64,000 nucleotides of DNA, taken from positions 124,001 through 188,000 of the forward strand of contig NZ_JPOI01000001.1 in NCBI RefSeq assembly GCF_000733845.1, given 5' to 3'. This DNA is from Geobacillus vulcani PSS1. GTDB taxonomy: Bacteria > Bacillota > Bacilli > Bacillales > Anoxybacillaceae. Positions within the stretch are counted from its first letter, which is position 1; each line of letters starts with the position of its first letter. The translations under genes were made by a program, and so were the position numbers. Below the pieces are notes generated by a model, which was not told the DNA's origin, searched no databases, and saw nothing but the letters and a program-made list of their open reading frames with translations. This document shows positions 1 to 64,000 of the stretch, in pieces.

Positions 1-2
1 GA

Positions 3-98
3 ACAATCAGCGATGATTTAGCATGGAAAAAAATCCGCCAGCTCGACGAACTCGTCAGCCGTCAGCAAGCCAAAGGGCGGCTCGGAGATATCGTTTGA
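3..98 (+). CDS. C-terminal fragment of an unidentified protein, cut by the window edge
   Basis: An open frame enters from the left edge and ends at a TGA at 96-98, giving 31 residues ending KGRLGDIV. The residues (DDLAWKKIRQLDELV) look like a charged amphipathic helix, which is usual for a real C-terminus. I do not recognise the family. A hairpin at 176-202 lies downstream and could be its terminator. The overlapping 23-367 frame is composition-poor and has no good ribosome-binding site, so I prefer this reading. Confidence 0.45.
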   Translation, partial: TISDDLAWKKIRQLDELVSRQQAKGRLGDIV

Positions 99-175
99 AC
101 GCTTGCCTTGATGTCGTCATTCCCCTTGAACAGACACGAGACATTGCCACAAACCATGTATGCTCTGAACGGAAA

Positions 176-202
176 CAGCTCACCCTTGAATCAGGTGAGC
201 TG
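176..202 (+). terminator. Perfect 9-bp hairpin after the left-edge gene
   Basis: CAGCTCACC (176-184) pairs perfectly with GGTGAGCTG (194-202) around a 9-base loop. A weak run of T follows (CTTTG). It sits about 80 bases after the stop of the left-edge gene, so it may end that transcript, but the poor T-tract keeps this uncertain. The rest of 99-367 shows nothing I recognise. Confidence 0.4.
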
Positions 203-367
203 CTTTGCGCGCCAGCAGCACAGAACGATCCCCCATCGAATGCCCCCTTATATCCTCATCGTTCACTCACGTTTGTAGACTGCTTGGCCATCTGTCCTTG
301 CCAAAACGCCCGCTGCTGTTCGTTCAAAAAACGGCAAGTCAAGCAAAAGGCGAACGGCCTTGCCTGA

Positions 368-402
368 CAAAAAAGCCACGCTGACCGCTGTCAAACGTGG
401 CT
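368..402 (-). terminator. Rho-independent terminator of nrdAB
   Basis: Read on the minus strand, AGCCACG (396-402) pairs with CGTGGCT (374-380) with an inner GACA/TGTC extension, followed by TTTTTT. It begins 10 bases after the nrdB stop codon. Confidence 0.85.
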
Positions 403-411
403 TCTCCATCA

Positions 412-1452
412 TTACAACTCATCAAATCCGTTGTCCACTTGCACTTTCGTATATTGGCGTGGTTTTTGTTCGAAAAAGTCGGATTTGCCAAGGTCGACTT
501 CTTCATACGCTTTAATCCAGCGAAGCGGGTTCGTCCGATAGCCGTCGAACGGGCGGTCAAACCCAAGCTGGTGGGCGCGGACGTTGGCGTAAAACTTAAT
601 GTACGCCTCCAAATCAGCCAAGTCGATGCCATCGATCTCATGGCCGATGATTTCCCGCGCCCATTCGATCTCCAGCTCAGCCGCTTTCCTAAACGTTTCC
701 CGGACAAAATCCGCCAACTCCGGCGTCCGATATTCCGGATATTCGTTCAACACTTCTTTGAAAATTTTCGCAAACAAATCGACATGAATGTGCTCGTCAC
801 GGTTGATGTAATTGATCATCGTGCTCGTCGCCACCATTTTTTGCTGGCGCGCGAGGTTGTAGAAGAACGCAAACCCTGAGTAGAAAAACAGTCCTTCTAA
901 AATGACGTCAAAAACGATCGAGCGCAACAAGTTTTCCACATTCGGCTCTTCCGCAAACGCCTTGTAGCCGTTCGTCACAAAATCGTTCCGCTTGCGCAGC
1001 GTCGGTTCGTTCCGCCAAAAGTCGAATACTTCATCTTGCTTCGCTTTCGGCACAAGGCTCGAAAGCACGTACGAATACGAATGGTTGTGAATGACTTCCT
1101 GCTGGGCGAGCATAATCATGAGCGCGTTGATGCTCGGGTCCGTAATGTAATCAGCGACACGTCCGGCGTAATCGGTTTGAATGCTGTCAAGCAGCGCCAG
1201 AAGACCGATGATTTTCAAAAATGCCTCCTGCTCGCGGGCCGTTAATTGCGGAAACTGCTTCACATCTTGCGCCATATTGATTTCAAACGGCGTCCAAAAA
1301 TTGGCGAGCATTCGCTTATATTTGGCATACGCCCACGGATAGGCAAGATCATCCCAATTCAACACATTCGAGCAGCGGCCGTTGATGATGCCCGTTGAAC
1401 GGTTCGGCGCCTCCGGATCCATAATGGGCCGTTTGACTACACTGATCGTCAT
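412..1452 (-). CDS. nrdB: Class I ribonucleotide reductase, beta (radical-generating) subunit
   Basis: 346 residues. This is the small subunit that generates the tyrosyl radical used by NrdA to reduce ribonucleotides to deoxyribonucleotides. The di-metal site is complete: D89 (LLDSIQ), E119 and H122 (QEVIHNHSY), E186, E220 and H223 (DEHIHVD). The radical tyrosine aligns at Y126, seven residues after E119 as in E. coli NrdB. I chose the ATG at 1452 because AAGGAAGG lies 8 bases upstream; a longer frame to 1497 has no such site. It is 195 bases downstream of nrdA and ends at a terminator, so the two form one operon under the cobalamin riboswitch. Whether the cluster is di-iron or another metal pair cannot be read from sequence. 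Confidence 0.95.
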   Translation of the reverse strand: MTISVVKRPIMDPEAPNRSTGIINGRCSNVLNWDDLAYPWAYAKYKRMLANFWTPFEINMAQDVKQFPQLTAREQEAFLKIIGLLALLDSIQTDYAGRVADYITDPSINALMIMLAQQEVIHNHSYSYVLSSLVPKAKQDEVFDFWRNEPTLRKRNDFVTNGYKAFAEEPNVENLLRSIVFDVILEGLFFYSGFAFFYNLARQQKMVATSTMINYINRDEHIHVDLFAKIFKEVLNEYPEYRTPELADFVRETFRKAAELEIEWAREIIGHEIDGIDLADLEAYIKFYANVRAHQLGFDRPFDGYRTNPLRWIKAYEEVDLGKSDFFEQKPRQYTKVQVDNGFDEL

Positions 1453-1647
1453 CGTCCATTCCTTCCTTTCGTTTTCTAAAGAATTTCTGATCTCCATGTC
1501 CCGTCTGGATCACCTGACAAGCTGGCACGGTGACAAGAAGAGCGAACAATGCCATGGAAAACCAAGTTGCAGCTTATATAGTATCGTGTGCGCGGCCAAC
1601 CGCTTACGCCTCTCCGGCACAAGGAAGTGAGCCTCTTTTGGCCCCGG

Positions 1648-3930
1648 TCAGCTCGCGCACGAATCGCACTCTTCGATCGTCCCCGATGTCGAACGCACGT
1701 AATACGTCGTTTTCAACCCCGACTTCCACGCCGTCAAATGCAAATCGAGCAGCTCCTTTGCCTTGATCGTATTCATGACGTAGAAGTTAAATGAGATGGC
1801 TTGGTCGACATGGCGCTGGCGCGCGGCGTTTTGCTTGATGCTCCAACGTTGGTCGATATGGTACGCCGATTTGTAATACCATGTCGTCTGTTCGTTTAGA
1901 TCCGGCACGGTCACGGGAATTTTATAATCTTTCTTTTCCTCGGCATACACTTTTAAGAAAATCGGATCGATGCTCGCCGTGCTGCCGGCAATGATCGACG
2001 TCGAGGCGTTTGGCGCAATGGCCATGATATAGCCGTTGCGCACCCCATAGTGGGCTACATTGCTCTTGAGTTGGTCCCAATCGAGCTCGCCGTGGCTTTG
2101 GTAGCCGCGCCGTTCGAAATAAGCGCCCGTCTGCCAATCCGATCCGGCAAACGCCGGGTAGCTCCCTTTTTCTTTGGCGAGCTCCATACTCGCTTGAATC
2201 GCCAAATACGCGATCGTTTCATACAGTTCATCGGCGTAGCGAACCGCTTCCTCCGACTCCCAGCGAATGCCTTTTAACGCCAGCAAATGATGCCAGCCAA
2301 AAGTGCCAAGCCCGACAGCGCGGTATTTTTCGTTCGTCAAACCGGCCTGCAGCACCGGAATGTTATTTAAATCAATGACATTATCAAGCATCCGCATTTG
2401 AATCGGGATGAGCCGCTCCAACACCCCATCGGTCACCGCACGCGCCAAGTTGATCGACGATAAATTGCAGACGACAAAATCGCCCGGGATTTTTTCGATC
2501 ACAATCACTCCGTCTTTCACATATTGCCGCTTCATCACCGTCGGGCTTTGGTTTTGCGCGATTTCTGTGCAAAGGTTGCTGCAGTAAATCATCCCGAGAT
2601 GGCGATTCGGATTTTGCCGGTTCACTTCATCGCGGTAAAACATAAACGGCGTCCCCGACTCGAGCTGGCTGCGCATAATGCTTTTCATCACTTCGATCGC
2701 CGGCACTTTTTCTTTCGACAGCCTCGGTTCGTTGACGCATTGCCAATATTTCTCCCGAAAGCTGCCCTTCCCTTTTTCCTCATCATAAAAGTCTTCCAAA
2801 CTAAATCCCATCACCGTCCGCACTTCATGCGGATCAAACAAATACCAGTCGCCGCGCTGTTCGACCATTTCCATGAACAAATCAGGGATGCAAACGCCGG
2901 TGAACAAGTCATGCGTCCGCAGCCGTTCGTCGCCGTTGTTGAGCCGCGCATCGAGAAACGCAAAAATATCTTTATGCCACACATCCAAATAGACGGAAAT
3001 GGCTCCCTTTCGCTGCCCGAGCTGATCGACGCTCACCGCTGTGTTGTTCAGCTGCTTCATCCACGGGATGACGCCGGAGGAGACCCCTTTGAATCCTTTA
3101 ATGTCGCTGCCGCGCGACCGGATTTTCCCTAAATAGACCCCAATGCCGCCGCCTGATTTCGATAAATTGGCGATATCGGTGTTGCTGTCGTAAATCCCTT
3201 GCAAACTGTCATCGACCGTGTCGACAAAGCAACTCGACAGCTGGCCGTATGACTTCCCGGCGTTGGCAAGCGTCGGCGTCGCCACGGTCATGTATAGGTT
3301 GCTTAACGCCCAATACGCTTCCTTCACCAACTCAAGCCGCCGCTGCTGCGGTTCATTCGCCATGAGCGTCATGGCGATGACCAAAAATCGCTCCTGCGGC
3401 AATTCATACAGCCGCCGCTCATAATCGCGGGCCAAATACCGATCCGCAAGCGTGCGCAATCCTATGTACGTAAACAAGTTGTCCTTCTCCGGATCAAGAA
3501 GCGCACCGATGGACTCAATTTCTTCTTTCGTATAACGTTCAAGCAGCAGCGGATGATATACTCCTTGTTCCGTCAGCGCAACAAGGAGCGAGTAGAAATC
3601 GCCATACCGCTTGCGCTCCTCGTACCCGCGATGCCGTGCTGCCTCGCGGTACAGTTGCTGCAAATACAGCCGGGCGCACACAAACGTCCATTCCGGCTCC
3701 TCCTCACTAATATACGACAGCCCTTCCAAAATGGCGGTTTGATACAGCTGCTCGAAGGTGACCATCTCTTTTCGGCTGAGAAGCTGCCATACACGTTCTT
3801 CATATTCCTCGAGCGACAAACGGACAAAGTCTGCCGCCGCCTGCTCCACCAACCTAGCAAACTCCTCGCGCGAAAATGATTTCTCTTTTCCTTGATCATC
3901 GACAACAATAGACTTCGTGGACACTGTCAT
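1648..3930 (-). CDS. nrdA: Class I ribonucleotide reductase, alpha (catalytic) subunit
   Basis: 760 residues. It reduces ribonucleoside diphosphates to deoxyribonucleotides with NrdB. The catalytic NLCTE motif places the thiyl cysteine at C454 with N452 and E456. The redox pair is C234 (SSCF) and C488 (VVCNLSS), and the C-terminal shuttle cysteines C755 and C758 are present (ECDSC). The phosphate-binding PNAST segment is also visible. The start is set by GGAGAGGGG about 6 bases before ATG 3930. The 5' region holds a cobalamin aptamer and an intrinsic terminator 20 bases upstream, so expression should fall when B12 is plentiful. That arrangement is known where a B12-dependent class II reductase can substitute; I cannot see whether one exists elsewhere in this genome. 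Confidence 0.96.
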   Translation of the reverse strand: MTVSTKSIVVDDQGKEKSFSREEFARLVEQAAADFVRLSLEEYEERVWQLLSRKEMVTFEQLYQTAILEGLSYISEEEPEWTFVCARLYLQQLYREAARHRGYEERKRYGDFYSLLVALTEQGVYHPLLLERYTKEEIESIGALLDPEKDNLFTYIGLRTLADRYLARDYERRLYELPQERFLVIAMTLMANEPQQRRLELVKEAYWALSNLYMTVATPTLANAGKSYGQLSSCFVDTVDDSLQGIYDSNTDIANLSKSGGGIGVYLGKIRSRGSDIKGFKGVSSGVIPWMKQLNNTAVSVDQLGQRKGAISVYLDVWHKDIFAFLDARLNNGDERLRTHDLFTGVCIPDLFMEMVEQRGDWYLFDPHEVRTVMGFSLEDFYDEEKGKGSFREKYWQCVNEPRLSKEKVPAIEVMKSIMRSQLESGTPFMFYRDEVNRQNPNRHLGMIYCSNLCTEIAQNQSPTVMKRQYVKDGVIVIEKIPGDFVVCNLSSINLARAVTDGVLERLIPIQMRMLDNVIDLNNIPVLQAGLTNEKYRAVGLGTFGWHHLLALKGIRWESEEAVRYADELYETIAYLAIQASMELAKEKGSYPAFAGSDWQTGAYFERRGYQSHGELDWDQLKSNVAHYGVRNGYIMAIAPNASTSIIAGSTASIDPIFLKVYAEEKKDYKIPVTVPDLNEQTTWYYKSAYHIDQRWSIKQNAARQRHVDQAISFNFYVMNTIKAKELLDLHLTAWKSGLKTTYYVRSTSGTIEECDSCAS

Positions 3931-3950
3931 TCGTTTCCCCTCTCCTCCAT

Positions 3951-3980
3951 AAAAAAATCCGCTCGGGCAGGCGAGCGGAT
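3951..3980 (-). terminator. Attenuator terminator between the B12 aptamer and nrdA
   Basis: On the minus strand ATCCGCTCG (3972-3980) pairs with CGAGCGGAT (3957-3965) and is followed by seven T. It ends 20 bases before the nrdA start, so it acts as the riboswitch expression platform rather than as the end of a gene. The nearby segments ATGAAACG at 4061 and 3979 and its complement at 4032 can form mutually exclusive helices that expose or block this hairpin. Confidence 0.88.
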
Positions 3981-4070
3981 GAAACGACAGACGGAAAAAG
4001 GCAGACGAACTCCCTTTTTTCTTTTCCCCTATCGTTTCATCTTCTCACACCCCGAAGAACATGAAACGTT

Positions 4071-4247
4071 CCAAGCAAGGCAGGTCTCCTGACTCGTGCA
4101 TCGTCCTACTTTGGGTCCTTCCCAGCGGCGCGCTGAATGGCTCTTGCCGCCAGTGGCCATCCCATTTCGTCCGCACATACAGTTGCGGGGACAGTTCCGG
4201 ATTCACACCGGATTCCCTATTAAGTCCTGATGGACACCATTGCTTGG
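4071..4247 (-). promoter_or_regulatory. Cobalamin (adenosylcobalamin) riboswitch aptamer
   Basis: The minus strand carries the B12-box GAGTCAGGAGACCTGCC (within 4079-4098) and the core segments GGGAATCCGGTG, GAATCCGG and CCCCGCAACTG. A perfect closing P1 helix, CCAAGCAA (4240-4247) with TTGCTTGG (4071-4078), sets the ends. It precedes nrdA with a terminator between them, which indicates transcriptional attenuation of the class I reductase by B12. Recognition rests on the conserved consensus by eye. Confidence 0.94.
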
Positions 4248-4391
4248 CGAAACGATATATAGTTGTTTAAAAAAGAGAACAAAACAATATATAGTAGATG
4301 ATCATCCTGATGGAACAAGCATATACCAAAACCGGGAGAATTGCAAGAGTGGGTGAATCAAATTTTCTCTTCCTCAAAAAATCATGCCGTT

Positions 4392-4407
4392 GTTCACATT
4401 CCGTTCA
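4392..4407 (+). promoter_or_regulatory. Possible response-regulator direct repeat before the ABC exporter
   Basis: GTTCA occurs at 4392-4396 and again at 4403-4407, 11 bases apart, which is one helical turn. Tandem sites with this period are typical of OmpR-type regulators, and such a regulator is encoded at 6475. I could not place a convincing promoter next to it. Confidence 0.3.
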
Positions 4408-4464
4408 TAAAAGCATGCTACGATTCACCATGTACGAGAATCATACGAAGGAGGGGGACACAAA

Positions 4465-5481
4465 ATGGGATACAAACCCCAAATCTCACCCGCCCATCAA
4501 GAGTGGGCAGTGGAAACACACGAATTGGTGAAAACCTTTGGCGACCACCGGGCCGTGGACGGTCTCAATTTGCGTGTGCGCGCGGGCACCATCTATGGTG
4601 TGCTGGGCCCCAATGGTGCCGGCAAGACAACGACAATCCGAATGTTAGCGACGTTATTGCGCCCGGACGCCGGTTCCGCCCAAATTTTTGGGTACGACGT
4701 CGTCAAACAACCGCAAATCGTCCGGCAATTGATTGGTGTCACCGGTCAATACGCCTCTGTTGACGAAACGCTCAGCGCAACAGAGAATCTAATGATCTTT
4801 TCTAGGCTTCTGGGGCTGAGCCGAACAGAAGCAAGGCGAAAAACAAGCGAATTATTGGAGGAATTTGGCTTGACAGAAGCAGCCAAGCGCCCATTGAAAC
4901 ATTTCTCTGGCGGTATGCGCCGGCGTCTGGATCTCGCCGCCAGCCTCATTGCCCAGCCGCCGCTCATTTTTCTTGACGAACCGACCACCGGACTCGACCC
5001 GCGCACGCGCAATCAAATGTGGGAAACGATCCGGCGCTTGGTGAATATGGGGACAACGGTGCTGCTGACAACCCAATATTTACAAGAAGCGGACGAATTG
5101 GCAGACCGCATCGCCGTAATTGATCACGGCCGAGTCGTCGCTGAAGGGACACCCGATGAACTCAAGGCGTCCATCGGTCAATCGTCATTGCAAGTCAAGC
5201 TGCAACATCCTGGAGAGATCGAAACGGCCAAGCGCATCATTGAGCGCGTTCTCCATGTTCGGCCGACAGTATCCTTAGAAACCGGGAACATCACGGCGCC
5301 GATGGCCGATCCAGACCATGTGACGGACCTGCTTGTCGCCTTGCGTCAAGAGGGCATCCACTTAACCGAGTTAAGTGTGCAAAAACCAACCCTCGATGAG
5401 GTCTTTCTGACCATTACCGGCCATGGAGTGGAAAAACGTGCAGATGAATCCAATGATGTAAGGGAGGAAGCGATGAGATGA
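4465..5481 (+). CDS. ABC transporter ATP-binding protein, DrrA (daunorubicin resistance) type
   Basis: 338 residues. The ATPase of a two-gene ABC-2 exporter, probably for a drug, antibiotic or lipid-like compound. Walker A is GPNGAGKTT near residue 52, the signature is HFSGGMRRRLD near 150, and Walker B is LIFLDEPTTGLDP near 170. The roughly 100-residue C-terminal extension after the switch region is usual for DrrA-type subunits. The start is fixed by GGAGGGGG just before ATG. It overlaps the permease gene by four bases (ATGA), so the two are translationally coupled. A two-component system follows in the same direction. The substrate cannot be told from sequence. Confidence 0.9.
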   Translation: MGYKPQISPAHQEWAVETHELVKTFGDHRAVDGLNLRVRAGTIYGVLGPNGAGKTTTIRMLATLLRPDAGSAQIFGYDVVKQPQIVRQLIGVTGQYASVDETLSATENLMIFSRLLGLSRTEARRKTSELLEEFGLTEAAKRPLKHFSGGMRRRLDLAASLIAQPPLIFLDEPTTGLDPRTRNQMWETIRRLVNMGTTVLLTTQYLQEADELADRIAVIDHGRVVAEGTPDELKASIGQSSLQVKLQHPGEIETAKRIIERVLHVRPTVSLETGNITAPMADPDHVTDLLVALRQEGIHLTELSVQKPTLDEVFLTITGHGVEKRADESNDVREEAMR

Positions 5482-6293
5482 AACCAGTGTCTCCTCAATT
5501 GGAGGTCAAACGCCAACAGAAAAACCGTACAAGCGTTTCCCAAGCTGTACGAAATTCGCTGACGATGGCCTATCGTGGTTTGTTGAAGGTGCGGCGCACA
5601 CCCGAACAATTATTTGACGTTACTTTTCAGCCGATTATCTTCACCTTGATGTTTACCTACATCTTTGGTGGAGCCATCGCGGGGAATGTTCATAACTACT
5701 TGCCCATGATCATTCCCGGCATTCTCATCCAAACGTTGATCGGGGCTTCCGTCACTTCAGGAGTTCAACTTCGCGATGATATGGATAAAGGCGTGTTCGA
5801 CCGCTTTAAATCGCTGCCGATCGCCCGCATCGCTCCGTTGGCTGGGGCGTTATTAGCCGACGTCGTCCGCTATGTCATCGCCACCACCCTGACGTTTGCC
5901 ATGGGATTTCTTATCGGCTACCGTCCGGAAGGAGGGATCGCCAGTGTGGCGCTTGCGGGCGTTTTCGCCATTGGATGCGCGTGGGCCGTCAGCTGGATCT
6001 TTGCCTTCTTCGGCGTCATTGCCCGTCATGCGGCCGCTGTACAGGGAATCTCCATGCTGGCGTTGTTCCCACTGATGTTTGTATCGAATGCGTTCGTGCC
6101 GATCAAGACGATGCCCGATTGGCTACAATGGATTGCCAAAGTCAATCCCATTTCCCATATGATCGCGGCCGTCCGCGAGTTGACGAATCACGGAACGATA
6201 GGCACAGATTTCGTCCTCTCCTTGCTCGGCGCGGCGGCCATTGTTGCGATCTTTGCTCCGATCACCGTTCGTGTCTATATGCGCCGGGCATAA
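5478..6293 (+). CDS. ABC-2 type permease, DrrB family
   Basis: 271 residues. The membrane subunit partnering the upstream ATPase. After a polar N-terminus of about 40 residues there are roughly six hydrophobic segments, and the central segment carries the DrrB-like pattern (DKGVFDRFKSLPIARIAPLAG near residue 112). The sequence MFVSNAFVPIKTMPDWLQWIAKVNP toward the C-terminus is the conserved ABC-2 signature region. It begins inside the ATPase stop codon. A GGGGATG/CATCCCC hairpin at 6299-6325 follows, without a T-tract. Confidence 0.9.
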   Translation: MKPVSPQLEVKRQQKNRTSVSQAVRNSLTMAYRGLLKVRRTPEQLFDVTFQPIIFTLMFTYIFGGAIAGNVHNYLPMIIPGILIQTLIGASVTSGVQLRDDMDKGVFDRFKSLPIARIAPLAGALLADVVRYVIATTLTFAMGFLIGYRPEGGIASVALAGVFAIGCAWAVSWIFAFFGVIARHAAAVQGISMLALFPLMFVSNAFVPIKTMPDWLQWIAKVNPISHMIAAVRELTNHGTIGTDFVLSLLGAAAIVAIFAPITVRVYMRRA

Positions 6294-6298
6294 CCACT

Positions 6299-6325
6299 GG
6301 GGATGTCCGCGATGAGCATCCCCGC
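6299..6325 (+). other. Hairpin after the ABC exporter genes
   Basis: GGGGATG and CATCCCC can pair around an 11-base loop just after the permease stop. There is no T-run, so this may be a weak terminator or a processing or stability element between the exporter and the two-component genes. Confidence 0.35.
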
Positions 6326-6474
6326 TTCTCCAATGAATATTAAGAATCAAACCCATCGTTTCATTATCTGCTGTCACGACGAAATTATAAACGAACCAGC
6401 TTCAACATTGACGAAGGCCAAGCAAAAGCGACACAATGGAAAATAGCATGAAAGGACAATGAAAGGGGATGACG

Positions 6475-7149
6475 ATGGCACGAATTTTAATCGTCGATGA
6501 TGACGCGCATATCCGCGAACTCGTCAGCCACTTTTTAAACTTAGAAGGATTTACAATCCATGAGGCGGCTAACGGAAAAGAAGCACTTGACGTATTGGAA
6601 ACGGTGAAAGTGGATTTGGTCATTATGGATATTATGATGCCGGAAATGGATGGTTGGGAGCTATGTCGCGAACTGCGCGACTACGACGATGTCCCCATTT
6701 TAATGTTGACGGCCAAAGGGGAAACAAGACAGAAGGTGAAAGGATTCGAGCTCGGGGCGGACGATTATCTTGTCAAACCGTTCGACCCACTTGAGCTCGT
6801 CGCCCGGGTCAAAGCATTGCTCAAACGGTATCGAATCGCTACATCGCAAATCGTACAAATAGGCCGTTTATCGTTAAACCGCAAGACGTACGAATGCCGT
6901 TTGGGAGACCAAGAGATCTTCTTGCCGCCGAAAGAATTTGAACTGCTTTTTAAATTGGCCAGCTATCCGGGCAAAACGTTTACACGCGACGAGTTGATTG
7001 AACAGATCTGGGGCTACGATTATGATGGGGATGAACGAACAGTGGACGTGCATATCAAACGGTTGCGCGAACGGTTTGCCCAACCAGATTCTCCATTTTC
7101 CATCCGCACGATTCGCGGGCTCGGCTATCGGTTGGAGGCACAGTCATGA
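6475..7149 (+). CDS. OmpR/PhoB-family response regulator
   Basis: 224 residues. Receiver domain at about 1-115 with the acidic pair (VDDDAH), the phosphorylation aspartate in LVIMDIMMPEMDG, the threonine in LMLTAKG and the lysine in DDYLVKPFDP. A winged-helix DNA-binding domain fills the C-terminal half (LPPKEFELLF, RTVDVHIKRLRERF, IRTIRGLGYRLE). ATG 6475 is preferred over ATG 6469 because the GGGG ribosome-binding site is six bases upstream of it. It overlaps the sensor kinase gene by four bases. The likely target is the adjacent exporter, an inference from neighbourhood. Confidence 0.93.
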   Translation: MARILIVDDDAHIRELVSHFLNLEGFTIHEAANGKEALDVLETVKVDLVIMDIMMPEMDGWELCRELRDYDDVPILMLTAKGETRQKVKGFELGADDYLVKPFDPLELVARVKALLKRYRIATSQIVQIGRLSLNRKTYECRLGDQEIFLPPKEFELLFKLASYPGKTFTRDELIEQIWGYDYDGDERTVDVHIKRLRERFAQPDSPFSIRTIRGLGYRLEAQS

Positions 7150-8210
7150 AACGATTGCGATTTGTGCTTAAATCCATCTTGACGGTTATCGCTGTAATGT
7201 CCATCGTCTCTCTCTTTTGGACTGCGGCATATTTCATCACAGAAGCGCTCTACACCCGATTCGCTTGGCGGCCGCACCCGCTCGTTCGTCAAATCATTTC
7301 ATCGATCCTCGGCTTTTTGCTGTTCGGGATGACTATGAGCGCGATCAGTCCTTTTTTGCGAAAGCGCGAAAAAGTATTTTGGCAGCACTTAATAGATGCC
7401 ATTAATCGAATCGCCAAAGGCGATTTTCGAGTAAACCTACAGGCTGACTGGGGCGGACGGAATCATCCGTTTGCCGAACTCGTGACACGCATTAACGACA
7501 TGGCCGCGAATTTGCAGGCCATGGAAGAAATGCGGCAAGAATTTATTTCTAATGTGTCTCATGAGATCGGCTCTCCGCTCACATCGATCCGCGGGTTCGC
7601 CCGAGCGCTCAAAAACGAGGACCTAAGCCGTGAACAGCGGTTGCATTATCTCGACATTATTGAAACGGAGTGCGTCCGTTTGTCGAAGTTAAGTGAGAAT
7701 TTGCTGCGGTTGGCGATGTTAGACTCTGATCGCTACCCGTTTCATCCCACATCCTATCGCTTGGACACACAGCTGCAAACACTCATTCTTCACTGCGAGC
7801 CACAGTGGGCGGAAAAAGAATTGGACATGTGTGTCCTGCTTGAAAAAGTCATCATTACAGCCGATGAAGATTTGCTTAGCCAAGTATGGCTGAACTTGAT
7901 CCATAATGCGATTAAATTTACACCGAAAGGGGGAACCATCACCATCCAGCTACAACGCCGCGGTGAACAAGCCATCGTCACCGTTTCCGATACAGGGCCA
8001 GGAATCAACGAACATGACCAGCTCCGCATTTTTGAACGATTTTATAAGGCCGATAAATCCCGCCATCGCGCCGCAGGGGGCAGCGGACTCGGGTTGTCGA
8101 TCGCCAAGAAGATTGTCGATATCCATCATGGAATCATCTCCGTGCAGAGCCAGCCGGGAGAAGGAGCGACTTTTACGGTGGAACTCCCCGTTCATGGTCC
8201 GGTTTCTTAG
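7146..8210 (+). CDS. Sensor histidine kinase (HAMP, HisKA, HATPase)
   Basis: 354 residues. Two N-terminal membrane segments (about 10-30 and 50-70) enclose only a short external loop of about 20 residues, so it may sense events in the membrane rather than a bulky ligand. A HAMP-like linker follows. The phosphoacceptor H-box is SNVSHEIGSPLTSIRGF, with G replacing the usual L or R after HEI. The N box (NLIHNAIKFT), G1 (DTGPGI) and G2 (GGSGLGLSIAKK) are complete. Translation is coupled to the regulator gene. This layout resembles kinases that sense envelope-active drugs next to ABC exporters. Confidence 0.92.
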   Translation: MKRLRFVLKSILTVIAVMSIVSLFWTAAYFITEALYTRFAWRPHPLVRQIISSILGFLLFGMTMSAISPFLRKREKVFWQHLIDAINRIAKGDFRVNLQADWGGRNHPFAELVTRINDMAANLQAMEEMRQEFISNVSHEIGSPLTSIRGFARALKNEDLSREQRLHYLDIIETECVRLSKLSENLLRLAMLDSDRYPFHPTSYRLDTQLQTLILHCEPQWAEKELDMCVLLEKVIITADEDLLSQVWLNLIHNAIKFTPKGGTITIQLQRRGEQAIVTVSDTGPGINEHDQLRIFERFYKADKSRHRAAGGSGLGLSIAKKIVDIHHGIISVQSQPGEGATFTVELPVHGPVS

Positions 8211-8297
8211 CCCTCTCCATTCCCTATGACAAAAACAAACGAGCAGCATGTTCTTCCTTTTGGTGAAACGCCCATTTCGCGACATTGCTCTCGTCAT

Positions 8298-8437
8298 CTA
8301 GAAGGTTGTGATGGAATAGAAAACTTTGGTTGAGCGGGAGGATTTCTAAAATGGAGAAACCTTACGAAGTTGTTTTTTGTCTGAACAAAAAAACAGACCA
8401 TGTTCAAGGAAATCATGGTTTTTCACCACCCCCTAAA
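8298..8437. repeat. 140-bp dispersed repeat, copy A
   Basis: Begins CTAGAAGGTTGTGAT and ends TTTCACCACCCCCTAAAA, so the ends are imperfect inverted repeats. The internal part keeps a T-rich core (GTTGTTTTTTGTCTGAAC) where the other copies have GCAAGGTTTTTTAGTTTGAG. This is the most diverged of four copies (others at 15745, 20117 and 37286). It fills much of the gap between the sensor kinase and asnB. No coding frame is visible in it. Confidence 0.5.
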
Positions 8438-8511
8438 ACAATGGGTTCCTGTTTCGAATATCAAAACGGGCTGAATTCCTTCACTTGAAAGTCAGCCTCT
8501 TTCAATCAAGA

Positions 8512-8545
8512 GATGAACAAACGTCCCGGCTGAGCCCCGGGACGC
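8512..8545 (-). terminator. Rho-independent terminator of asnB
   Basis: On the minus strand CGTCCCGG (8537-8544) pairs with CCGGGACG (8522-8529) around GGCTCAG, followed by TTTGTTC. It lies 13 bases after the asnB stop. Confidence 0.8.
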
Positions 8546-8557
8546 TTCCTTTCTCTG

Positions 8558-10465
8558 CTACGCCTCCAAAACAGACGCTGGCCGCTTCTCGTTTTGTACG
8601 GATTGAGCAAAATCGTACTTCTTTTCCACATAGACTTGATGCCAAATCATAAACGCCAAGACCGTCCACAGCTTGCGGCTATGGTCCGCCTTGTGGCGGG
8701 CATGCTCATCCAGCAGTCGATAGAGTACGTCCTTATGGAACAGATGATCGGTTTCACTTTCGTGGATGAGTTGTCTCGCCCAATCATACATTTCGTTTCT
8801 CAACCAATGGCGAATCGGCACAGGAAATCCTAATTTTTTCCGGTTTAATACATGATCCGGCACGATGCCTTCGGCCGCTTTGCGCAAAATATATTTCGTC
8901 GTGCCGTTGGCGGTTTTCATGTCAGGGGCGATTTGCGCAGCAACCTCAAATACCTTTTTGTCTAAAAAGGGAACGCGCAGCTCAAGCGAATGGGCCATCG
9001 TCATTTTGTCCGCTTTGACTAAAATATCGCCCCTTAGCCATGTATGAATATCAATATACTGCATCCGGTTGACGGATGGGTAATGAATCGTTTCGCGGTA
9101 AAAAGGAGCCGTCACCGCCGTATATTCGCGCCCCTCTTGGTACGTTTTGAGCAACGCCGCTTTTTCCTTTTCGCTATAGATTTTCGCATTGCCGACATAC
9201 CGTTCTTCAAGCGGCGTCGTGCCGCGCTCCAAAAAGCTTTTTCCTTTCATTCCGTCCGGAAGCAGCTTCGCGATCACCCGCAACACCGCTTTTACAATGT
9301 TTGGCATGCGGGCAAACAGCCGCAACGACTCTGGTTCGCGGTAAATGTTGTAGCCGCCAAACAGCTCGTCCGCCCCCTCGCCGGAAAGCACCACCGTGAC
9401 ATGCTTTCTCGCCTCACGAGCGACAAAATACAGCGGCACAGCCGCAGGATCGGCAAGCGGATCGTCCATATGCCACATTATTTTCGGCAATTCTTCCATA
9501 TACTCCTGCGGCGAAATGACATAGCTAATGTTGTCTACCCCAAGCTTCTCTGCGGTTTCTTTTGCGACATCGATTTCACTAAACCCTTCCCGCTCAAACC
9601 CGACGGAAAATGTCTTCAGGTGCGGATGGAATTGTTTGGCGATGGCGACGATGAACGATGAATCAATGCCTCCCGACAAAAACGCACCGACCGGCACATC
9701 GCTGCGCATATGGACGTTGACCGAATCAAACAGCGCATCGCGGATTTTCTTGACAAGCTCCTCTTCCGATTGGCGAATGGACTCGAAGGATGCCTTCCAA
9801 TAACGATGAATGGTGAGCGGTTTTCCGACTTTTTTCTTGAGATAATGCCCCGGCTCCAGCTTGTAAATGCCGGCCGACATCGTCAGCGGCTCAGGGACGT
9901 ATTGGAAGGTTAAATAATGCTGCAGGGAGTCGCCGTTCAGCGATTCCTGTCCGAGGGCCAGCAAGATGCTTTTCTTTTCCGAAGCGAAAAACGTGCGGTC
10001 TCCTTGCTCCGCATAAAAAAACGGCTTAATGCCGAACGGATCCCGCGCCGCAAACACTGTTTTCTCTTGCTTGTCCCAAATGACAAACGCAAACATCCCG
10101 CGCAGCTTTTCGACTGCTTTTTCTTTTTCGGCGCTGTAAAGAGCAACAATCACCTCGGTATCCGAATGCGTCGCAAACGAATATCCTTTCGCCGCCAGCT
10201 CTTCCCGCAATTCAAGATAGTTGTAAATTTCCCCGTTAAAAATGATCCAATATCGATCGTTTTCATAAGACAGCGGCTGATGTCCCGCCTCCAGATCGAT
10301 GATGCTCAAACGCCGAAAACCAAAACTCACGTAGTCATCCAAAAAATACCCCTCATCGTCGGGGCCGCGATGGATAATCAGGCGGTTCATCTCCGCCAAC
10401 GTCGTTTTCCATGTTTGCTCCATCGCTTTCGGGCGATCATGAATACAGCCAATAAAACCGCACAT
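8558..10465 (-). CDS. asnB: Asparagine synthetase, glutamine-hydrolysing
   Basis: 635 residues. It makes asparagine from aspartate, ATP and glutamine. The N-terminal glutaminase domain starts at the nucleophile C2 (MCGFIG) and has the usual RLSIIDL and FNGEIYNY segments. The synthetase domain has the PP-loop SGGIDSS near residue 262 and the LSGEGADELFGGY motif near 365. Length fits the Bacillus AsnB group. The start is unambiguous because the N-terminal cysteine must follow the initiator. It is monocistronic, with a candidate promoter at 10571-10599 and a terminator. Spore formers have up to three paralogues, so which one this is stays open. Confidence 0.92.
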   Translation of the reverse strand: MCGFIGCIHDRPKAMEQTWKTTLAEMNRLIIHRGPDDEGYFLDDYVSFGFRRLSIIDLEAGHQPLSYENDRYWIIFNGEIYNYLELREELAAKGYSFATHSDTEVIVALYSAEKEKAVEKLRGMFAFVIWDKQEKTVFAARDPFGIKPFFYAEQGDRTFFASEKKSILLALGQESLNGDSLQHYLTFQYVPEPLTMSAGIYKLEPGHYLKKKVGKPLTIHRYWKASFESIRQSEEELVKKIRDALFDSVNVHMRSDVPVGAFLSGGIDSSFIVAIAKQFHPHLKTFSVGFEREGFSEIDVAKETAEKLGVDNISYVISPQEYMEELPKIMWHMDDPLADPAAVPLYFVAREARKHVTVVLSGEGADELFGGYNIYREPESLRLFARMPNIVKAVLRVIAKLLPDGMKGKSFLERGTTPLEERYVGNAKIYSEKEKAALLKTYQEGREYTAVTAPFYRETIHYPSVNRMQYIDIHTWLRGDILVKADKMTMAHSLELRVPFLDKKVFEVAAQIAPDMKTANGTTKYILRKAAEGIVPDHVLNRKKLGFPVPIRHWLRNEMYDWARQLIHESETDHLFHKDVLYRLLDEHARHKADHSRKLWTVLAFMIWHQVYVEKKYDFAQSVQNEKRPASVLEA

Positions 10466-10570
10466 GGCGATGATTGTCCCTCCACTTTGTTAAGAAAGAA
10501 TCCAAAAACAACATCAAAAACTTTTTGATTTAAACCGAAGATGAAGAATGATTTATACAAAGACACTTTC

Positions 10571-10599
10571 ATTCTATCGTACACAAAATCAAGTTTCAA
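10571..10599 (-). promoter_or_regulatory. Sigma-A-type promoter for asnB
   Basis: Read on the minus strand: TTGAAA (10594-10599), a 17-base spacer, then TAGAAT (10571-10576). Transcription from it would give a leader of about 100 bases before the asnB start. No T-box elements were seen in that leader. Confidence 0.5.
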
Positions 10600-10759
10600 A
10601 AACAATCTGTTTCCATTTTTTCAGGAAAACTGCTTGCAACATTTTCAGTTTCTCATAACATTAACGATAAAATATGGAGAAAGTGTGAATTTCACCATTT
10701 TTGCACATAGATCTGTTACGATAAAAACACACACGCATGATAAAGGAGTGGAAAATAGC

Positions 10760-11644
10760 TTGTTAGCGTTTACCCTTGCTTTTCTCATCGTTTCCCTTTG
10801 TTTTGTTCTCTTGAGAAGACCTTTAAATGGGAGGATGGATCAACTGTCGCTCGGATTGTATATTTCCTGTTTCTTGCTATTGGCCGCCTCATTATCCTAT
10901 TATGCAAGTTCGACCCAGACAGGCGATGCCATCAAAGCCTTCGTACAGAAAAGAAACAGCAGAGAAACCAATCCGTCCCCCAGCAATCAAGCGGAGGAGG
11001 CGAATCGATCAGCTGCTCCTTCAAAGAAACAAGCGCTAAGGACATCCGTCCTGATTGACGCTCCCCTTTTGTCTCAGCTTCCGGAACTGCCGAGGGGATG
11101 CGAAGTGACCAGCTTGGCCATGCTCTTGAATCATGCCGGCATTCGCGTCGACAAGATGACGTTGGCGAAACAAATCAAGAAAAATCCTGTTCCATATCAA
11201 GTGCGGAATGGCCAAGTGTTTTACGGACACCCAAATGAAGGGTTTGTCGGCGATATGTATACATTATCGAAGCCCGGATACGGCGTGTACCATAAGCCGA
11301 TCAAGCAGTTGGCTGAACGGTACTTGCCGAACCAAATCGTCGACTTAACCGGGCAATCGTTTGAAAACATCTATACATACTTGGCCAAAGGCACACCGGT
11401 TTGGGTGATCACAAACACCACCTTTCGTCCTCTTCCTCCCTCTGCCTTTCGCGAATGGCAAACACCGCAAGGACCGGTCAAAATCACGTATCGGGAACAC
11501 GCAGTGCTCATTACGGGATACGATGAGCAGTACATTTATTTCAATGACCCATTGACCGCCATCAAAAATCAAAAAGCACCGAAGCAAGAGTTTATCGCTG
11601 CTTGGGTTCAAATGGGACGGCAAGCGATTACGTATCGCCGTTAA
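10760..11644 (+). CDS. Membrane-anchored C39-like cysteine peptidase (YvpB-type)
   Basis: 294 residues from a TTG start. AAAGGAG lies about 12 bases upstream of this TTG; the longer frame from 10541 has no such site and starts inside promoter-like AT-rich DNA. Two hydrophobic segments (about 1-18 and 27-45) precede a polar linker and a C39_2-like domain. The catalytic cysteine is in [13 protein letters not shown], the histidine in [12 protein letters not shown], and an Asn/Asp in YFNDPL. Proteins of this type are poorly characterised; peptidase activity is inferred from the fold. It stands alone, divergent from asnB, and is followed by a weak terminator. Confidence 0.75.
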
Positions 11645-11677
11645 GCATCGGCGAATCCGAATCGCTTGCTTTTTTTC
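11643..11677 (+). terminator. Weak terminator after the C39-like gene
   Basis: An AAGC...GCTT stem with an inner GCGA/TCGC helix is followed by seven T. The stem has bulges, so strength is uncertain. The remaining bases to 11826 show nothing recognisable. Confidence 0.5.
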
Positions 11678-11826
11678 CATTTTCGTTGAACGATTTTCTC
11701 CATACATTTTGCACATCTATTTTTTCATTATAACATCTCGCTTTCTCGATATTCTTCAAGAAGAGAAAAACGTTCCCCAGCCGAGAACTCGTTTAGGCGA
11801 TGACCATGTCCCGTTACGCTCTCGAT

Positions 11827-11858
11827 AAAAAAGGCCCCGTCTTCCCTTCGGGGCCCCT
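11827..11858 (-). terminator. Rho-independent terminator of csoR-copA-copZ
   Basis: On the minus strand GGCCCCG pairs with CGGGGCC around AAGGGAAGA, followed by six T. It lies just after the copZ stop. Confidence 0.88.
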
Positions 11859-11866
11859 TCCGTATG

Positions 11867-12073
11867 TTATTTCACATCATATCCTTGCTCTTCAATCGCT
11901 TCTTTCAGTTTTTCTACGCTGACCTTTGTTTCATCATACTCCACATCGACCGTCCCGTCTTGCAAATGCACTTCGACGCGGCTGACGCCATCCAATGCTT
12001 GAAGGGCGTTCGTCACCGCCGCTTTGCAATGTCCGCATGTCATTCCTTGTACTTGCAATGTAATCGTCATCAT
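11867..12073 (-). CDS. copZ: Copper chaperone CopZ
   Basis: 68 residues forming one heavy-metal-associated (HMA) domain. The copper-binding motif GMTCGHC supplies two cysteines near residues 13 and 16. It carries Cu(I) in the cytosol and hands it to the CopA ATPase encoded just upstream. The start is set by AAGGAGG a few bases before tandem ATGs; the first is used here. It is the last gene of the copper operon, 18 bases after copA. Length is normal for the family. Confidence 0.93.
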   Translation of the reverse strand: MMTITLQVQGMTCGHCKAAVTNALQALDGVSRVEVHLQDGTVDVEYDETKVSVEKLKEAIEEQGYDVK

Positions 12074-12091
12074 CCATTCCTCCTTAAATGT

Positions 12092-14488
12092 TTATATTTT
12101 CACACGCTTCAAACGAAGCGCGTTTGTCACAACCGACACAGAGCTAAACGCCATCGCCGCTCCCGCGATCCATGGCTCCAACAATCCGAAAGCGGCGACC
12201 GGAATGCCGATCGTATTATAAAACAACGCCCAGAACAGATTTTGCCGAATGTTTTTCATCGTTTGCCGGCTCAACTCAATAGCTTTCGGGATATGGCGCA
12301 AATCCCCGCCGACCAAGGTCACATCGGCCGTTTCGATCGCCACATCCGCTCCTGTGCCAATCGCCATCCCAATATCCGCTTTGGCCAAAGCCGGCGCATC
12401 GTTAATCCCATCGCCGACCATCGCCACACGTTTTCCTTGTTTTTGCAATTCCTCGACGATGTTCGCTTTTTCTTCCGGGAGCACCTCGGCATACACATGC
12501 TCAATGCCTACTTCATGGGCGATCGCTTCCGCTGTCCGCTGATTGTCCCCTGTTGCCATATAGACATCGATGCCCATTTGTTTTAACGTTTGAATCGCTT
12601 CTTTCGCGCTTTCTTTCACCGTATCCGCGACCGCCATGATGCCGGCCAGCTGTCCATCGATGGCAACGAGCATCACTGTTTTCCCTTGTTTTTCAAGCTC
12701 TACCATTTTATCTTCATGCACAGAAATCTCTACAGAGCGTTCCTTCATCAATTTTCGCGTCCCAATCAAAACGGTTTTGCCGTCAATGACCGCTTCAATG
12801 CCGTGGCCGGCAATAGCGGAGAAGTGCTCCAATGGCTTCATCGAAATCGCTTGTTTCTTCCCGTATTCGACAATCGCCTGAGCGAGCGGATGCTCGGAAG
12901 CGCTCTCGGCGGAAACCGCATAATTAAGCATGTCCTCGCGGAAGGCCAGCACATCGGTGACTTCCGGTTTTCCTTTTGTCACTGTTCCTGTTTTATCGAG
13001 CAATACGGCATTGATTTGCTGCGTTCCCTCTAGGTACTCACCTCCTTTAAAGAGAATGCCTTGTTCCGCCCCTTTGCCGGTGCCGACCATAATCGATGTC
13101 GGTGTCGCCAAACCGAGCGCACAAGGGCACGCGATGACAAGAACAGCGATGGCCACCTCAAGCGCTTTGGCCAAATCACCCGGCGCAACGAAGAAGTACC
13201 AGATGAGAAAGGAAACAACCGCAATTCCGACAACAATCGGTACGAAAATGCCGGAAATGACATCCGCCATTCGCTGAATCGGGGCTTTCGACCCTTGCGC
13301 CTCTTCGACGATTTTAATGATATGAGAAAGCGCGGTATCTTTTCCGACTTTTTCGGCGCGAATAGTCAGCACCCCATTTGTATTAATGGTTGCCCCGATC
13401 ACATAGTCGCCTTCCTTCTTATCGACAGGAATCGATTCACCTGTAATCATCGATTCGTCTACGGAAGATGCTCCGGCGATGACCGTACCGTCTACCGGAA
13501 TTTTTTCTCCGGGCTTGACAACGATCGTATCGCCGATCACCACTTCCTCGAGCGGAACTTTCATTTCTTCCCCATTCCGAATGACGGTCGCTTCCTTCGC
13601 CTGCAGGCTGACCAACTTCGAAATGGCTTCGGTTGTCCTCCCTTTTGCCAAAGCTTCAACATATTTGCCGACAAGCACAAGCGTGATCAAGACGGCGCTC
13701 GTTTCAAAATACAGCCTCGGCATATAGTCAGGATTCCCGAGCGTCCGAAAAGCTTCAGACAAGCTGTACACGTACGCGGCGGATGTTCCCAGCGCCACAA
13801 GGACGTCCATGTTGGCGCTTTTGTTTCGCAACGCCCGGTACGCCCCGACGTAGAAGGGACCGCCGATGTAAAACTGAACGGGTGTAGCGAAAAGAAGCTG
13901 GAACCACGGATTCATCAGCCAATGCGGCATCGGCAAGCCGATAGCAAACGGCATATGCGCCAGCATCGTATAGAGCAGCGGCAACGATAAGAGGATGGAA
14001 ATGGCGAGTCGCCGCTGCTTCTGTTTCAACTGCTCTTCTTTCCGGCCAGCACCGTCTTGTTCTTCGTTTCGAATTTGCCCCCTGTACCCAAGCGTTTTGA
14101 TTTTCTCTAAAATGTCTTCGACAGATGCAACTCCCTGCTTGTATTCAACGACCGCGCTGTTAGTCGCCAAGTTGACCGCAGCGCTTGTCACCCCTTCCAT
14201 CCGATTCAACCCTTTTTCAATCCGTGTCGCACAGGCCGCACATGTCATGCCTTCAATATCGAGCGTCACTTTTTCTGTCGCCACGCCATACCCTAAATGC
14301 TCAATTTTCGTTTCGATATCGGCGATCGTTTGCTTCGATGGATCGTATTGAATCGTTGCTTTTTCCATGGCCAAATTGACATGGGCGTTGACGCCGTCCA
14401 TCTTATTTAATGCTTTCTCAATCCGACTGGCGCACGCGGCGCATGTCATGCCGGTCACCTTCAGCGTCACGGTTTTCAGCTCCCCCAT
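12092..14488 (-). CDS. copA: Copper-exporting P1B-type ATPase CopA
   Basis: 798 residues. It exports Cu(I) across the cytoplasmic membrane using ATP. Two N-terminal HMA domains each carry GMTCAAC (first cysteines C16 and C19; second pair near residue 85). Downstream are paired membrane helices, the actuator TGES motif (MITGESIPV), the intramembrane metal site CPC ([12 protein letters not shown]), the phosphorylation loop DKTGTVTKG, an SEHPLAQAI histidine-proline motif and the [10 protein letters not shown] hinge. The C-terminal helices keep the YN and MxxSS residues of Cu(I) pumps ([15 protein letters not shown]). It lies 15 bases after csoR. Confidence 0.96.
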
Positions 14489-14503
14489 TTCCCTTTCCCT
14501 CCC

Positions 14504-14815
14504 TTACTTTGAAAATTGTTTCATCACATCCATCAATTCGCGAATCGATTCATCTCCGCTCCCTTCACGGATCGCTTTGGCCACGCAATGGCTCACATGG
14601 CGTTCAAGCAACTGTAGCCCGACTTGGTTCAACGCTGCTCTAATCGCGGAAATTTGCACTAAAATATCGATGCAATACCGATTGTCCTCCACCATTTTTT
14701 GCACCCCGCGCACTTGCCCTTCGATGCGCTTCAAGCGCTTGATGATGCGTTCGATTTCCTGTTCCGTCCGTGGAACCATTTTGGGATCGATATGGTGATC
14801 TTCATAATGGTTCAT
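14504..14815 (-). CDS. csoR: Copper-sensing transcriptional repressor CsoR
   Basis: 103 residues, all helical. It represses the operon until Cu(I) binds. The Cys-His-Cys ligand set is present: the cysteine in NRYCIDIL and the HVSHC segment in the second helix, which supplies the histidine and second cysteine. The KRLKRIEGQVRG segment is the family signature. The ribosome-binding site GAGGTG precedes ATG 14815. Its own promoter at 14839-14867 contains an ATACC-N7-GGTAT dyad, giving autoregulation. Confidence 0.95.
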   Translation of the reverse strand: MNHYEDHHIDPKMVPRTEQEIERIIKRLKRIEGQVRGVQKMVEDNRYCIDILVQISAIRAALNQVGLQLLERHVSHCVAKAIREGSGDESIRELMDVMKQFSK

Positions 14816-14838
14816 CCAACATCACCTCTTTCAATTAC

Positions 14839-14867
14839 ATTATACCGGTAATGGGTATAAAACACAA
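14839..14867 (-). promoter_or_regulatory. csoR-copA-copZ promoter with embedded CsoR operator
   Basis: On the minus strand TTGTGT (14862-14867), 17 bases, then TATAAT (14839-14844). The spacer and -10 contain the dyad ATACC-N7-GGTAT at 14842-14858, close to the ATACCC...GGGTAT pattern known for CsoR sites. Bound repressor would cover the core promoter. This combination of spacing and dyad is direct in the sequence; CsoR binding is inferred. Confidence 0.82.
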
Positions 14868-15047
14868 CGGAAGTTGAAAAGTGACCCCTTCATTCCTGCC
14901 ACTCGCGGCCGTGGCCATTGACACGAACGTTCTCTTCCCCCTAGCCCTGCGGCTCAAGGCAATCCACCAGAGAAAAAACTTGTTCAAAACGCTATGTTCT
15001 TTCCTTGCTGCACGTTGTATAATCAAACCCAGAGGAGGTGAACAAGC

Positions 15048-15494
15048 ATGGAACGCGATACCATCGTGAAAGAAGTAGTCGAGGCGCTGAAAATATTTTC
15101 CCGCGACATCCGCACCCAAATTGACGAAATGGGAAGCCAATTACGAACAGAAATCCAAGACACAGCTAACCAGCTGAGAGCAGAAATTCAAGACACAGCT
15201 AACCAACTGAGAGCGGAAATCCAAGACACCGCTAATCAGCTGCGGAAAGAAATGCAAGACATGGCTAACCAATTGAGAGCAGAAATACAAGACACAGCCA
15301 ACCAATTGAGAGCGGAAATGCAACAATTTCGCGCCGAGGTGAACGAGCGGTTTGATCGACTCGAACAAAAATTCGCCGGCTTGCGCGTGGAGTTGACAGA
15401 AACGCAAGAAACCGTCCATTTCCTCGCGTCGAAAACCATCCAGCACGAGAAAAAGCTCCACCATCTTGCCAAGCAACTCGAATCCGTTCGTTAA
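15048..15494 (+). CDS. Coiled-coil protein built of 11-residue repeats
   Basis: 148 residues, unknown function. The first 30 residues are an ordinary amphipathic helix. From residue 31 there are five near-identical 11-residue units of the type QLRAEIQDTAN (variants with T, K, M), then a diverging sixth. A final part (about 96-148) is a leucine-spaced coil ending HHLAKQLESVR. Eleven-residue periodicity points to a right-handed or straight coiled coil rather than a classic heptad coil. There is no signal peptide or membrane segment. AGAGGAGGTG gives a strong ribosome-binding site. Unit number may vary between strains because the 33-bp DNA repeats are nearly perfect. Confidence 0.75.
   Translation: MERDTIVKEVVEALKIFSRDIRTQIDEMGSQLRTEIQDTANQLRAEIQDTANQLRAEIQDTANQLRKEMQDMANQLRAEIQDTANQLRAEMQQFRAEVNERFDRLEQKFAGLRVELTETQETVHFLASKTIQHEKKLHHLAKQLESVR
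15138..15302 (+). repeat. Five tandem 33-bp repeats inside the coiled-coil gene
   Basis: Five in-frame 33-bp units encode the 11-residue motif. The unit AACCAACTGAGAGCGGAAAT recurs with few changes, so slippage or recombination could change copy number without breaking the frame. Confidence 0.85.
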
Positions 15495-15508
15495 ATTCCC
15501 TTCACTCA

Positions 15509-15552
15509 AGAGTCGCGTTTGATTCATTGTCAAACGCGGCGTCTCTGTTTTT
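15509..15552 (+). terminator. Terminator of the coiled-coil gene
   Basis: GCGTTTGA (15515-15522) pairs with TCAAACGC (15530-15537) and an outer GAGTC/GTCTC extension is possible; five T follow. Confidence 0.6.
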
Positions 15553-15744
15553 CCGCTCGCACGTCCAAGCGGGCAAAAAGGTTGAAGAAAAACGAGTGGC
15601 GTACGGAAAACAAACGTTCTCCATCCTTCCGTACAACCAAACAGGTTTTTCTCATTTCCAAAGCGACAGCAACCATGCATGCAAAACAGTCAACCGTATA
15701 AACAAGAAGATCTGTTGTTTCGCATCTTCCTTAAAATCACGCCC

Positions 15745-15884
15745 TTCTAGAAGGCTGGTGATGTAAGCAGCATGCTGATTCACCGCCTTGTTTCGCAAAC
15801 TAAAAACCTTTTGCCATCGGCTTCTCGTTTCATGCCATCCGATGTCAGCTAAGGGCCATCACTATTTTTTGCCGCGCTTCTAAA
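15745..15884. repeat. 140-bp dispersed repeat, copy B (inverted relative to the others)
   Basis: One end is CTTCTAGAAGGCTGGTGATGTAA and the other is GCGCTTCTAA, matching the two ends of copy D read in reverse. The core GTTTCGCAAACTAAAAACC (15811 onward) is the complement of the core in copy D. The right end runs straight into the decayed gene at 15853-16362, whose reading frame opens inside the repeat. Confidence 0.6.
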
Positions 15885-16362
15885 ACCGATTTGGCAAGAT
15901 TTGCTGAATGCCGTAACAGGTTTGCCTGCTGCTTTGCAGCCGATTTTACAAGATGTGCTGAATGCCGTTAACAATGCCGTTGCCAATTTGCAGCCGATTT
16001 TGCAATCGATTCTCGATGCGGTCGTCAATCTGCCGACAGCGTTGCAGCCGCTGGTGCAAACGATTGTCGATGCATTGAACAATCTGTTGGCCAACTTGCA
16101 AACGACCGTGCAAGCCATTCCCGATTTCTTATCCAACACGCTGGCGCCCGTTTTAGCTCAAGCCGCTTAATTGTTGGCCTTCCTAACCGCTGAACTCCCG
16201 AACATCCAAACGATACTGCAGCAATTGCCTAGCGCAATCAATACGATCAACACGACCTTGCCAACGATTTCATCCACCTTGCAACAAGCCCTCTCCGTAT
16301 TGCAGCAACTGCTCAACGTTCTCGGCGGCTTGCCCCTTCCTTTCCAACACAATCAACAATAA
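15853..16362 (+). pseudogene. Decayed amphipathic-repeat protein gene, 5' end lost and frame interrupted
   Basis: One frame runs from a stop at 15850 to 16362 and is broken only by a TAA at 16168-16170. It reads as repeats such as LQPILQDVLNAV, LQPILQSILDAV and LQPLVQTIVDAL, then after the stop LQQLPSAINTINTTL and LQQALSVLQQLL. These are leucine- and glutamine-rich amphipathic helices. There is no good start codon or ribosome-binding site, and the first in-frame codons lie in repeat copy B. I read this as the 3' part of a surface or spore protein that lost its 5' end and gained a nonsense change. Leu-rich helical regions of this kind occur in some Bacillus collagen-like spore proteins, but no collagen repeats are present here. 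Confidence 0.6.
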
Positions 16363-16375
16363 TTCACTTTATCGG

Positions 16376-16415
16376 CCAATGGAGTGTCTCAGCACCATGG
16401 GACGCTCTATTGGCC
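16376..16415 (+). other. Long hairpin after the decayed gene
   Basis: CCAATGGAGTGTCTC pairs with GGGACGCTCTATTGG, including G-U pairs, around an 8-base loop. No T-run follows, so terminator function is doubtful. The rest of the gap to 16554 has nothing I recognise. Confidence 0.4.
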
Positions 16416-16554
16416 ATACATAGGCACAGCCGGTCTTTCTCGCTCACATGCCGCAGCTTTGAGGCCATCGGCAGTCTTAACCGCCCCCCTCCGCCGACGA
16501 ACGAGTGGACAACGACCATCAGTCAACGTCATTTGAAAAAATCGCTTGCGCACA

Positions 16555-16583
16555 TTGTCACTATTCAAAAGAACTAGTATAGT
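16555..16583 (+). promoter_or_regulatory. Sigma-A-type promoter for the HD-GYP gene
   Basis: TTGTCA (16555-16560), 17 bases, TATAGT (16578-16583). It would give an untranslated leader of about 210 bases before the HD-GYP start. That leader holds a CCGGTG/CACCGG hairpin around 16626-16649. I could not match the leader to a known riboswitch. Confidence 0.65.
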
Positions 16584-16801
16584 AGACTTAGGACTACCAT
16601 TGGCTTTTCGGTTTTTCATCCCTCCGGTGCCTCGTTGTCACCGGCCCTTTAAAAAATGAGGAACGAAAGAATGCAAGGTGCGCCGAATCCAAGGTTTCAT
16701 CGCTCGCTCTGCCTTAGCGGACGGGAATCACGCCTCTGTTCAAACAAACAGCATCCAGACATCATCACTTGCCGAATTAGACAAAGAAAGGTAGGAAACC
16801 A

Positions 16802-18298
16802 ATGTATCGTTCCTTTTTGCGGCAATTATGGCGCTACTACGTCATTGGATCCGCAATGGCCGTCGGAGGAGTAGGCACAACGTTCATGCTGACAACGTTG
16901 CGTGTATCAGCGCAGGAAGGAAAATGGCTGATCGCCATTTTATTCACATCGGCAATGGTGATGGCGACCGCGGAAGCGATCGTCTTCGCCCGGGATGTAG
17001 CCCCTATTCGCCGCTTTTTTGCATCCCAATCTCCAGACCCGTCATTGGCGCTCGCAGCCTTCAAACAAGTGCAGCGCTTTCCGCTGTTGGCCGTTCGGCG
17101 GATTTTAGGACCGCACTTATTCGGATTATCGATCCCGGGCGCCGGGCTGACCGCCTTGTGCATTCACTACCATATTTTGTCCCTTCCATATCGATATATT
17201 ATGTACGCGTTGGCCGGGGCTGTGCTGATCGCCTCGCTCCATGCACTCATTGAGTTTTTTTTGACAACGAAAGCATGCCGACCATTGTTGGCATCTTTAT
17301 CAGCGCAAATCGGTCCAAGGACGGAACAAGTGCCGCTTTCCATTTCCTTAAAAACGAAACTGCAGCTCACGGTGTTATTCAGCAGTGCGTTTCCTGTTCT
17401 GCTGTTTAGCCTTGCTACTGAAATCAAATGGTCGATGACCGATCCAAACGGGGCCCATTGGTCCTACTGGCCTTGGGCTGCCACGATTTTGCTCTTTTGC
17501 ATCGGCTTTTCTATATTTTTGGCGCGCTTATTGGTCGAAGAAATCCATGAACCGGTCAACGTTTTGCTTACTCACATGAAACGGGCGGAAACGGAAGCGT
17601 ATGAACCGATCGCCCACAATGTCTATACGGATGAGTTCGCTGAATTGCTTCGCGGATTCAACCATATGATCGGCGCTGTACACAGTCGTGATCAGCTGAA
17701 TAAACAGCTGCTGGACAGTTTCATCACGGTTTTGACCGCGGCGTTGGACGCCCGCGACCCTTACACCGCGGGACATTCGTTGCGCGTGGCGCATTATGCC
17801 CGCGCCATCGGGGAGAAACTGGCTTTGCCGCCGGAACAGCTTGAGGTGCTATACCGCTCAGCCCTTCTCCATGATATTGGCAAAATCGGCATCCCCGACG
17901 CTGTTTTGCTGAAAGAAGGGAAACTGAGCGAGGAAGAGTTTGCCTGGATTAAAAAACATCCTGTCATTGGCGAATCGATTTTGCGCGAGATCCAACCGCT
18001 AAAACCGGTTGAGCCGCTGTTGCCGGGGATCCGCTCCCATCATGAGCGGATCGATGGAAAAGGATACCCAGATGGACTGCGCGGCGAGGACATCCCTCTG
18101 TTCGGACGAATCATCGCCGTCGCTGACGCATTTGATGCCATGACATCAGATCGCCCGTATCGCAAAGGCATGGAAATTCACCAAGCAGCCGCTATTTTGC
18201 GTCAAGGAAAAGGGACACAGTGGGATGAAGAAATGGTGGAAGCCTTTTTGCAGTGGATGGAAGAAACAACGCCGTCGACCGCCACGGCAGTATCTTAA
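16802..18298 (+). CDS. Membrane HD-GYP domain protein, probable cyclic-di-nucleotide phosphodiesterase
   Basis: 498 residues. About six hydrophobic segments occupy the first 245 residues, then a HAMP-like linker (about 235-295), then an HD-GYP domain from about 300. Metal-site motifs are complete: AGHSLRVAHYA, LLHDIGKIGIPD, KKHPVIGESIL, HHERIDGKGYPDGL and DAFDAMTSDRPYR. HD-GYP enzymes hydrolyse c-di-GMP or related dinucleotides; the true substrate here is not known. The N-terminal membrane part has no recognisable sensor fold. GAAAGGTAGG precedes ATG 16802. It is transcribed alone, with a long leader. Confidence 0.88.
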   Translation: MYRSFLRQLWRYYVIGSAMAVGGVGTTFMLTTLRVSAQEGKWLIAILFTSAMVMATAEAIVFARDVAPIRRFFASQSPDPSLALAAFKQVQRFPLLAVRRILGPHLFGLSIPGAGLTALCIHYHILSLPYRYIMYALAGAVLIASLHALIEFFLTTKACRPLLASLSAQIGPRTEQVPLSISLKTKLQLTVLFSSAFPVLLFSLATEIKWSMTDPNGAHWSYWPWAATILLFCIGFSIFLARLLVEEIHEPVNVLLTHMKRAETEAYEPIAHNVYTDEFAELLRGFNHMIGAVHSRDQLNKQLLDSFITVLTAALDARDPYTAGHSLRVAHYARAIGEKLALPPEQLEVLYRSALLHDIGKIGIPDAVLLKEGKLSEEEFAWIKKHPVIGESILREIQPLKPVEPLLPGIRSHHERIDGKGYPDGLRGEDIPLFGRIIAVADAFDAMTSDRPYRKGMEIHQAAAILRQGKGTQWDEEMVEAFLQWMEETTPSTATAVS

Positions 18299-18568
18299 GG
18301 GGCGGGAAGTCCATCCCCGTCACGCTTCGTGCTCATAAACGCATTGACCAAAGATGTTGATCACTCGTAGCGGACATTAAAACTCAACTACAGCTTCTTA
18401 ATCAAGTGGCACAAGACAAGTGGAAAAAACAGCATGGATATGACGATTCATGCGACAATGGACACAAAATCCTCCCGATTTTCATCGAAAGAATGAGAAA
18501 TGTGAGTTCAAAACTGTCGAACTCGGATTCTCAGCACTTCACTCTTTCAAAAAACGAATCAATTTTTC

Positions 18569-18600
18569 AAAAAACGTCCTGTGCAAACGCAGGACGTTTT
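18569..18600. terminator. Bidirectional hairpin terminator in the 18299-18795 gap
   Basis: AAAACGTCCTG pairs perfectly with CAGGACGTTTT around TGCAAACG, with A-runs and T-runs on either side. It could end the HD-GYP transcript (270 bases upstream) or any transcript from the other side. The rest of this 500-base gap shows no convincing gene. Confidence 0.65.
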
Positions 18601-18795
18601 CATTCAAGTTGCTGTAGACTCAAATCTCTCTTTTATTATCTGTAACTTTTTTGGCGGTAAATTTAATTTCTCAGGTATCTTCTCAACTGTCTTTCCTTCA
18701 AAGTAATAACTTCACAACAGCTAATGCGTCTGTATTTTTTATAACTTTGCTCTAGCCCTGAAATCATGAAGGACAGCTTCTCTTTTGCGGAGGCA

Positions 18796-19584
18796 TTAAA
18801 AAAGCTCATCCAAAAGAATGTAATACCGAATCTTGTCCCAATTGGGTTCTAATCCTAACTTTTCAAACAGCATATCTGCATAAAATCCCTGATGTTGCTT
18901 TCCAGTATACTTCCCATTAAGATTATGGAGCAAGCTGCGATAACACAAAGCGATATCCTGCCATTTATCTGCGATCCCTGCCCTTCCTAAATCAATATAT
19001 CCTGAAACTTTTCCATTTGCTAAAAATATATTTGGAAGACAAAAGTCTCCATGGGATAGAACAAGCTCTTCCTCTGGCTTATTCTTATTAAGCCATTCAA
19101 GAAGATGATGTGGATTTTGGAATCCATTTTCACCAAATGTACCTGGCTCTGCATCATCTATATCCACAAGGTTATTTTCCACTCTATATTTCGCCATCTG
19201 CAATTTTTTCTCTAGATTCCAACTGTATGGACAGTTACGGATATCAACATTCCATAGCATTTGCACCCCTTCTGCTAGCATCGTCGTTAATTGCTCTGGA
19301 TCTTTCAGATATTTATCTGCGCACGCCATTTCTCCAGGTACTTTGGTCATTAAGAAATAGGTCTTCTTTTCATCTTTTTCATATCCCAAAACCTTAGGAA
19401 CGGGTAGTTTGCCCTGCAACCATTCCATCACATAATATTCATTTTCTGCTTCTTCACTTATGGTTTGGATTTTAAGCACTTTATCCTTAAACAGAACGAC
19501 TGTAGAACCTGACATTCCTACATCGTCAATAGAATACTCCTCTTCATGAATTAGGCTCTTGATTTTATCAGGTAAATCAATCAT
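18796..19584 (-). CDS. Aminoglycoside O-phosphotransferase, APH(3') family
   Basis: 262 residues, the same size as classic APH(3') enzymes. It phosphorylates the 3'-hydroxyl of kanamycin-type aminoglycosides if active. The catalytic loop is LSHGDFCLPNIF (Brenner motif HGD...N) and the metal site is YIDLGRAGIADKWQD, both intact. The KLPVPKVLGYE segment and the C-terminus YYILLDELF closely resemble the APH(3')-III group. The gene is visibly more AT-rich than its neighbours, it stands alone, and it sits between gene-poor DNA and a tRNA gene, which suggests acquisition. It differs enough from the well-known alleles that I give no allele name. Confidence 0.85.
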   Translation of the reverse strand: MIDLPDKIKSLIHEEEYSIDDVGMSGSTVVLFKDKVLKIQTISEEAENEYYVMEWLQGKLPVPKVLGYEKDEKKTYFLMTKVPGEMACADKYLKDPEQLTTMLAEGVQMLWNVDIRNCPYSWNLEKKLQMAKYRVENNLVDIDDAEPGTFGENGFQNPHHLLEWLNKNKPEEELVLSHGDFCLPNIFLANGKVSGYIDLGRAGIADKWQDIALCYRSLLHNLNGKYTGKQHQGFYADMLFEKLGLEPNWDKIRYYILLDELF

Positions 19585-19883
19585 TTGTAACCATCCCCTT
19601 CAACATCACTATTTACAATCTGGTTGAATGGTAAACTCACTTTCCGCATCCGAACAGGGATGAAAGAAAGAATTGTTTTCGTTTTTTAGAATCACTTCCG
19701 ACCAACACAACCAGCGATAGTAATACGTTTTTACCATCGCCGGTCGCTCCGAATCACATTGCACGTAGATGCTCCCATCCAGCACTAATGTGCCTATAAC
19801 TCCCTGCAAGGAGGTTCATGTCTCATGAATCGATGAGCACATCATCAAGGAATCCACAAGTTTTTCATGAGGTTGAGGTGAAA

Positions 19884-19920
19884 AATAAAAAACCCCTTGA
19901 AGCCTTGTGGCTCAAGGGAT
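19884..19920 (-). terminator. Terminator after tRNA-Val
   Basis: On the minus strand CCCTTGAGCC pairs with GGCTTCAAGGG around ACAA, followed by six T. It begins about 10 bases after the tRNA 3' end. Confidence 0.85.
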
Positions 19921-19929
19921 TTCACTTGA

Positions 19930-20002
19930 TGATTCCGACTGGGCTCGAACCAGCGACCTCCACCCTGTCAAGGTGGCGCTCTCCCAGCTGAGCTACGGAA
20001 TC
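19930..20002 (-). tRNA. tRNA-Val, anticodon GAC
   Basis: The minus strand folds as a standard 73-base cloverleaf. The acceptor stem is GATTCCG with CGGAATC, the T-loop is GGTTCGAGCCC, and the anticodon stem CCACC/GGTGG encloses TTGACAG, giving GAC (reads GUC). The 3' CCA is not encoded. It is a solitary tRNA with its own terminator, beside the aminoglycoside phosphotransferase gene. Confidence 0.95.
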
Positions 20003-20116
20003 ATATATTGTTGTCCGCTATCGAACACATTTTTAATTATATAGACGAGCATATGCGTTGTCAACAACTTTTTAAAAAAATTGCTGTTCAGTTTAAGAAA
20101 GGGAAAGCGGCCTTCC

Positions 20117-20256
20117 CCTAAAAGGTTGGTGAAAACCCGCTGTTTGCCTTGATCGGCGATGGAACGCGTGAACATAGAGGCTGATGCAGCAAGTTTTTTC
20201 TACTTGAGAAACGATCCGAAGAAGCGGTTGGGCGAGTAAATCACCGGCCCCCTAAA
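20117..20256. repeat. 140-bp dispersed repeat, copy C
   Basis: Begins CCTAAAAGGTTGGTGAAAA and ends AAATCACCGGCCCCCTAAAC, so the ends are inverted repeats. The core GCAAGTTTTTTCTACTTGAG matches copy D. Inner arms differ from copy D but still pair (CCCGCT with AGCGGT), which suggests that structure is kept while sequence drifts. Confidence 0.65.
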
Positions 20257-20709
20257 CAAACAATCGGTGGCGGAACGGTTCAAGCAAGAGCGGGGGCAAC
20301 GGCGCTGGATGGTTTCGTATTGCCCAGTGGCGCGGCGGTGCTGTTATTCGGCGAAGGCTGCCGTTTTGCCGGGAGGCGCGGGGGTGGGGTTACGGCCGAT
20401 TGAAGGCGCTCCATGGCGGTTCTGTGCTGAGGGGGAATGGGCGTCAACCGCTGCGCTGTACGCAGTGGTTCCCCCCTCCGTTTTGCGATGACAACGTTGA
20501 ACGATTGGAGCGCCCTCGGCATCGGTCGGCGGAAAAACGGCGGCACGGCGCCGACGGGGCTTTGGTTCACCGTCTTTTCGCGCTTTGTGTGATGACCATG
20601 TTCACCACTTCCGGGCGCGGCCGGCGTTGGCACTGGCGCAGGGATAGATTTGCGTGATGACCATGTCCATCACTTCCCCCACGACAACGAAGCTTTCGTT
20701 CTCCGCCTT
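20257..20709. other. GC-rich stretch without a recognisable gene
   Basis: About 450 bases of high-GC sequence follow repeat copy C up to the metC stop. Open frames exist on both strands but have Arg/Trp-rich, low-quality translations and no ribosome-binding sites. Near the end, TGATGACCATGTTCACCACTTCC (20589-20611) recurs as TGATGACCATGTCCATCACTTCC (20656-20678), a 67-base-offset direct repeat. I see no terminator of metC here. Confidence 0.5.
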
Positions 20710-21888
20710 TTAGCGCGCCGAAATCGACGGCCGTTCTTTCACAAACGACAGCGCCTGCTCAACATCGGCGATCAGATCGTTGACATCCTCAAGCCCGACG
20801 CTCAGCCGCAGCAAGCCGTCGGTAATGCCGCGCCGCAGCCGCTCTTCCTTCGGCATGGCAGCGTGCGACATTTTCGCCGGGTGCGACAAAATCGATTCGA
20901 CCGCCCCAAGGCTGACGGCGAACACCGGCAGGCGGACGTGGCGGACGAACGTCCGGGCCGCTTCCTCATCGGCCAAACGGAACGACAGCACGGCGCCAAA
21001 CCCCGCCGCTTGGCTGCGTTGAATGTCATGGCCTGGATGGTTCGCCAATCCCGGATAATACACCTCTTCCACTTTCGGATGGCGCAGCAAATACTCGGCG
21101 ATGGTCATGGCCGATTCGGACGACTGTTTCAGCCGAACGTGAAGCGTTTTTAGCCCCCGAAGCACAAGCCACGCGTCTTGGACGCCGAGGACGGCGCCAA
21201 AGGCGTTTTGCCATTTGTACAGCTGTTTGCCGAGCTCCTCGTCTTTCACGACCGCCAGTCCGGCGACGACGTCGCTATGGCCGGCTAAAAACTTCGTCGC
21301 GCTGTGGAGGACAACGTCGACGCCGAGATCCAACGGCCGTTGCAGCGCCGGGGTCATAAACGTATTGTCCAAAAACGTCAAACAGCCGTGCGCTTTCGCC
21401 AGCTCGACGACAGCGCGAATGTCGGTCACTTTTAACAGCGGGTTGGACGGCGTTTCCATATAAATGACCTTCGTATTCGGCCGGATGTTTTCCGCCACCG
21501 CCTTGAGATCGGTCATATCGACAAACGTATAGTCAATGCCGAACCGGCTCAGCACTTCGGTGACGATCCGATACGTGCCGCCGTAGACGTCTTCGGTTAC
21601 GAGCACATGGTCGCCTTTGGACAGGAGCAAAAACGCCGTGGAGATGGCGGCCATGCCGGAGGCGAACGCGAACCCGCGCACACCGCCTTCTAAGGCGGCG
21701 ATCGTTTCCTCAAGCGCCTCGCGCGTCGGGTTGCCGGAGCGGCTGTAGTCGTATTTGCCGAACGAGTCGAAATCGAACTGATGGAACGTGGAGGCGTGTT
21801 GGATCGGCACGCTCACCGCTCCCGTGTGGCGATCGACTTTCCATTCGTTATGGAGCAGTTTTGTCGAAAACGACCATTCCCGTTCCAT
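20710..21888 (-). CDS. metC: Cystathionine beta-lyase
   Basis: 392 residues. A PLP enzyme of the Cys/Met metabolism family that converts cystathionine to homocysteine in methionine synthesis. The PLP lysine is in HSATKFLAGHSD near residue 196; the phosphate-binding segment is FASGMAAIS near 77 and the ring-stacking region is DVYGGTYR near 100. It begins 3 bases after metI, and both lie under the SAM riboswitch at 23193-23306. The order metI-metC is the same as in B. subtilis (yjcI-yjcJ). Related gamma-lyases are hard to separate by motif alone; the operon supports this call. Confidence 0.88.
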   Translation of the reverse strand: MEREWSFSTKLLHNEWKVDRHTGAVSVPIQHASTFHQFDFDSFGKYDYSRSGNPTREALEETIAALEGGVRGFAFASGMAAISTAFLLLSKGDHVLVTEDVYGGTYRIVTEVLSRFGIDYTFVDMTDLKAVAENIRPNTKVIYMETPSNPLLKVTDIRAVVELAKAHGCLTFLDNTFMTPALQRPLDLGVDVVLHSATKFLAGHSDVVAGLAVVKDEELGKQLYKWQNAFGAVLGVQDAWLVLRGLKTLHVRLKQSSESAMTIAEYLLRHPKVEEVYYPGLANHPGHDIQRSQAAGFGAVLSFRLADEEAARTFVRHVRLPVFAVSLGAVESILSHPAKMSHAAMPKEERLRRGITDGLLRLSVGLEDVNDLIADVEQALSFVKERPSISAR

Positions 21889-21891
21889 CGC

Positions 21892-22995
21892 TCACACCTC
21901 TTTCATGTTTTTGAACGCCTGCGCCAAGTCGGCGATCAAATCATCGGCGTGCTCAATGCCGACCGAGAAGCGGAGCAGCCGGTTGCAGACGCCGTTTCGG
22001 ATGCGGATGTCTTCCGGAATATCCGCATGCGTCTGCGTCGCTGGGTACGTGATGAAGCTTTCGACTCCGCCCAGGCTTTCCGCGAACGTAATAAGGCGCA
22101 AGCTTTTTAAAAATCCGTTCACCCACTTTTCATCGGCAATCCGGAACGACAGCATCCCGCCTCTTCCTGGATATAAGACGTCGGTGACATCTTCATGTTC
22201 GCGCAAAAAGGCGCTGATGCGCTTGGCGTTTTCTTCATGCTGGCGCATCCTTAGCGCCAACGTCTTCATCCCGCGGATCAACAGCCAGGAGTCAAACGGG
22301 GACAAGACGGCGCCGATGGCGTTCTGATACTCAGCCAAGCGTTGACAAAGCTCTTCTCCCTTGGCGACGACCAAGCCGGCCAACACATCATTATGGCCGC
22401 CTAAATATTTCGTCGCGCTGTGGATGACGATATCGGCTCCTTGTTCGATCGGGCGCTGGAGCACCGGCGTGTAAAACGTGTTGTCCACGATCAACAGCAG
22501 TCCGTGCCGCTTGGCGAGTTCAGAGACAGCGGCAATATCTGTCTCCTGCATCAGTGGATTCGTCGGCGTTTCCAAGAAAATTGCCTTCGTTTTTTCGGTG
22601 ATACACGCTTCCACCGCATCGAGATCGGTAAAATCGACATAATGGAACCCAAGACCGTACTTGCGCCAGCCGCGCTCAAACAAACGGTACGTGCCGCCGT
22701 AAAGGTCGGCCGATACGAGAAACTCATCTCCGCTCTCAAACAAGGCGAGCACCGTCTGAATGGCGGCCATGCCGGAGCTGAACGCATAGCCTTGGTCGCC
22801 GCCTTCCAGTCTCGCGATTGCTTCTTCGACGATTTTGCGCGTCGGGTTGCCGGTGCGGATGTAGTCAAACCCAGTCGACTCTCCGATGCCGGCATGGCGG
22901 TAAGCGGTGGAAAAATAAACAGGCGGGTTGACCGTTCCCGTCACGGTTTCGCTCCGGTTGCCAATTTGCGCTAACAACGTCTCCAGTTTCTCCAT
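21892..22995 (-). CDS. metI: O-acylhomoserine thiolyase / cystathionine gamma-synthase
   Basis: 367 residues. A PLP enzyme joining an activated homoserine with cysteine or sulfide. The PLP lysine is in HSATKYLGGHND near residue 195, and FSSGMAAIQ and DLYGGTYR are the cofactor-binding segments. The start ATG 22995 follows GAGGGAGAGAG. A roughly 150-base leader separates it from the SAM-riboswitch terminator; it contains a GCCCAACG/CGTTGGGC hairpin. It is the first gene of the metI-metC operon. Confidence 0.88.
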   Translation of the reverse strand: MEKLETLLAQIGNRSETVTGTVNPPVYFSTAYRHAGIGESTGFDYIRTGNPTRKIVEEAIARLEGGDQGYAFSSGMAAIQTVLALFESGDEFLVSADLYGGTYRLFERGWRKYGLGFHYVDFTDLDAVEACITEKTKAIFLETPTNPLMQETDIAAVSELAKRHGLLLIVDNTFYTPVLQRPIEQGADIVIHSATKYLGGHNDVLAGLVVAKGEELCQRLAEYQNAIGAVLSPFDSWLLIRGMKTLALRMRQHEENAKRISAFLREHEDVTDVLYPGRGGMLSFRIADEKWVNGFLKSLRLITFAESLGGVESFITYPATQTHADIPEDIRIRNGVCNRLLRFSVGIEHADDLIADLAQAFKNMKEV

Positions 22996-23140
22996 CTCAT
23001 CTCTCTCCCTCTGCTGAAAATTCCATCATGGATCAACGGCCGACTGCTTGACGCCCAACGAAGCACCGCTGTCCGTTGGGCAGCGGCCAAGCACCTTCGT
23101 CCTAAACCGCCTCGCGGTTGATGGAAGCGGCCGCCTGAAT

Positions 23141-23173
23141 AAATAAAAAAAGTCTTCTAAGAAGAAGACTTTT
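23141..23173 (-). terminator. SAM-riboswitch attenuator of metI-metC
   Basis: On the minus strand AAAAGTCTTCT (23163-23173) pairs with AGAAGACTTTT (23148-23158), followed by further T. The aptamer's 3' arm (AGATAAGAAG) is just upstream and could compete for antiterminator pairing. Confidence 0.85.
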
Positions 23174-23192
23174 CCATACACATGGTCATGCT

Positions 23193-23306
23193 TCTTCTTA
23201 TCTGCCGAATTGAATGCTCAATTCGCTGGATTTAGCACCTGGCCGCCGGGCGGCTGGTTGCTGAAGCTTCATTGGGCCAGTTCCCTCCGCTTCTCTTGAT
23301 AAGAAT
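23193..23306 (-). promoter_or_regulatory. SAM (S-box) riboswitch aptamer
   Basis: The minus strand carries the S-box consensus in order: CTTATCAAGAGAAGCGGAGG, GGAACTGGCCC, ATGAAGCTTCAGCAACC, AGGTGCTAAATCC and AGATAAGAAG. The first and last segments form P1. Placement before metI-metC with a terminator between them is the expected architecture; high SAM would end transcription. Confidence 0.96.
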
Positions 23307-23490
23307 GGGACGCGTATTCAATTTTTTTAAATTTAATAAAAATGTAACGCATTCCCCCCGTTTTTGCAAGCTTTTTTTGTCAGCGGTGCGATTCGGCAAA
23401 TTCGCGAAAAATTCGAGCCCTTGCATTAACATCTTTGGGCGCAAATATGTTACAATAACAGATGAACTTACGCTTTCATGGAGGATGGTC

Positions 23491-24219
23491 ATGGCGACAG
23501 CAACAGGAACGATGCGCGACTACAAGTTGTACAGCGGAGAGCTGCAAGAAGAAATCGAACTGCTCGTCTACTTGCCAAGCAATTTTTCGCCGCTTTACAA
23601 ATATTCTTTATTAATCGCGCAAGACGGCAAAGATTATTTTATGTATGGAAAAATGAAAAACGTCATCGAAACACTGATGAAAGAAGGAACAATCGACCGG
23701 ACGATCGTCGTCGGCATCCCGTATCGGAACGTCAACGATCGCTACGAGAAATACCATCCGGAAGGCCGAAAGCACGAAGCATACCTTCGTTTTTTAGCCC
23801 ATGAACTCGCCCCGTTTTTGGACCGCGAACTACCGACATATCAAATGGGCAAAGGCCGGGCGCTGATCGGCGATTCGCTCGGCGGAACGGTGTCGCTTCT
23901 AGCCGGGTTGTTGTATCCGCATACATTTGGGAAAATCGCCATGCAGTCCCCCTATATCGATGACTCGGTATTGGCGCGCATCCGCTCATTCCGCGATCCA
24001 TCGCTCCTTTCGCTTTACCATTCTGTTGGCACAGAGGAAACAGCGGTGAAAACGACGGATGGCCATGTGCGCGATTTTATCACCCCGAATCGAATGGCGC
24101 GGGACTTGTTTATGGAAAAACGGTTTGCTTATACGTACCATGAGTTCGAAGGCGGTCATGCGTGGACGTATTGGCAGCCGGATGTCCCCCGGGCCGTAGC
24201 CGCTGTTTTATCGTTATAG
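23491..24219 (+). CDS. yjcH: Putative alpha/beta-hydrolase esterase (YjcH-type)
   Basis: 242 residues. Resembles the esterase D/enterochelin esterase-like hydrolases. The nucleophile elbow is GDSLGG near residue 130, an acid is available in the following strands, and the histidine is in FEGGHAWTYW near 227. ATG 23491 is chosen because GGAGG lies six bases upstream; the frame could extend to 23272 but that part overlaps the divergent riboswitch. The B. subtilis neighbours yjcG and yjcF follow in the same order. The substrate is unknown. Confidence 0.82.
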   Translation: MATATGTMRDYKLYSGELQEEIELLVYLPSNFSPLYKYSLLIAQDGKDYFMYGKMKNVIETLMKEGTIDRTIVVGIPYRNVNDRYEKYHPEGRKHEAYLRFLAHELAPFLDRELPTYQMGKGRALIGDSLGGTVSLLAGLLYPHTFGKIAMQSPYIDDSVLARIRSFRDPSLLSLYHSVGTEETAVKTTDGHVRDFITPNRMARDLFMEKRFAYTYHEFEGGHAWTYWQPDVPRAVAAVLSL

Positions 24220-24315
24220 GCCAAAACAGGGCAACTTCAAAGATGTCGAGCCGCCGCATCCATTCCATACGCTGCCTGCGCGTGGAAAAAAACTGGTTCA
24301 AGGAGGGAAAACAAA

Positions 24316-24837
24316 ATGAAGTACGGCATTGTCATCTTTCCGCCAAAACCGATTCAAGACTTCGCCAACTCGTACCGGAAACGGTACGACAGCCATTATG
24401 CCCTCATCCCGCCGCATATTACACTGAAGTATCCGTTCGAGGCGAATGAGGAACAACTGAAGGAAATGACAAAAGAGCTGCGCCGCATTGCGGCGGAAAC
24501 ACCTCCCATTCCGATCAAAGTGACGAAATTCAGCTCGTTTTACCCGACAAGCAACATCATTTATTTGAAAGTGGAGCCCAACGATGTGCTCGAGCGCCTT
24601 CATGAACAACTGCACAGCGGCTTGTTCGCTGGAAAGCCGGAGTTTGTATTCGTGCCGCACATTACGATCGGCCGCGATTTGCCGGGGGCGGAATATGCCG
24701 ATGTCTACAGTCAATTGAAGCTGCAGGAAGTGCACTTTGAAGAGACGGTCGACCGCTTCCATCTTCTCTACCAACTTGAAAACGGATCATGGACCGTCTA
24801 TGAAACGTTTGTCGTCGGGGGAAAGGAAACGATCTAA
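24316..24837 (+). CDS. yjcG: 2H-family phosphoesterase YjcG
   Basis: 173 residues with two HxTx motifs, HITLKY near residue 35 and HITIGR near 115, which define the two-histidine phosphoesterase fold that includes 2',5' RNA ligases and cyclic phosphodiesterases. Length and order match B. subtilis YjcG. The ribosome-binding site is AAGGAGGG. It is followed after two bases by the acetyltransferase gene. The physiological substrate is not known. Confidence 0.88.
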   Translation: MKYGIVIFPPKPIQDFANSYRKRYDSHYALIPPHITLKYPFEANEEQLKEMTKELRRIAAETPPIPIKVTKFSSFYPTSNIIYLKVEPNDVLERLHEQLHSGLFAGKPEFVFVPHITIGRDLPGAEYADVYSQLKLQEVHFEETVDRFHLLYQLENGSWTVYETFVVGGKETI

Positions 24838-24839
24838 AG

Positions 24840-25274
24840 ATGAACATCGCTATTGGAACAACGAAGGATCGCACTTTGTACGAAGACGCCTTGCGCGTCC
24901 GCCGGATGGTGTTCATCGAAGAGCAAAACGTGCCGGAAGAAGAGGAGATGGATTCGTTCGAGCACGAATCGTTCCATCTCGTCCTGTATGATGGCCAAAC
25001 ACCGATCGGCGCTGGACGACTCCGTTTCATTGACGAAGGCGTCGGCAAAATCGAGCGCATTTGCATCCTGCCGTCCTACCGCGGCCGTGGCGCCGGACGG
25101 ATGGTGATGGAAGCGATCGAACAGCTGGCGAAAACACAAGGGGCGAAAACGGCGAAACTGAACGCTCAAACACACGCAGAACCGTTTTACAAAAAGCTCG
25201 GCTATACGACCGTCTCCGGTGTCTTTATGGACGCCGGCATCCCACATGTCACGATGGTGAAATCGCTCGAATAA
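24840..25274 (+). CDS. yjcF: GNAT-family N-acetyltransferase YjcF
   Basis: 144 residues. GNAT fold with the acetyl-CoA loop in YRGRGAGRMVM near residue 82 and the conserved C-terminal FYKKLGY segment. It starts two bases after yjcG, so the two are coupled. The acceptor substrate is unknown. A shared terminator at 25359-25395 separates it from convergent spoVIF. Confidence 0.85.
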   Translation: MNIAIGTTKDRTLYEDALRVRRMVFIEEQNVPEEEEMDSFEHESFHLVLYDGQTPIGAGRLRFIDEGVGKIERICILPSYRGRGAGRMVMEAIEQLAKTQGAKTAKLNAQTHAEPFYKKLGYTTVSGVFMDAGIPHVTMVKSLE

Positions 25275-25358
25275 CCAGCTGCTTGAGCGTTCCTCGCCTA
25301 CCTTGCATCAAGTGCTGGGAGATCTCTAGACACCTGTTCTTTTGCTTGGGCAGAGAGG

Positions 25359-25395
25359 ATAAAAAAGGGAGCTGTGCACACGCAAGCTCCCTTTC
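25359..25395. terminator. Bidirectional terminator between yjcF and spoVIF
   Basis: AAGGGAGCT (25365-25373) pairs with AGCTCCCTT (25385-25393), with A-runs to the left and T-richness to the right, so it can serve both convergent genes. Confidence 0.8.
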
Positions 25396-25397
25396 GC

Positions 25398-25655
25398 TTA
25401 TTTTTTGTTGTTCAGCATATTGGCGATCGTATTGAAATCAATTTGCTTGCCGTTATGGACGATGGCCTTGACGATTTGGTCTTCAAGCTCCTTGGGCACT
25501 TTTCGATTGGCGATTTGCGCCACCCGCTTCACGACTTGGCGCACCGTTTTCTCGTCGCTGAAATTCGCGTTTTGCAGCGAGTTGGCGAGCTCAAAGACGT
25601 CTTTCATATTGACCCCGGTTTTCTTTTCGATGTTTTTAAAAAATTGCTGATCCAT
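25398..25655 (-). CDS. spoVIF: Stage VI sporulation protein SpoVIF
   Basis: 85 residues, close to the B. subtilis length. In that species SpoVIF (YjcC) acts in the mother cell in coat assembly together with GerE. The sequence is polar and helical (MDQQFFKNIEKKTGVNMKD, QVVKRVAQIANRKVP) without cysteines or membrane segments. The start is preceded by GGAGGCGG. It is next to a YjcZ-family gene, as expected for sporulation genes. Assignment rests on family resemblance. Confidence 0.82.
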   Translation of the reverse strand: MDQQFFKNIEKKTGVNMKDVFELANSLQNANFSDEKTVRQVVKRVAQIANRKVPKELEDQIVKAIVHNGKQIDFNTIANMLNNKK

Positions 25656-25779
25656 CGTTCCGCCTCCTTCTCCCTTCTATATCGTATGATGCCCCCGCCG
25701 CAGCGTGCATCAATCAAGGAAAGAAAAATACGAGCCGCTCCGTGGCGCCGAAACGGCCCGTATCGAATCCGCGCGTCTG

Positions 25780-25908
25780 TTAAGCGACAAATGCCGCGCC
25801 GACAATAATCAACAAAATGAACAACACAACAATCAACACAAAGCCACCGCCATAGCCACCGCCATAGCCGTAGCCGTAATACGGAAAGCCGTAACCGCAG
25901 AAGCCCAT
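25780..25908 (-). CDS. YjcZ-family small sporulation protein
   Basis: 42 residues. The N-terminus is Gly/Tyr-rich (GYGFPYYGYGYGGGYGGG) and is followed by one hydrophobic helix (FVLIVVLFILLIIVGAAFV) to the end. This is the hallmark of the YjcZ sporulation family; the function is unknown, and membrane location in the spore is inferred. AGGAGGT lies 8 bases before the ATG. It lies just upstream of spoVIF on the same strand. Confidence 0.85.
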   Translation of the reverse strand: MGFCGYGFPYYGYGYGGGYGGGFVLIVVLFILLIIVGAAFVA

Positions 25909-25985
25909 TCGGATGCACCTCCTTCTCCGTTTACTGTATCGTATTCATCCGTGCATCAGGACGTATGGGCGCAAAGGCCATTTTG

Positions 25986-26222
25986 TCATCCAAATCGGCG
26001 GAACAGCTCGGCAAATTCCCGCTCCTTCTTCGCAAACCATTGCTCGATGTAGTCCAAGTGGCCTTGCACACTTTTGAGAAACCCGTTGTTCAGTTTTTCG
26101 ATTTCTTGCAGCTGTTTGTTAAAGTCCTTTCCCCATTGTTCAAACAGGCGGATGAACGTTTCATGCCCTTCTTTGCGCGACGCCACCCAATTTTCGAGCG
26201 CTTTTTCCAACTCTTTGCTCAC
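25986..26222 (-). CDS. Small helical protein of unknown function
   Basis: 78 residues from a GTG start, chosen because AAAGGGGGG precedes it; a frame to 26282 exists but lacks a site. The product is entirely helical and charged (ELEKALENWVASRKEGHE, KQLQEIEKLNNGFLKS, EQWFAKKEREFAELFRRF) with Trp and Phe at regular spacing, which suggests a small coiled bundle. It has no signal or membrane segment. I do not recognise the family; the location suggests a sporulation role. Confidence 0.6.
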   Translation of the reverse strand: MSKELEKALENWVASRKEGHETFIRLFEQWGKDFNKQLQEIEKLNNGFLKSVQGHLDYIEQWFAKKEREFAELFRRFG

Positions 26223-26350
26223 CCTTTTCCCCCCTTTCTTACTGTTGTATGCCAAAACGGCTGCACAGGGTGAAGGCGTCACCGTTCTTTTTTTGCCTTG
26301 CCATATGATAAAGTAAAGATGAACGGCAACATGAAAGGGAGGGAACGAAT

Positions 26351-26671
26351 GTGAAACGCATTGAAACAGTGGAGCAATTCGAGGCGGTCATTTCCGGCGA
26401 TCAACCAACGATCATCAAGTTTTACACAACTTGGTGTCCGGACTGCGTGCGACTGAACATGTTCATCGATGACATCGTCCGCGACCACAATCAATATGAT
26501 TGGTGGGAAATCGATCGCGATCAGTTTCCGGAACTTGGCGAGAAATACCAGGTACTTGGCATCCCGAGCCTGCTTGTCTTCCGCAACGGAGAAAAAATTG
26601 CTCATCTGCACAGCGCTGACGCCAAAACGCCGGAAGAGGTGCGCGCCTTTTTGCAGTCTCTGCCGGAGTAA
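26351..26671 (+). CDS. Thioredoxin-like protein with CPDC active site
   Basis: 106 residues with a thioredoxin fold. The redox motif is TTWCPDCVRLN near residue 27, and the cis-proline follows in GIPSLLVF near 73. It is a cytosolic disulfide reductase or a specialised thioredoxin of the YtpP type. The start is GTG 26351 behind GGGAGGGAAC; an overlapping ATG is out of frame. It is divergent from the small spore-type gene at 25986-26222. Confidence 0.85.
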   Translation: MKRIETVEQFEAVISGDQPTIIKFYTTWCPDCVRLNMFIDDIVRDHNQYDWWEIDRDQFPELGEKYQVLGIPSLLVFRNGEKIAHLHSADAKTPEEVRAFLQSLPE

Positions 26672-26712
26672 AGCGGGGCGGCATCCTTGCCTCGCCAGAG
26701 ACGAAGGGCAAC

Positions 26713-26758
26713 AAAAAGAGGCTGTCCGGGAAAGGAATTTTTTCCTTCTCGGACAGCC
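26713..26758 (-). terminator. Terminator at the end of the spoVA2mob-like operon
   Basis: On the minus strand GGCTGTCCG (26750-26758) pairs with CGGACAGCC (26720-26728), with further pairing of GAAGGA and TCCTTT in the arms, followed by CTTTTTG. A closely similar hairpin ends the glycosyltransferase operon at 41174. Confidence 0.72.
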
Positions 26759-26812
26759 ATGCGAATGAATAGACAGCCCCCTATGGAACACCGATTGGGG
26801 AAACGGAAGCCG

Positions 26813-26983
26813 TCAATATTCGATTTCGTCGTAGTCTTTCGGCTGGCGCGTCAGCTGCGGGCTGTCGAACATCAATTCAATCGACATTTCCTCATCCGTC
26901 GTCCGCGCCCGCTCGGAGCCTTCATTTGGCTTCAATTGGATTTGAATTTCCTCATCGGTCGTTTTCGTTCGTTTGTCTTCCAT
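26813..26983 (-). CDS. Small acidic protein, unknown function
   Basis: 56 residues, rich in Glu, Asp and Thr. Two similar segments are visible: TKTTDEEIQIQL and ARTTDEEMSIEL, an internal duplication of about 20 residues. There are no cysteines and no membrane segments. AGGAGG lies 8 bases before ATG 26983. It follows the YetF-like gene with a 20-base gap and is followed by a terminator, so it probably belongs to the same operon. I do not recognise the family. Confidence 0.65.
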   Translation of the reverse strand: MEDKRTKTTDEEIQIQLKPNEGSERARTTDEEMSIELMFDSPQLTRQPKDYDEIEY

Positions 26984-27003
26984 CGTTGTTTCCTCCTATG
27001 TCA

Positions 27004-27864
27004 TCAGTTTTGCAAGAGTGGTTCAACTTTTTGCACAAGCTCTGCCATTTTTGTGGCATTTCGTTCATACAGCTCCTTCGCCTCTTCCGCATTCGTCTGC
27101 AGCGCATACAGCTCCAGATCAGCCTGCACTTTTTTCATTGCGGCCAAGAGCAGCTTTTTCTCCTGCGGCTCGGCAATTTGAATCTTGTCATCATACAAAT
27201 CGATCGTCAGCTGCCCATATGAATCGACTTGGGCGAGAAACACATTTTCAATCGCCACTCCCTGCTTGTCAAGCTGTTCCTTCAGCCAGCCGCGGCCAAG
27301 CCCCATCGTCGCGAGCGGCTCATCCAAAATCATGCCGTCCATAATGACCGTTTGTGGCTCTTTTTCCCGCGGTGGGTTTGGGAACACATCGCCGACGGTG
27401 AGCGGTTGCTTTTCCCGCTTCAGCAACACGTTCAAGTCACCGTTGGGCTCCAGCACCGCAAACTCGACGTCGGCGACGCGAAACACATCTTTTTTGCGCA
27501 GCTGCTCAAGCAGCTCATCCACCGTATATTTTTCCCGCTTCAAATTTTCTTCTAAAATTTTGCCGTTTTTAATAAAAACCGTGGAATTGCCCTCGACAAA
27601 ATCACGAAATTTCTTATTGCGCAGCGAGAGACGAGCGACAATGACTGGAAACAGCGACCAAATCAAAATGCTGGTAATGCCTTCTTGCAACGAAATCCCT
27701 AAATCGACCGACATCGTTCCGGCGATATCGCCGACGGTAATGCCGACGATGTATTCAAAAAACGACAATTTTGATAATTGCTTTTTGCCGAGAATGCGGG
27801 TAATAACGAACAACCCGATTAAAATGCAAATCGAACGAATGGCGGTTTCTAACCATATAGGCAT
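27004..27864 (-). CDS. YetF-type DUF421 membrane protein with DUF1657-like tail
   Basis: 286 residues. Two or three N-terminal membrane helices (about 7-25, 35-80) lead into a cytosolic DUF421 region. The C-terminal 45 residues (VQADLELYALQTNAEEAKELY) resemble the separate DUF1657 proteins of this operon, so this is the DUF421-plus-DUF1657 fusion reported as the last gene of the spoVA2mob operon. The ribosome-binding site is AAGGAG. In that system, this gene class contributes to spore heat resistance by an unknown mechanism. Confidence 0.85.
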   Translation of the reverse strand: MPIWLETAIRSICILIGLFVITRILGKKQLSKLSFFEYIVGITVGDIAGTMSVDLGISLQEGITSILIWSLFPVIVARLSLRNKKFRDFVEGNSTVFIKNGKILEENLKREKYTVDELLEQLRKKDVFRVADVEFAVLEPNGDLNVLLKREKQPLTVGDVFPNPPREKEPQTVIMDGMILDEPLATMGLGRGWLKEQLDKQGVAIENVFLAQVDSYGQLTIDLYDDKIQIAEPQEKKLLLAAMKKVQADLELYALQTNAEEAKELYERNATKMAELVQKVEPLLQN

Positions 27865-27876
27865 CGATCATGCTCC

Positions 27877-28083
27877 TTACTTTCCGTGGTATTGCGGCTC
27901 TTCGAACTCGAGCCGGCCGATCCGGTCTTTGATGTCCGCGATGATCTCCTCTGTCACAAGCATCGCTTCATGAAACGTCCGCTGCGCCGTTTCGTCCTGA
28001 GAAGTGAGCGCCAGCTGTTGCAGCCCAGCGTGAATGCCTTTTAGGCTCGCCAACGTTTGTTTCACTTGCGAAGCAACGGTCAT
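27877..28083 (-). CDS. DUF1657 protein (second copy)
   Basis: 68 residues, helical, ending EFEEPQYHGK. It resembles the DUF1657 protein at 30532-30738 over its whole length (both start MTVA-QVKQTLA-LK). The function is unknown. GGAGGG precedes ATG 28083. It sits between spoVAEb and the YetF-type gene, the place the second DUF1657 gene has in spoVA2mob. Confidence 0.85.
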   Translation of the reverse strand: MTVASQVKQTLASLKGIHAGLQQLALTSQDETAQRTFHEAMLVTEEIIADIKDRIGRLEFEEPQYHGK

Positions 28084-28095
28084 GAACGATCCCTC

Positions 28096-28452
28096 CTATC
28101 CTTTCGGGCGGAACAAGAGCGCCCCGATAAACCCAAAGATGATCGCTGCGGAGATGCCAGCGCTCGTCACCTCAAACATGCCGGTCAATACGCCGATAAT
28201 GCCGTGTTTTTCCGCCTCTTGCATCGCACCATGAACGAGTGCGTTTCCAAAGCTCGTAATCGGAATCGTCGCCCCGGCGCCGGCAAAATCGATGAGTGGC
28301 TCATACAAACCGAATCCATCCAAAATCGCCCCGATGACGACGAGAATCGTCAACGTATGCGCAGGTGTCAGTTTAAACACGTCCATCAAAATTTGCCCGA
28401 TCAAACAAATCAGCCCGCCGACAACAAACGCCCAAAAAAACATAGCCAGCAC
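28096..28452 (-). CDS. spoVAEb: SpoVA family protein SpoVAEb
   Basis: 118 residues, nearly all membrane segments, with the conserved loop [26 protein letters not shown]. SpoVA proteins form the channel for dipicolinate in the spore inner membrane. I chose GTG 28452 because GGAGGTGA (inside the end of spoVAD) lies 8 bases upstream; the longer frame to 28470 overlaps spoVAD. One base separates it from the spoVAD stop. Confidence 0.9.
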
Positions 28453-28453
28453 G

Positions 28454-29467
28454 CTACGCCTCACCTCCATACTCGATCGCCACCGCGTGAGCGATGCATG
28501 GAATCGTCTCGTTTTGCTGGAACGATAACGGCGACAAGAGCGCCCCCGTCGCCACTACCAAAATGCGCTTCAGCTCGCCGCGACGCATCCGGTTGATGAG
28601 ATGCCCGTAAACGACGACGGCGGAACAAGCCGCCCCGCTCGCTCCGGACAAGATCGGTTGCCCATCGCGGTAAATGAGCAGTCCGCAATCTTGGTAACGC
28701 TCTTCATCGATGTCAATGCCGTGCTGACGCAGCAAGTCAAGGGAGACTTGGCGGCCGATCCGCCCTAAATCGCCGGTGACAATCAAATCGTAATATGATG
28801 CGTCGATTTGCCGATCGCGCAAGTGCGCCTCAATCGTATCGACCGCCGCCGGCGCCATCGCTCCACCCATGTTGAACGGATCAGCAAGACCCATATCTAC
28901 AACTCGGCCGATCGTCGCCGCGGTCACGCGCGGCCCGTCCCCTTTCGGACTGACGATCGCCACGCCAGCTCCCGTCACTGTCCACTGCGCCGTCGGTGGC
29001 TTTTGCCCGCCGTATTCCGTCGGGTAGCGAAACTGCTTTTCGACGGCAGTGTTGTGGCTTGAGGCTCCGGTTAATATATAATCTGCCCCTCCGTAGTTCG
29101 TAATAAAAGCGCTGAGCGCCAGCCCTTCCATCGAAGTGGAGCAGGCGCCAAAAATGCCGAGATACGGCATGCCGAGCGTCCGCGCGGCGAAGTTCGTCGG
29201 GGTCATTTGGTTGATCAAGTCGCCGGCGATGAGAAATTGCACTTTTTCTTTCTCCAGGCCGGCTTTTTCCATCGCCTGAAACGCTGCTTCTTCCATGAGC
29301 ACTCGATGCGCCTTCTCGTACGACTCCTCTCCGAGCCATAAATCTTCGTGAAGAAGATCAAAGTCATCGGCGAGGCGGCCGTTCGCCTCAAACGGCCCGC
29401 CGACGGCCGCCGTCGCGATGATCGCCGGCTTGTTCGCAAACACCCATGTGCGGTGCCCTTTCAGCAT
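28454..29467 (-). CDS. spoVAD: Stage V sporulation protein SpoVAD
   Basis: 337 residues. A thiolase-like fold protein that sits at the spore inner membrane and binds dipicolinate. Motifs include [16 protein letters not shown] near residue 112 (the thiolase nucleophile region) and [14 protein letters not shown] near 225. ATG 29467 overlaps the spoVAC stop (TAATG), so the two are coupled. It is the central gene of the spoVAC-D-Eb set. Confidence 0.93.
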
Positions 29468-29946
29468 TACAATCCCCCCCACTGGGTCGCAATCGTTTTG
29501 ACAAGGGCGATGACAAAAGCGGAAAACGTACCAAACAAAATGACAGAGCCGGCAAGCTTAAACATGTTCGATCCAACCCCCAACACAAACCCTTCCGTGC
29601 GGTGCTCGATGGCGGCGGAAATGACGGCGTTGCCAAACCCCGTCACCGGCACGGCGCTTCCCGCCCCAGCGAACTGGGCGATCCGGTCGTAGACGCCAAG
29701 ACCGGTTAAAATCATGGATATGAACACCATTGTCGCCACTGTCGGATTGCCGGCCGTCTGCTCGGTAAAGTCAAAAAAATACATGTAAAAATAAGAGATC
29801 GCCTGTCCGATCGCACAAATGGTCCCGCCGACGAGAAACGCGCAGGCGCAGTTGCGGACAATCGGGCGCTTCGTTTCCCGTTCTTTTTCAAATAAATGGT
29901 ATTCTTGTTGGACCGGAGTCAATTTTTTTCGTTTTTCATTCGCCAT
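29467..29946 (-). CDS. spoVAC: Stage V sporulation protein SpoVAC
   Basis: 159 residues. A polar N-terminus of about 30 residues, then four hydrophobic segments and the family loop GVYDRIAQFAGAGSAVPVTGFGN near residue 85. SpoVAC behaves as a mechanosensitive channel that releases dipicolinate at germination. Upstream lies the YhcN-type lipoprotein gene. The clear similarity of its AGAGS-VPVTGFGN loop to SpoVAEb shows that they are related. Confidence 0.93.
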   Translation of the reverse strand: MANEKRKKLTPVQQEYHLFEKERETKRPIVRNCACAFLVGGTICAIGQAISYFYMYFFDFTEQTAGNPTVATMVFISMILTGLGVYDRIAQFAGAGSAVPVTGFGNAVISAAIEHRTEGFVLGVGSNMFKLAGSVILFGTFSAFVIALVKTIATQWGGL

Positions 29947-29957
29947 AATGACACCTC

Positions 29958-30437
29958 TTATGTTTGCTCTTTACTTAGCTTTTCAATGCGCCCCATTTCC
30001 CGGTTGACTTTTCGTTCATCCCAGCGCCGGTGATCCATATTGGCTTTCAGCTGTTTCGTCTTCCAAAAAATTTTCAAATCGCTCGAGGAAACGACATTGT
30101 AGCCGGGAAACATGCCGCGCAGTTTTTGATCAATATCTTTCTCGATTTGTTTTCGACTCCACCGTTTCATATGGGGAATTTGATACGCGACGAGCAGCCG
30201 ATCCCCGCTGTTGACTGCCACCACGTCCCGAACGTCGTCGCGCCCGCGCAAATAGCGGGCCGCCCGCTCGGCCGGACCTTGGTTCAGCTCCGCATGTTTC
30301 GCCGTCCCGGACGTTTGAGTTTTCAGCAAGTTGGCCCCTTGCAGCGATTGTTTTTGTTCCGTTTCTTCTTTGGCGCAGCCGCCGACCGCGATCATCACAA
30401 CGACGGCCGTCAACCACCATTTTTTCATCTTCATCAA
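29958..30437 (-). CDS. YhcN/YlaJ-family sporulation lipoprotein
   Basis: 159 residues. Signal peptide with lipobox VGGC near residue 21, then a charged YhcN/YlaJ domain (RYLRGRDDVRDVVAVNSGDRLLVAYQI; a Trp-rich segment KRWSRKQIEKDI). It should be anchored to the spore inner membrane. The start may be TTG 30437 or the ATG three bases in. Within spoVA2mob the YhcN-type lipoprotein is the second gene, as here. Confidence 0.88.
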   Translation of the reverse strand: MMKMKKWWLTAVVVMIAVGGCAKEETEQKQSLQGANLLKTQTSGTAKHAELNQGPAERAARYLRGRDDVRDVVAVNSGDRLLVAYQIPHMKRWSRKQIEKDIDQKLRGMFPGYNVVSSSDLKIFWKTKQLKANMDHRRWDERKVNREMGRIEKLSKEQT

Positions 30438-30469
30438 CCCATTCGTTTTTATGTATTTCCGCCAAGTCG

Positions 30470-30500
30470 GGAAAGGTTGGCGTGCTGTGCCAACCTTTCC
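30470..30500. other. Hairpin in the spoVA2mob-like leader region
   Basis: GAAAGGTTGGC pairs perfectly with GCCAACCTTTC around GTGCTGT, between the first DUF1657 gene and the lipoprotein gene. There is no T-run on either strand. It may set mRNA stability or stoichiometry within the operon. Confidence 0.45.
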
Positions 30501-30531
30501 GCCTGAACCATCCCATTCGCTTCAGCGAAGG

Positions 30532-30738
30532 TTATTGTTGTTTATATTGTGGCTCTTCGTTTTGAATTTCTTGCATGCGCGAGTTCACCAAATCAATGAC
30601 CGCCTGCGTTTGTTGAGCAGCTTGTTGGTAAAGCTGCTTCGCGGCTTGGTTTTCGGTTTGCAAAGCAAACGTTTCGAAGCTCGCTTGGGCGGTTTTTAAC
30701 CCGGCTAATGTTTGTTTCACTTGTGTAGCAACCGTCAT
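30532..30738 (-). CDS. DUF1657 protein (first gene of the spoVA2mob-like operon)
   Basis: 68 residues, Gln-rich and helical (QLYQQAAQQTQAVIDLV), ending EIQNEEPQYKQQ. The ribosome-binding site AAAGGAGG is strong. The function is unknown; genes of this family open the spoVA2mob operon. A possible sporulation promoter is at 30784-30813. Confidence 0.87.
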   Translation of the reverse strand: MTVATQVKQTLAGLKTAQASFETFALQTENQAAKQLYQQAAQQTQAVIDLVNSRMQEIQNEEPQYKQQ

Positions 30739-30783
30739 GATGGATGTCCTCCTTTATGGTGTAAGATGGCTGGTGACAATGTT

Positions 30784-30813
30784 TAGAATGTTTTTTTGCC
30801 GTCAAATTATAAT
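30784..30813 (-). promoter_or_regulatory. Possible sigma-G promoter of the spoVA2mob-like operon
   Basis: On the minus strand CATTCTA (30784-30790) resembles the sigma-G -10 CATACTA; 17 bases upstream is ATTATA (30808-30813), a partial match to the -35. The site is 46 bases from the gene. spoVA genes are expressed under sigma-G in B. subtilis, which fits. Confidence 0.45.
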
Positions 30814-30861
30814 TGTCATTTTATGAAAAACGTTCTGCCTCCTTTCCAGCTTTTCCAAGCA

Positions 30862-30888
30862 CAAAAAGGGCGCCTTCTGCAGGCGCCC
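30862..30888 (-). terminator. Terminator of the holin-like gene
   Basis: On the minus strand GGGCGCC pairs with GGCGCCC around TGCAGAA, followed by five T. It starts 7 bases after the stop of the gene at 30896-31099. Confidence 0.88.
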
Positions 30889-30895
30889 ATACCGT

Positions 30896-31099
30896 TTACG
30901 ACTTGTCATTAACTTTGTCGGAATAACCGCGGCCGAGCGACGGGTTGTTTAAAATACCGGCCATCACCAAAATGCTTAACAACGCATGATACAACTGTTC
31001 ATACTTGCCAAGGTCGATGTCGACGCCAAACGTCTCCAGCGCCAGTACAACAAACGATCCGATCCCGAGCCAAAGCCCGTAATTTTTAAAACGCTCCAC
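30896..31099 (-). CDS. Small holin-like membrane protein
   Basis: 67 residues. Two hydrophobic helices (GLWLGIGSFVVLALETFGV and HALLSILVMAGIL) joined by a short acidic turn, then a polar tail NNPSLGRGYSDKVNDKS. The order, spacing and the N-D/NP-G-SD tail resemble phi-LC3-type holins. No endolysin or phage gene is nearby, so it may be a domesticated copy or a spore membrane protein. The start is GTG 31099 behind GGGGGAC. Confidence 0.6.
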   Translation of the reverse strand: MERFKNYGLWLGIGSFVVLALETFGVDIDLGKYEQLYHALLSILVMAGILNNPSLGRGYSDKVNDKS

Positions 31100-31126
31100 C
31101 GTTTGCGTCCCCCATTTGCTTTATGG

Positions 31127-31351
31127 CTAAATCCACGAGAACGGTCTCCTTTCTCCTTCGTCCCGGTCATGTTCTCCTTCATCATGCCCGTCTTGATGCT
31201 GCACCTCTTCTGCCGCTTTAACCTCATCGTCGATCCGATGCGGGAACAGCCATGGATCACGAATGCGGCCGCGCGGCATAATGACGATGTCATCAGCATG
31301 AATGATCAATTTATCGACGTGAATGACCTTCGCTTTTTTCCGATCCGACAT
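31127..31351 (-). CDS. Small acidic-tailed protein of unknown function
   Basis: 74 residues. The N-terminal half (KVIHVDKLIIHADDIVIMPRG) looks like a beta-rich core; the C-terminal half is very rich in Asp, Glu and His (DEGEHDRDEGE). GGAAAGGGGGGAA precedes ATG 31351, a strong site. It is transcribed with the holin-like gene 27 bases downstream. I do not recognise the family; His/Asp richness might bind metal, which is only a guess. Confidence 0.6.
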   Translation of the reverse strand: MSDRKKAKVIHVDKLIIHADDIVIMPRGRIRDPWLFPHRIDDEVKAAEEVQHQDGHDEGEHDRDEGERRPFSWI

Positions 31352-31438
31352 GCCCTTCCCCCCTTCCTTTCGCCTAGTGGCACTGTTAGACTATGCAAGG
31401 AGGCGAAGCGAAGTATAGGCATCTTTCACGGATTTTAG

Positions 31439-31552
31439 TTATTTCTTGATGACGGCTGGCCGACCGCAGCCGCATCCACTCGGACGCCGAACAGGCTGCG
31501 TTGTCGAAGAAAGAACCCTTGTCACCGGTTTCGACGGAGTTGGTTTCTTCAT
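31439..31552 (-). CDS. 37-residue basic protein with a CGCG motif
   Basis: ATG 31552 follows GGGAGGGATGAGGA. The product is rich in Lys, Arg, Pro and Thr (MKKPTPSKPVTRVLSS) and ends with PSGCGCGRPAVIKK. The Cys-Gly-Cys-Gly core is the only motif. Too short for reliable assignment; the setting and a strong ribosome-binding site make translation likely. It may be a small spore protein. Confidence 0.5.
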   Translation of the reverse strand: MKKPTPSKPVTRVLSSTTQPVRRPSGCGCGRPAVIKK

Positions 31553-31731
31553 TCCTCATCCCTCCATCCCGAAAAAGTGTAGCCCTCGCCGATCAACCAA
31601 TTTATGTTCAAGTCCATTTTCGTACGACTCGTCTCTAGTTGGAGCGGCATAGAAAACAAACGATGTTCAACGGCAAGAGGAAAAATGAGCGGCTACTGCT
31701 ATTGTATGGCTTGGTGAGCCAAAGGTGCCTC

Positions 31732-32070
31732 TCATTTTTCTTTGGTTTGCTCCGGGCGGGGCATGATGGCATTTTCTTGCTTCAGCGTGCGGAAAAACCA
31801 GCTGTCCGGCCGTTCGTCCTCATCCGCCTTGCCCGCTTCTTCGATCCATGGCGATAGCAGCAGCTGGCGGCGGAGCTCGTCATTTTCCTTCGCCAACTGT
31901 TTGAGCTGCTCGTAGCGTTTGGCGCTTTGGTAAGCCAGCTCCTTTAACACAATGTTTTCGGCTTCCACCTCTTTCAGACGGCGCTCCAGTTCAGCAATTC
32001 GCTCAGCAAGCCGCTGTTCACCCGCCCCCCTTCTCTCTTCGTTCATCGCCCCATGTTTGTCTTTCACCAT
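31732..32070 (-). CDS. Coiled-coil protein of unknown function
   Basis: 112 residues. A long leucine-spaced coil spans about residues 15-75 (RIAELERRLKEVEAENIVLKE, EQLKQLAKENDELRRQLLL), followed by an acidic, aromatic-containing tail (DERPDSWFFRTLKQENA). ATG 32070 is chosen since AAAGGGGGAGATG precedes it; the frame extends to 32139 without a site. Divergent from the cysteine-rich gene at 32226. Possibly a spore-assembly protein. Confidence 0.65.
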   Translation of the reverse strand: MVKDKHGAMNEERRGAGEQRLAERIAELERRLKEVEAENIVLKELAYQSAKRYEQLKQLAKENDELRRQLLLSPWIEEAGKADEDERPDSWFFRTLKQENAIMPRPEQTKEK

Positions 32071-32225
32071 TCGACATCTCCCCCTTTGATTCATCGCTGG
32101 CTGCGCCCACCAACAAAAAATCCGCATCTGTCCCAACACATTTACCTAAGCCGTTCCATAGTATACAGTAGTCCCAAACCACCAGGCGTTGGGGAACAAC
32201 TGAACGATAGGAGGAACGAAGAAAA

Positions 32226-32945
32226 ATGGGTCATCATCACCGTCGCGATACAGAAAGAGTATGCATCAGAACGCGCAAAATTTACGACTGGGTGACGCGC
32301 CAAATCGATGTGCCATTGCGAAGCTTCAGCGGCGAGGATTTGGAAGCGATTTTCCCGATGGATCACTGCCATCGGGAAGGAACGATTTGCGATTTTTTGG
32401 GAGCGCAACATACAAACCCGCAAAATTTGACAATCCGCTGCTTCCTGACAGACGCTGAAGGCAATCCGATCGACTCAGTCGTTGACCAGGACGCATTGAT
32501 TTGCCAGGAAATTACGCAGCCAAACGGCCGGCAGTCCGTCAACGTCACTCTTCCTTCCGGAGATACTGTGACACTGCAAAAAGTCAAAGCGCTCGTCAAA
32601 GGGCATGTCGTCGTGCAAATTGTCAGCCCAACCGGCACGGTTATTTGCCAATCGAAGCCAATTCCGTTCGCTACCGCACAAACGTTCATCTTGTGCGCCC
32701 CAGAAGGCACACAGCTCAACTGCCATATTTCGTTCTTCGAATGCGACACGAGCCTAGTCTGCACAGACAACTTTGCACAACTTGATGTTTCCATCACCTT
32801 GTGCCTTGAAGTCCAAGTGGAAGCTGATGTCAAAATCGAAGTCGAAGCTCGTTTCTGCCAACCGCGCGAAGAACTGGCCGAAGCCGTGCTTTGCCCGACA
32901 ACCAAATTCCCGCCGCAATGCCCGGACGTATTCCCGGCCATGTAG
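32226..32945 (+). CDS. Cysteine-rich probable spore-surface protein
   Basis: 239 residues with about 12 cysteines and no signal peptide. The N-terminus is His/Arg-rich (MGHHHRRDTERVC), followed by a KIYDWVTRQIDVPL segment. The middle and C-terminal parts look like repeated beta-sandwich strands (VNVTLPSGDTVTLQKVKALVKG; SITLCLEVQVEADVKIEVEARFC) and the end is FPPQCPDVFPAM. Similar proteins occur in spore formers and are unassigned; cysteine-rich cytosolic proteins of this kind often become spore coat or appendage material. ATAGGAGGAAC sets the start. It is followed by its own terminator. Confidence 0.6.
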   Translation: MGHHHRRDTERVCIRTRKIYDWVTRQIDVPLRSFSGEDLEAIFPMDHCHREGTICDFLGAQHTNPQNLTIRCFLTDAEGNPIDSVVDQDALICQEITQPNGRQSVNVTLPSGDTVTLQKVKALVKGHVVVQIVSPTGTVICQSKPIPFATAQTFILCAPEGTQLNCHISFFECDTSLVCTDNFAQLDVSITLCLEVQVEADVKIEVEARFCQPREELAEAVLCPTTKFPPQCPDVFPAM

Positions 32946-32960
32946 CGTCCTGCACCATTC

Positions 32961-32990
32961 AGGCTGTTGTTCCAACAACAGCCTTTTTTA
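32961..32990 (+). terminator. Terminator of the cysteine-rich gene
   Basis: AGGCTGTTGT pairs with ACAACAGCCT with a very short loop, followed by six T. It begins 16 bases after the stop. Confidence 0.88.
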
Positions 32991-33046
32991 TATGGCATGC
33001 GCCCGCAACGGATACATAAGATGAGAATGGAAGGGGTGGAAACCGT

Positions 33047-33811
33047 ATGAAAAACAAAAACGACCAACATCTCCGTCTGCAGCAACAAATCATCCACTAC
33101 CGGTCAGAAGCGGCCTCATGCCGGCAACAAGTGCAACAGCTGGAGGCCGAGTTGGCCAAGGAAAAAATGCGCAGCGCCTATTTGAAAGAGAAGCTGCGTG
33201 AAGCAGAAACAACCAACGTGGAAACGTACAAGAAAAAAATCGCTGCCTTGGAACGCCAGCTTCTGTTGTGTGAAATTGCACTGGAAGAAACGCGATATAA
33301 CACCTCAAAAGAGACACAGACACCAGCGTTTGAACGAGCTGCTGCCGTGTCAGCGTTGTTTCACTATTCTGTCGTCGTTCCGACGCATCTTGATGAGGAG
33401 GAGCTGACCGTCATCGGCGATTTCATCATTCGCAATCACGGAACAGCGCCGCTTCACCATTTGATTGTCTGTCTCCGCCTTTCACCTCCAAAAACGGCGG
33501 TGCTCAGCGGGAAAATTGTTTTGCCAAACAGCGGACGGGCCGAGCAGGAAGCGCTGATCTCCAATAGCGCGGAAAGCTGGACGTTCACCCAAGAAAACTG
33601 GCGTGAAAGAGTGCGGCAAAACGGCGAATATTGGCTCACTCCACTTTATGACGCCCCGCTCGAACCAGGCGAGGAGCGGCGCTTTTCCCAGTTTGAAATC
33701 ACCGTTCGCCCGTCAGGCAATATCCGTTCGTTGACCGTTGATGGATTCGTGTATTGCGCGGAACTGCCCAAGGGTGTTCCTGCCGCCAACCATATTGCCC
33801 TTCAGTGGTGA
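33047..33811 (+). CDS. Coiled-coil plus beta-domain protein of unknown function
   Basis: 254 residues. A coiled coil covers about residues 5-90 (AASCRQQVQQLEAELAKEK, KKIAALERQLLLCEIALEETR). From about 105 a beta-rich domain begins (ELTVIGDFIIRNHGTAPLHHLIVCLRL, EERRFSQFEITVRPSGNIRSLTVDGFVY) that looks like an Ig-like fold. ATG 33047 follows AAGGGGTGG. It is downstream of the cysteine-rich gene, so the two may work together at the spore surface. I do not recognise the family. Confidence 0.65.
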   Translation: MKNKNDQHLRLQQQIIHYRSEAASCRQQVQQLEAELAKEKMRSAYLKEKLREAETTNVETYKKKIAALERQLLLCEIALEETRYNTSKETQTPAFERAAAVSALFHYSVVVPTHLDEEELTVIGDFIIRNHGTAPLHHLIVCLRLSPPKTAVLSGKIVLPNSGRAEQEALISNSAESWTFTQENWRERVRQNGEYWLTPLYDAPLEPGEERRFSQFEITVRPSGNIRSLTVDGFVYCAELPKGVPAANHIALQW

Positions 33812-33814
33812 CCC

Positions 33815-34104
33815 GCTCGTTTTGCACCTTCATGCTGCCTGGAGGCTGCACCTGCTGTTTTGGCCGGCCGTTTTGGGCCGGCTCCATGATTTCAGACAAT
33901 AGCGGCTGGGCGTTTTCTTCCATCAACGTCATCCCGACAAACTGCGCGGCTGTTTCCGCATCACCGGCTGCCGACGGCTTCCATCCACACCGCCGCCCAT
34001 CCCTTCAGCGAACGTTGCCCAACCAGCAACAGCGATTCGCTGTCCATGCTTTTGATCAAAACGACGCCCGCCGGCATCCCTCATTGGCTGTGCCATGACT
34101 GCAA
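33815..34104 (-). pseudogene. Frameshifted small gene on the minus strand
   Basis: Read on the minus strand, one frame gives MPAGVVLIKSMDSESLLLVGQ and SLKGWAAVWMEAVGSR, then a stop near 33961. The next frame continues smoothly as AAGDAETAAQFVGMTLMEENAQPLLSEIM and beyond. The two parts read as one coherent protein of about 100 residues split by a one-base shift. The upstream AAGGAGAAAGG near 34115 would be its ribosome-binding site. The exact ends are uncertain, since the downstream frame runs into the opposite gene. A sequencing error would give the same picture. No function is recognised. Confidence 0.4.
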
Positions 34105-34137
34105 TAGCCGCCTTTCTCCTTATGACAGCCATTTGCC

Positions 34138-34172
34138 GACGTCTACGTCAATCGTTCGCTGACGTAGACGTC
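34138..34172. other. Perfect 13-bp inverted repeat
   Basis: GACGTCTACGTCA and TGACGTAGACGTC enclose nine bases. It overlaps the stop codon of the DUF1360 gene. Without a T-run on either strand it is not a standard terminator; it could be a protein-binding dyad or a stability hairpin. Confidence 0.5.
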
Positions 34173-34521
34173 ACCCATTTGCTCTGCTGACGATTGTCTC
34201 AATGATCGCCGCCCCGCCGGCAATGGCCAAAAGGACGATGAGCGGCTCGAAAACGGCCGGCCACAACACCAGACCAAGGTAACAAAACGCGGCGCACCAG
34301 ATCCCTGTGCACCAATAGCAGCTCAATAGTTCACCAATCCATCGCCGCACACCGCTCCCTTTTAGAGAAAGAAACACTTGTTTGCTTCCGTCCGGAAGCT
34401 CCTGCTCCGTCCATTCGTGAAAGGGACGGCGAATCCAGGCGGTGATCGCGTCATATACGATGAGCCGTGTCAGGCGAAAGCTGGCTAAACAAAGAAGGAC
34501 AAATGAAAACGGATCGTCCAT
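34171..34521 (-). CDS. DUF1360 (YngL-type) membrane protein
   Basis: 116 residues. An N-terminal SFRLTRLIVYDAI segment, a polar middle, then a Cys pair motif LLSCYWCTGIWCAAF near residue 70 and a hydrophobic C-terminal helix. The SCxWCxGxW pattern is typical of DUF1360 proteins of spore-forming bacilli, whose function is unknown. GAGGGGAGC precedes ATG 34521. Confidence 0.75.
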   Translation of the reverse strand: MDDPFSFVLLCLASFRLTRLIVYDAITAWIRRPFHEWTEQELPDGSKQVFLSLKGSGVRRWIGELLSCYWCTGIWCAAFCYLGLVLWPAVFEPLIVLLAIAGGAAIIETIVSRANG

Positions 34522-34695
34522 GCTCCCCTCCCCTTTCCATGATTATGACCGCAAAAAACCGATTGCCTTCTGTCGTTCCCACTTGGCAGCTAGCGAATTC
34601 TCTTTGGTACAGACGTTTACCCAAACGCTCTCCTACGCCAATCATATGATGGAGTATAGGTTTTTAACACAAGAGACTAGAAAGGAGGCGACGCG

Positions 34696-34998
34696 ATGTA
34701 CCATGTCTTTTTCGACCGGCGCCCAACCCACCCCCGCCTTTCACACGCGCTTTACGAACAGTTGACTGCGCTTCCGCCCAACGTTGAAATCAACGTGCAC
34801 ACCACCAACGAGACGCATTACAATGCACTTTTTCTTGGCTTCGAGCCGCGGACGAACAGCGTCTCGCTATTGGTTGACCGCTTTTATAAAGAGGGGGGGC
34901 GCTCGCTTACGATCGATGCTGCCACGATCACCTCAATCGATCTCCCTGCCTCCATGAGGCCAACTCCATCCGCCGACACAGATGAAGAGGAAGAATAG
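34696..34998 (+). CDS. Small protein with a beta core and acidic tail
   Basis: 100 residues. The core (NVEINVHTTNETHYNALFLGF, NSVSLLVDRFYKEGGRSLTID, TITSIDL) looks like a five-strand beta barrel reminiscent of Sm-like folds; the tail ends DTDEEEE. A related core pattern occurs in the CotO-like protein at 44264. AAAGGAGGCG sets ATG 34696. Function unknown, possibly spore-coat associated by position. Confidence 0.6.
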   Translation: MYHVFFDRRPTHPRLSHALYEQLTALPPNVEINVHTTNETHYNALFLGFEPRTNSVSLLVDRFYKEGGRSLTIDAATITSIDLPASMRPTPSADTDEEEE

Positions 34999-35012
34999 CT
35001 AGAAAAGAAGGC

Positions 35013-35053
35013 ACAGCCGGCTGACGCCGACCAGCGCGGCCGGCGCTTATTTT
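35013..35053 (+). terminator. Probable terminator before the coat-glycan cluster
   Basis: GCCGGC segments at each side of a GC-rich arm can pair, followed by TTATTTTTT. The stem is imperfect. Confidence 0.5.
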
Positions 35054-35158
35054 TTGGCGGCGCCGTTTTCTCGCTGACTAGTGCGCTTGTCTACACATTC
35101 GCTTCTCGTATTACATACACTTTTACTAATCGACAATAGATGCTAGGAGGAACTGATC

Positions 35159-36154
35159 TTGGCTTCGAAACGCTCTCGTCTGTTGTTTGACATTTTAAGC
35201 AGTTACGACCTGACCGGAACTGAAATCGACATCTTGAAGGAACTGAAAAACGACAAAGTATGGCTTGTGCGAAACAAAAAAACGAAGGAACAGTACGTGC
35301 TGAAACGGCTGAACGAAGACAAAACGAATTTTCCGATTTTGCTCCATTCAAAGCTGTACCAGGAAGGATTTCATGTCCCAAAAATCGTCCAAACGAAAAC
35401 AAATCAATATTACATCCACCGAAAAGGCCATTACTACTATTTGATGGACTACATCATCCCAAGCGGAACGACGCCCTCTTTCCAACAACGGATCGAAGGG
35501 CTCGCCCGCTTTCACGCTCACAGTCTGTTTGCCGATTGGATCGGCCCCCGCCCTTCATCGTTTCCGGAGCCAAAAGACGTGCTGAGTGCACATCGGCAAA
35601 AAGCAGCACAGTTAGGGGAGCTGGCAACGGCCTTCGATCATGGTGACACTCTTTCTCATATAATGGAACAGATGGCCCGGATCGCTAATCAAAGTTATGC
35701 ATGGCTTGAAAAAAGCAATCTACCTGATTTTTGCCGCACAGCGAAAGAACGAAAGGCCATTTGCCATGGGGATTACAACAGCAACAACCTTTTATTGGCG
35801 GAAAACCACGAAGTCATGATGATTGACTTTGACCGCGCCTACTATGGCCTCCCGCTTGATGATTTTCGCTTTCTGCTTGTTTCATTGATGAAAAACCCGA
35901 AAAACGACGCTGTAAAGCGAACGAAGCTGCTATTTGACCTTTATTTCTCCATTTGCCCGCTGTACGCTCCGTACAAGAGCGTCTATGTCGCTGATGCTAT
36001 GTTTCCTCACGTGTTTTACAGCGAAGCGGTCGGCCGGGAAAAACAAAAGCAAGCGTTGCACAGCCCATCGTCCTTGGACTTGCTCACCCGCCTCGCCGAA
36101 CAGGAAACAAAAAAATTCGCATTCTTGTCCGATTTTCTCAAAAGCGAGGGATAG
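35159..36154 (+). CDS. CotS/CotI-family spore coat kinase-fold protein
   Basis: 331 residues from a TTG start behind AGGAGG. It has an aminoglycoside-phosphotransferase-like fold: an N-lobe lysine in YVLKRLN near residue 49, the catalytic loop ICHGDYNSNNLLL near 203 and the metal site MMIDFDRAYYG near 221. CotS-family proteins are spore coat components that may phosphorylate coat proteins or glycans. It is the first gene of a glycan cluster and is followed after six bases by a glycosyltransferase. Confidence 0.85.
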   Translation: MASKRSRLLFDILSSYDLTGTEIDILKELKNDKVWLVRNKKTKEQYVLKRLNEDKTNFPILLHSKLYQEGFHVPKIVQTKTNQYYIHRKGHYYYLMDYIIPSGTTPSFQQRIEGLARFHAHSLFADWIGPRPSSFPEPKDVLSAHRQKAAQLGELATAFDHGDTLSHIMEQMARIANQSYAWLEKSNLPDFCRTAKERKAICHGDYNSNNLLLAENHEVMMIDFDRAYYGLPLDDFRFLLVSLMKNPKNDAVKRTKLLFDLYFSICPLYAPYKSVYVADAMFPHVFYSEAVGREKQKQALHSPSSLDLLTRLAEQETKKFAFLSDFLKSEG

Positions 36155-36160
36155 AGAAAA

Positions 36161-37243
36161 ATGAAACAAACGATCGCCCACTTTCTTCATGAAAAAATGA
36201 AAATCAATCAACGTTTTATTTACAACCAAATGGTTCATTTAAAAAAATACCGCCCGATCATGATCGGGTCATTCGCCGATGACGGCAGCCATCCGTTTCC
36301 TCTCATTAACTATTATCGCCTCAACGACATCGACGATTTCGGCCGCTTCGCCAAAGAACAAAATATTGTCGCTATTCACGCTCACCATGGAAAGCATGCC
36401 GTCGAAATCCTCCCGTTTTGCATCGCCCACCGCATTCCGCTTGTCGTCAGCATCCGCGGCCGCGATGGATCGGCGAAGCATCAAAGTTTGCGGCGCAATC
36501 AAAAACGGTACCATTTGCTCAAACAGCATGGGGCCCTCTTTCTTCCTGTCTGCCGCTACCTTGCCAATGAACTGATCACGCTAGGCTTTCCGCCGGAAAA
36601 AATTCAAGTTCTCTACGGCGGCATCGAGCTCGATTTATTTCCGTACCGGGAACGGACGATTCCTGAAAACGGAGACATCATCATTCTCTCGATCGGCCGG
36701 CTCGTCGAGAAAAAAGGGTTTTTAACGCTCGTGCGCGCCTTTCAGCGCGTGCATGCAGTTCATCCGCGCTGCCGCCTCCGCATCATCGGCAGCGGCAAAG
36801 AGGAAGAAAACATCCGCCGGCTTGTCAGCAAGCTGAAGCTCGATCCGTTTGTCGACCTGCTGGGTGCCATGGATGCCGCTTCGATCGCCCGCGAAATGGA
36901 ACGCGCCCATCTATTTTGCTTGGCGAGCGAGACCGCTTCAGACGGAGACATTGAAGGCATCCCCAATGTATTGAAAGAAGCGATGGCAAGCGGGCTGCCG
37001 GTCGTCTCAACAAATCACGCCGGCATCCCCGAATTGATCGAACACAAACGCACCGGCTATCTGGCACCAGAAAGAGACGACCTCGAGCTGGCGAACGGCA
37101 TTCGCTTTTTTTTGGAACATCCGGAACGAATTCCATCCTTCACTAAAAAAGCGCGCAAAGTGATTGAACAGTCGTTTGATATCACGAAACAAATCAAGGT
37201 GCAGGAGCGGCTGTATGATGAATTCATCAAAAAAACCAGGTAA
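36161..37243 (+). CDS. GT4-family glycosyltransferase (CotSA-like)
   Basis: 360 residues. GT-B fold: an N-terminal acceptor domain and a C-terminal donor domain with IGRLVEKKGF near residue 178 and the E-x7-E motif EGIPNVLKEAMASGLPVV near 266. It probably adds sugars to coat components with its CotS-type neighbour. The stop codon lies inside a terminator hairpin at 37231. Donor and acceptor sugars are not known. Confidence 0.87.
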   Translation: MKQTIAHFLHEKMKINQRFIYNQMVHLKKYRPIMIGSFADDGSHPFPLINYYRLNDIDDFGRFAKEQNIVAIHAHHGKHAVEILPFCIAHRIPLVVSIRGRDGSAKHQSLRRNQKRYHLLKQHGALFLPVCRYLANELITLGFPPEKIQVLYGGIELDLFPYRERTIPENGDIIILSIGRLVEKKGFLTLVRAFQRVHAVHPRCRLRIIGSGKEEENIRRLVSKLKLDPFVDLLGAMDAASIAREMERAHLFCLASETASDGDIEGIPNVLKEAMASGLPVVSTNHAGIPELIEHKRTGYLAPERDDLELANGIRFFLEHPERIPSFTKKARKVIEQSFDITKQIKVQERLYDEFIKKTR

Positions 37244-37261
37244 CTGTCACCTGGTTTTTTT
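37231..37261 (+). terminator. Terminator overlapping the glycosyltransferase stop
   Basis: AAAAAACCAGGT pairs with ACCTGGTTTTTT around AACTGTC, ending in seven T. The TAA stop is in the loop side of the stem. Confidence 0.9.
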
Positions 37262-37285
37262 GATGCTCAATTCTTCCTCTTTCCT

Positions 37286-37425
37286 CTAGAAGGCCGGTGA
37301 AAAACAACAGATTCTCTCGATTGGTGAGAAATCACAAGGAATGAAATGATGACGTTGCAAGGTTTTTTAGTTTGAGAAACATTGTTGGAGAGCAGTATTT
37401 CCCCTTAAATCACCGGCCTCCTAAA
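37286..37425. repeat. 140-bp dispersed repeat, copy D
   Basis: The best-preserved copy. It starts CTAGAAGGCCGGTGA and ends TCACCGGCCTCCTAAAG, giving terminal inverted repeats with a GGCCGGTGA/TCACCGGCC heart. The core is GCAAGGTTTTTTAGTTTGAG. Its right edge touches the truncated ytdA-like gene and supplies the sequence after that gene's premature stop. Confidence 0.7.
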
Positions 37426-37430
37426 GGTTG

Positions 37431-37601
37431 TTAGTTTGAAACGATCATAAGCAGCTCCTCAATTCCCGACGCGAACGCTTCCCCGACAACGTACTGGATA
37501 GCCGGCTTTGTACCAACAGGAAACATTTCTTTCGGAATTCCTTTTGTCACCGGCAAGCTTCTTGTCCCATATCCAGCCGCAGGGATAATCGCTTTTTTGA
37601 C
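37431..37601 (-). pseudogene. N-terminal remnant of a UTP-glucose-1-phosphate uridylyltransferase (YtdA-type)
   Basis: About 56 residues match the start of GalU/YtdA enzymes ([50 protein letters not shown]), then a TAA stop occurs where repeat copy D begins. The full protein would be about 290 residues. The expected start is now GTC after GAGGGGG, so it is also start-defective; a longer frame reaches ATG 37691. In B. subtilis ytdA lies beside ytcA, as here, which shows that the remnant belongs to the coat-glycan cluster. Confidence 0.8.
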
Positions 37602-37784
37602 CCCCTCTTTCTCCCTTGTCTTTTTTATATCTTTCTCGTATTCGCTGTCGAATGACGGGGAAGGTTGTCCGACGAAAACAGGCCGCCCCATTTCCAGCGT
37701 TTTAGGCGCTTGCCATGTAGCAAACCACGCTTGTCCGTTAATACGCTATAAAAGCCGGAGATTTCACGAAGGAGGCCTATTAGC

Positions 37785-39068
37785 ATGAACATCTGCATCA
37801 TTGGCGCTGGCTACGTCGGACTAACCACCGCTGCCGTCCTTGCTGAACTTGGGCATGAAGTGCATTGCATCGATCATGATGAACGGAAAATCCGCCTGCT
37901 CAATAACGGGGAAGTTCCGTTTTATGAGCCAGGGCTTGAAGAATTGATTGCCAAAAATGATAATTCTTTGACGTTCAGCGGCCGCTGGGATGATATCAAA
38001 CGGGCGGCCGTCGTTGTCATTTGTGTTGGCACCCCGCCGCGGCCCGATGGCGGCACCGACTTGCGCTATATCGAAGCGGTGCTCGACCGTTTGGCGACCA
38101 TGATCGAATCGTACAAAACGATCGTCACGAAAAGTACTGTCCCTCCAGGAACAAATGAATGGATGCGCGCCGAGCTCATCCGCAAGGGAGTGAAACCGCA
38201 TTTGTTCCGCATCGTATCCAACCCGGAGTTTTTGCGCGAAGGGTCGGCTGTTTACGATATGTTTCACCCAGACAAAATCGTCGTCGGACTCGAACCGGAT
38301 GATGACCAATCGCTTGCCGTCATGCAGGCGGTGTATACCGGCATCCATGCCCCCTACCTCACAACGAGCCTGACTGGTGCGGAACTAATCAAATACGCCG
38401 CCAACGCGTTTTTGGCGACTAAAATTTCCTTTATTAATGAAATGGCGCGCATTTGTGACGCGTTTGCCGTCGATGTCAATGACATCGCCCGCGGGATCGG
38501 CCTCGACCCGCGCATCGGCCCGCACTTTTTGCGGGCCGGCCTCGGCTATGGTGGCTCCTGTTTTCCAAAGGACGTCAAGGCGCTCGAATATGCGGCGCGC
38601 TCGCGCCAAGTGGAGACGCATTTGCTGAAGGCGGTGCAGACCGTCAACGCCACCCAGCTTGACTTTTGCTTTCAAAAACTCAATGAACAGCTTGCCCCAT
38701 TGACGGACAAAAAGATCGCCGTGCTTGGCATCTCCTTTAAGCCGAATACGGACGATACGCGTGTTTCCCCTGCTGAAGCACTCATCCGCCGATTGAGCGA
38801 AAACGGCTGCACGGTCGCCGCCTACGACCCGAAGGCCACGCTCTCGGAGCCGCTCGCCCGCGTCACACAAGTTCAGTCGGTGCGCGAAGCGATCCAAGGG
38901 GCGGATGGCTTGGTCATCGCCACCGATTGGGACGAATTCCGGACGCTTGACTGGGGGCAAGTGAAAGCGGCGATGAGTGGGACGCTCGTGTTTGACGGTC
39001 GAAACTGTTTGGACCGCCATGCAGTCGAACAAGGCGGTTTGCGCTACATGGGGGTGGGCCGTCCATGA
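37785..39068 (+). CDS. ytcA: UDP-glucose/UDP-sugar 6-dehydrogenase (YtcA)
   Basis: 427 residues. It oxidises a UDP-hexose to the uronic acid. The NAD-binding GAGYVGL motif is at residue 7, the catalytic cysteine is in GYGGSCFPKD near 260, and SNPEFLREGSA near 147 is the conserved substrate segment. The start follows AAGGAGG. It overlaps the epimerase gene by four bases. Order ytcA-ytcB-ytcC matches the B. subtilis coat-glycan genes. Confidence 0.92.
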   Translation: MNICIIGAGYVGLTTAAVLAELGHEVHCIDHDERKIRLLNNGEVPFYEPGLEELIAKNDNSLTFSGRWDDIKRAAVVVICVGTPPRPDGGTDLRYIEAVLDRLATMIESYKTIVTKSTVPPGTNEWMRAELIRKGVKPHLFRIVSNPEFLREGSAVYDMFHPDKIVVGLEPDDDQSLAVMQAVYTGIHAPYLTTSLTGAELIKYAANAFLATKISFINEMARICDAFAVDVNDIARGIGLDPRIGPHFLRAGLGYGGSCFPKDVKALEYAARSRQVETHLLKAVQTVNATQLDFCFQKLNEQLAPLTDKKIAVLGISFKPNTDDTRVSPAEALIRRLSENGCTVAAYDPKATLSEPLARVTQVQSVREAIQGADGLVIATDWDEFRTLDWGQVKAAMSGTLVFDGRNCLDRHAVEQGGLRYMGVGRP

Positions 39069-40021
39069 ACATTCTCGTCACCGGTGCGGCTGGATTTATC
39101 GGCTCCCATTTATGCGAAAAACTGCTCGAAAACGACGAGCATCGTGTAATCGGCGTCGACGGGTTTCTCGGACCGACGCCGGCGCCGCTAAAAGCGAACA
39201 ACATTGCCCATTTGCAGTCTCATCCACTGTTTACCTTCCTTGAGCTGGATTTGTTGACAGTTGATTTGCCGTCCTTGCTGCAAAACGTCGAAGCGGTCTA
39301 CCACTTAGCCGGCATGCCCGGCGTGCGAACGAGCTGGGGGACGGAGTTTGCCGCCTATGCTGCCCACAACATTTCCGCCACCCAACGGCTGCTTGAGGCG
39401 TGCAAAGACCGGCCGCTCAAACGATTCATCTACGCTTCGACCTCCTCCGTCTATGGCGAACGAAGTGGACCGTTGTCGGAAACACTTGAACCGGTTCCGC
39501 TCTCCCCATATGGCATTACAAAGCTCACCGGCGAACATTTATGCCGCGTTTATTTTCGTGAGTTCGCCGTACCGGTCGTCATGTTGCGCTATTTCACCGT
39601 CTACGGTCCGCGCCAACGCCCGGACATGTCGTTTCACCGCTTCATCCGTCAGTTGCTCGCTGGACAACCGCTCACCGTGTTCGGCGACGGAACACAATCG
39701 CGTGATTTCACCTATATTTCTGACTGCGTTGCTGGAACGATCGCCGCACTCGAGCGGGATGACGTCATTGGAGAAACGATCAATATCGGCGGAAAAGAAC
39801 GAGCATCAGTCAATGAGGTGATCCGGCTGCTTGAAAAGTTGACGGGAAAACATGCAAACATTCAGTATACCCCCGCCGCCCGCGGAGAGCCGAAACAAAC
39901 GTGGGCCGACTTGACAAAAGCGGAGCGGCTGCTTGGGTACAAGCCAGTTGTCACGCTTGAGGACGGCCTACAAAAAGAGATCGAATACATCCGTTCGCTG
40001 TATGAGGGTGAGCATTCATGA
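39065..40021 (+). CDS. ytcB: NAD-dependent UDP-sugar epimerase (YtcB)
   Basis: 318 residues. An extended short-chain dehydrogenase: NAD-binding GAAGFIGSHL at residue 8, catalytic tyrosine and lysine in SPYGITKLTGE near 150, and a serine in ASTSSVYG near 126. It resembles UDP-glucuronate 4-epimerases, fitting a pathway that uses the YtcA product. It overlaps ytcA and ytcC by four bases each, so three enzymes are translated in concert. Confidence 0.9.
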   Translation: MNILVTGAAGFIGSHLCEKLLENDEHRVIGVDGFLGPTPAPLKANNIAHLQSHPLFTFLELDLLTVDLPSLLQNVEAVYHLAGMPGVRTSWGTEFAAYAAHNISATQRLLEACKDRPLKRFIYASTSSVYGERSGPLSETLEPVPLSPYGITKLTGEHLCRVYFREFAVPVVMLRYFTVYGPRQRPDMSFHRFIRQLLAGQPLTVFGDGTQSRDFTYISDCVAGTIAALERDDVIGETINIGGKERASVNEVIRLLEKLTGKHANIQYTPAARGEPKQTWADLTKAERLLGYKPVVTLEDGLQKEIEYIRSLYEGEHS

Positions 40022-41172
40022 AAATCGCCTATGTCTGCACGGAAAAGCTGCCCGCTCCGGCAGTACGGGGCGGGGCCGTTCAAATGATGATCGATGGGAT
40101 TGCTCCCTTGATCGCCCGCCGCCACGAGCTGACCATTTTTTCAATCACTGACCCGCTGTTGCCGTCTGAAGAGATAGACGGAAACATCCGCTACATCCGT
40201 TTTCCGAAGCCGACATATGAAATGGATGTGGCACGTGCGCTGGCCGCATCCAAATTTGATGTCGTCCACGTCTTCAACCGTCCTGTTCCACTCATCGATT
40301 ACCAAGCGGCGTCTCCACAAAGCGCTTTTGTGCTAAGCCTTCATAACGACATGTTTTCACCGTTGAAAATGACAGCAGAGCAGGCGAAGCGAGCGCTAGA
40401 CGCCTGCACCTTGCTGACCGCCGTCAGTGAATACATCAAACAGACGGTGACTGACCGGTACTTGGTGGACCCGAAAAAAATCAAAGTCATTTATTCGGGA
40501 GTCGACCTTGCCCAGTACATCCCCGTCTGGACGGAAGAAGGCAGGCGCATCCGCCAGGCGGAACGTGAAGCGTACGGACTCACCGATAAAAAAGTCGTTC
40601 TCTTTCTCGGCCGACTCAGCAAAACAAAAGGACCGCATTTGCTGATTCAATGCCTGCCCTCCCTTTTAACCCGCCATCCCGAGGCAGCGCTGGTTATTGC
40701 CGGTGGAAAATGGTTCAGCGACAACAGCCGGAGCGAATACATCGATTGGCTTCATGAATTGGCATCGCCAATGGCCGATCGTATCATCTTTACAAACTAC
40801 GTCCCGCACAACCATATTCCAAAACTGCTTTTAATCGCCGATGTGTTTGTATGCAGCTCGCAATGGCACGAGCCGCTCGCCCGCGTCCATTATGAGGCGA
40901 TGGCCGCTGGCATTCCGGTCGTGACGACCAACCGCGGCGGCAATGCCGAAATCGTCCGCCACGGCGAGACCGGCTTTGTCATCGATGACTACCAAAACCC
41001 GCACGCTTTTTTTGAAGCAATTGATTACATGCTTGTGAACAAACATGAAGCGGAAACCATGGCGAAAAACGCAAGAGCGCTCGTTGAACAGCAATTTCAA
41101 TTCCACCATGTGGCTAAGCGCTTTGAAACGGTTTACATCGAAGCATGTTCCTCCCTTTCCCCAGACCAATAA
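40018..41172 (+). CDS. ytcC: GT4-family glycosyltransferase (YtcC)
   Basis: 384 residues. GT-B fold, with an N-terminal MKIAYVCTEKLP segment and a donor domain (FLGRLSKTKGP near residue 197; EPLARVHYEAMAAGIPVV near 284). It presumably transfers the uronic or epimerised sugar made by YtcA-YtcB. It is clearly paralogous to the protein at 42533 over its whole length (shared HNDMF and PLARVHYEAMAAG motifs), so the pair arose by duplication. A terminator follows. Confidence 0.9.
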   Translation: MKIAYVCTEKLPAPAVRGGAVQMMIDGIAPLIARRHELTIFSITDPLLPSEEIDGNIRYIRFPKPTYEMDVARALAASKFDVVHVFNRPVPLIDYQAASPQSAFVLSLHNDMFSPLKMTAEQAKRALDACTLLTAVSEYIKQTVTDRYLVDPKKIKVIYSGVDLAQYIPVWTEEGRRIRQAEREAYGLTDKKVVLFLGRLSKTKGPHLLIQCLPSLLTRHPEAALVIAGGKWFSDNSRSEYIDWLHELASPMADRIIFTNYVPHNHIPKLLLIADVFVCSSQWHEPLARVHYEAMAAGIPVVTTNRGGNAEIVRHGETGFVIDDYQNPHAFFEAIDYMLVNKHEAETMAKNARALVEQQFQFHHVAKRFETVYIEACSSLSPDQ

Positions 41173-41173
41173 G

Positions 41174-41213
41174 GGCTGTCCAAGGAGAGAAATTTTTTCG
41201 GGACAGCCTTTTT
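41174..41213 (+). terminator. Terminator of the ytcABC operon
   Basis: GGCTGTCC (41174-41181) pairs with GGACAGCC (41201-41208), followed by five T. The stem and its AATTTTTT loop resemble the hairpin at 26713-26758. The remaining 220 bases up to the next gene show nothing recognisable. Confidence 0.82.
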
Positions 41214-41435
41214 CTCTTTGTCTCTCTGAAACCAACCATTCCACTTCTTTGCCATTGCATCCCTGTAAGTATGCTTCCTCCGCATCGAACGCCATCAGCA
41301 GCTTCAGGGGCATAGAGAAAGATCCTAATAAGTTAATGAGCTTACCCAGTCCAAATTCGTTCTCAATACATATCCTAGTAGCAATCACACATATTTCGCT
41401 TCGTCCATTCCCCAATACCCGACAGGAGGGATAGC

Positions 41436-42530
41436 ATGAAAGACATCATTATTGAACCATGGCTCGTCGATGAAACGACCCATGAATTTTTTGTCCCTGA
41501 GTATATTATCCAGCTGGCAGAGGAAGTGCTGAAAAACTACGATTTATCCGTTCAAAACATGCAAATCGTTACGACAAAACCGGACAAGGGAGGAGCGATT
41601 TGGAAGCTCGAAACGAAATCGGGCCCGAAAAGTTTGAAGCTGCTGCACAGGAGGCCGACAAGGAGCCTATTCAGCCTAGGAGCACAAGAATATTTAGTGG
41701 AAGTGCGCAAGGCAAGAGTGCCGCCAATTGTAAAAACAAAGGATGGAAAAAGTTATGTCGAGGCAGGAGGAAAACTATGGTTTGTGGCGGAATGGATTGA
41801 ACCGTTGACGCCAGTTACAAAGGATTTGGAAGGAGCAAGAAAGCTTTGTTATGCCCTTGGCGAATTCCATCGCCTAAGCAAAGGATACGTCCCCCCGAAG
41901 CAGGCGGAAATGGCCTCGCGACTGCACAAGTGGCCAAAAAACTATGAAAAAATGATCACGAAAATGAGCTGGTTTCGGAACATTGCCAAATACTACCCTG
42001 AAATGCCGGCAAGCCCTCCGTTATTAGAGGTAGTTGACCGATTTGAAGAACAGGCGCGAAAAGGTATGGAACGATTCCTGCAATCCAGCTATGTCGAATT
42101 CGTCAAGCAAGGAACGGCTCATTGGGGGTTGGTTCACCAAGACTACGGTTGGTCCAACGGCCAAATGGGAGCGGACGGAATGTGGATTATTGATCTCGAC
42201 GGAGTTGCCTTTGACCTTCCAATTCGTGATTTACGAAAACTCATTAGCGGCACCATGGCGGATTTATACAAATGGGATGCAACATGGGTGCGGGAAATGA
42301 TTCTAGCATACCATGAAGCCAATCCCATAACGCCTGAATTATATGAGCTTTTGATGATTGATTTGGCCATGCCAAACGAATTTTACAAAAATATAAAAGA
42401 AGTCGTCTATGAACCGGAAATCTTTCTCAATGAACAAACAGCACAGTTAATTCAAACGATTGTCGAAACCGACCAGTCGAAGTGGCCTGTATTGGCAGAA
42501 ATCGAAAATGACTGGAAAGGAATGGGATAA
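41436..42530 (+). CDS. cotS: Spore coat protein CotS
   Basis: 364 residues, the size of B. subtilis CotS. Kinase-like fold with the catalytic loop GLVHQDYGWSNGQM near residue 236 (D then N spaced like the Brenner motif, though the first H of HxD is followed by Q) and the metal site WIIDLDGVAFD near 253. GACAGGAGGG precedes ATG 41436. It overlaps no gene but is 2 bases before the glycosyltransferase at 42533, mirroring the cotS-cotSA pair. Confidence 0.85.
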   Translation: MKDIIIEPWLVDETTHEFFVPEYIIQLAEEVLKNYDLSVQNMQIVTTKPDKGGAIWKLETKSGPKSLKLLHRRPTRSLFSLGAQEYLVEVRKARVPPIVKTKDGKSYVEAGGKLWFVAEWIEPLTPVTKDLEGARKLCYALGEFHRLSKGYVPPKQAEMASRLHKWPKNYEKMITKMSWFRNIAKYYPEMPASPPLLEVVDRFEEQARKGMERFLQSSYVEFVKQGTAHWGLVHQDYGWSNGQMGADGMWIIDLDGVAFDLPIRDLRKLISGTMADLYKWDATWVREMILAYHEANPITPELYELLMIDLAMPNEFYKNIKEVVYEPEIFLNEQTAQLIQTIVETDQSKWPVLAEIENDWKGMG

Positions 42531-42532
42531 AC

Positions 42533-44104
42533 ATGAGAATTTTGATGGTTTGTACAGAAAAACTCCCCGTTCCCCCTTTATTAGGCGGGGCCATTCAAAC
42601 GTATATTTCCGGCATTCTTCCACATGTAAGCCAATTCCATGATATTACCGTTCTGGGCATCAGCGATTCGTCGCTTCCCGAGCAAGAAACGATCGAAGGC
42701 GTTCACTACGTGCGCGTACCGGGAAAAGTATTTGAAATATACCGGGAAAACGTTGTTCGTTATGTGGAAGCGAACCAGTTCGATCTCATCCACATCTTTA
42801 ACCGGCCCCGTCTTGTCCTTCCGGTCCGACAGGCAGCACCCGCCGCCAAAATTACGTTAAGTATGCACAATGATATGTTTCAACCTGAAAAAATCGATCC
42901 GGAAGAAGCAGCAGCGGCCATCGCAGAAGTGGCCTACATCGTAACTGTGAGCGATTATATTGGCAATGTCATCCGCAGCCTATATCCGCAGGCAGCGCCA
43001 AAATTGCGCACCATTTATTCAGGGGTAGACAGCGAACGATTTTTGCCGGGAAATCATCCAAAAATGCAGAAAATACGCAACGACATTCGGCGGGCGCATG
43101 GGTTGGAAAACAAAACGGTCATCTTGTTCGCCGGAAGGCTGTCGCGCAATAAGGGAGTCGATAAACTCATTCTAGCATTGCCGGAGCTGGCAAAAAAATT
43201 TAAAAACTTAGCCCTGGTGATTGTCGGGAGCAACTGGTTTAGTGAAAATGACATTACTGATTATGTCGCCTATGTAAGAGCGTTGGCAAAACGAATGCCT
43301 GTCCCCGTTGTCACGACAGGGTTTGTCGCACCGAATGAAATCCAAAATTGGTTTGCGGCAGCCGATTTGTTTGTATGCACCTCGCAATGGCAGGAACCGT
43401 TGGCGCGCGTCCACTACGAGGCTATGGCAGCAGGACTTCCGATTGTAACGACCGCGAGAGGCGGCAATCCGGAAGTCATTTTCGCCAATGAAAACGGCCT
43501 TATCGTCGAAAATCCGGAAGACCCAAGTGATTTTGCCGACAAGATTGCCCAAATATTATCGAACCCATCCTTGATGAAAAGAATGGGAGAAAAAGGCCGG
43601 CAGCTTGCCATTTCGATCTATCATTGGGAACGAGTCGCTTCCGAGTTATTGGACGTTTGGAAGCAGGCAGAGAGCACAGAACAAGCTGTAGCAAATGAAG
43701 AACAAGCAGCCGGCATGACAATAGAACCGCTGAAAGAAAAGGCAACAGAACAACGGAGCCTGCCAGCCCCCAGAGCGGATGCAAAAGAAAAAGTCCACTC
43801 GAAAAAGAACCCGGCAGCGTCATCCGACAAAACAAAAAAGGGAAAAGCCAAAAAAGAGCGTGCCACATCAATGGAAGACACTCAACAAACAGCCAAACGA
43901 AAAGAAGCTGCGGCAAAGCAAACAGAACCCGCGAAAAGCGCTCCATCTCCTAAACGGACTCCGACCGGCGGCCACATAAAACCTTTTACGATTACAAGCG
44001 GCAGCCAGCAAACGCTGGACGCGTCGGCCAAAACGCATTTGAACCGCAATCAAGCTCAAGCGAAACATGATACCAAACATTTTACGATTGCCAGTTCACA
44101 CTAA
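42533..44104 (+). CDS. cotSA: CotSA-type glycosyltransferase with a long disordered tail
   Basis: 523 residues. Residues 1-385 form a GT4 enzyme (AGRLSRNKGVDKL near 203; EPLARVHYEAMAAGLPIV near 288), paralogous to YtcC. The last 138 residues are low-complexity and rich in Lys, Ala, Glu, Ser and Pro (KEKVHSKKNPAASSDKTKKG), and end with two similar short motifs, KPFTITSGS and KHFTIASSH at the terminus. CotSA of B. subtilis lacks such a tail (about 377 residues). The tail may tether the enzyme to the coat or be a substrate itself. The CotS-adjacent position supports the name. Confidence 0.82.
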   Translation: MRILMVCTEKLPVPPLLGGAIQTYISGILPHVSQFHDITVLGISDSSLPEQETIEGVHYVRVPGKVFEIYRENVVRYVEANQFDLIHIFNRPRLVLPVRQAAPAAKITLSMHNDMFQPEKIDPEEAAAAIAEVAYIVTVSDYIGNVIRSLYPQAAPKLRTIYSGVDSERFLPGNHPKMQKIRNDIRRAHGLENKTVILFAGRLSRNKGVDKLILALPELAKKFKNLALVIVGSNWFSENDITDYVAYVRALAKRMPVPVVTTGFVAPNEIQNWFAAADLFVCTSQWQEPLARVHYEAMAAGLPIVTTARGGNPEVIFANENGLIVENPEDPSDFADKIAQILSNPSLMKRMGEKGRQLAISIYHWERVASELLDVWKQAESTEQAVANEEQAAGMTIEPLKEKATEQRSLPAPRADAKEKVHSKKNPAASSDKTKKGKAKKERATSMEDTQQTAKRKEAAAKQTEPAKSAPSPKRTPTGGHIKPFTITSGSQQTLDASAKTHLNRNQAQAKHDTKHFTIASSH

Positions 44105-44263
44105 CAAGAAGCGAAAATCGCCAACGTAGAAAATGACGGACGTCCAAAATAAAATAAGCATACACTTCTACAGCAAATGGGCGAAACAAACCCTCATCAT
44201 CCCTTTCCCGGCGCCGCAATGCGTTCAGACAAAGATAAGTTTCAACGCAGGGAGGGAAATGCG

Positions 44264-44692
44264 TTACTGCACAAACCCGATCATCGTCACCGCAAGAAGC
44301 TGCGCGCGCCCGATGACCGTTTCGTTTCCTCGTTCATCGGCGATCGTCAACTCGGTCGCCGTATACTTCTTTAATATGCCTTCATAGCTCTTATCTTTCA
44401 TCACAAATTGGCATTTCAGCGGCGGCAAATGGTCGGGCAGCTCCACCAAAAAGGCCAACTGCTCATCCAGCGTCATCAACTGGAACTCCTTGTTGGCGAA
44501 AAGCGTTGTCAATTCCCCTTCTCCGTCCTGCTCATCGTCGGCGTTGTTTTTTTGCTCTTCGTCCAACCGACTGCTCCACATAAACGTTTCTTGCATATGC
44601 GCCGCCGCCCGCATCGCTTTTGGCTGCACAATGTAAAGCAACGGCTCCGTCTCTACAACGTTTTGTTTCCGCACGTCGATCCCCCTTTCCAT
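44264..44692 (-). CDS. cotO: CotO-type spore coat protein
   Basis: 142 residues. A C-terminal domain (residues about 80-142: LPPLKCQFVMKDKSYEGILKK, ETVIGRAQLLAVTMIGFVQ) matches the ending of CotO proteins; the N-terminal part is acidic and poorly conserved. CotO in B. subtilis has about 227 residues, so this one is short. The neighbour fabI is the same as in B. subtilis (yjbW-yjbX), which supports the call. CGAAAGGGGG-type site precedes the ATG. Confidence 0.65.
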   Translation of the reverse strand: MERGIDVRKQNVVETEPLLYIVQPKAMRAAAHMQETFMWSSRLDEEQKNNADDEQDGEGELTTLFANKEFQLMTLDEQLAFLVELPDHLPPLKCQFVMKDKSYEGILKKYTATELTIADERGNETVIGRAQLLAVTMIGFVQ

Positions 44693-44748
44693 GCTTGCCT
44701 TACTTTATATATGTATGCCCATGATTCCGATAATTGCCCAAGTCAAAC

Positions 44749-44782
44749 AAAAAACAGCCGCTCCATCGACAGGAGTGGCTGC
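44749..44782 (-). terminator. Terminator of fabI
   Basis: On the minus strand AGCCACTCC pairs with GGAGCGGCT (one mismatch) around TGTCGAT, followed by six T. Confidence 0.82.
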
Positions 44783-44791
44783 TCATTCATG

Positions 44792-45568
44792 TTAATATCC
44801 TAAAATATGGTATCCAGAGTCGACGTGAATAATTTCCCCGGTGATGCCGCGCGACAAGTCGCTGAACAAAAACAGCGCCGCATCGCCGACCTCTTCTTGG
44901 GTCGTCGTCCGGCGGAGCGGGGCGCGTTCTTCGATTTGCTTTAAAATCGAATTGAAATCGCTCACGCCTTTGGCCGACAGCGTGCGAATCGGTCCGGCGG
45001 AAATGGCATTGACGCGGATGCCGTATTTGCCTAAATCGTTCGCCAAATATTTCACGCTCGCATCCAACGACGCTTTCGCCACGCCCATGATGTTATAATT
45101 TTGCACGACGCGCTCGCCGCCTAAGTACGTGAGGGTGACGATGCTGCCGCCTTCGGTCATCAGCTCTTTCGCCTCGCGCGCCACCGCGGTGAGCGAATAC
45201 GCGCTGATATTGTGGGCGAGCAAAAAGCCTTCGCGGCTGACGTTCATATATTCCCCGCTCAAATCTTCTTTATTGGCGTAGGCGATGCAATGAGCGACGC
45301 CGTGGATGACGCCGACTTGTTCTTTGATTTGCGCGAAACATTGAACGATGTCTTCATCTTTGGCCACATCGCACGGCAATAGAAGCGAACGTTCGTCTCC
45401 GAGCGTATCGACAAGCGACCGCACCTCTTTTTCAAACCGTTCTCCGGCATACGTAAACACAAGGCGGGCGCCGGCAGCATGAAGCGAACGGGCGATGCCC
45501 CAGGCGATGCTCCGCTTGTTCGCCACCCCCATCACGACATATGTACGTCCTTCCAATGATAGAACCAT
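44792..45568 (-). CDS. fabI: Enoyl-[acyl-carrier-protein] reductase FabI
   Basis: 258 residues. It carries out the last reduction step of fatty acid elongation with NAD(P)H. Catalytic residues are in YNIMGVAKASL (Y then K seven residues later, near 157), and the nucleotide-binding N-terminus reads VMGVANKRSIAWGIA. The substrate loop TLTYLGGERVVQ precedes the tyrosine. The start is set by AGGAGGATG. Upstream lie a strong promoter and a 17-bp palindrome like the FapR operator, so it is probably controlled by malonyl-CoA levels. Confidence 0.95.
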   Translation of the reverse strand: MVLSLEGRTYVVMGVANKRSIAWGIARSLHAAGARLVFTYAGERFEKEVRSLVDTLGDERSLLLPCDVAKDEDIVQCFAQIKEQVGVIHGVAHCIAYANKEDLSGEYMNVSREGFLLAHNISAYSLTAVAREAKELMTEGGSIVTLTYLGGERVVQNYNIMGVAKASLDASVKYLANDLGKYGIRVNAISAGPIRTLSAKGVSDFNSILKQIEERAPLRRTTTQEEVGDAALFLFSDLSRGITGEIIHVDSGYHILGY

Positions 45569-45597
45569 TCGCTCATCCTCCTAATTGTCATTTATTC

Positions 45598-45614
45598 TTA
45601 ACACCAGGTGTTAA
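45598..45614 (-). promoter_or_regulatory. 17-bp palindrome, probable FapR operator
   Basis: TTAACACCAGGTGTTAA is a perfect palindrome about its central base. It lies just downstream of the -10, over the start of transcription, where a FapR-type repressor of fatty-acid genes would act. The known FapR consensus is similar but not identical, so this is inferred. Confidence 0.65.
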
Positions 45615-45618
45615 TTTC

Positions 45619-45647
45619 ATTATATGATACATAACTGACAATGTAAA
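45619..45647 (-). promoter_or_regulatory. Sigma-A promoter of fabI
   Basis: On the minus strand TTTACA (45642-45647), 17 bases, TATAAT (45619-45624). The palindrome at 45598 immediately follows. Confidence 0.82.
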
Positions 45648-45702
45648 TGAGCGCCTTTCACCGCTCCCTTTATTTTCCCTTTGTCGGCGGCAGTTTTCCA
45701 CT

Positions 45703-45730
45703 TTGCAAAACGGGAGCGATTCGTTAATAT
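45703..45730 (+). promoter_or_regulatory. Candidate promoter of the rodA-type gene
   Basis: TTGCAA (45703-45708), 16 bases, TAATAT (45725-45730), ending 35 bases before the ATG at 45766. Confidence 0.4.
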
Positions 45731-45765
45731 GGTATATGGCACATTCGAATGGAGAGGATTGTTCC

Positions 45766-46941
45766 ATGAACCATGATCGCTTTTCCCAATCGAAGCTTGA
45801 TTACCATATGTTGTTCCTTTTATTCTTGATGGCTGTCATCAGCGCCATCGCCATCCATAGCGCCGAGTCGATGCTGCCTGAGAAGCTGCAAAACGTCAAC
45901 TTTGCTTCCAAACAGTTGCAATGGTATGCCATCGGCGCTGTCGTCATCGCCTTGACGATGATCATTGACTATGATCGGCTGTTTCAAATCGCTTGGTATT
46001 TGTATGGATTCGGGATGCTGCTGCTGCTTGGGCTGGAATTGAATGTCCCGGGATCGGTGACGATTAAAGGGGCGACGAGCTGGTACCATCTACCTGGGGG
46101 GAATTTCCAACCATCCGAGCTGATGAAAATTTTTATGATCATCGTCCTAAGCCGCATCATCGTCAACCATCGGGAAAAACATCCCGACCCAACGATCCAG
46201 GACGATTTTAAGCTGCTCGGGAAAATCGCCCTCACCGTGTTGCCGCCGCTCATTTTGCTCGCCAAGCAGCCAGACATGGGCATGTCGATGGTGTTTATCG
46301 CCATCACCGCCACTTTGGTGCTCGTTTCCGGCATCCGCTGGCGCATCATTTTCGGCATCGTCTTTTCCGGCGTAACGGCAGTGGCGATCGTTGTTTTCAT
46401 TTACTTTTATTTTCCAGATTTCTTCCATCAATACATCATTAAAGAAGACTACCAGCTAAACCGCTTTTACGGTTGGCTGGCTCCATATGAATATTCCAAC
46501 GAACAAGGCTTTCAGCTCATCCGTTCGCTTATGGCCATCGGGTCAGGGGAACTGTATGGAAAAGGGCTGGGCCATTTGCAAGTGTATTTGCCAGAGGCGC
46601 ATACCGACTTCGTATTTGGCGTCATCTCCGAGCAGTTCGGATTTGTCGGCTCAAGCATCGTCGTGTCTCTCTTTTTCCTGCTCATTTATCGCATGATCCA
46701 TATTGCCTTAGAGAGCAACGATTTGTACGGCAGCTATTTATGCGCCGGCGTCGCAGGCATGATCACGTTCCAAGTGTTCCAAAACATTGGCATGACGATT
46801 GGACTTTTGCCGATCACTGGACTGCCGCTGCCGTTCATCAGCTATGGAGGAAGCTCGCTGGCGACTTACATGCTGGCGATCGGACTTGTCTTAAACGTTC
46901 ATTCGCGGACGCGGAAGTTTATGTTCGCGAGCGATGAATAA
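45766..46941 (+). CDS. rodA: SEDS-family peptidoglycan glycosyltransferase (RodA/FtsW type)
   Basis: 391 residues. An integral membrane enzyme with about ten helices that polymerises lipid II. Conserved SEDS parts are visible: KGATSWYHLPGGNFQPSELMK near residue 108, the EAHTDFVFGVISEQFGFVG loop near 282, and GLPLPFISYGGSSL near 363. ATG 45766 is chosen since GGAGAGG lies upstream. Length equals B. subtilis RodA (393 residues), so RodA is preferred over FtsW; a sporulation-specific SpoVE is less likely outside its usual cluster. Confidence 0.85.
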   Translation: MNHDRFSQSKLDYHMLFLLFLMAVISAIAIHSAESMLPEKLQNVNFASKQLQWYAIGAVVIALTMIIDYDRLFQIAWYLYGFGMLLLLGLELNVPGSVTIKGATSWYHLPGGNFQPSELMKIFMIIVLSRIIVNHREKHPDPTIQDDFKLLGKIALTVLPPLILLAKQPDMGMSMVFIAITATLVLVSGIRWRIIFGIVFSGVTAVAIVVFIYFYFPDFFHQYIIKEDYQLNRFYGWLAPYEYSNEQGFQLIRSLMAIGSGELYGKGLGHLQVYLPEAHTDFVFGVISEQFGFVGSSIVVSLFFLLIYRMIHIALESNDLYGSYLCAGVAGMITFQVFQNIGMTIGLLPITGLPLPFISYGGSSLATYMLAIGLVLNVHSRTRKFMFASDE

Positions 46942-46973
46942 GCCGCTTGTTCTGTGAGCAGGCGGCGTTTTTT
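46942..46973 (+). terminator. Terminator of the rodA-type gene
   Basis: GCCGCTTGTTC pairs with GAGCAGGCGGC (two G-U pairs), followed by a run of T. Confidence 0.82.
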
Positions 46974-47146
46974 GTCGCCATCAAGCTCAACTCCACTTCT
47001 TTGTTTCCTGGCCGCGGGCTCCGCCGTTTGGGCGTTGCCCCCGCAAAAGCCGCGATGAGACGGGCAAAACCGCCGCATCTTTTCTTTTCCTGACTGAACG
47101 GACATACTGGTAGTACAACCATTATGGCGAGAAAGGAGCACATTCG

Positions 47147-47884
47147 ATGCAAGTGGATATCATCGGCGACATTCATGGCTGCTTCCGTGAATTCGCCGCA
47201 TTGACGGCGACGCTCGGCTACCATTGGGACGAAGGGGTGCCGATTCATCCGGACGGGCGAAAACTCGGCTTTGTCGGCGACTTGACAGACCGCGGCCCTG
47301 AATCGCTGAACATGATCGAGATCGTCTCGGCCCTTGTTGAGCGAAATTTGGCTTACTACGTCCCCGGCAACCATTGCAATAAGCTGTACCGCTTTTTTTT
47401 AGGACGAAACGTGCAAATCGCCCACGGGCTTGAGACGACGGTCGCAGAATATCGCGCCTTGCCTCCAAGCGAACAAGAGATGATCCGCCGCAAGTTCATC
47501 CGCCTGTATGAACAGGCGCCGCTGTATGCAGTGCTCGATGCGGGGCGCCTTGTCATCGCCCATGCGGGCATCCGCCACGACTATATCGGGCGGACGGACA
47601 AAAAAGTCAAGACGTTCGTCCTGTATGGGGACATCACCGGCGAAACGAACCCGGACGGGACGCCGGTGCGCCGCGACTGGGCGAAACGGTATCGCGGCAG
47701 CGCATGGGTTGTGTATGGCCATACGCCAGTCGAAAAACCGCGGTTTGTCGGACGGACGGTCAACATCGACACCGGCTGCGTATTTGGCGGTGCTCTGACC
47801 GCCTTGCGATATCCAGAAATGGAAACAGTCTCTGTTCCTTCCTCAATGCCGTTTGTTCCGGAAAAATTCCGCACGTTCTCCTAA
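47147..47884 (+). CDS. prpE: Symmetrical bis(5'-nucleosyl)-tetraphosphatase / phosphatase PrpE
   Basis: 245 residues. A calcineurin-like metallophosphoesterase: GDIHG at residue 7, [10 protein letters not shown] near 44, GNHCNK near 74, and histidines in IAHAGIRHD near 138 and YGHTPV near 190. PrpE in B. subtilis hydrolyses Ap4A and dephosphorylates phosphotyrosine. It converges with rluD-type yjbO, overlapping it by four bases at the stops, a dense arrangement also seen in B. subtilis. AAAGGAGC sets the start. Confidence 0.88.
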
Positions 47885-48792
47885 TCTACGCTTCGTCCGC
47901 GCGCTGCTTCGATCAAGTTCGCCATATCGTCAGGCAGCGGGACGGAAAATGTATACCAGCGCCCGGCAAACGGGTGAAAAAACGACAGCTGCCGGCTGTG
48001 AAGCGCCTGGCGGCCGATCATCTCCCGGCTTCCGCCGTACAGCTCATCGCCGGCGAGCGGGTGGCCGAGATAAGCGAAATGAACGCGGATTTGGTGCGTG
48101 CGCCCCGTCTCGAGCCGGAGCGAAACATACGTATAGCCGCACAAACGCTCCAGCACACGAAAATGAGTGACCGCCGGCTTTCCGTCTTCCCGCACCTCGC
48201 GAGCGATGATGCTGCCGCTTTGGCGGCCGATGGGGGCGTCAATCGTCCCTTCATCCTTGACGATGACGCCATGGCAAATGGCTTCATACGTGCGCACAAC
48301 GTGCCCTTTTTGTTGCAATGCCGACAACAAATGATGAACGTGGCGGTGCTTGGCGACGAGCACGAGCCCGGACGTGTCGCGGTCAAGCCGGGTGACGATA
48401 TGGACGGTCGAGTCGAGCTGCTGTTGGCGATAATGGTGGAGCAAGCCGTTGGCGAGCGTCCCGCCTGGGTGATGGCGCGACGGAATCGTCGCCAATCCAG
48501 CTGGTTTGTTGACAACAAGAACGTAATCATCCTCATACACAATGTCAAGCGGCATCGGTTCGGCGTCCATCCAATCGCTTGTCCGCTCCGACGGAAAGAC
48601 GACCGACAGCGTCTCGCCGGCGCGCAGCACATGGCGGACGGTGACAGGCCGCCCATCCACTAACAGCGCGCCGCCGTGAAATTTAATATCGGTGAGCGCC
48701 GTCCGCGAAATGCCGTTTTCTTTCAAAAACTGGCGCAGCAGTTTTCCATCTTGCCGCTCATCGATGGAAAACGTTAACGTAAACGGTGGCAA
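47881..48792 (-). CDS. RluD-family pseudouridine synthase (YjbO)
   Basis: 303 residues. An S4-like N-terminal region ([17 protein letters not shown]) precedes the catalytic domain; the active-site aspartate is in [19 protein letters not shown] near residue 138. It probably isomerises uridines in 23S rRNA. The start is a TTG after AAAGGTG. It is the last gene of the relQ-nadK-yjbO group on this strand and overlaps prpE. Confidence 0.88.
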
Positions 48793-48892
48793 TGGCTGTC
48801 ACCTTTCTGCATCACAATCTCCTTCCTGCATCTTTTCTTGAGCGTCGGAACAGAACACGCATCCACACGGAAGTCCCGCGAAACCATTTCCC

Positions 48893-49708
48893 TCAATCAG
48901 CGATAAAGGAGTCGCGCACCCGCCGCCAAAACGGAAACGGTCGAAAACGGGCGAACCTCACTTTTTCGTCGGCCACCCGGCATTGAATGGACTTGACTTC
49001 CTTATGTAGCAACGATAAATGGTCGATCGTAATTTGAAAATCGACGTGATTGACCGGTTTAAGTAAACACGTATGGTGCGCCGGCAGCACGAGGGGCGAA
49101 CCGATTGTCCGAAACACGCGGTTGTTGATGGACGCCATCTCGGTTACTTGAATCGCCTCGAGCGACGGATGCAAAATCGCGCCGCCGAGCGCTTTATTGT
49201 AAGCTGTGCTTCCGGTCGGCGTCGAAATGCACAACCCGTCGCCGCGGAACCGCTCAAACAAGTCGCCGCGAATCTCAACATCCATCACAAGCGTCCCGCT
49301 GACGCATTTGACCGTGCATTCATTGAGCGCCAAATACTTCGCCTCGCTGCCTCCATTCAAATAGCGGATCGTCACCTCAAGAAGCGGATATTCCACGACC
49401 TGGTATGGCGTCTTGGCGATGGCAATCACAAGCTTTTCGAGTTCTTCCGGCACCCAGTCGGCGTAAAAGCCCAGATGGCCAGTATGGACGCCGACAAACG
49501 CAGTCTTGTCCAACCGATGGCAATAGCGATGGAACGCGTACAACAGCGTTCCATCGCCGCCAACCGAAATGACGAGATCAGGTTTCTCTTCATCGTAACG
49601 CAAGTCAAAATCAAGCAAATACGTTTTCATTTTTTGCGCCAGAGCGTTCGATGTGTCATCCCCTTTGGACGTAATAGCGAATGCAAGCGGCGCGTCCGTC
49701 GGTTTCAT
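48893..49708 (-). CDS. nadK: NAD kinase
   Basis: 271 residues. It phosphorylates NAD to NADP. The GGDGTLL motif is near residue 50 and the NE/D...[13 protein letters not shown] segment near 155 forms the NAD-binding site. Its ATG overlaps the relQ stop by four bases. The order relQ-nadK-yjbO is the same as in B. subtilis (yjbM-yjbN-yjbO). Confidence 0.93.
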
Positions 49709-50343
49709 TGCCCTTCTCCTTTTGCTTCTTGTTTTCGGGAAAAAGCAGCCTGCGCTTCTTGAATTTCAAAGCGGATTTTCGACATCTCCTCATCGAGGCG
49801 ATAGGCCGCCTCCGCGGCTCGCTGCAGCCGAACTTTGATGTCTTCAGGGAAACGCCCGCTGTATTTATAGTTCAGCGAATGTTCAATCGTCGCCCAAAAG
49901 TTCATCGCCAACGTCCGGATTTGAATCTCTGCTAAAATGTTTTTTTCGCCGCGGATCGTCTGCACCGGGTAGCGGATGACAAGATGATACGAGCGGTAGC
50001 CGCTCTCTTTTTTTTGTGTGATGTAATCGCGTTCCTCGACAATCGTAAAATCGTTGCGCTGGCGCAACAGCTCAACGACCGTCTTGATGTCATCGACAAA
50101 TTGGCACATGATGCGCAGCCCCGCAATATCTTGCATCTCTTCCTCGAGACGGTCGAGCGGGATGTTTTTCTTTTGCGCCTTATCCAAAATGCTGGCAACC
50201 GGCTTCACCCGCCCGGTGACAAACTCAATGGGCGAGTGCGCTTCAATCATCTCGAATTGGGCGCGAATGCCCCTTAGCTTCACTTTCAACTCCTCAACCG
50301 CCTGCTTATACGGGGCTAAAAACAAATCCCAATGGTTTACCAT
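49705..50343 (-). CDS. relQ: Small alarmone synthetase RelQ (SAS1, YjbM)
   Basis: 212 residues. It makes (p)ppGpp from ATP and GTP or GDP without a hydrolase domain. Conserved parts are [22 protein letters not shown] [10 protein letters not shown] near residue 37, the [12 protein letters not shown] segment near 67, [12 protein letters not shown] near 112 and [17 protein letters not shown] near 138. The full-length homotetramer-type C-terminus is present. It leads the relQ-nadK-yjbO operon. Confidence 0.93.
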
Positions 50344-50480
50344 CGTACCACCTGCCTACATGTTTTCAATCTCCCGCGGCTTTCAGTCAAGAGAGCACAA
50401 CCGCGCCTCTGCCTTGCTGCTCGATGCGAATTCATCGGGCCGCTCCCTGTTCGAACGCGCCGGAAAGGAAATCCACCGGC

Positions 50481-50858
50481 TTATTGCTCAAAAAACACGT
50501 CTTGCACCGCCTGTTCAAGCGCCTCGCCATAGTTGGCGTTGCCGCGAATATTTTCAAGCAAATAAGACAGTTCATCGTGAAACTGTTCAAGCTCGAGCGT
50601 TTTTTCCCCACATCGAAGCCAGACCGGCTCCTCGGCGTCAAGCGCCGCCTTTAGCTCAGGCCACCACGGCTTCGGAACCATGACATATAGAAAGTGGTCA
50701 TCGGTTTCCAAAATGTACGCAAACGCCAACTCATCCGAGTCAACAAGCATATGGCGTTTCGGCGAAACATGGGCAAGCGAACCAACGGCATCATCGACAT
50801 ACAGCCAAAGCCGGCCATCCTTTCGCTCTGCCCGTTGAACGATCCATTTTTCGTTCAT
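50481..50858 (-). CDS. UPF0738 family protein (YjbL)
   Basis: 125 residues. Sequence begins MNEKWIVQRAERKDGRLWLYVDD and includes SPKRHMLVDSDELAFAYILE and a Trp-rich PKPWWPELKAAL. The function is unknown; length and position between relQ and yjbK match B. subtilis YjbL. GGAAGGAGAG precedes the ATG. It is divergent from yjbK. Confidence 0.82.
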   Translation of the reverse strand: MNEKWIVQRAERKDGRLWLYVDDAVGSLAHVSPKRHMLVDSDELAFAYILETDDHFLYVMVPKPWWPELKAALDAEEPVWLRCGEKTLELEQFHDELSYLLENIRGNANYGEALEQAVQDVFFEQ

Positions 50859-50998
50859 GTTTTCTCTCCTTCCACATCAGTCAACCATCCATCCTTTATT
50901 TTACCATATTCACCCTATGCAGACGAAATGAATTGATATTCGCCGGAAAACAGCTGATAATAGAAGGAGACGACCATCCTTTTTGAAGGAGATTCACG

Positions 50999-51592
50999 AT
51001 GCATCAAGAAATCGAAATCGAATTGAAAAACTTGTTAACGGCAGCGGAGTTTGCGGCCGTCCGCGCCGCCTTCCGCCTCGATGATGGCGCTTTCCGCCGC
51101 CAGGAAAACCATTACTTTGACACCCCGTCATTCGCCCTGAAAGAACGAGCGGCAGCGCTGCGCATTCGAGCGAAAGAGGGGCGCCTGACCTTGACGCTGA
51201 AACAAACGCAGGCGAACGGGACCATTTTGGAAACCCATGAGCCGCTTTCGTTGTCTGAAGCGGAAGCGTTGATTGCCGGGATCGCGGCGCCGCGCGGGGC
51301 GATCGCCGAGTTGCTTGCAGAGCTGGGCATCCAGCCACACGAGGTGCGCTGCTTCGGCTCCCTTGTCACCGATCGCGCCGAATGGCCTCATGAAGGCGGC
51401 ACGTTATGCCTTGACCATAACCGTTATTTACAAAGCGAAGATTACGAACTTGAATATGAAGTGAATCACGCGGAAACGGGTGAAAAGCGGTTTTTGCGCC
51501 TCCTTGAGATGCTCGGCATCCCGCGCCGCCCGGCGCCAAACAAAATCGCCCGCTTTTACGCCCGCATGAAGGAAATGGAGGAAGGACGATGA
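50999..51592 (+). CDS. CYTH-domain triphosphatase-like protein (YjbK)
   Basis: 197 residues. The signature EIEIELKN is at residue 4, followed by alternating acidic/basic strands ([40 protein letters not shown]) that form the CYTH tunnel. Such enzymes bind triphosphates and metal. Synteny equals B. subtilis YjbK. It overlaps the lytic transglycosylase gene by four bases. Confidence 0.85.
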
Positions 51593-52212
51593 ACGTTTCA
51601 CCATTAAAGCTGCTCGTTGAATGGCAGGCGCTCCATGCGTTCTCATCCGGAGGCTCAAGCCTGTTGCCATCGCCGGTGCCATCTTTGTTTTCAAGCTTGC
51701 TTGCCGAATCGCTCAACCGCGGGGAGGAATCACCTGTCGAGGCGCCTCAAGCCTCCTCAAGCGGTCAGCCTCCGGCGCCCGCTGACCATAGCGGCGCCCT
51801 GAGCAAACATGAGACGGGCACCGCAGTCAAAGCGTCTTCTTCCATCGATGCCTTGATTGCGGCAGCGGCGGAAAAATATCATGTTGACCCGCAGCTCATC
51901 CGCGCCGTCATTCGTCATGAGTCAAACTTTCGTCCTGATGCGAAAAGCCCGGCTGGAGCGCTTGGACTCATGCAGCTCATGCCAAGCACAGCGAAAATGC
52001 TCGGTGTCAACGATCCGCTTGACCCAGCGCAAAACATCGATGGCGGCGTAAAATATTTGCGCCAGCTCCTTGACCGGTATAACGGCAATATCACTCTCGC
52101 CTTGGCCGCCTACAACGCTGGGCCCGGGCACGTCGACCGCTATAGGGGCGTGCCGCCATTTGCCGAAACGCGCGCGTATATCGAACGCGTATTGAAAAGC
52201 TACCGCACATAA
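51589..52212 (+). CDS. Lytic transglycosylase YjbJ-type (SLT domain)
   Basis: 207 residues. The N-terminal 85 residues are Ser/Pro/Ala-rich without an obvious signal peptide. The SLT domain follows: [21 protein letters not shown] with the catalytic glutamate, [14 protein letters not shown], and a [32 protein letters not shown] pattern. It cleaves the glycan of peptidoglycan. It is coupled to the CYTH gene upstream, as in B. subtilis (yjbK-yjbJ). Confidence 0.87.
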
Positions 52213-52314
52213 ACGAGCGGCGCTCGAGTCACTTTGTTTGAGATCTATGCGCACTGTTGATAAAATAGCAATCAAACGACAACGAATGATTTTCAAACAA
52301 AAGGAGCATCCGCG

Positions 52315-52728
52315 ATGGGTGAACAATGGCAAACCCTTTATGAGGCGATCGGCGGAGAGGAGACGGTTGCGAAGCTTGTCGAAGCATTTTACCGGCGCGT
52401 GGCCGCACATCCCGACTTAAGGCCCATTTTCCCTGACGATTTGACGGAAACCGCCCGCAAGCAAAAACAGTTTTTAACGCAATATTTAGGCGGGCCGCCG
52501 CTTTACACGGCAGAGCATGGACACCCTATGCTGAGGGCGCGCCATCTCCGCTTTGAAATCACGCCGAAACGGGCGGAAGCGTGGCTTGCCTGCATGCGGG
52601 CGGCCATGGACGAAATCGGCTTGTCCGGGCCGGCGCGCGAACAGTTTTATCACCGGCTTGTACTCACCGCCCATCATATGGTCAACACCCCGGATCATCT
52701 GGACAGAAAGGAGCATACCCTTGGGTGA
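52315..52728 (+). CDS. Group II truncated hemoglobin (YjbI)
   Basis: 137 residues. A heme globin that may bind oxygen or nitric oxide. The sequence [20 protein letters not shown] starts the fold, the proximal histidine is in [10 protein letters not shown] near residue 76, and a tyrosine near 62 and a Trp near 89 are typical of group II. It overlaps spxH by eight bases. In B. subtilis the same order yjbI-yjbH is found, pointing to linkage with thiol and nitrosative stress. Confidence 0.9.
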
Positions 52729-53617
52729 GAAGTTTGCTGGGAAGACGACGGCGCCCGCCTGCTCCCCTTCCCAGCCGCTAGGCAATACGAACAAACCGCT
52801 CGAGCTGTATTTGTTTATCGATCCTTTATGCCCGGAATGCTGGGGGCTTGAACCAGTCATCAAAAAGTTGACGATCGAATACGGCCGTTTTTTTACCTTA
52901 AGGCACATATTGAGCGGAACATGGGCGACATGGAGCGCTCGCAAAGGAACGAAGCCGGAGGCCATGGCCAAAGCGTGGGAGTGGGCGGCGTGCCGCACCG
53001 GTATGTCATGCGACGGCAGCGTTTGGCTCGAAAACCGGATTTCAAGCCCGTTCGCCCCATCGCTCGCCATTAAAGCGGCGGAAATGCAAGGAAAGCGGGC
53101 TGGCCTTCGCTTTTTGCGCAAGTTGCAAGAACAACTTTTTCTCGAAAAGCAAAATGTCGCCGATTTGTCGGTGCTCGCCGAATGCGCCGTCGAAGCGGGC
53201 TTGGATGTCGATGAATTTCTGCGCGACATGCACTCGCCGGGAGCGGCGAAAGCGTTTCAATGCGATTTAAAAATCACCTCGGAAATGGACGTCGACGAAA
53301 TTCCAACGCTTGTGTTGTTTAATGAAAACATTGAAGACGAAGGCATTAAAATTTCCGGATGCTATCCGTACGACATCTACGTCGAGTTGATCGCCGAAAT
53401 GCTCGGCTTCCATCCTGAACCGTCCTCTCCCCCTCCGCTGGAATCATTTTTAAGCCATTTTAAATTCGTCGCCACAAAAGAAATTGCCGTTGTATACAAC
53501 TGGACGATCCAAGAAGCAGAAACGGAAATGAAAAAGTTGCAGCTAAAGCAAAAAGTGGAGCGGGTGCCCGTCAAACACGGAACATTTTGGCGCTATATCG
53601 ATGATGCCCGTCCCTAG
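52721..53617 (+). CDS. spxH: ClpXP adaptor protein SpxH (YjbH)
   Basis: 298 residues from a TTG start chosen because AAAGGAG lies seven bases upstream; the frame to 52553 overlaps the globin gene without a site. A DsbA-like fold begins with the DPLCPECWG motif near residue 34. It binds Spx and presents it to ClpXP for degradation; Spx is encoded at 60638. It is followed by two hairpins, the second a strong terminator. Confidence 0.92.
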
Positions 53618-53666
53618 CAGCAGGGACGGGCACAAGAAAAAGCCCGGCTGACGCCGGGCTTTTTCT
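53605..53666 (+). terminator. Tandem hairpin terminators of spxH
   Basis: GCCCGTCCC/GGGACGGGC at the stop codon, then AGCCCGGC (53641-53648) with GCCGGGCT (53653-53660) and five T. The 200 bases after show nothing recognisable. Confidence 0.88.
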
Positions 53667-53888
53667 TGTGTTGCCAAGACAACAAAGGGGATGGGAGAAA
53701 TTGTTCACGGTCAAACAAAGGGGTATCAGGTTTTGTCTTCCGTTTACAGCTATATCTTAACAAACGGACGAGCAAATTGGCAACCCGTTTGCTCGTTTGT
53801 TCACATTATTGTCATAATTCGCCCTGTGTCATGCCTAGGCAGACAAACAGCATATAATTAAGGCAAACGGAAAGAGGAGGCCATCACC

Positions 53889-54086
53889 ATGAAGCAGCGC
53901 ATCGTCTTATCCCTTTGGACGGCAGCATCTGCTGCCGCCTTTATCCTAAACTTGTTCGGCCTCATGCAGCTCGCCCCGCTTTGGATCACGATGCCGCTTT
54001 TGTTCCTTTCCTTGCTCGGGTTGGTGGCGACATGGAACCGCCGCCACCAGTTTCGGGGATTTCCGTCCAAACGAATGCGGCTGTAA
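53889..54086 (+). CDS. Small two-helix membrane protein
   Basis: 65 residues. Two hydrophobic helices (VLSLWTAASAAAFILNLFGLM and LWITMPLLFLSLLGLVATW) with a short hairpin turn and a basic tail (NRRHQFRGFPSKRMRL). GAGGAGGCC precedes ATG 53889. It lies between spxH and pepF, where B. subtilis has the small gene yizD. I do not recognise it with certainty. Confidence 0.65.
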   Translation: MKQRIVLSLWTAASAAAFILNLFGLMQLAPLWITMPLLFLSLLGLVATWNRRHQFRGFPSKRMRL

Positions 54087-54099
54087 CGCCGCATTCGTT

Positions 54100-55923
54100 T
54101 CATTTCCCAAGCAGCCGCTCCATCTCATCAAGCTTCTCCGCAAACACTTGGCACGCCTGGCGGATCGGCTCGGCGCTCGTCATGTCGACGCCGGCTTTTT
54201 TCAGCACTTCAATCGGGTAATCAGAGCTGCCGGCTTTCAAAAAGTCGATGTATCGTCTCACCGCCGGTTCTCCTTCTTCCAAAATTTGTTTGCTCAATGC
54301 AGTCGCCGCGCTGAAACCAGTCGCGTACTGGTATACGTAGTAATTGTAATAAAAATGCGGGATGCGCGCCCACTCGAGTCCGATTTCTTTGTCCACGACA
54401 ATATCCTCTCCAAAATACTTTTTATTCAAGTCGTAATAAAGGGACGTCAACGTCTCGGCCGTCAATGCCTCTCCTTGCTGCTCCTTCAGATGGATCAAAT
54501 GTTCAAACTCCGCGAACATCGTCTGGCGAAAAACCGTGCCGCGGAACCCCTCAAGATAATGGTTGAGCAAATAAAGCCGCTTCTTCTCATCATCGATCGT
54601 TTTCAGCAAATAGTCGTTCAACAGCGCCTCATTGCATGTCGACGCCACCTCAGCGACGAAGATCGAATAATGGGCATACGGATACGGCTGCGTTTTGCGC
54701 GTATAATAACTGTGCACCGAATGGCCAAACTCATGCACGAGTGTAAACAAATTGTTGACATTATCCTGCCAGTTGAGCAAAATGTACGGATGGGTGCCGT
54801 ATGCTCCCGACGAATAGGCGCCGCTTCGCTTTCCTTTGTTTTCACGCACATCAATCCAGCGGTTGTCAAGCCCCTCTTTTACAATCGCTATATATTCCTC
54901 GCCAAGAGGCGCAAGCCCTTCCAACATGTACTGCTTCGCTTGCTCGTACGTAATTTCCATTTTCACTTCTTGCACAAGCGGCGTATACAAGTCGTACATA
55001 TGCAGCTCATCAAGCCCAAGCACTTTCTTGCGCAGCCGCACGTACCGGTGCAACAATGGCAAATGTTCATGAATCGTGGCAATTAAGTTGTCATAGACGC
55101 TCTCGGGAATGTTGTTGGCATCCAACGCCGCTTCCCGCGCCGAACGATAACGGCGGACGCGGGCGAAAAAGTTGTCTTTTTTCACCGTGCCGGCAAGTGT
55201 ATTGGCGAACGTGTTTTGAAACTTCTCGTACGTATGGTATACGGCGTAAAACGCCTCACGGCGGACACGAGGGTCTGTGCTTTCTAAAAAGCGGATGAAT
55301 CGGCCGTGCGTCACTTCGACTTCGTCCCCGTTTTCATCCATGATCGTCGGGAATCTCAAGTCGGCATTGTTTAATGCGCTGAACGTATTGGATGCTGCCT
55401 GCATCACCTCGGCCGCCTGCGCCAAGATCGCCTCTTCTTCCGCCGACAGCACGTGCGGGCGCTGGCGCGTAATCTCGTCTAACGCGTGTGCATACAAACG
55501 GAGCGGCTCGTATTGTTCCAAAAACGAGCGCAACACCGCTTCGTCGATCGCCAAAATTTCCGGCACGATAAACGCCATCGCGCTCGATGCTTCACTGTAC
55601 AAGCTTTTCGCCCGTGCGTCGAGCCCTTGGTAAAACGAATTGGTCGTATCTTGGTCATAGCGCATATGGGCGTATGTATACAGCTTGCCGAGGCGCATTG
55701 ATACGTCATCTTGGTATTGCAATGCTTCATACAACACTTCCGGCGATTCGCCAAGCCGCCCTTTGTATTCGCCCAGTTTTGGAATCATCTCCTTCACTTG
55801 CCTGAACTCTTCTTCCCAAGCGTCATCGGTCGGAAAAATGTCCTCAAGCCGCCACGTTTCTTCCACCGGAATCTCGCTTCGCAACGGCAGCGACTTTTTC
55901 GTTTTCTTTTCCTCCACGGTCAT
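54100..55923 (-). CDS. pepF: Oligoendopeptidase F
   Basis: 607 residues. A zinc metallopeptidase of family M3 that degrades peptides in the cytosol. The zinc site is HEFGHSVHSYY (HExxH) near residue 396, with the third ligand expected in EVASTCNEALLND downstream. Length is normal. It is 9 bases after the coiA stop, and the spxH-pepF-coiA order is conserved in B. subtilis. Confidence 0.95.
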   Translation of the reverse strand: MTVEEKKTKKSLPLRSEIPVEETWRLEDIFPTDDAWEEEFRQVKEMIPKLGEYKGRLGESPEVLYEALQYQDDVSMRLGKLYTYAHMRYDQDTTNSFYQGLDARAKSLYSEASSAMAFIVPEILAIDEAVLRSFLEQYEPLRLYAHALDEITRQRPHVLSAEEEAILAQAAEVMQAASNTFSALNNADLRFPTIMDENGDEVEVTHGRFIRFLESTDPRVRREAFYAVYHTYEKFQNTFANTLAGTVKKDNFFARVRRYRSAREAALDANNIPESVYDNLIATIHEHLPLLHRYVRLRKKVLGLDELHMYDLYTPLVQEVKMEITYEQAKQYMLEGLAPLGEEYIAIVKEGLDNRWIDVRENKGKRSGAYSSGAYGTHPYILLNWQDNVNNLFTLVHEFGHSVHSYYTRKTQPYPYAHYSIFVAEVASTCNEALLNDYLLKTIDDEKKRLYLLNHYLEGFRGTVFRQTMFAEFEHLIHLKEQQGEALTAETLTSLYYDLNKKYFGEDIVVDKEIGLEWARIPHFYYNYYVYQYATGFSAATALSKQILEEGEPAVRRYIDFLKAGSSDYPIEVLKKAGVDMTSAEPIRQACQVFAEKLDEMERLLGK

Positions 55924-55932
55924 CGTTCCTCC

Positions 55933-57249
55933 TTACAAATCATCGATACATGAATTAGTATTCACCATTTCGTCCATTTTTTCCTGTTTTCTGCTCATTT
56001 TTTCCACTCTCCCAAACTCAAGTGCTGACCAATAGCGGCTAAGCGCTGGCGTTTGACGAATTTGCTCAAGAAGTGCAGCATCTTGATGAATCACCTGATC
56101 AACGGTCGACGGAAACGACAACGGCTTCACCAAATGAAGCCGGTCGCCCTCTTCACGGCGGAGATAGCCGAGCAGACTCAACCAATGCAAATACTCACCG
56201 ACGGCCTCACGATACGTATCCCGGTCAACAAGCGGCAGCCGGCGTGGAACGAGGCGGCCGGTGCGGATTTTGCCGTCAAGCCACTGAAATAAAGACGCTG
56301 CCGTTGCCGGCCAGCCGGTTTTTCCAAGAAGGAACAAAAGGACATACGTTTGCCAAATGAACGGCGCTGTCTCCCATAAATACCCGCGCGGCACCGGCCA
56401 GCCTGCTTCAGTCGGAAACAATGACGGAACGATGCCCGCCTGGTAAAAATCAGCACAAATGCGGCGCACGGTTTGGTTCGGATACAGCGGAAACGTCCGC
56501 CGCCATTGTTTTTTTCGTTCGAGCCATCGTTCCCAAAACACGGGAGGAAGCGGCAGCGAGCAGGAGGCCATCCAATTGGGGAAAGAAAACGACGAAAGCG
56601 GAATCGAATCGACCGCGGCCAATGTTCGCTGCACCGATAGAGGCAACGGGCGGAAAAGGCGGATGAAGCGCCTCTCCTCTGGACTGTAGTACCATATATG
56701 TGGAACAACTGAATGTGGAGCGCGATGGGCAAACAACCATTGAAACCGGGAGAGCTGCACTTCCCCCGAATATTTTGGTGAACGCCGCAAGTGATGGGCT
56801 CCTAGCACCCACAACGGGCGGATGCCGAGGCAACGGTAGCCGTCATTTCGTTTGCAAAACAGCGATTCATCGATCGTGGAACATTGGTATTCGAGGGCAT
56901 AAAGGTGTGGGCCATGGCGGAACAACACGTCGGGGCGCTGCCTGATGGCGGGCAAATACGGCTCGAGCTTCGCCTCGATGCCTTGGCCAATGAGCCATGC
57001 GAACAAGTCTCGCTTACCCGTTAAGTGACGCTCCGACTCCGGTTCGTGCTCGACCGGGCAGGTCGCCCCTTTTCGATGGGCGAAATGCGGCAAACGGTAG
57101 CGGCCCGATCGGAGCACCACTTCTTGGCGGCACGCGGGACAAAAAAACGGTTCCTGTCGTTTCAGGCACATCAGCCCCTCTCGTTCCCATCTTTCCGCCC
57201 CGACAAGCGAAACCGTCCTGCCATCAGCGGAGAGAGCAACAAACAACAT
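55933..57249 (-). CDS. coiA: Competence protein CoiA
   Basis: 438 residues from ATG 57249 behind AAAAGGAAG; a frame to 57381 has no site. N-terminal part with a zinc-type CxxC pair (FFCPACRQEVVL near residue 36) and a nuclease-like centre (SERHLTGKRDLFAWL; LYALEYQCSTI near 113). CoiA promotes recombination of incoming DNA during transformation. The C-terminal 200 residues are less conserved. It lies between cls and pepF. Confidence 0.85.
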   Translation of the reverse strand: MLFVALSADGRTVSLVGAERWEREGLMCLKRQEPFFCPACRQEVVLRSGRYRLPHFAHRKGATCPVEHEPESERHLTGKRDLFAWLIGQGIEAKLEPYLPAIRQRPDVLFRHGPHLYALEYQCSTIDESLFCKRNDGYRCLGIRPLWVLGAHHLRRSPKYSGEVQLSRFQWLFAHRAPHSVVPHIWYYSPEERRFIRLFRPLPLSVQRTLAAVDSIPLSSFSFPNWMASCSLPLPPVFWERWLERKKQWRRTFPLYPNQTVRRICADFYQAGIVPSLFPTEAGWPVPRGYLWETAPFIWQTYVLLFLLGKTGWPATAASLFQWLDGKIRTGRLVPRRLPLVDRDTYREAVGEYLHWLSLLGYLRREEGDRLHLVKPLSFPSTVDQVIHQDAALLEQIRQTPALSRYWSALEFGRVEKMSRKQEKMDEMVNTNSCIDDL

Positions 57250-57390
57250 GATCACTTCCTTTTCAGTGAAAAATGATTGCCTGTGGGCGGAAGCAGCTAG
57301 GCTGTTCTCTGCTTCCCCCTTCACCGTCCGGTTCTTCCCTTTTATTCGTCGACCATCGCTGGTTTTCCTGCCCTGAGCCAAATTGCGCTG

Positions 57391-57416
57391 AAAAAAGTCC
57401 GCCGATTCGGCGGACT
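57391..57416 (-). terminator. Terminator of the cardiolipin synthase gene
   Basis: On the minus strand AGTCCGCCG pairs with CGGCGGACT around AAT, followed by six T. Confidence 0.88.
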
Positions 57417-57435
57417 AGCGTTTACAAGCGGTTGG

Positions 57436-58947
57436 TTACAACAGAGGCGACAACAGCCGGGAGACCGATTCAGCGATACGCACCCGGAACGGGCGCTGTT
57501 GAAACTGTTCGTAGTCGATCATAGAAGCGTGGCGAAAATCTTCCAAAAAGTCGCGGACGAGTTTATGAATGCTGTCGGTATAATACAAAAAGGCGTTCAC
57601 TTCAAAGTTTAAATGGAAACTGCGCATATCCATGTTCGCCGTGCCGATCGAGGCGAGCTCGCCATCAACGACAATGACTTTGCTGTGCAAAAACCCTTTC
57701 TCATACTCATAAATTTTCACTCCGGCCTCGAGCAGCTCGGGAAAATACGAGCGCGAAGCGTAAAAGACAATTTTTTTGTCCGGACGCTTTGGCGCCAGCA
57801 GGCGAACGTCGATGCCGCTTAACGCCGCCACTTTGAGCGCCGTCAAAATGTCTTCATCCGGCACAAAGTACGGCGAGGCCACCCAAATCGATTGTTTCGC
57901 CGACGTAATCATGGCAAAATACAGCTGTTTGATCACTTCCCACTTTTGGTCCGGACCGCCGGCAATGAGCTGCACCCCGCCTTGCCCTTCCTCGACGATG
58001 AGCGGCGGCGACAAGTAATCCGGCGTCAGCAGCCGCTCTCCTGTCATATAGTACCAATCTTGCAAGAAGATCAGTTGCAGCGTCCGAACAGCTTCGCCGC
58101 GGATCAATAAGTGCGTATCACGCCAAAATCCGAAATATTTGTTTTTTCCTAAATACTCATCTCCGATGTTCAGCCCGCCGACAAAGCCGACGCCTCCATC
58201 GATGACAATGATCTTTCGATGGTTGCGGAAATTGATTTGGTTGCTTAAAAACGGCAGACGCACGGGCGAAAACGGAATCATCTCGACCCCGGCTGCCCGC
58301 AGCTCCTCGATATAGGCGTTGGACAATTTCCAGCTGCCAACGGCGTCGTACAAAAAACGGACGCGCACGCCTTGACGCGCCTTTTCTATTAAAACACGCT
58401 TCAGTTGTTGGCCGATGTCATCATGGCGGACGATATAATATTCTAAATGAATATGATGTTCCGCCTTTTCCAACTCAGCAAAAATCGCAGCAAATGTCTC
58501 CTCGCCGTTGGTCAACACCGCCGTTTGCGACGCGAGTGAAACCGGATGCTGACCGATACGATAAGCAAGGCGCAAAAGCGGACGCTGATGGGGCGCCATC
58601 GGCAGCCGCTCGACGGCAATCGGCGACGGCTCTTGGAACTTGAGCAGCACCGCCTCGTCAAAATTAGCTTTCTTTTTATAGCGACGCTGCTGCCAATAGT
58701 TGCGTCCAAACAATAAATAAAATAAAAAGCCGACAATCGGGAAGCTCCCCAACACCGCCAGCCAAGCGATCGTCTGCGCCGGCTTCCGGTTCTCGAGGGA
58801 GATGACAAATGCGATAAACACAACTGAACAGGAGATGAGCACACTCAAAACGCCAAGCAGCTTCCCTTCCCAAAAACCGCGCGTCAATGCCAACAGTGCG
58901 CCGACGATGACGACGAGAATCGCCACTCTCGATGCGTTTCGCAACAA
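57436..58947 (-). CDS. cls: Cardiolipin synthase
   Basis: 503 residues. Two N-terminal membrane helices (about 7-45) precede two phospholipase-D halves. The two HKD motifs are HRKIIVIDGGVGFVGGLNIGDEY near residue 238 and HSKVIVVDGELASIGTANMDMRS near 415. It condenses two phosphatidylglycerols into cardiolipin. The start is a TTG behind GGAGGGG. It lies between coiA and mecA, a slot that is not occupied by it in B. subtilis, so it is an insertion relative to that genome. Confidence 0.92.
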   Translation of the reverse strand: MLRNASRVAILVVIVGALLALTRGFWEGKLLGVLSVLISCSVVFIAFVISLENRKPAQTIAWLAVLGSFPIVGFLFYLLFGRNYWQQRRYKKKANFDEAVLLKFQEPSPIAVERLPMAPHQRPLLRLAYRIGQHPVSLASQTAVLTNGEETFAAIFAELEKAEHHIHLEYYIVRHDDIGQQLKRVLIEKARQGVRVRFLYDAVGSWKLSNAYIEELRAAGVEMIPFSPVRLPFLSNQINFRNHRKIIVIDGGVGFVGGLNIGDEYLGKNKYFGFWRDTHLLIRGEAVRTLQLIFLQDWYYMTGERLLTPDYLSPPLIVEEGQGGVQLIAGGPDQKWEVIKQLYFAMITSAKQSIWVASPYFVPDEDILTALKVAALSGIDVRLLAPKRPDKKIVFYASRSYFPELLEAGVKIYEYEKGFLHSKVIVVDGELASIGTANMDMRSFHLNFEVNAFLYYTDSIHKLVRDFLEDFRHASMIDYEQFQQRPFRVRIAESVSRLLSPLL

Positions 58948-58998
58948 AACCCCTCCATCAGGCCCTTCATGATGGCCGTTTTTCTTCTGCCAACACAG

Positions 58999-59029
58999 AA
59001 AACGCCGATTTCTGGCGGGGAAATCGGCG
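58999..59029 (-). terminator. Terminator of mecA
   Basis: On the minus strand CGCCGATTTC pairs with GAAATCGGCG around CCCGCCA, followed by TTTTC. Confidence 0.82.
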
Positions 59030-59040
59030 AAATGGAAACA

Positions 59041-59721
59041 TTATGGGGCTGGAAAATATGTTTTGATTGTTTCGAGCGCATTGTCGCCCATAATTTCCGT
59101 TCCGTATTCTTCGAGACGATAAATCGTCATCTGGGAATCGCTTCCGTATTCCAACAGAAGGCTGAGCATATTGTCCACTTCCTGCTCGGTGTAGCGTTCG
59201 TCAAACTCGACGAACAAGTAATAGCGGCCTTCAAATTGGAACAGGCGGTTCGACAACTCAGAGAAGTCAGCGCGATGGGCCAAGGAAATGACATCCTCGA
59301 TATCCTTGAACGAAAGGATGAATTGAAGGACATCTTGCTCTTCTCGCTCCTCGGCGTCCCCGTTTTGACCAAAGTGGAAATGGTGGCCGAACAGCGATTC
59401 CACCTTTTCATCACTGGACAGCGAAAACTCGCGCCATTTCTCTTCTGGAAGCGGCAGCTCGAGCTTGCTTCCATCTTTGGACAACTGCGCTTTCGTCACG
59501 ACGACTTCAAGCCCTTTTTCAAGCGCTTGCACTTGGATCCAAAGCGGGCCATCGAGCGAAAAATCGCTTTCCCCATGAACTTCATCCATCATTTCCCAAA
59601 ATAATTCTTCGCTCCGTTCCCGGTTATACCAAATCTCTTCGCGGTCAAATCCGCGCTCCTCTATATCAACATACGAAATGTAAAACTTGACCGTATGCTC
59701 GTTAATGCGTTCGATTTCCAC
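59041..59721 (-). CDS. mecA: ClpC adaptor protein MecA
   Basis: 226 residues. N-terminal domain (MEIERINEHTVKFYISYVDIEERGFDREEIW) binds targets such as ComK; the C-terminal domain (LQFILSFKDIEDVISLAHRAD to the end) binds ClpC. Acidic linker around residues 115-130 is normal. The start is GTG behind AAGGGAGAG. With spx and spxH nearby, the proteolytic control genes for competence and stress are grouped here. Confidence 0.93.
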   Translation of the reverse strand: MEIERINEHTVKFYISYVDIEERGFDREEIWYNRERSEELFWEMMDEVHGESDFSLDGPLWIQVQALEKGLEVVVTKAQLSKDGSKLELPLPEEKWREFSLSSDEKVESLFGHHFHFGQNGDAEEREEQDVLQFILSFKDIEDVISLAHRADFSELSNRLFQFEGRYYLFVEFDERYTEQEVDNMLSLLLEYGSDSQMTIYRLEEYGTEIMGDNALETIKTYFPAP

Positions 59722-59867
59722 TTTTGACTCTCCCTTCTAAAACGAAATAAAAAGGGAAGGGATCGCATCCCCGGCATTCTCGTTAACTATAAACGTATGC
59801 CTTGTACTCTTATTTTATGATAAAAAGCGAAAGAAGGGAAATAAAAAAACGCGTTTTTAAAAATTGG

Positions 59868-59896
59868 TTATGAAACCGGCCATGTCCTACTATAAT
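59868..59896 (+). promoter_or_regulatory. Candidate promoter of yjbE
   Basis: TTATGA (59868-59873), 17 bases, TATAAT (59891-59896), 32 bases before the yjbE start. The -35 is weak. Confidence 0.5.
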
Positions 59897-59928
59897 GATG
59901 ATGAACACGGACGGAATGAGGGACGCCT

Positions 59929-60588
59929 ATGGTGGATGAATACATCGTTTCCATCTTGCTGATTATCGGCATTGATGTCATTCTTGGCGGGGACAATGCG
60001 GTTGTCATTGCGCTAGCAAGCCGCAACTTGCCGGAACAAAAGCGGAATGTCGCCATCATTGTTGGCACCGCGTTGGCGATCGGTGTTCGCATTGTCTTGA
60101 CGGCGGCCGTTGTTTGGCTGTTGACGATCCCGTTTTTGCAGCTTGCTGGCGGCATCATTCTCTTCTGGATCGCCTTGAAGCTGATCGGACAAAAAGACGA
60201 AAAACCAGCTATGATCAAAGCCGAACCGTCGCTTTGGAAGGCGATCCAGACGATCGTCGCCGCCGATGTCGCCATGGGGCTTGACAACGTCATTGCCATC
60301 GCTGGAGCGGCTCAAGGTCATATTGGGCTTGTTGTGTTCGGTTTTCTCTGTTCCGTTCCTATCATCATTGTAGGCAGCAAAATCATCCTTTATGCCATGG
60401 AACGGTTTCCGGTTCTTATTTATGCCGGCGGCGCCCTCTTAGCGTACACCGCTGGAAAGATGATCGCTGCAGAAGAGCGGTTGCACCCGTTTTACCCCCC
60501 GAATGGGGAGACGCTGTTTCCAATGGCGGCGGCCGTTCTTGCCGTTTTGCTCGGTTTTGCGGCCAACCGCCGGTCGCGCGCCGCGTAA
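59929..60588 (+). CDS. TerC-family membrane protein (YjbE)
   Basis: 219 residues with about seven hydrophobic helices. The TerC signature acidic motifs are IDVILGGDNAVVIALA near residue 15 and ADVAMGLDNVIAIAGA near 110, which probably carry metal ions; several TerC proteins export manganese. Synteny with spx and mecA matches B. subtilis YjbE. No yybP-ykoY riboswitch was seen upstream. Confidence 0.87.
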   Translation: MVDEYIVSILLIIGIDVILGGDNAVVIALASRNLPEQKRNVAIIVGTALAIGVRIVLTAAVVWLLTIPFLQLAGGIILFWIALKLIGQKDEKPAMIKAEPSLWKAIQTIVAADVAMGLDNVIAIAGAAQGHIGLVVFGFLCSVPIIIVGSKIILYAMERFPVLIYAGGALLAYTAGKMIAAEERLHPFYPPNGETLFPMAAAVLAVLLGFAANRRSRAA

Positions 60589-60598
60589 AGCAAATGAT

Positions 60599-60638
60599 AA
60601 AAAACTTCTACATGGCAGACCATGTAGAAGTTTTTTAT
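60599..60638. terminator. Bidirectional terminator between yjbE and spx
   Basis: AAAACTTCTACATGG pairs with CCATGTAGAAGTTTT around a four-base loop, with A-runs and T-runs on both sides. It serves both convergent genes. Confidence 0.92.
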
Positions 60639-61036
60639 TACCCGTTCACCAGCCGTTGCGCTTCGCGAAGCTGATACGCCCGCACTTTGCGCGGCAGGAA
60701 GCGGCGGATTTCATCTTCATTGTAGCCGACTTGGAGGCGCTTTTCATCAATGATGATCGGCCGGCGCAAAATGCCTGGGTTTTTTTGAATGAGTTCATAC
60801 AAGTCTTGCAACGGCAGAGTTTCCAAGTTAATGTTCAGCTTTTGGAATACTTTCGAACGGGTGGAAATGATCTCATCCGTCCCCGTTTCCGTCATCCGCA
60901 AAATCTCTTTAATCTCCTCGACAGTGAGCGGCTCAGAGAAAATATTGCGCTCGATATAAGGAATATTGTGCTTCTCGAGCCACGCCTTCGCCTTCCGGCA
61001 TGACGTGCAGCTCGGTGACGTGTACAGCTTAACCAC
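60638..61036 (-). CDS. spx: Transcriptional regulator Spx
   Basis: 132 residues. An ArsC-like fold protein that binds the RNA polymerase alpha subunit and activates thiol-stress genes. The redox switch CTSC is at residue 10-13 ([13 protein letters not shown]), and [15 protein letters not shown] near 92 is the conserved arginine region. The start is GTG 61036 behind AAAAGGAGTG; longer frames run into hairpins. Upstream is a leader with three hairpins. It is degraded by SpxH-ClpXP. Confidence 0.93.
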
Positions 61037-61073
61037 TTCGATCACTCCTTTTGACAAGGAATCCCTTGCTTCC

Positions 61074-61156
61074 CACGTCCGAGACGACGGACGTGCACCG
61101 CTATGCCGGTTTGACGTCTGACAGCATAGCGACACGGCCTAAACGCCAGTTTGGCG
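61074..61156 (-). promoter_or_regulatory. Structured leader of spx with three hairpins
   Basis: CACGTCCG/CGGACGTG (61074-61095), CGCTATGC/GCATAGCG (61099-61131) and CGCCA/TGGCG (61144-61156) lie in a row between the spx start and a TATAAT-like site at about 61207-61213. None has a T-run on the minus strand. They could be regulator dyads or RNA stems; no known riboswitch was recognised. Confidence 0.5.
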
Positions 61157-61332
61157 ATCAGCCGCTTTGCCAATCGTTTGCAAATTGAAATGACTTTAAC
61201 ATGATATATTATACAATACATCAGCCAAGAAAGATATAGTTTTTCGATGATAAATGCAATTTTCTTTCCCCTTCCAAAGTGAAGGAAAATCCTCTACAAT
61301 CAAAGTAGAAGAGGAAAAGGGAGGAAGAACCG

Positions 61333-61515
61333 ATGGCCGGGTATTTCATCGACTTTGCCATTGCTTCGGCATTGATCATCGTCCTCACCGCATTGATGGG
61401 GAACATCAGCAACACGATCGGAGAGCGAGTGTTCGGCCGAAATAAAAGTGGAAAGCATGTCGAGGCCTCTCACCGCATCCAACAAGGATGGAAAGTCGTC
61501 GGGGGAAAAAAATAA
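61333..61515 (+). CDS. Small single-helix membrane protein
   Basis: 60 residues. One N-terminal hydrophobic helix (FIDFAIASALIIVLTALMG) and a basic C-terminal tail (GRNKSGKHVEASHRIQQGWKVVGGKK). GGAGGAAG precedes the ATG. A strong terminator follows. Unknown function; its placement between spx and oppF differs from B. subtilis, where yjbC and yjbB lie there. Confidence 0.65.
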   Translation: MAGYFIDFAIASALIIVLTALMGNISNTIGERVFGRNKSGKHVEASHRIQQGWKVVGGKK

Positions 61516-61540
61516 CGCGCCAAAACAGGCGCATAGTTGG

Positions 61541-61595
61541 GCGCCGCCTCTTTCACCGTTCGCATCGCGCAGCAGTGAAAGAGCGGCGCTTTTTC
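61541..61595 (+). terminator. Terminator of the small membrane protein gene
   Basis: GCGCCGCCTCTTTCAC pairs with GTGAAAGAGCGGCGCT (one mismatch) across an 18-base loop, followed by five T. Confidence 0.82.
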
Positions 61596-61603
61596 CGATT
61601 CTG

Positions 61604-62539
61604 CTAGGCATACATCGCCCGATATCGCTTATACTCTTCCTCCGAACAAAGCACAAAATGGCCAGGCGTAATTTCACGGAATTCAAGTTCCTCTCCATCC
61701 CTGTAGCCATGCTGCGCCGGGTCGTAGACAATCCGTTTGCGCGTGCGCTCCGTTTCCGGATCCGGAAGCGGAATCGCGGAGAGCAACGCCTTTGTATACG
61801 GATGGATCGGATTGCGGTACAGCTCTTCTGATTCGGCAAGCTCGACCATTTTCCCGAAATACATGACGCCGATCCGGTCGCTGATATATTTCACCATCGA
61901 CAAGTCATGGGCGATAAACAAATATGTCAGCCCTTTTTCGCGCTGCAGGCGCTTCAATAAGTTCACGACTTGCGCCTGAATGGAAACGTCAAGCGCCGAG
62001 ATCGGCTCATCGGCGATGATGAACTCCGGCTCGACAGCCAACGCCCGGGCGATGCCGATCCGCTGGCGTTGACCGCCGGAAAACTCATGCGGGTAGCGGC
62101 TGGCGTGCTCACGATTCAAGCCAACCGTCTCAAGCAATTCATAAACACGCTGCATCCGTTCTTCTTTCGTTTTCGCCAGCCCGTGGATGTCGATACCCTC
62201 AGCGATAATATCGGCAACCGTCATCCGCGGATTGAGCGAGGCGTACGGGTCTTGGAAAATCATTTGCATTTTCCTGTTTAACTCTTTCAGCTCTTTTTTG
62301 GATTTCTTGCCGTGCACATTGACGCCGTTAAACAGCACTTCCCCGTCTGTCGCCTCATACAGCCGAATGATCGTCCGCCCCGTTGTCGACTTGCCGCAGC
62401 CCGACTCGCCGACAAGGCCGAACGTTTCACCTTTATAAATGTCAAAGGTGACGCCGTCGACCGCTTTCACCACCTGACCGCGTCCAGCCGGGAAATACTG
62501 TTTCAAGTTTTTGACTTCAAGCAGCTTTTGTCTAGCCAC
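61604..62539 (-). CDS. oppF: Oligopeptide ABC transporter ATP-binding protein OppF
   Basis: 311 residues from GTG 62539, placed by AAAGGAGGG; a frame to 62575 has no site. Walker [13 protein letters not shown] near residue 43, signature [15 protein letters not shown] near 150, and Walker [15 protein letters not shown] near 170, with the C-terminal oligopeptide/dipeptide extension. It overlaps oppD by eight bases. Import substrate is oligopeptides by family; synteny with spx favours Opp over App. Confidence 0.9.
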
Positions 62540-63593
62540 GCGGTTTCCCTCCTTTTCGGGCGACGATGTCAGCAAACCGTTTCATCCGTTCACGCACGAT
62601 AGCCGGCGGCTCCACTTTCGGCGCCATCTCATGCAATAGCCATGTCGCCGCATAGTGCGTATCGGACACTTGGAACATCGGCGGCTCGAGCTCATAGTCA
62701 ATTTTGAGCGCATACGGATTGCGCGGCGCAAACGCATCGCCTTTGGGCGGATTTAACAAATCCGGCGGCGAACCCGGGATCGAATACAGCTCCGTATCTT
62801 TATGGTCAAGGCTGGGCATCGAGGCGAGCAATCCCCACGTATACGGATGTTTCGGATTGTAAAAAATTTCATCCACTGTGCCGATCTCGACAATTTTCCC
62901 GGCATACATGACCGCAACGCGGTCCGCCATGTTAGCGACAACCCCTAAGTCGTGGGTGATGAAAATAATCGACATGCCGAGTTTTTTCTGAATGTCTTTC
63001 ATCAGCTCCAAAATTTGCGCCTGAATCGTCACATCAAGCGCTGTCGTCGGTTCGTCGGCGATCAAAATTTTCGGATTGCACGCCAAGGCGATGGCAATGA
63101 CAACGCGCTGGCGCATCCCGCCGGAAAATTGGTGCGGGTATTGCTTCATGCGCAGCTCGGCGTTTTTAATGCCGACCAGCTGCAACAGTTCAATCGCCCG
63201 TTTGCGCGCTTCGTCTTTTGACAGCTTTTGGTGCTTTAAAATCGCTTCCATAATTTGCTTTCCGATCGTCATCGTCGGATTGAGCGACGTCATCGGATCT
63301 TGGAAAATCATCGAAATTTTCGCGCCGCGAATCGATTGCATGTCTTTCTCCGACAGCTTGGTCAAGTCTTTTCCTTCAAATAAAATTTCCCCTTGCTTAA
63401 TCCGGCTCGGCGGCGTTGGCAACAGGCGCATCAATGCCTTGGATGTCACTGATTTCCCAGACCCCGACTCGCCGACAATCGCCAACGTTTCCCCTTTATA
63501 CAAATCGAAGGTGACGCCGCGGACGGCTTGCACTTCACCGGCGTGAATGTCAAAGGAAATGTGCAAATCGTTCACCTGCAAAATTTTCTCCAT
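62532..63593 (-). CDS. oppD: Oligopeptide ABC transporter ATP-binding protein OppD
   Basis: 353 residues. Walker [13 protein letters not shown] near residue 41, signature [15 protein letters not shown] near 154, Walker [15 protein letters not shown] near 173, and the C-terminal extension ([22 protein letters not shown]) typical of peptide ABC ATPases. ATG 63593 is chosen since AAGGGGTG lies 6 bases upstream. It follows oppC by 21 bases. Confidence 0.92.
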
Positions 63594-63614
63594 CGGTTTC
63601 ACCCCTTCCGTTCC

Positions 63615-64000
63615 TTATTTGCGCATTTTCGGGTCCAACGCATCGCGAATTCCGTCAGCCACCAAGTTGAAGCTCAAAATGAGCAAGCTGATGACGACCG
63701 CTGGAATGATCATCAAGTGCGGATACGTTTGAATCGATTTATACCCATCGTTGACAAGCGAACCGAGCGACGCTTCCGGCGGACGGATGCCAAGGCCGAT
63801 AAAGCTCAAAAACGCCTCGGTGAAGATGGCCGATGGAATCGTGAACATCGTCGTAATAATAATCGGACCGATGACGTTCGGAATCAAATGTTTGAAGATG
63901 AGCCGCGATGTCGGCGCCCCGAGCGTCCTTGCCGCCAACACGTATTCCATGTTCTTTAATTTCAACACTTGTCCGCGCACGATCCGCGCCATCGTCGTCC
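63615..64000 (-). CDS. oppC: Oligopeptide ABC transporter permease OppC, 3' part
   Basis: 128 residues of the C-terminal half; the gene continues past the right edge. The EAA loop is EYVLAARTLGAPTSRLIFKHLIPN, followed by two or three membrane segments and the end LVADGIRDALDPKMRK, typical of the OppC/DppC family. It precedes oppD in the operon. Confidence 0.9.
   Translation of the reverse strand, partial: TTMARIVRGQVLKLKNMEYVLAARTLGAPTSRLIFKHLIPNVIGPIIITTMFTIPSAIFTEAFLSFIGLGIRPPEASLGSLVNDGYKSIQTYPHLMIIPAVVISLLILSFNLVADGIRDALDPKMRK

Follow-up and report, generated by a model that had tools for sequence, protein, structure and literature searches.

A 131-bp MITE family of Geobacillus, most likely mobilised in trans by an IS1182-like transposase

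The window analysed in this study, a 64-kb stretch of the Geobacillus vulcani PSS1 genome, carries four short repeats, here called copies A to D. A search with a sequence-only profile (R1), derived from 45 copies with B, C and D in the training set and A outside it, returned exactly four matches in the window at E≤0.01, i.e. the four repeats, each within 2 bases of the place given in the original prediction (Table 1). The near-constant length described there was borne out, but the true unit is not of about 140 bp; it measures 129–131 bp and lies between flanking words of 4 bp, which match each other in only one of the four window copies (C). The common core had been printed in a form that is present in copy D and, with up to 3 mismatches allowed, in D only. 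Since A and B lie on the minus strand, their core has to be read on the other strand.

Table 1. Repeat copies and their flanking words in the 64-kb window of G. vulcani PSS1
Feature	Position	Strand	Basis or remark
Copy A, profile R1 match	8298-8431	-	33.4 bits, E=1.5e-8 in 464 kb
Copy A, left flanking word CTAG (presumed target duplication)	8298..8301		sequence and 4-bp rule
Copy A, MITE body, 131 bp, diverged	8302..8432	-	R1 match
Copy A, right flanking word CTAA	8433..8436		sequence; imperfect pair with left CTAG
Copy B, profile R1 match	15747-15883	-	63.8 bits
Copy B, left flanking word CTAG	15747..15750		sequence; right word is CTAA
Copy B, MITE body, 129 bp	15751..15879	-	R1 match
Copy B, right flanking word CTAA	15880..15883		sequence
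Copy C, profile R1 match	20118-20254	+	96.5 bits
Copy C, left target duplication CTAA	20118..20121		same as right word
Copy C, MITE body, 130 bp	20122..20251	+	R1 match
Copy C, right target duplication CTAA	20252..20255		sequence
Copy D, profile R1 match	37286-37423	+	103.9 bits
Copy D, left flanking word CTAG	37286..37289		sequence; right word is CTAA
Copy D, MITE body, 131 bp	37290..37420	+	R1 match
Copy D, conserved core GCAAGGTTTTTTAGTTTGAG	37357..37376	+	exact match
Copy D, right flanking word CTAA	37421..37424		sequence

The family is far larger than the four copies first assumed. Copy D alone gave 45 blastn matches (E≤1) in the PSS1 genome, in which at least 124 profile matches were detected (E≤0.01). 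The family was found in all 14 tested genomes of the genus Geobacillus (23–158 profile matches per genome) and, among 27 other genomes of the same taxonomic family, in 3; the expectation of further copies in relatives was clearly borne out. The end TAGAAGGCCGGTGA, with up to 2 mismatches, occurs 154 times in the PSS1 genome, compared with 19 occurrences of the reversed control pattern, an excess that rules out a chance origin of the family. As revealed by blastn, the subfamily of copy C comprises 10 more near full-length copies in PSS1 (81–91% identity), and copy D shares 99% identity with the copy found at position 2558715 of the genome. Copies with 98–99% identity at separate places were counted as recent movement (3 of the 19 listed pairs were not computed in this comparison). 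Searches of 72,556 plasmid records and 50,697 phage records with copy D gave no match at E≤0.01.

Target duplications, empty sites in related genomes and a transposase with matching ends had been named as marks worth seeking, and all three were found. The inverted ends noticed in the window proved to be a feature of the whole family, in the form of 11-bp terminal repeats (AAGGCYGGTGA / TCACCRGCCTY), with 86.4% of cells pairing over the 11 positions in 45 copies. The body is 130–132 bp long in 93 of 115 copies, and the core consensus derived from 128 copies is CAAGGTTTTTCTATTTGAGAAAC. Judged from the size of the repeats and the ORF list of the window, they have no coding capacity.

The target was at first read as a 2-bp TA, as in IS630/Tc1; this was rejected, since the offset test gave 4 bp and not 2. 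It was a mutual-information pair, formed by the base after the left TA and the base after the right TA (among the top five in the 45-copy set, and complementary in 2%), that led to the search for a 4-bp duplication. Of 68 solitary copies, 46 had the same flanking 4-mer on the left and the right, and 22 had different ones. At positions 1, 2 and 4, none of 2000 shuffles reached the observed identity; position 3 is uninformative, being nearly always A (204 of 2000 shuffles), and none of the 12 offsets tested outside the 4 bp was significant. Of 115 copies, 47 lay within 20 bp of an end-like neighbour and were left out of this test. The count also excluded any copy whose 22 end positions held more than 5 mismatches, that lay within 20 bp of a locus border, or that repeated an identical body. 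The target duplication is therefore 4 bp long (CTAG/YTAR), and the preferred target is YCTAGR.

Clean empty sites were identified in related genomes. At position 1335396, PSS1 carries the arrangement CTAG-element-CTAG, and two other genomes, G008 and G009, contain GGCTTCCATT-CTAG-ATCGTGCC with a single CTAG, their flanks being 96% and 92% identical to those of PSS1, respectively. The same CTAG is occupied by three different copies in three genomes (PSS1, G010 and G013), of which that in G013 has the opposite orientation to that of PSS1. The copy in G010 has 99% identity with three that lie elsewhere in PSS1, and the PSS1 copy is 98% identical to another PSS1 copy. From these alignments we infer that the multiply occupied CTAG probably reflects separate insertions. 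If a resident element had instead been exchanged or inverted where it stood, the three copies would also share one insertion point bordered by CTAG on each side, and the inverted copy would be accounted for. Such an event seems rather unlikely, as the site is empty in G008 and G009 despite their well-conserved flanks, and the close matches to copies elsewhere have the look of fresh insertions from different subfamilies.

Two further comparisons gave flanks exactly 4 bases apart, namely those of a PSS1 copy (L020) at another place in PSS1 (L194) and those of a G006 copy (L222) in G001 (L071); for the copy at 2558715, G001 shows an empty site that is less well resolved. In the window, the left flanks of G008 (97%) and G011 (94%) align exactly up to the left border of copy D. 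Although this border is sharp, the empty site of copy D is not clean, because PSS1 has an extra 237 bp (against G008) that is missing there. Of 80 loci fetched via the adjoining copper ATPase, the six from Geobacillus were examined for the orthologous sites of copies A to C; these could not be resolved, because alignment fails in the flank on one side or on both. Stacking of elements was also observed: in G006 the flanks of PSS1 copy L214 (80% and 98% identity) lie 1803 bp apart, and a MITE-MITE-IS array is present where PSS1 has a single MITE. In a 464-kb sample of PSS1, a copy directly adjoins 20 of the 35 YCTAGR sites that are intergenic, a count that is based on crude gene calls and in which each insertion turns one site into two.

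The constant length and compensating arms of the repeats had also been taken to suggest a structured RNA, or an element bearing one, with length and arms reflecting a selected fold. Copy D, folded singly, has z-scores of -3.38 on the plus strand and -4.97 on the minus strand. Pairing is seen in most copies at the ends, in an inner arm (CCGCT/AGCGG), in a small hairpin and in a core hairpin (GTTTTTC/GAGAAAC); a hand-set structure of these four helices has 80.3% of its cells paired, compared with at most 49.2% when slid. However, the paired cells stem mainly from the sequence-conserved ends and core, and the other folds are not clearly better than shuffles (z of 0.13 for A on the plus strand, -0.80 and 0.25 for B on the plus and minus strands, and -1.17 for C on the plus strand). 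RNAalifold returned 0 pairs on the 45 copies, and 0 pairs on either strand of 128 distinct copies (140 profile matches less 12, of which 7 had fewer than 115 letters and 5 were duplicates). In the hand-set structure, 7 pairs had changed on both sides; shuffles averaged 9.5, and 477 of 500 gave at least 7. Ranking by mutual information revealed no helix in either the 45-copy or the 128-copy set, the top pairs being mostly non-complementary, and none of the four copies matched an Rfam family at gathering score, the only Rfam matches in the window being one riboswitch each for cobalamin and SAM and one tRNA. Compensating arms thus do not hold across the family, and the lack of covariation speaks against the RNA reading, as does the four-base flank identity, which is a mark of DNA insertion. 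We consider a structured RNA very improbable.

IS200/IS605 elements are not known to have inverted ends or a target duplication. In agreement with this, the four IS200/605 rows in Table 4 of PMC3852290 all give IR 0 and DR 0. A relationship of the Geobacillus repeats to such elements or to IscB/TnpB-linked RNAs was raised by the original prediction, and hairpins near the ends would fit it; given the terminal inverted repeats, the 4-bp duplication and the lack of an Rfam match at gathering score, it is extremely unlikely.

The search for a transposase with matching ends identified a complete IS1182-like insertion sequence bearing the MITE ends, represented by eight elements of 1541–1561 bp in seven genomes. 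This length falls within the size range of the IS1182 family, which is near 1.3–2 kb. CTAG is present on both sides of 5 of the 8 elements, and the flanking 4-mers differ in the other 3. Between the inverted ends, undamaged copies carry a single transposase frame of 486–501 aa (486 aa without stops in PSS1). The best NCBIfam match of the transposase is IS1182 (NF033551; 208.3 bits over residues 15–431, below the cut-off of 270), and the Pfam domains PF05598 and DDE_Tnp_1 (PF01609) score above their cut-offs. The transposase is also present on one Geobacillus plasmid (NC_022092.1).

The IS and the MITE also agree in end polarity. Of the 20 nt just inside the right end of the IS, an average of 10.0 are the same as in the right end of the MITE, compared with 5.1 for shuffled sequences and 4.9 when the ends are swapped; the polarity of the left end is weaker (7.1 versus 5.2 and 5.9, respectively). 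The best local score between the MITE interior and the IS was 23 (shuffled interiors: mean 19.5, largest 27); nothing detectable is shared there, so the MITE is not a simple internal deletion of the IS.

This lack of interior similarity would be expected if the MITE had been moved by a different transposase, lost or undetected, and if the IS1182-like ends resembled it by chance. The same reading would account for the genomes of the genus in which MITEs occur without a recognised transposase of this lineage: G004 and G008, with 33 and 54 MITE matches, gave no transposase match at E≤1e-20, and none was recognised by family search in G010 and G011 (39 and 52 MITE matches). On the other hand, the 11-bp ends, the subterminal polarity and the CTAG target all match the IS1182-like element, and nested MITE/IS arrays have a CTAG in common. 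The other candidates examined, from the IS1182-like and IS630 groups, fit less well: two IS1182-like lineages in which long inverted repeats were found (L175 and L176) have ends that differ from those of the MITE, and the search for an IS630 partner in PSS1 gave one hit over the cut-off, stop-interrupted and without such ends, and four weak hits. A different transposase is therefore unlikely.

At the sequence level, the ends, target duplication, empty and multiply occupied sites, arrays and full-length IS with matching ends mark the repeats as a non-autonomous mobile element, as had been proposed. The further view that they are something other than a simple MITE found no support, since this set of features is that of a MITE. 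The repeats are thus best described as a protein-less 131-bp MITE, very probably moved in trans by the IS1182-like transposase, which presumably acts by a DDE route. The transposase would bind the 11-bp MITE ends, excise or copy the MITE, and insert it into the palindromic hexamer YCTAGR with duplication of the central 4 bp. Because each insertion would thereby recreate CTAG at both borders, in the preferred context, later copies or the IS could insert beside an old copy, giving tandem arrays with one common CTAG, and different lineages could hit the same CTAG independently.

One tentative extension, which we hold to be possible but not probable, is that the family is a target-limited, self-renewing parasite, for which a few intergenic CTAGs serve as fixed docking points, filled, refilled and stacked by different subfamilies and by the IS in each lineage. 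If so, the near-constant 131 bp and the core would reflect the needs of the transposition complex and not of an RNA, the core being, for example, an internal binding or bending site. An open-frame IS, together with recently moved MITEs of near-fixed length with a core, offers a system in which the needs of a MITE beyond its ends can be studied. The apparent recurrent insertion of different copies at one CTAG in different species also implies that a common MITE position may be mistaken for common ancestry. A repeat family present in all 14 genus genomes examined is now bounded by a likely mobiliser and an exact target rule, which would explain a large class of intergenic repeats in this thermophile genus.

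A literature search, covering titles and the beginnings of abstracts of the entries listed (with ISfinder and most subscription papers outside its scope), revealed no description of a Geobacillus MITE. An IS-family table for G. kaustophilus lists no IS1182 and contains "IS66 ISBst12" rows (PMC8024623). Among the known short repeats, compared here by description, RUP of Streptococcus pneumoniae (107 bp, 110 copies in one genome) has inverted ends and a target duplication, and its mobilisation in trans was likewise proposed to depend on an IS with similar ends, although that partner, IS630-Spn1, belongs to IS630 (PMC3049150). The Correia elements of Neisseria are also short MITEs, with over 120 copies in one genome; in that host, promoters and RNase III processing have been shown (PMC10969869). 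The Geobacillus copies may influence neighbouring genes. In the related Bacillus cereus group, the bcr1 repeat (147–167 bp, 31 copies in the table of that study) is listed among predicted secondary structures (PMC2267715), whereas no consensus structure was found for the Geobacillus MITE.

MITEs with an IS1182 partner have already been tabulated in an archaeon, so the kind is not new: those of ISMac2 in Methanosarcina acetivorans are 160 and 169 bp long and present in 14 and 7 copies, and the new MITEs of that study generally have only the ends in common with their partner (PMC3852290). They resemble the Geobacillus MITE, again by description, in being short, in their IS1182 partner and, in one case, in a 4-bp direct repeat, and differ in host, inverted ends (26 and 25) and lower copy number (PMC3852290). 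ISPse1 of Paracoccus seriniphilus, an autonomous IS1182 element from another phylum, is similar to the Geobacillus IS (1653 bp, 16-bp inverted ends, 4-bp repeat; PMC3281130). The short target duplication of the Geobacillus IS fits the 4 bp of ISPse1 and of the one ISMac2 MITE.

The PSS1 genome (3,389,115 bases) yielded 45 blastn matches to window copy D (E≤1), of which seven, counting D itself, were 93–100% identical over nearly the full length; the remaining matches were of lower identity, or short and partial. The subfamily of copy C comprises 10 more near full-length copies in this genome (81–91% identity), and the end TAGAAGGCCGGTGA (≤2 mismatches) occurs 154 times, against 19 occurrences of the reversed control. 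Within the window, the profile R1, built from the sequences of 45 MITE copies, recovered copies A–D and no others (E≤0.01), with A and B matched in minus-strand orientation. The four copies of the original prediction are thus confirmed for the window, but do not represent the full family, since R1 produced 124 matches genome-wide.

The family is also present in the relatives: blastn with copy D (E≤0.001) gave matches in all 14 genomes of the genus (PSS1 included) and in none of 27 others. The number of R1 matches (E≤0.01) ranged from 23 to 158 per genus genome, the highest counts meaning "at least", as scoring covered 150 of the first-look candidates per genome. Among other genomes of the taxonomic family, 3 of 27 contained 1, 3 and 4 profile matches (E≤1e-4 and stricter filters), and a search of 74 non-Geobacillus loci (1.35 Mb in all) gave no MITE end pair. 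A 464-kb sample of the PSS1 genome (the window plus 400 kb; 13.8% non-coding by crude gene calls) contained 22 profile matches at 17 places. According to the same crude calls, 17 of these matches lie outside ORFs or overlap them by ≤3%, three overlap ORFs in part (including window copy B, by 26%) and two are located within a called ORF.

For 115 copies anchored at their inner ends, the flanks were read without presupposing a duplication; the body was 130–132 bp long in 93 of them. The duplication was tested on the 68 copies without a neighbour, and in 46 of these the 4-mers before the left end and after the right end were identical. Flank identity at positions 1–4 (61, 62, 59 and 59 of 68 copies) was equalled by 0, 0, 204 and 0 of 2000 shuffles, respectively, and none of the 12 offsets tested either side of the 4-bp word was significant (best 158 of 2000 shuffles). 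The MITE therefore generates a 4-bp target duplication. Frequent flanking words were CTAG and TTAG, followed by CTAA, CTAT and CGAA, and the hexamer around the target was YCTAGR. Copy C has the sole identical pair in the window (CTAA/CTAA); A, B and D are bordered by CTAG/CTAA.

A structured RNA had also been proposed, with reference to compensating arms in copies C and D. The window copies were read, aligned and folded. Alignment gave no consensus pairs for 45 copies, and none on either strand for 128 distinct copies. A hand-set structure (ends, inner arm, small hairpin and core hairpin) was 80.3% paired, which reflects the sequence conservation of the ends and core; two-sided changes were not enriched in it (7 pairs vs a shuffled mean of 9.5), and its covariation score was 0.120 vs 0.124 for shuffled data. 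In the inner arm 67.8% of cells were paired, and one of its six pairs was broken in 29 of 45 copies. The compensating arms are therefore not a property of the family, and a structured RNA appears highly improbable.

The other reading, a non-autonomous mobile element, is upheld by the inverted ends, the 4-bp duplication, empty sites and an IS with the same ends; the repeats are very probably a MITE moved by an IS1182-like element. At 1021524–1023083 of the PSS1 genome, two MITE ends placed 1560 bp apart flank a 486-aa transposase frame without stops. The best NCBIfam match of this transposase was IS1182 (208.3 bits, under the cut-off of 270), and it also matches Pfam PF05598 and PF01609. Eight complete elements with MITE ends (1541–1561 bp) were identified in seven genomes, with in-frame stops in the copy of the relative G003 and in one of the two copies of the relative G006. 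The left end of the IS (GGTGAAAAAGTACAC) resembles that of the MITE (GGTGAAAAAC), as does the right end (TATGCCCCATTAATTCACC; MITE consensus TATGCTCCATTAAATCACC). Past the inverted repeat, a mean of 10.0 of 20 positions were identical between IS and MITE at the right end (shuffled 5.1, wrong end 4.9) and 7.1 of 20 at the left end (5.2 and 5.9); comparison of the MITE and IS interiors showed them to be unrelated. Among 30 IS1182-family loci, MITE ends on both sides were confined to elements of the partner lineage, and two other IS1182-family lineages have clearly different ends. In G006, a MITE-MITE-IS array occupies a site that holds a single MITE in PSS1 and G003. One G006 MITE copy has the same flanks, without a difference, as a G. 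icigianus locus.

The PSS1 transposase frame (locus L041:620–640, genome 1021524) ends ...CCG GCC TTC TAG, its stop codon being within the duplicated CTAG, outside the IS itself. Some ISs take their stop codon from target sequence. In IS copies bordered there by CTAT or a similar word, the frame would read through.

In another locus (L062:1100–2900, G006:C200), two tandem MITEs, with ends mostly TCCCC in place of TCACC, adjoin an IS copy whose right end is likewise TTCCCCGGCC; a further end, GGCCGGGGA, comes after it. These MITEs and the IS carry an identical base change at the corresponding end position, which may represent a matched variant. A Geobacillus plasmid (NC_022092.1:21345–22754) carries an IS1182-like transposase (91.3% identity) annotated as "IS5 family transposase".

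Empty sites in relatives were found at genome position 1335396, where PSS1 carries CTAG-element-CTAG and the flanks in G008 and G009 meet at one CTAG. G011, G005 and G007 are likewise empty, but without CTAG, and in G010 and G013 the same base is occupied by different copies. The G010 copy shows 66% identity (column by column) to the PSS1 copy at this site and 99% identity to three copies elsewhere in PSS1; the G013 copy has the opposite orientation, and its nearest copies (87–88%) are in G009, G011 and G008. Three insertions at one site are the simplest reading of this single locus, which is not a survey. A neighbour was present for 47 of the 115 copies, typically with one CTAG common to both, and G012 carries two tandem copies vs one in PSS1 and G006; precisely 4 bases separate the flanks of this additional copy. 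Such arrays point in the same direction as repeated insertion at one site. A general turnover of sites is opposed by the 92–99% identity of 13 of the 16 compared pairs (all same-resident-copy pairs at orthologous sites), which indicates that most of the shared sites seen were inherited. Within PSS1, the MITE of locus L020 (218611) sits in sequence with an empty paralogue, L194 (1526616), near an IS1182-like gene fragment; exactly 4 bases lie between the flanks.

The MITE is an ordinary mobile element of a known kind, of unusually clean anatomy. MITEs assigned to an IS1182 element are tabulated for Methanosarcina, one with a 4-bp repeat (PMC3852290), as is a Paracoccus IS1182 element whose ends measure 16 bp and whose repeat is 4 bp long (PMC3281130); RUP (PMC3049150) and Correia elements (PMC10969869) are the nearest analogues in behaviour. 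Among the papers listed in a literature search, none described this MITE family, the rule for its target, the likely partner or single-site reuse; as evidence of novelty this is weak.

Copy B is adjoined by direct repeats, imperfect and centred around GCTGAATGCCGT (window 15886–15990), and a terminator-like inverted repeat, AAAAAACCAGGT...ACCTGGTTTTTT (37229–37261), is placed at the end of a glycosyltransferase-like gene directly upstream of copy D.

Other features identified in the window, with their positions and scores
Cobalamin riboswitch	4062-4257	-	110.1 bits, over gathering score
SAM riboswitch	23195-23305	-	92.7 bits, over gathering score
Gene, APH(3') aminoglycoside phosphotransferase family match	18796-19584	-	276.7 bits, cut-off 205
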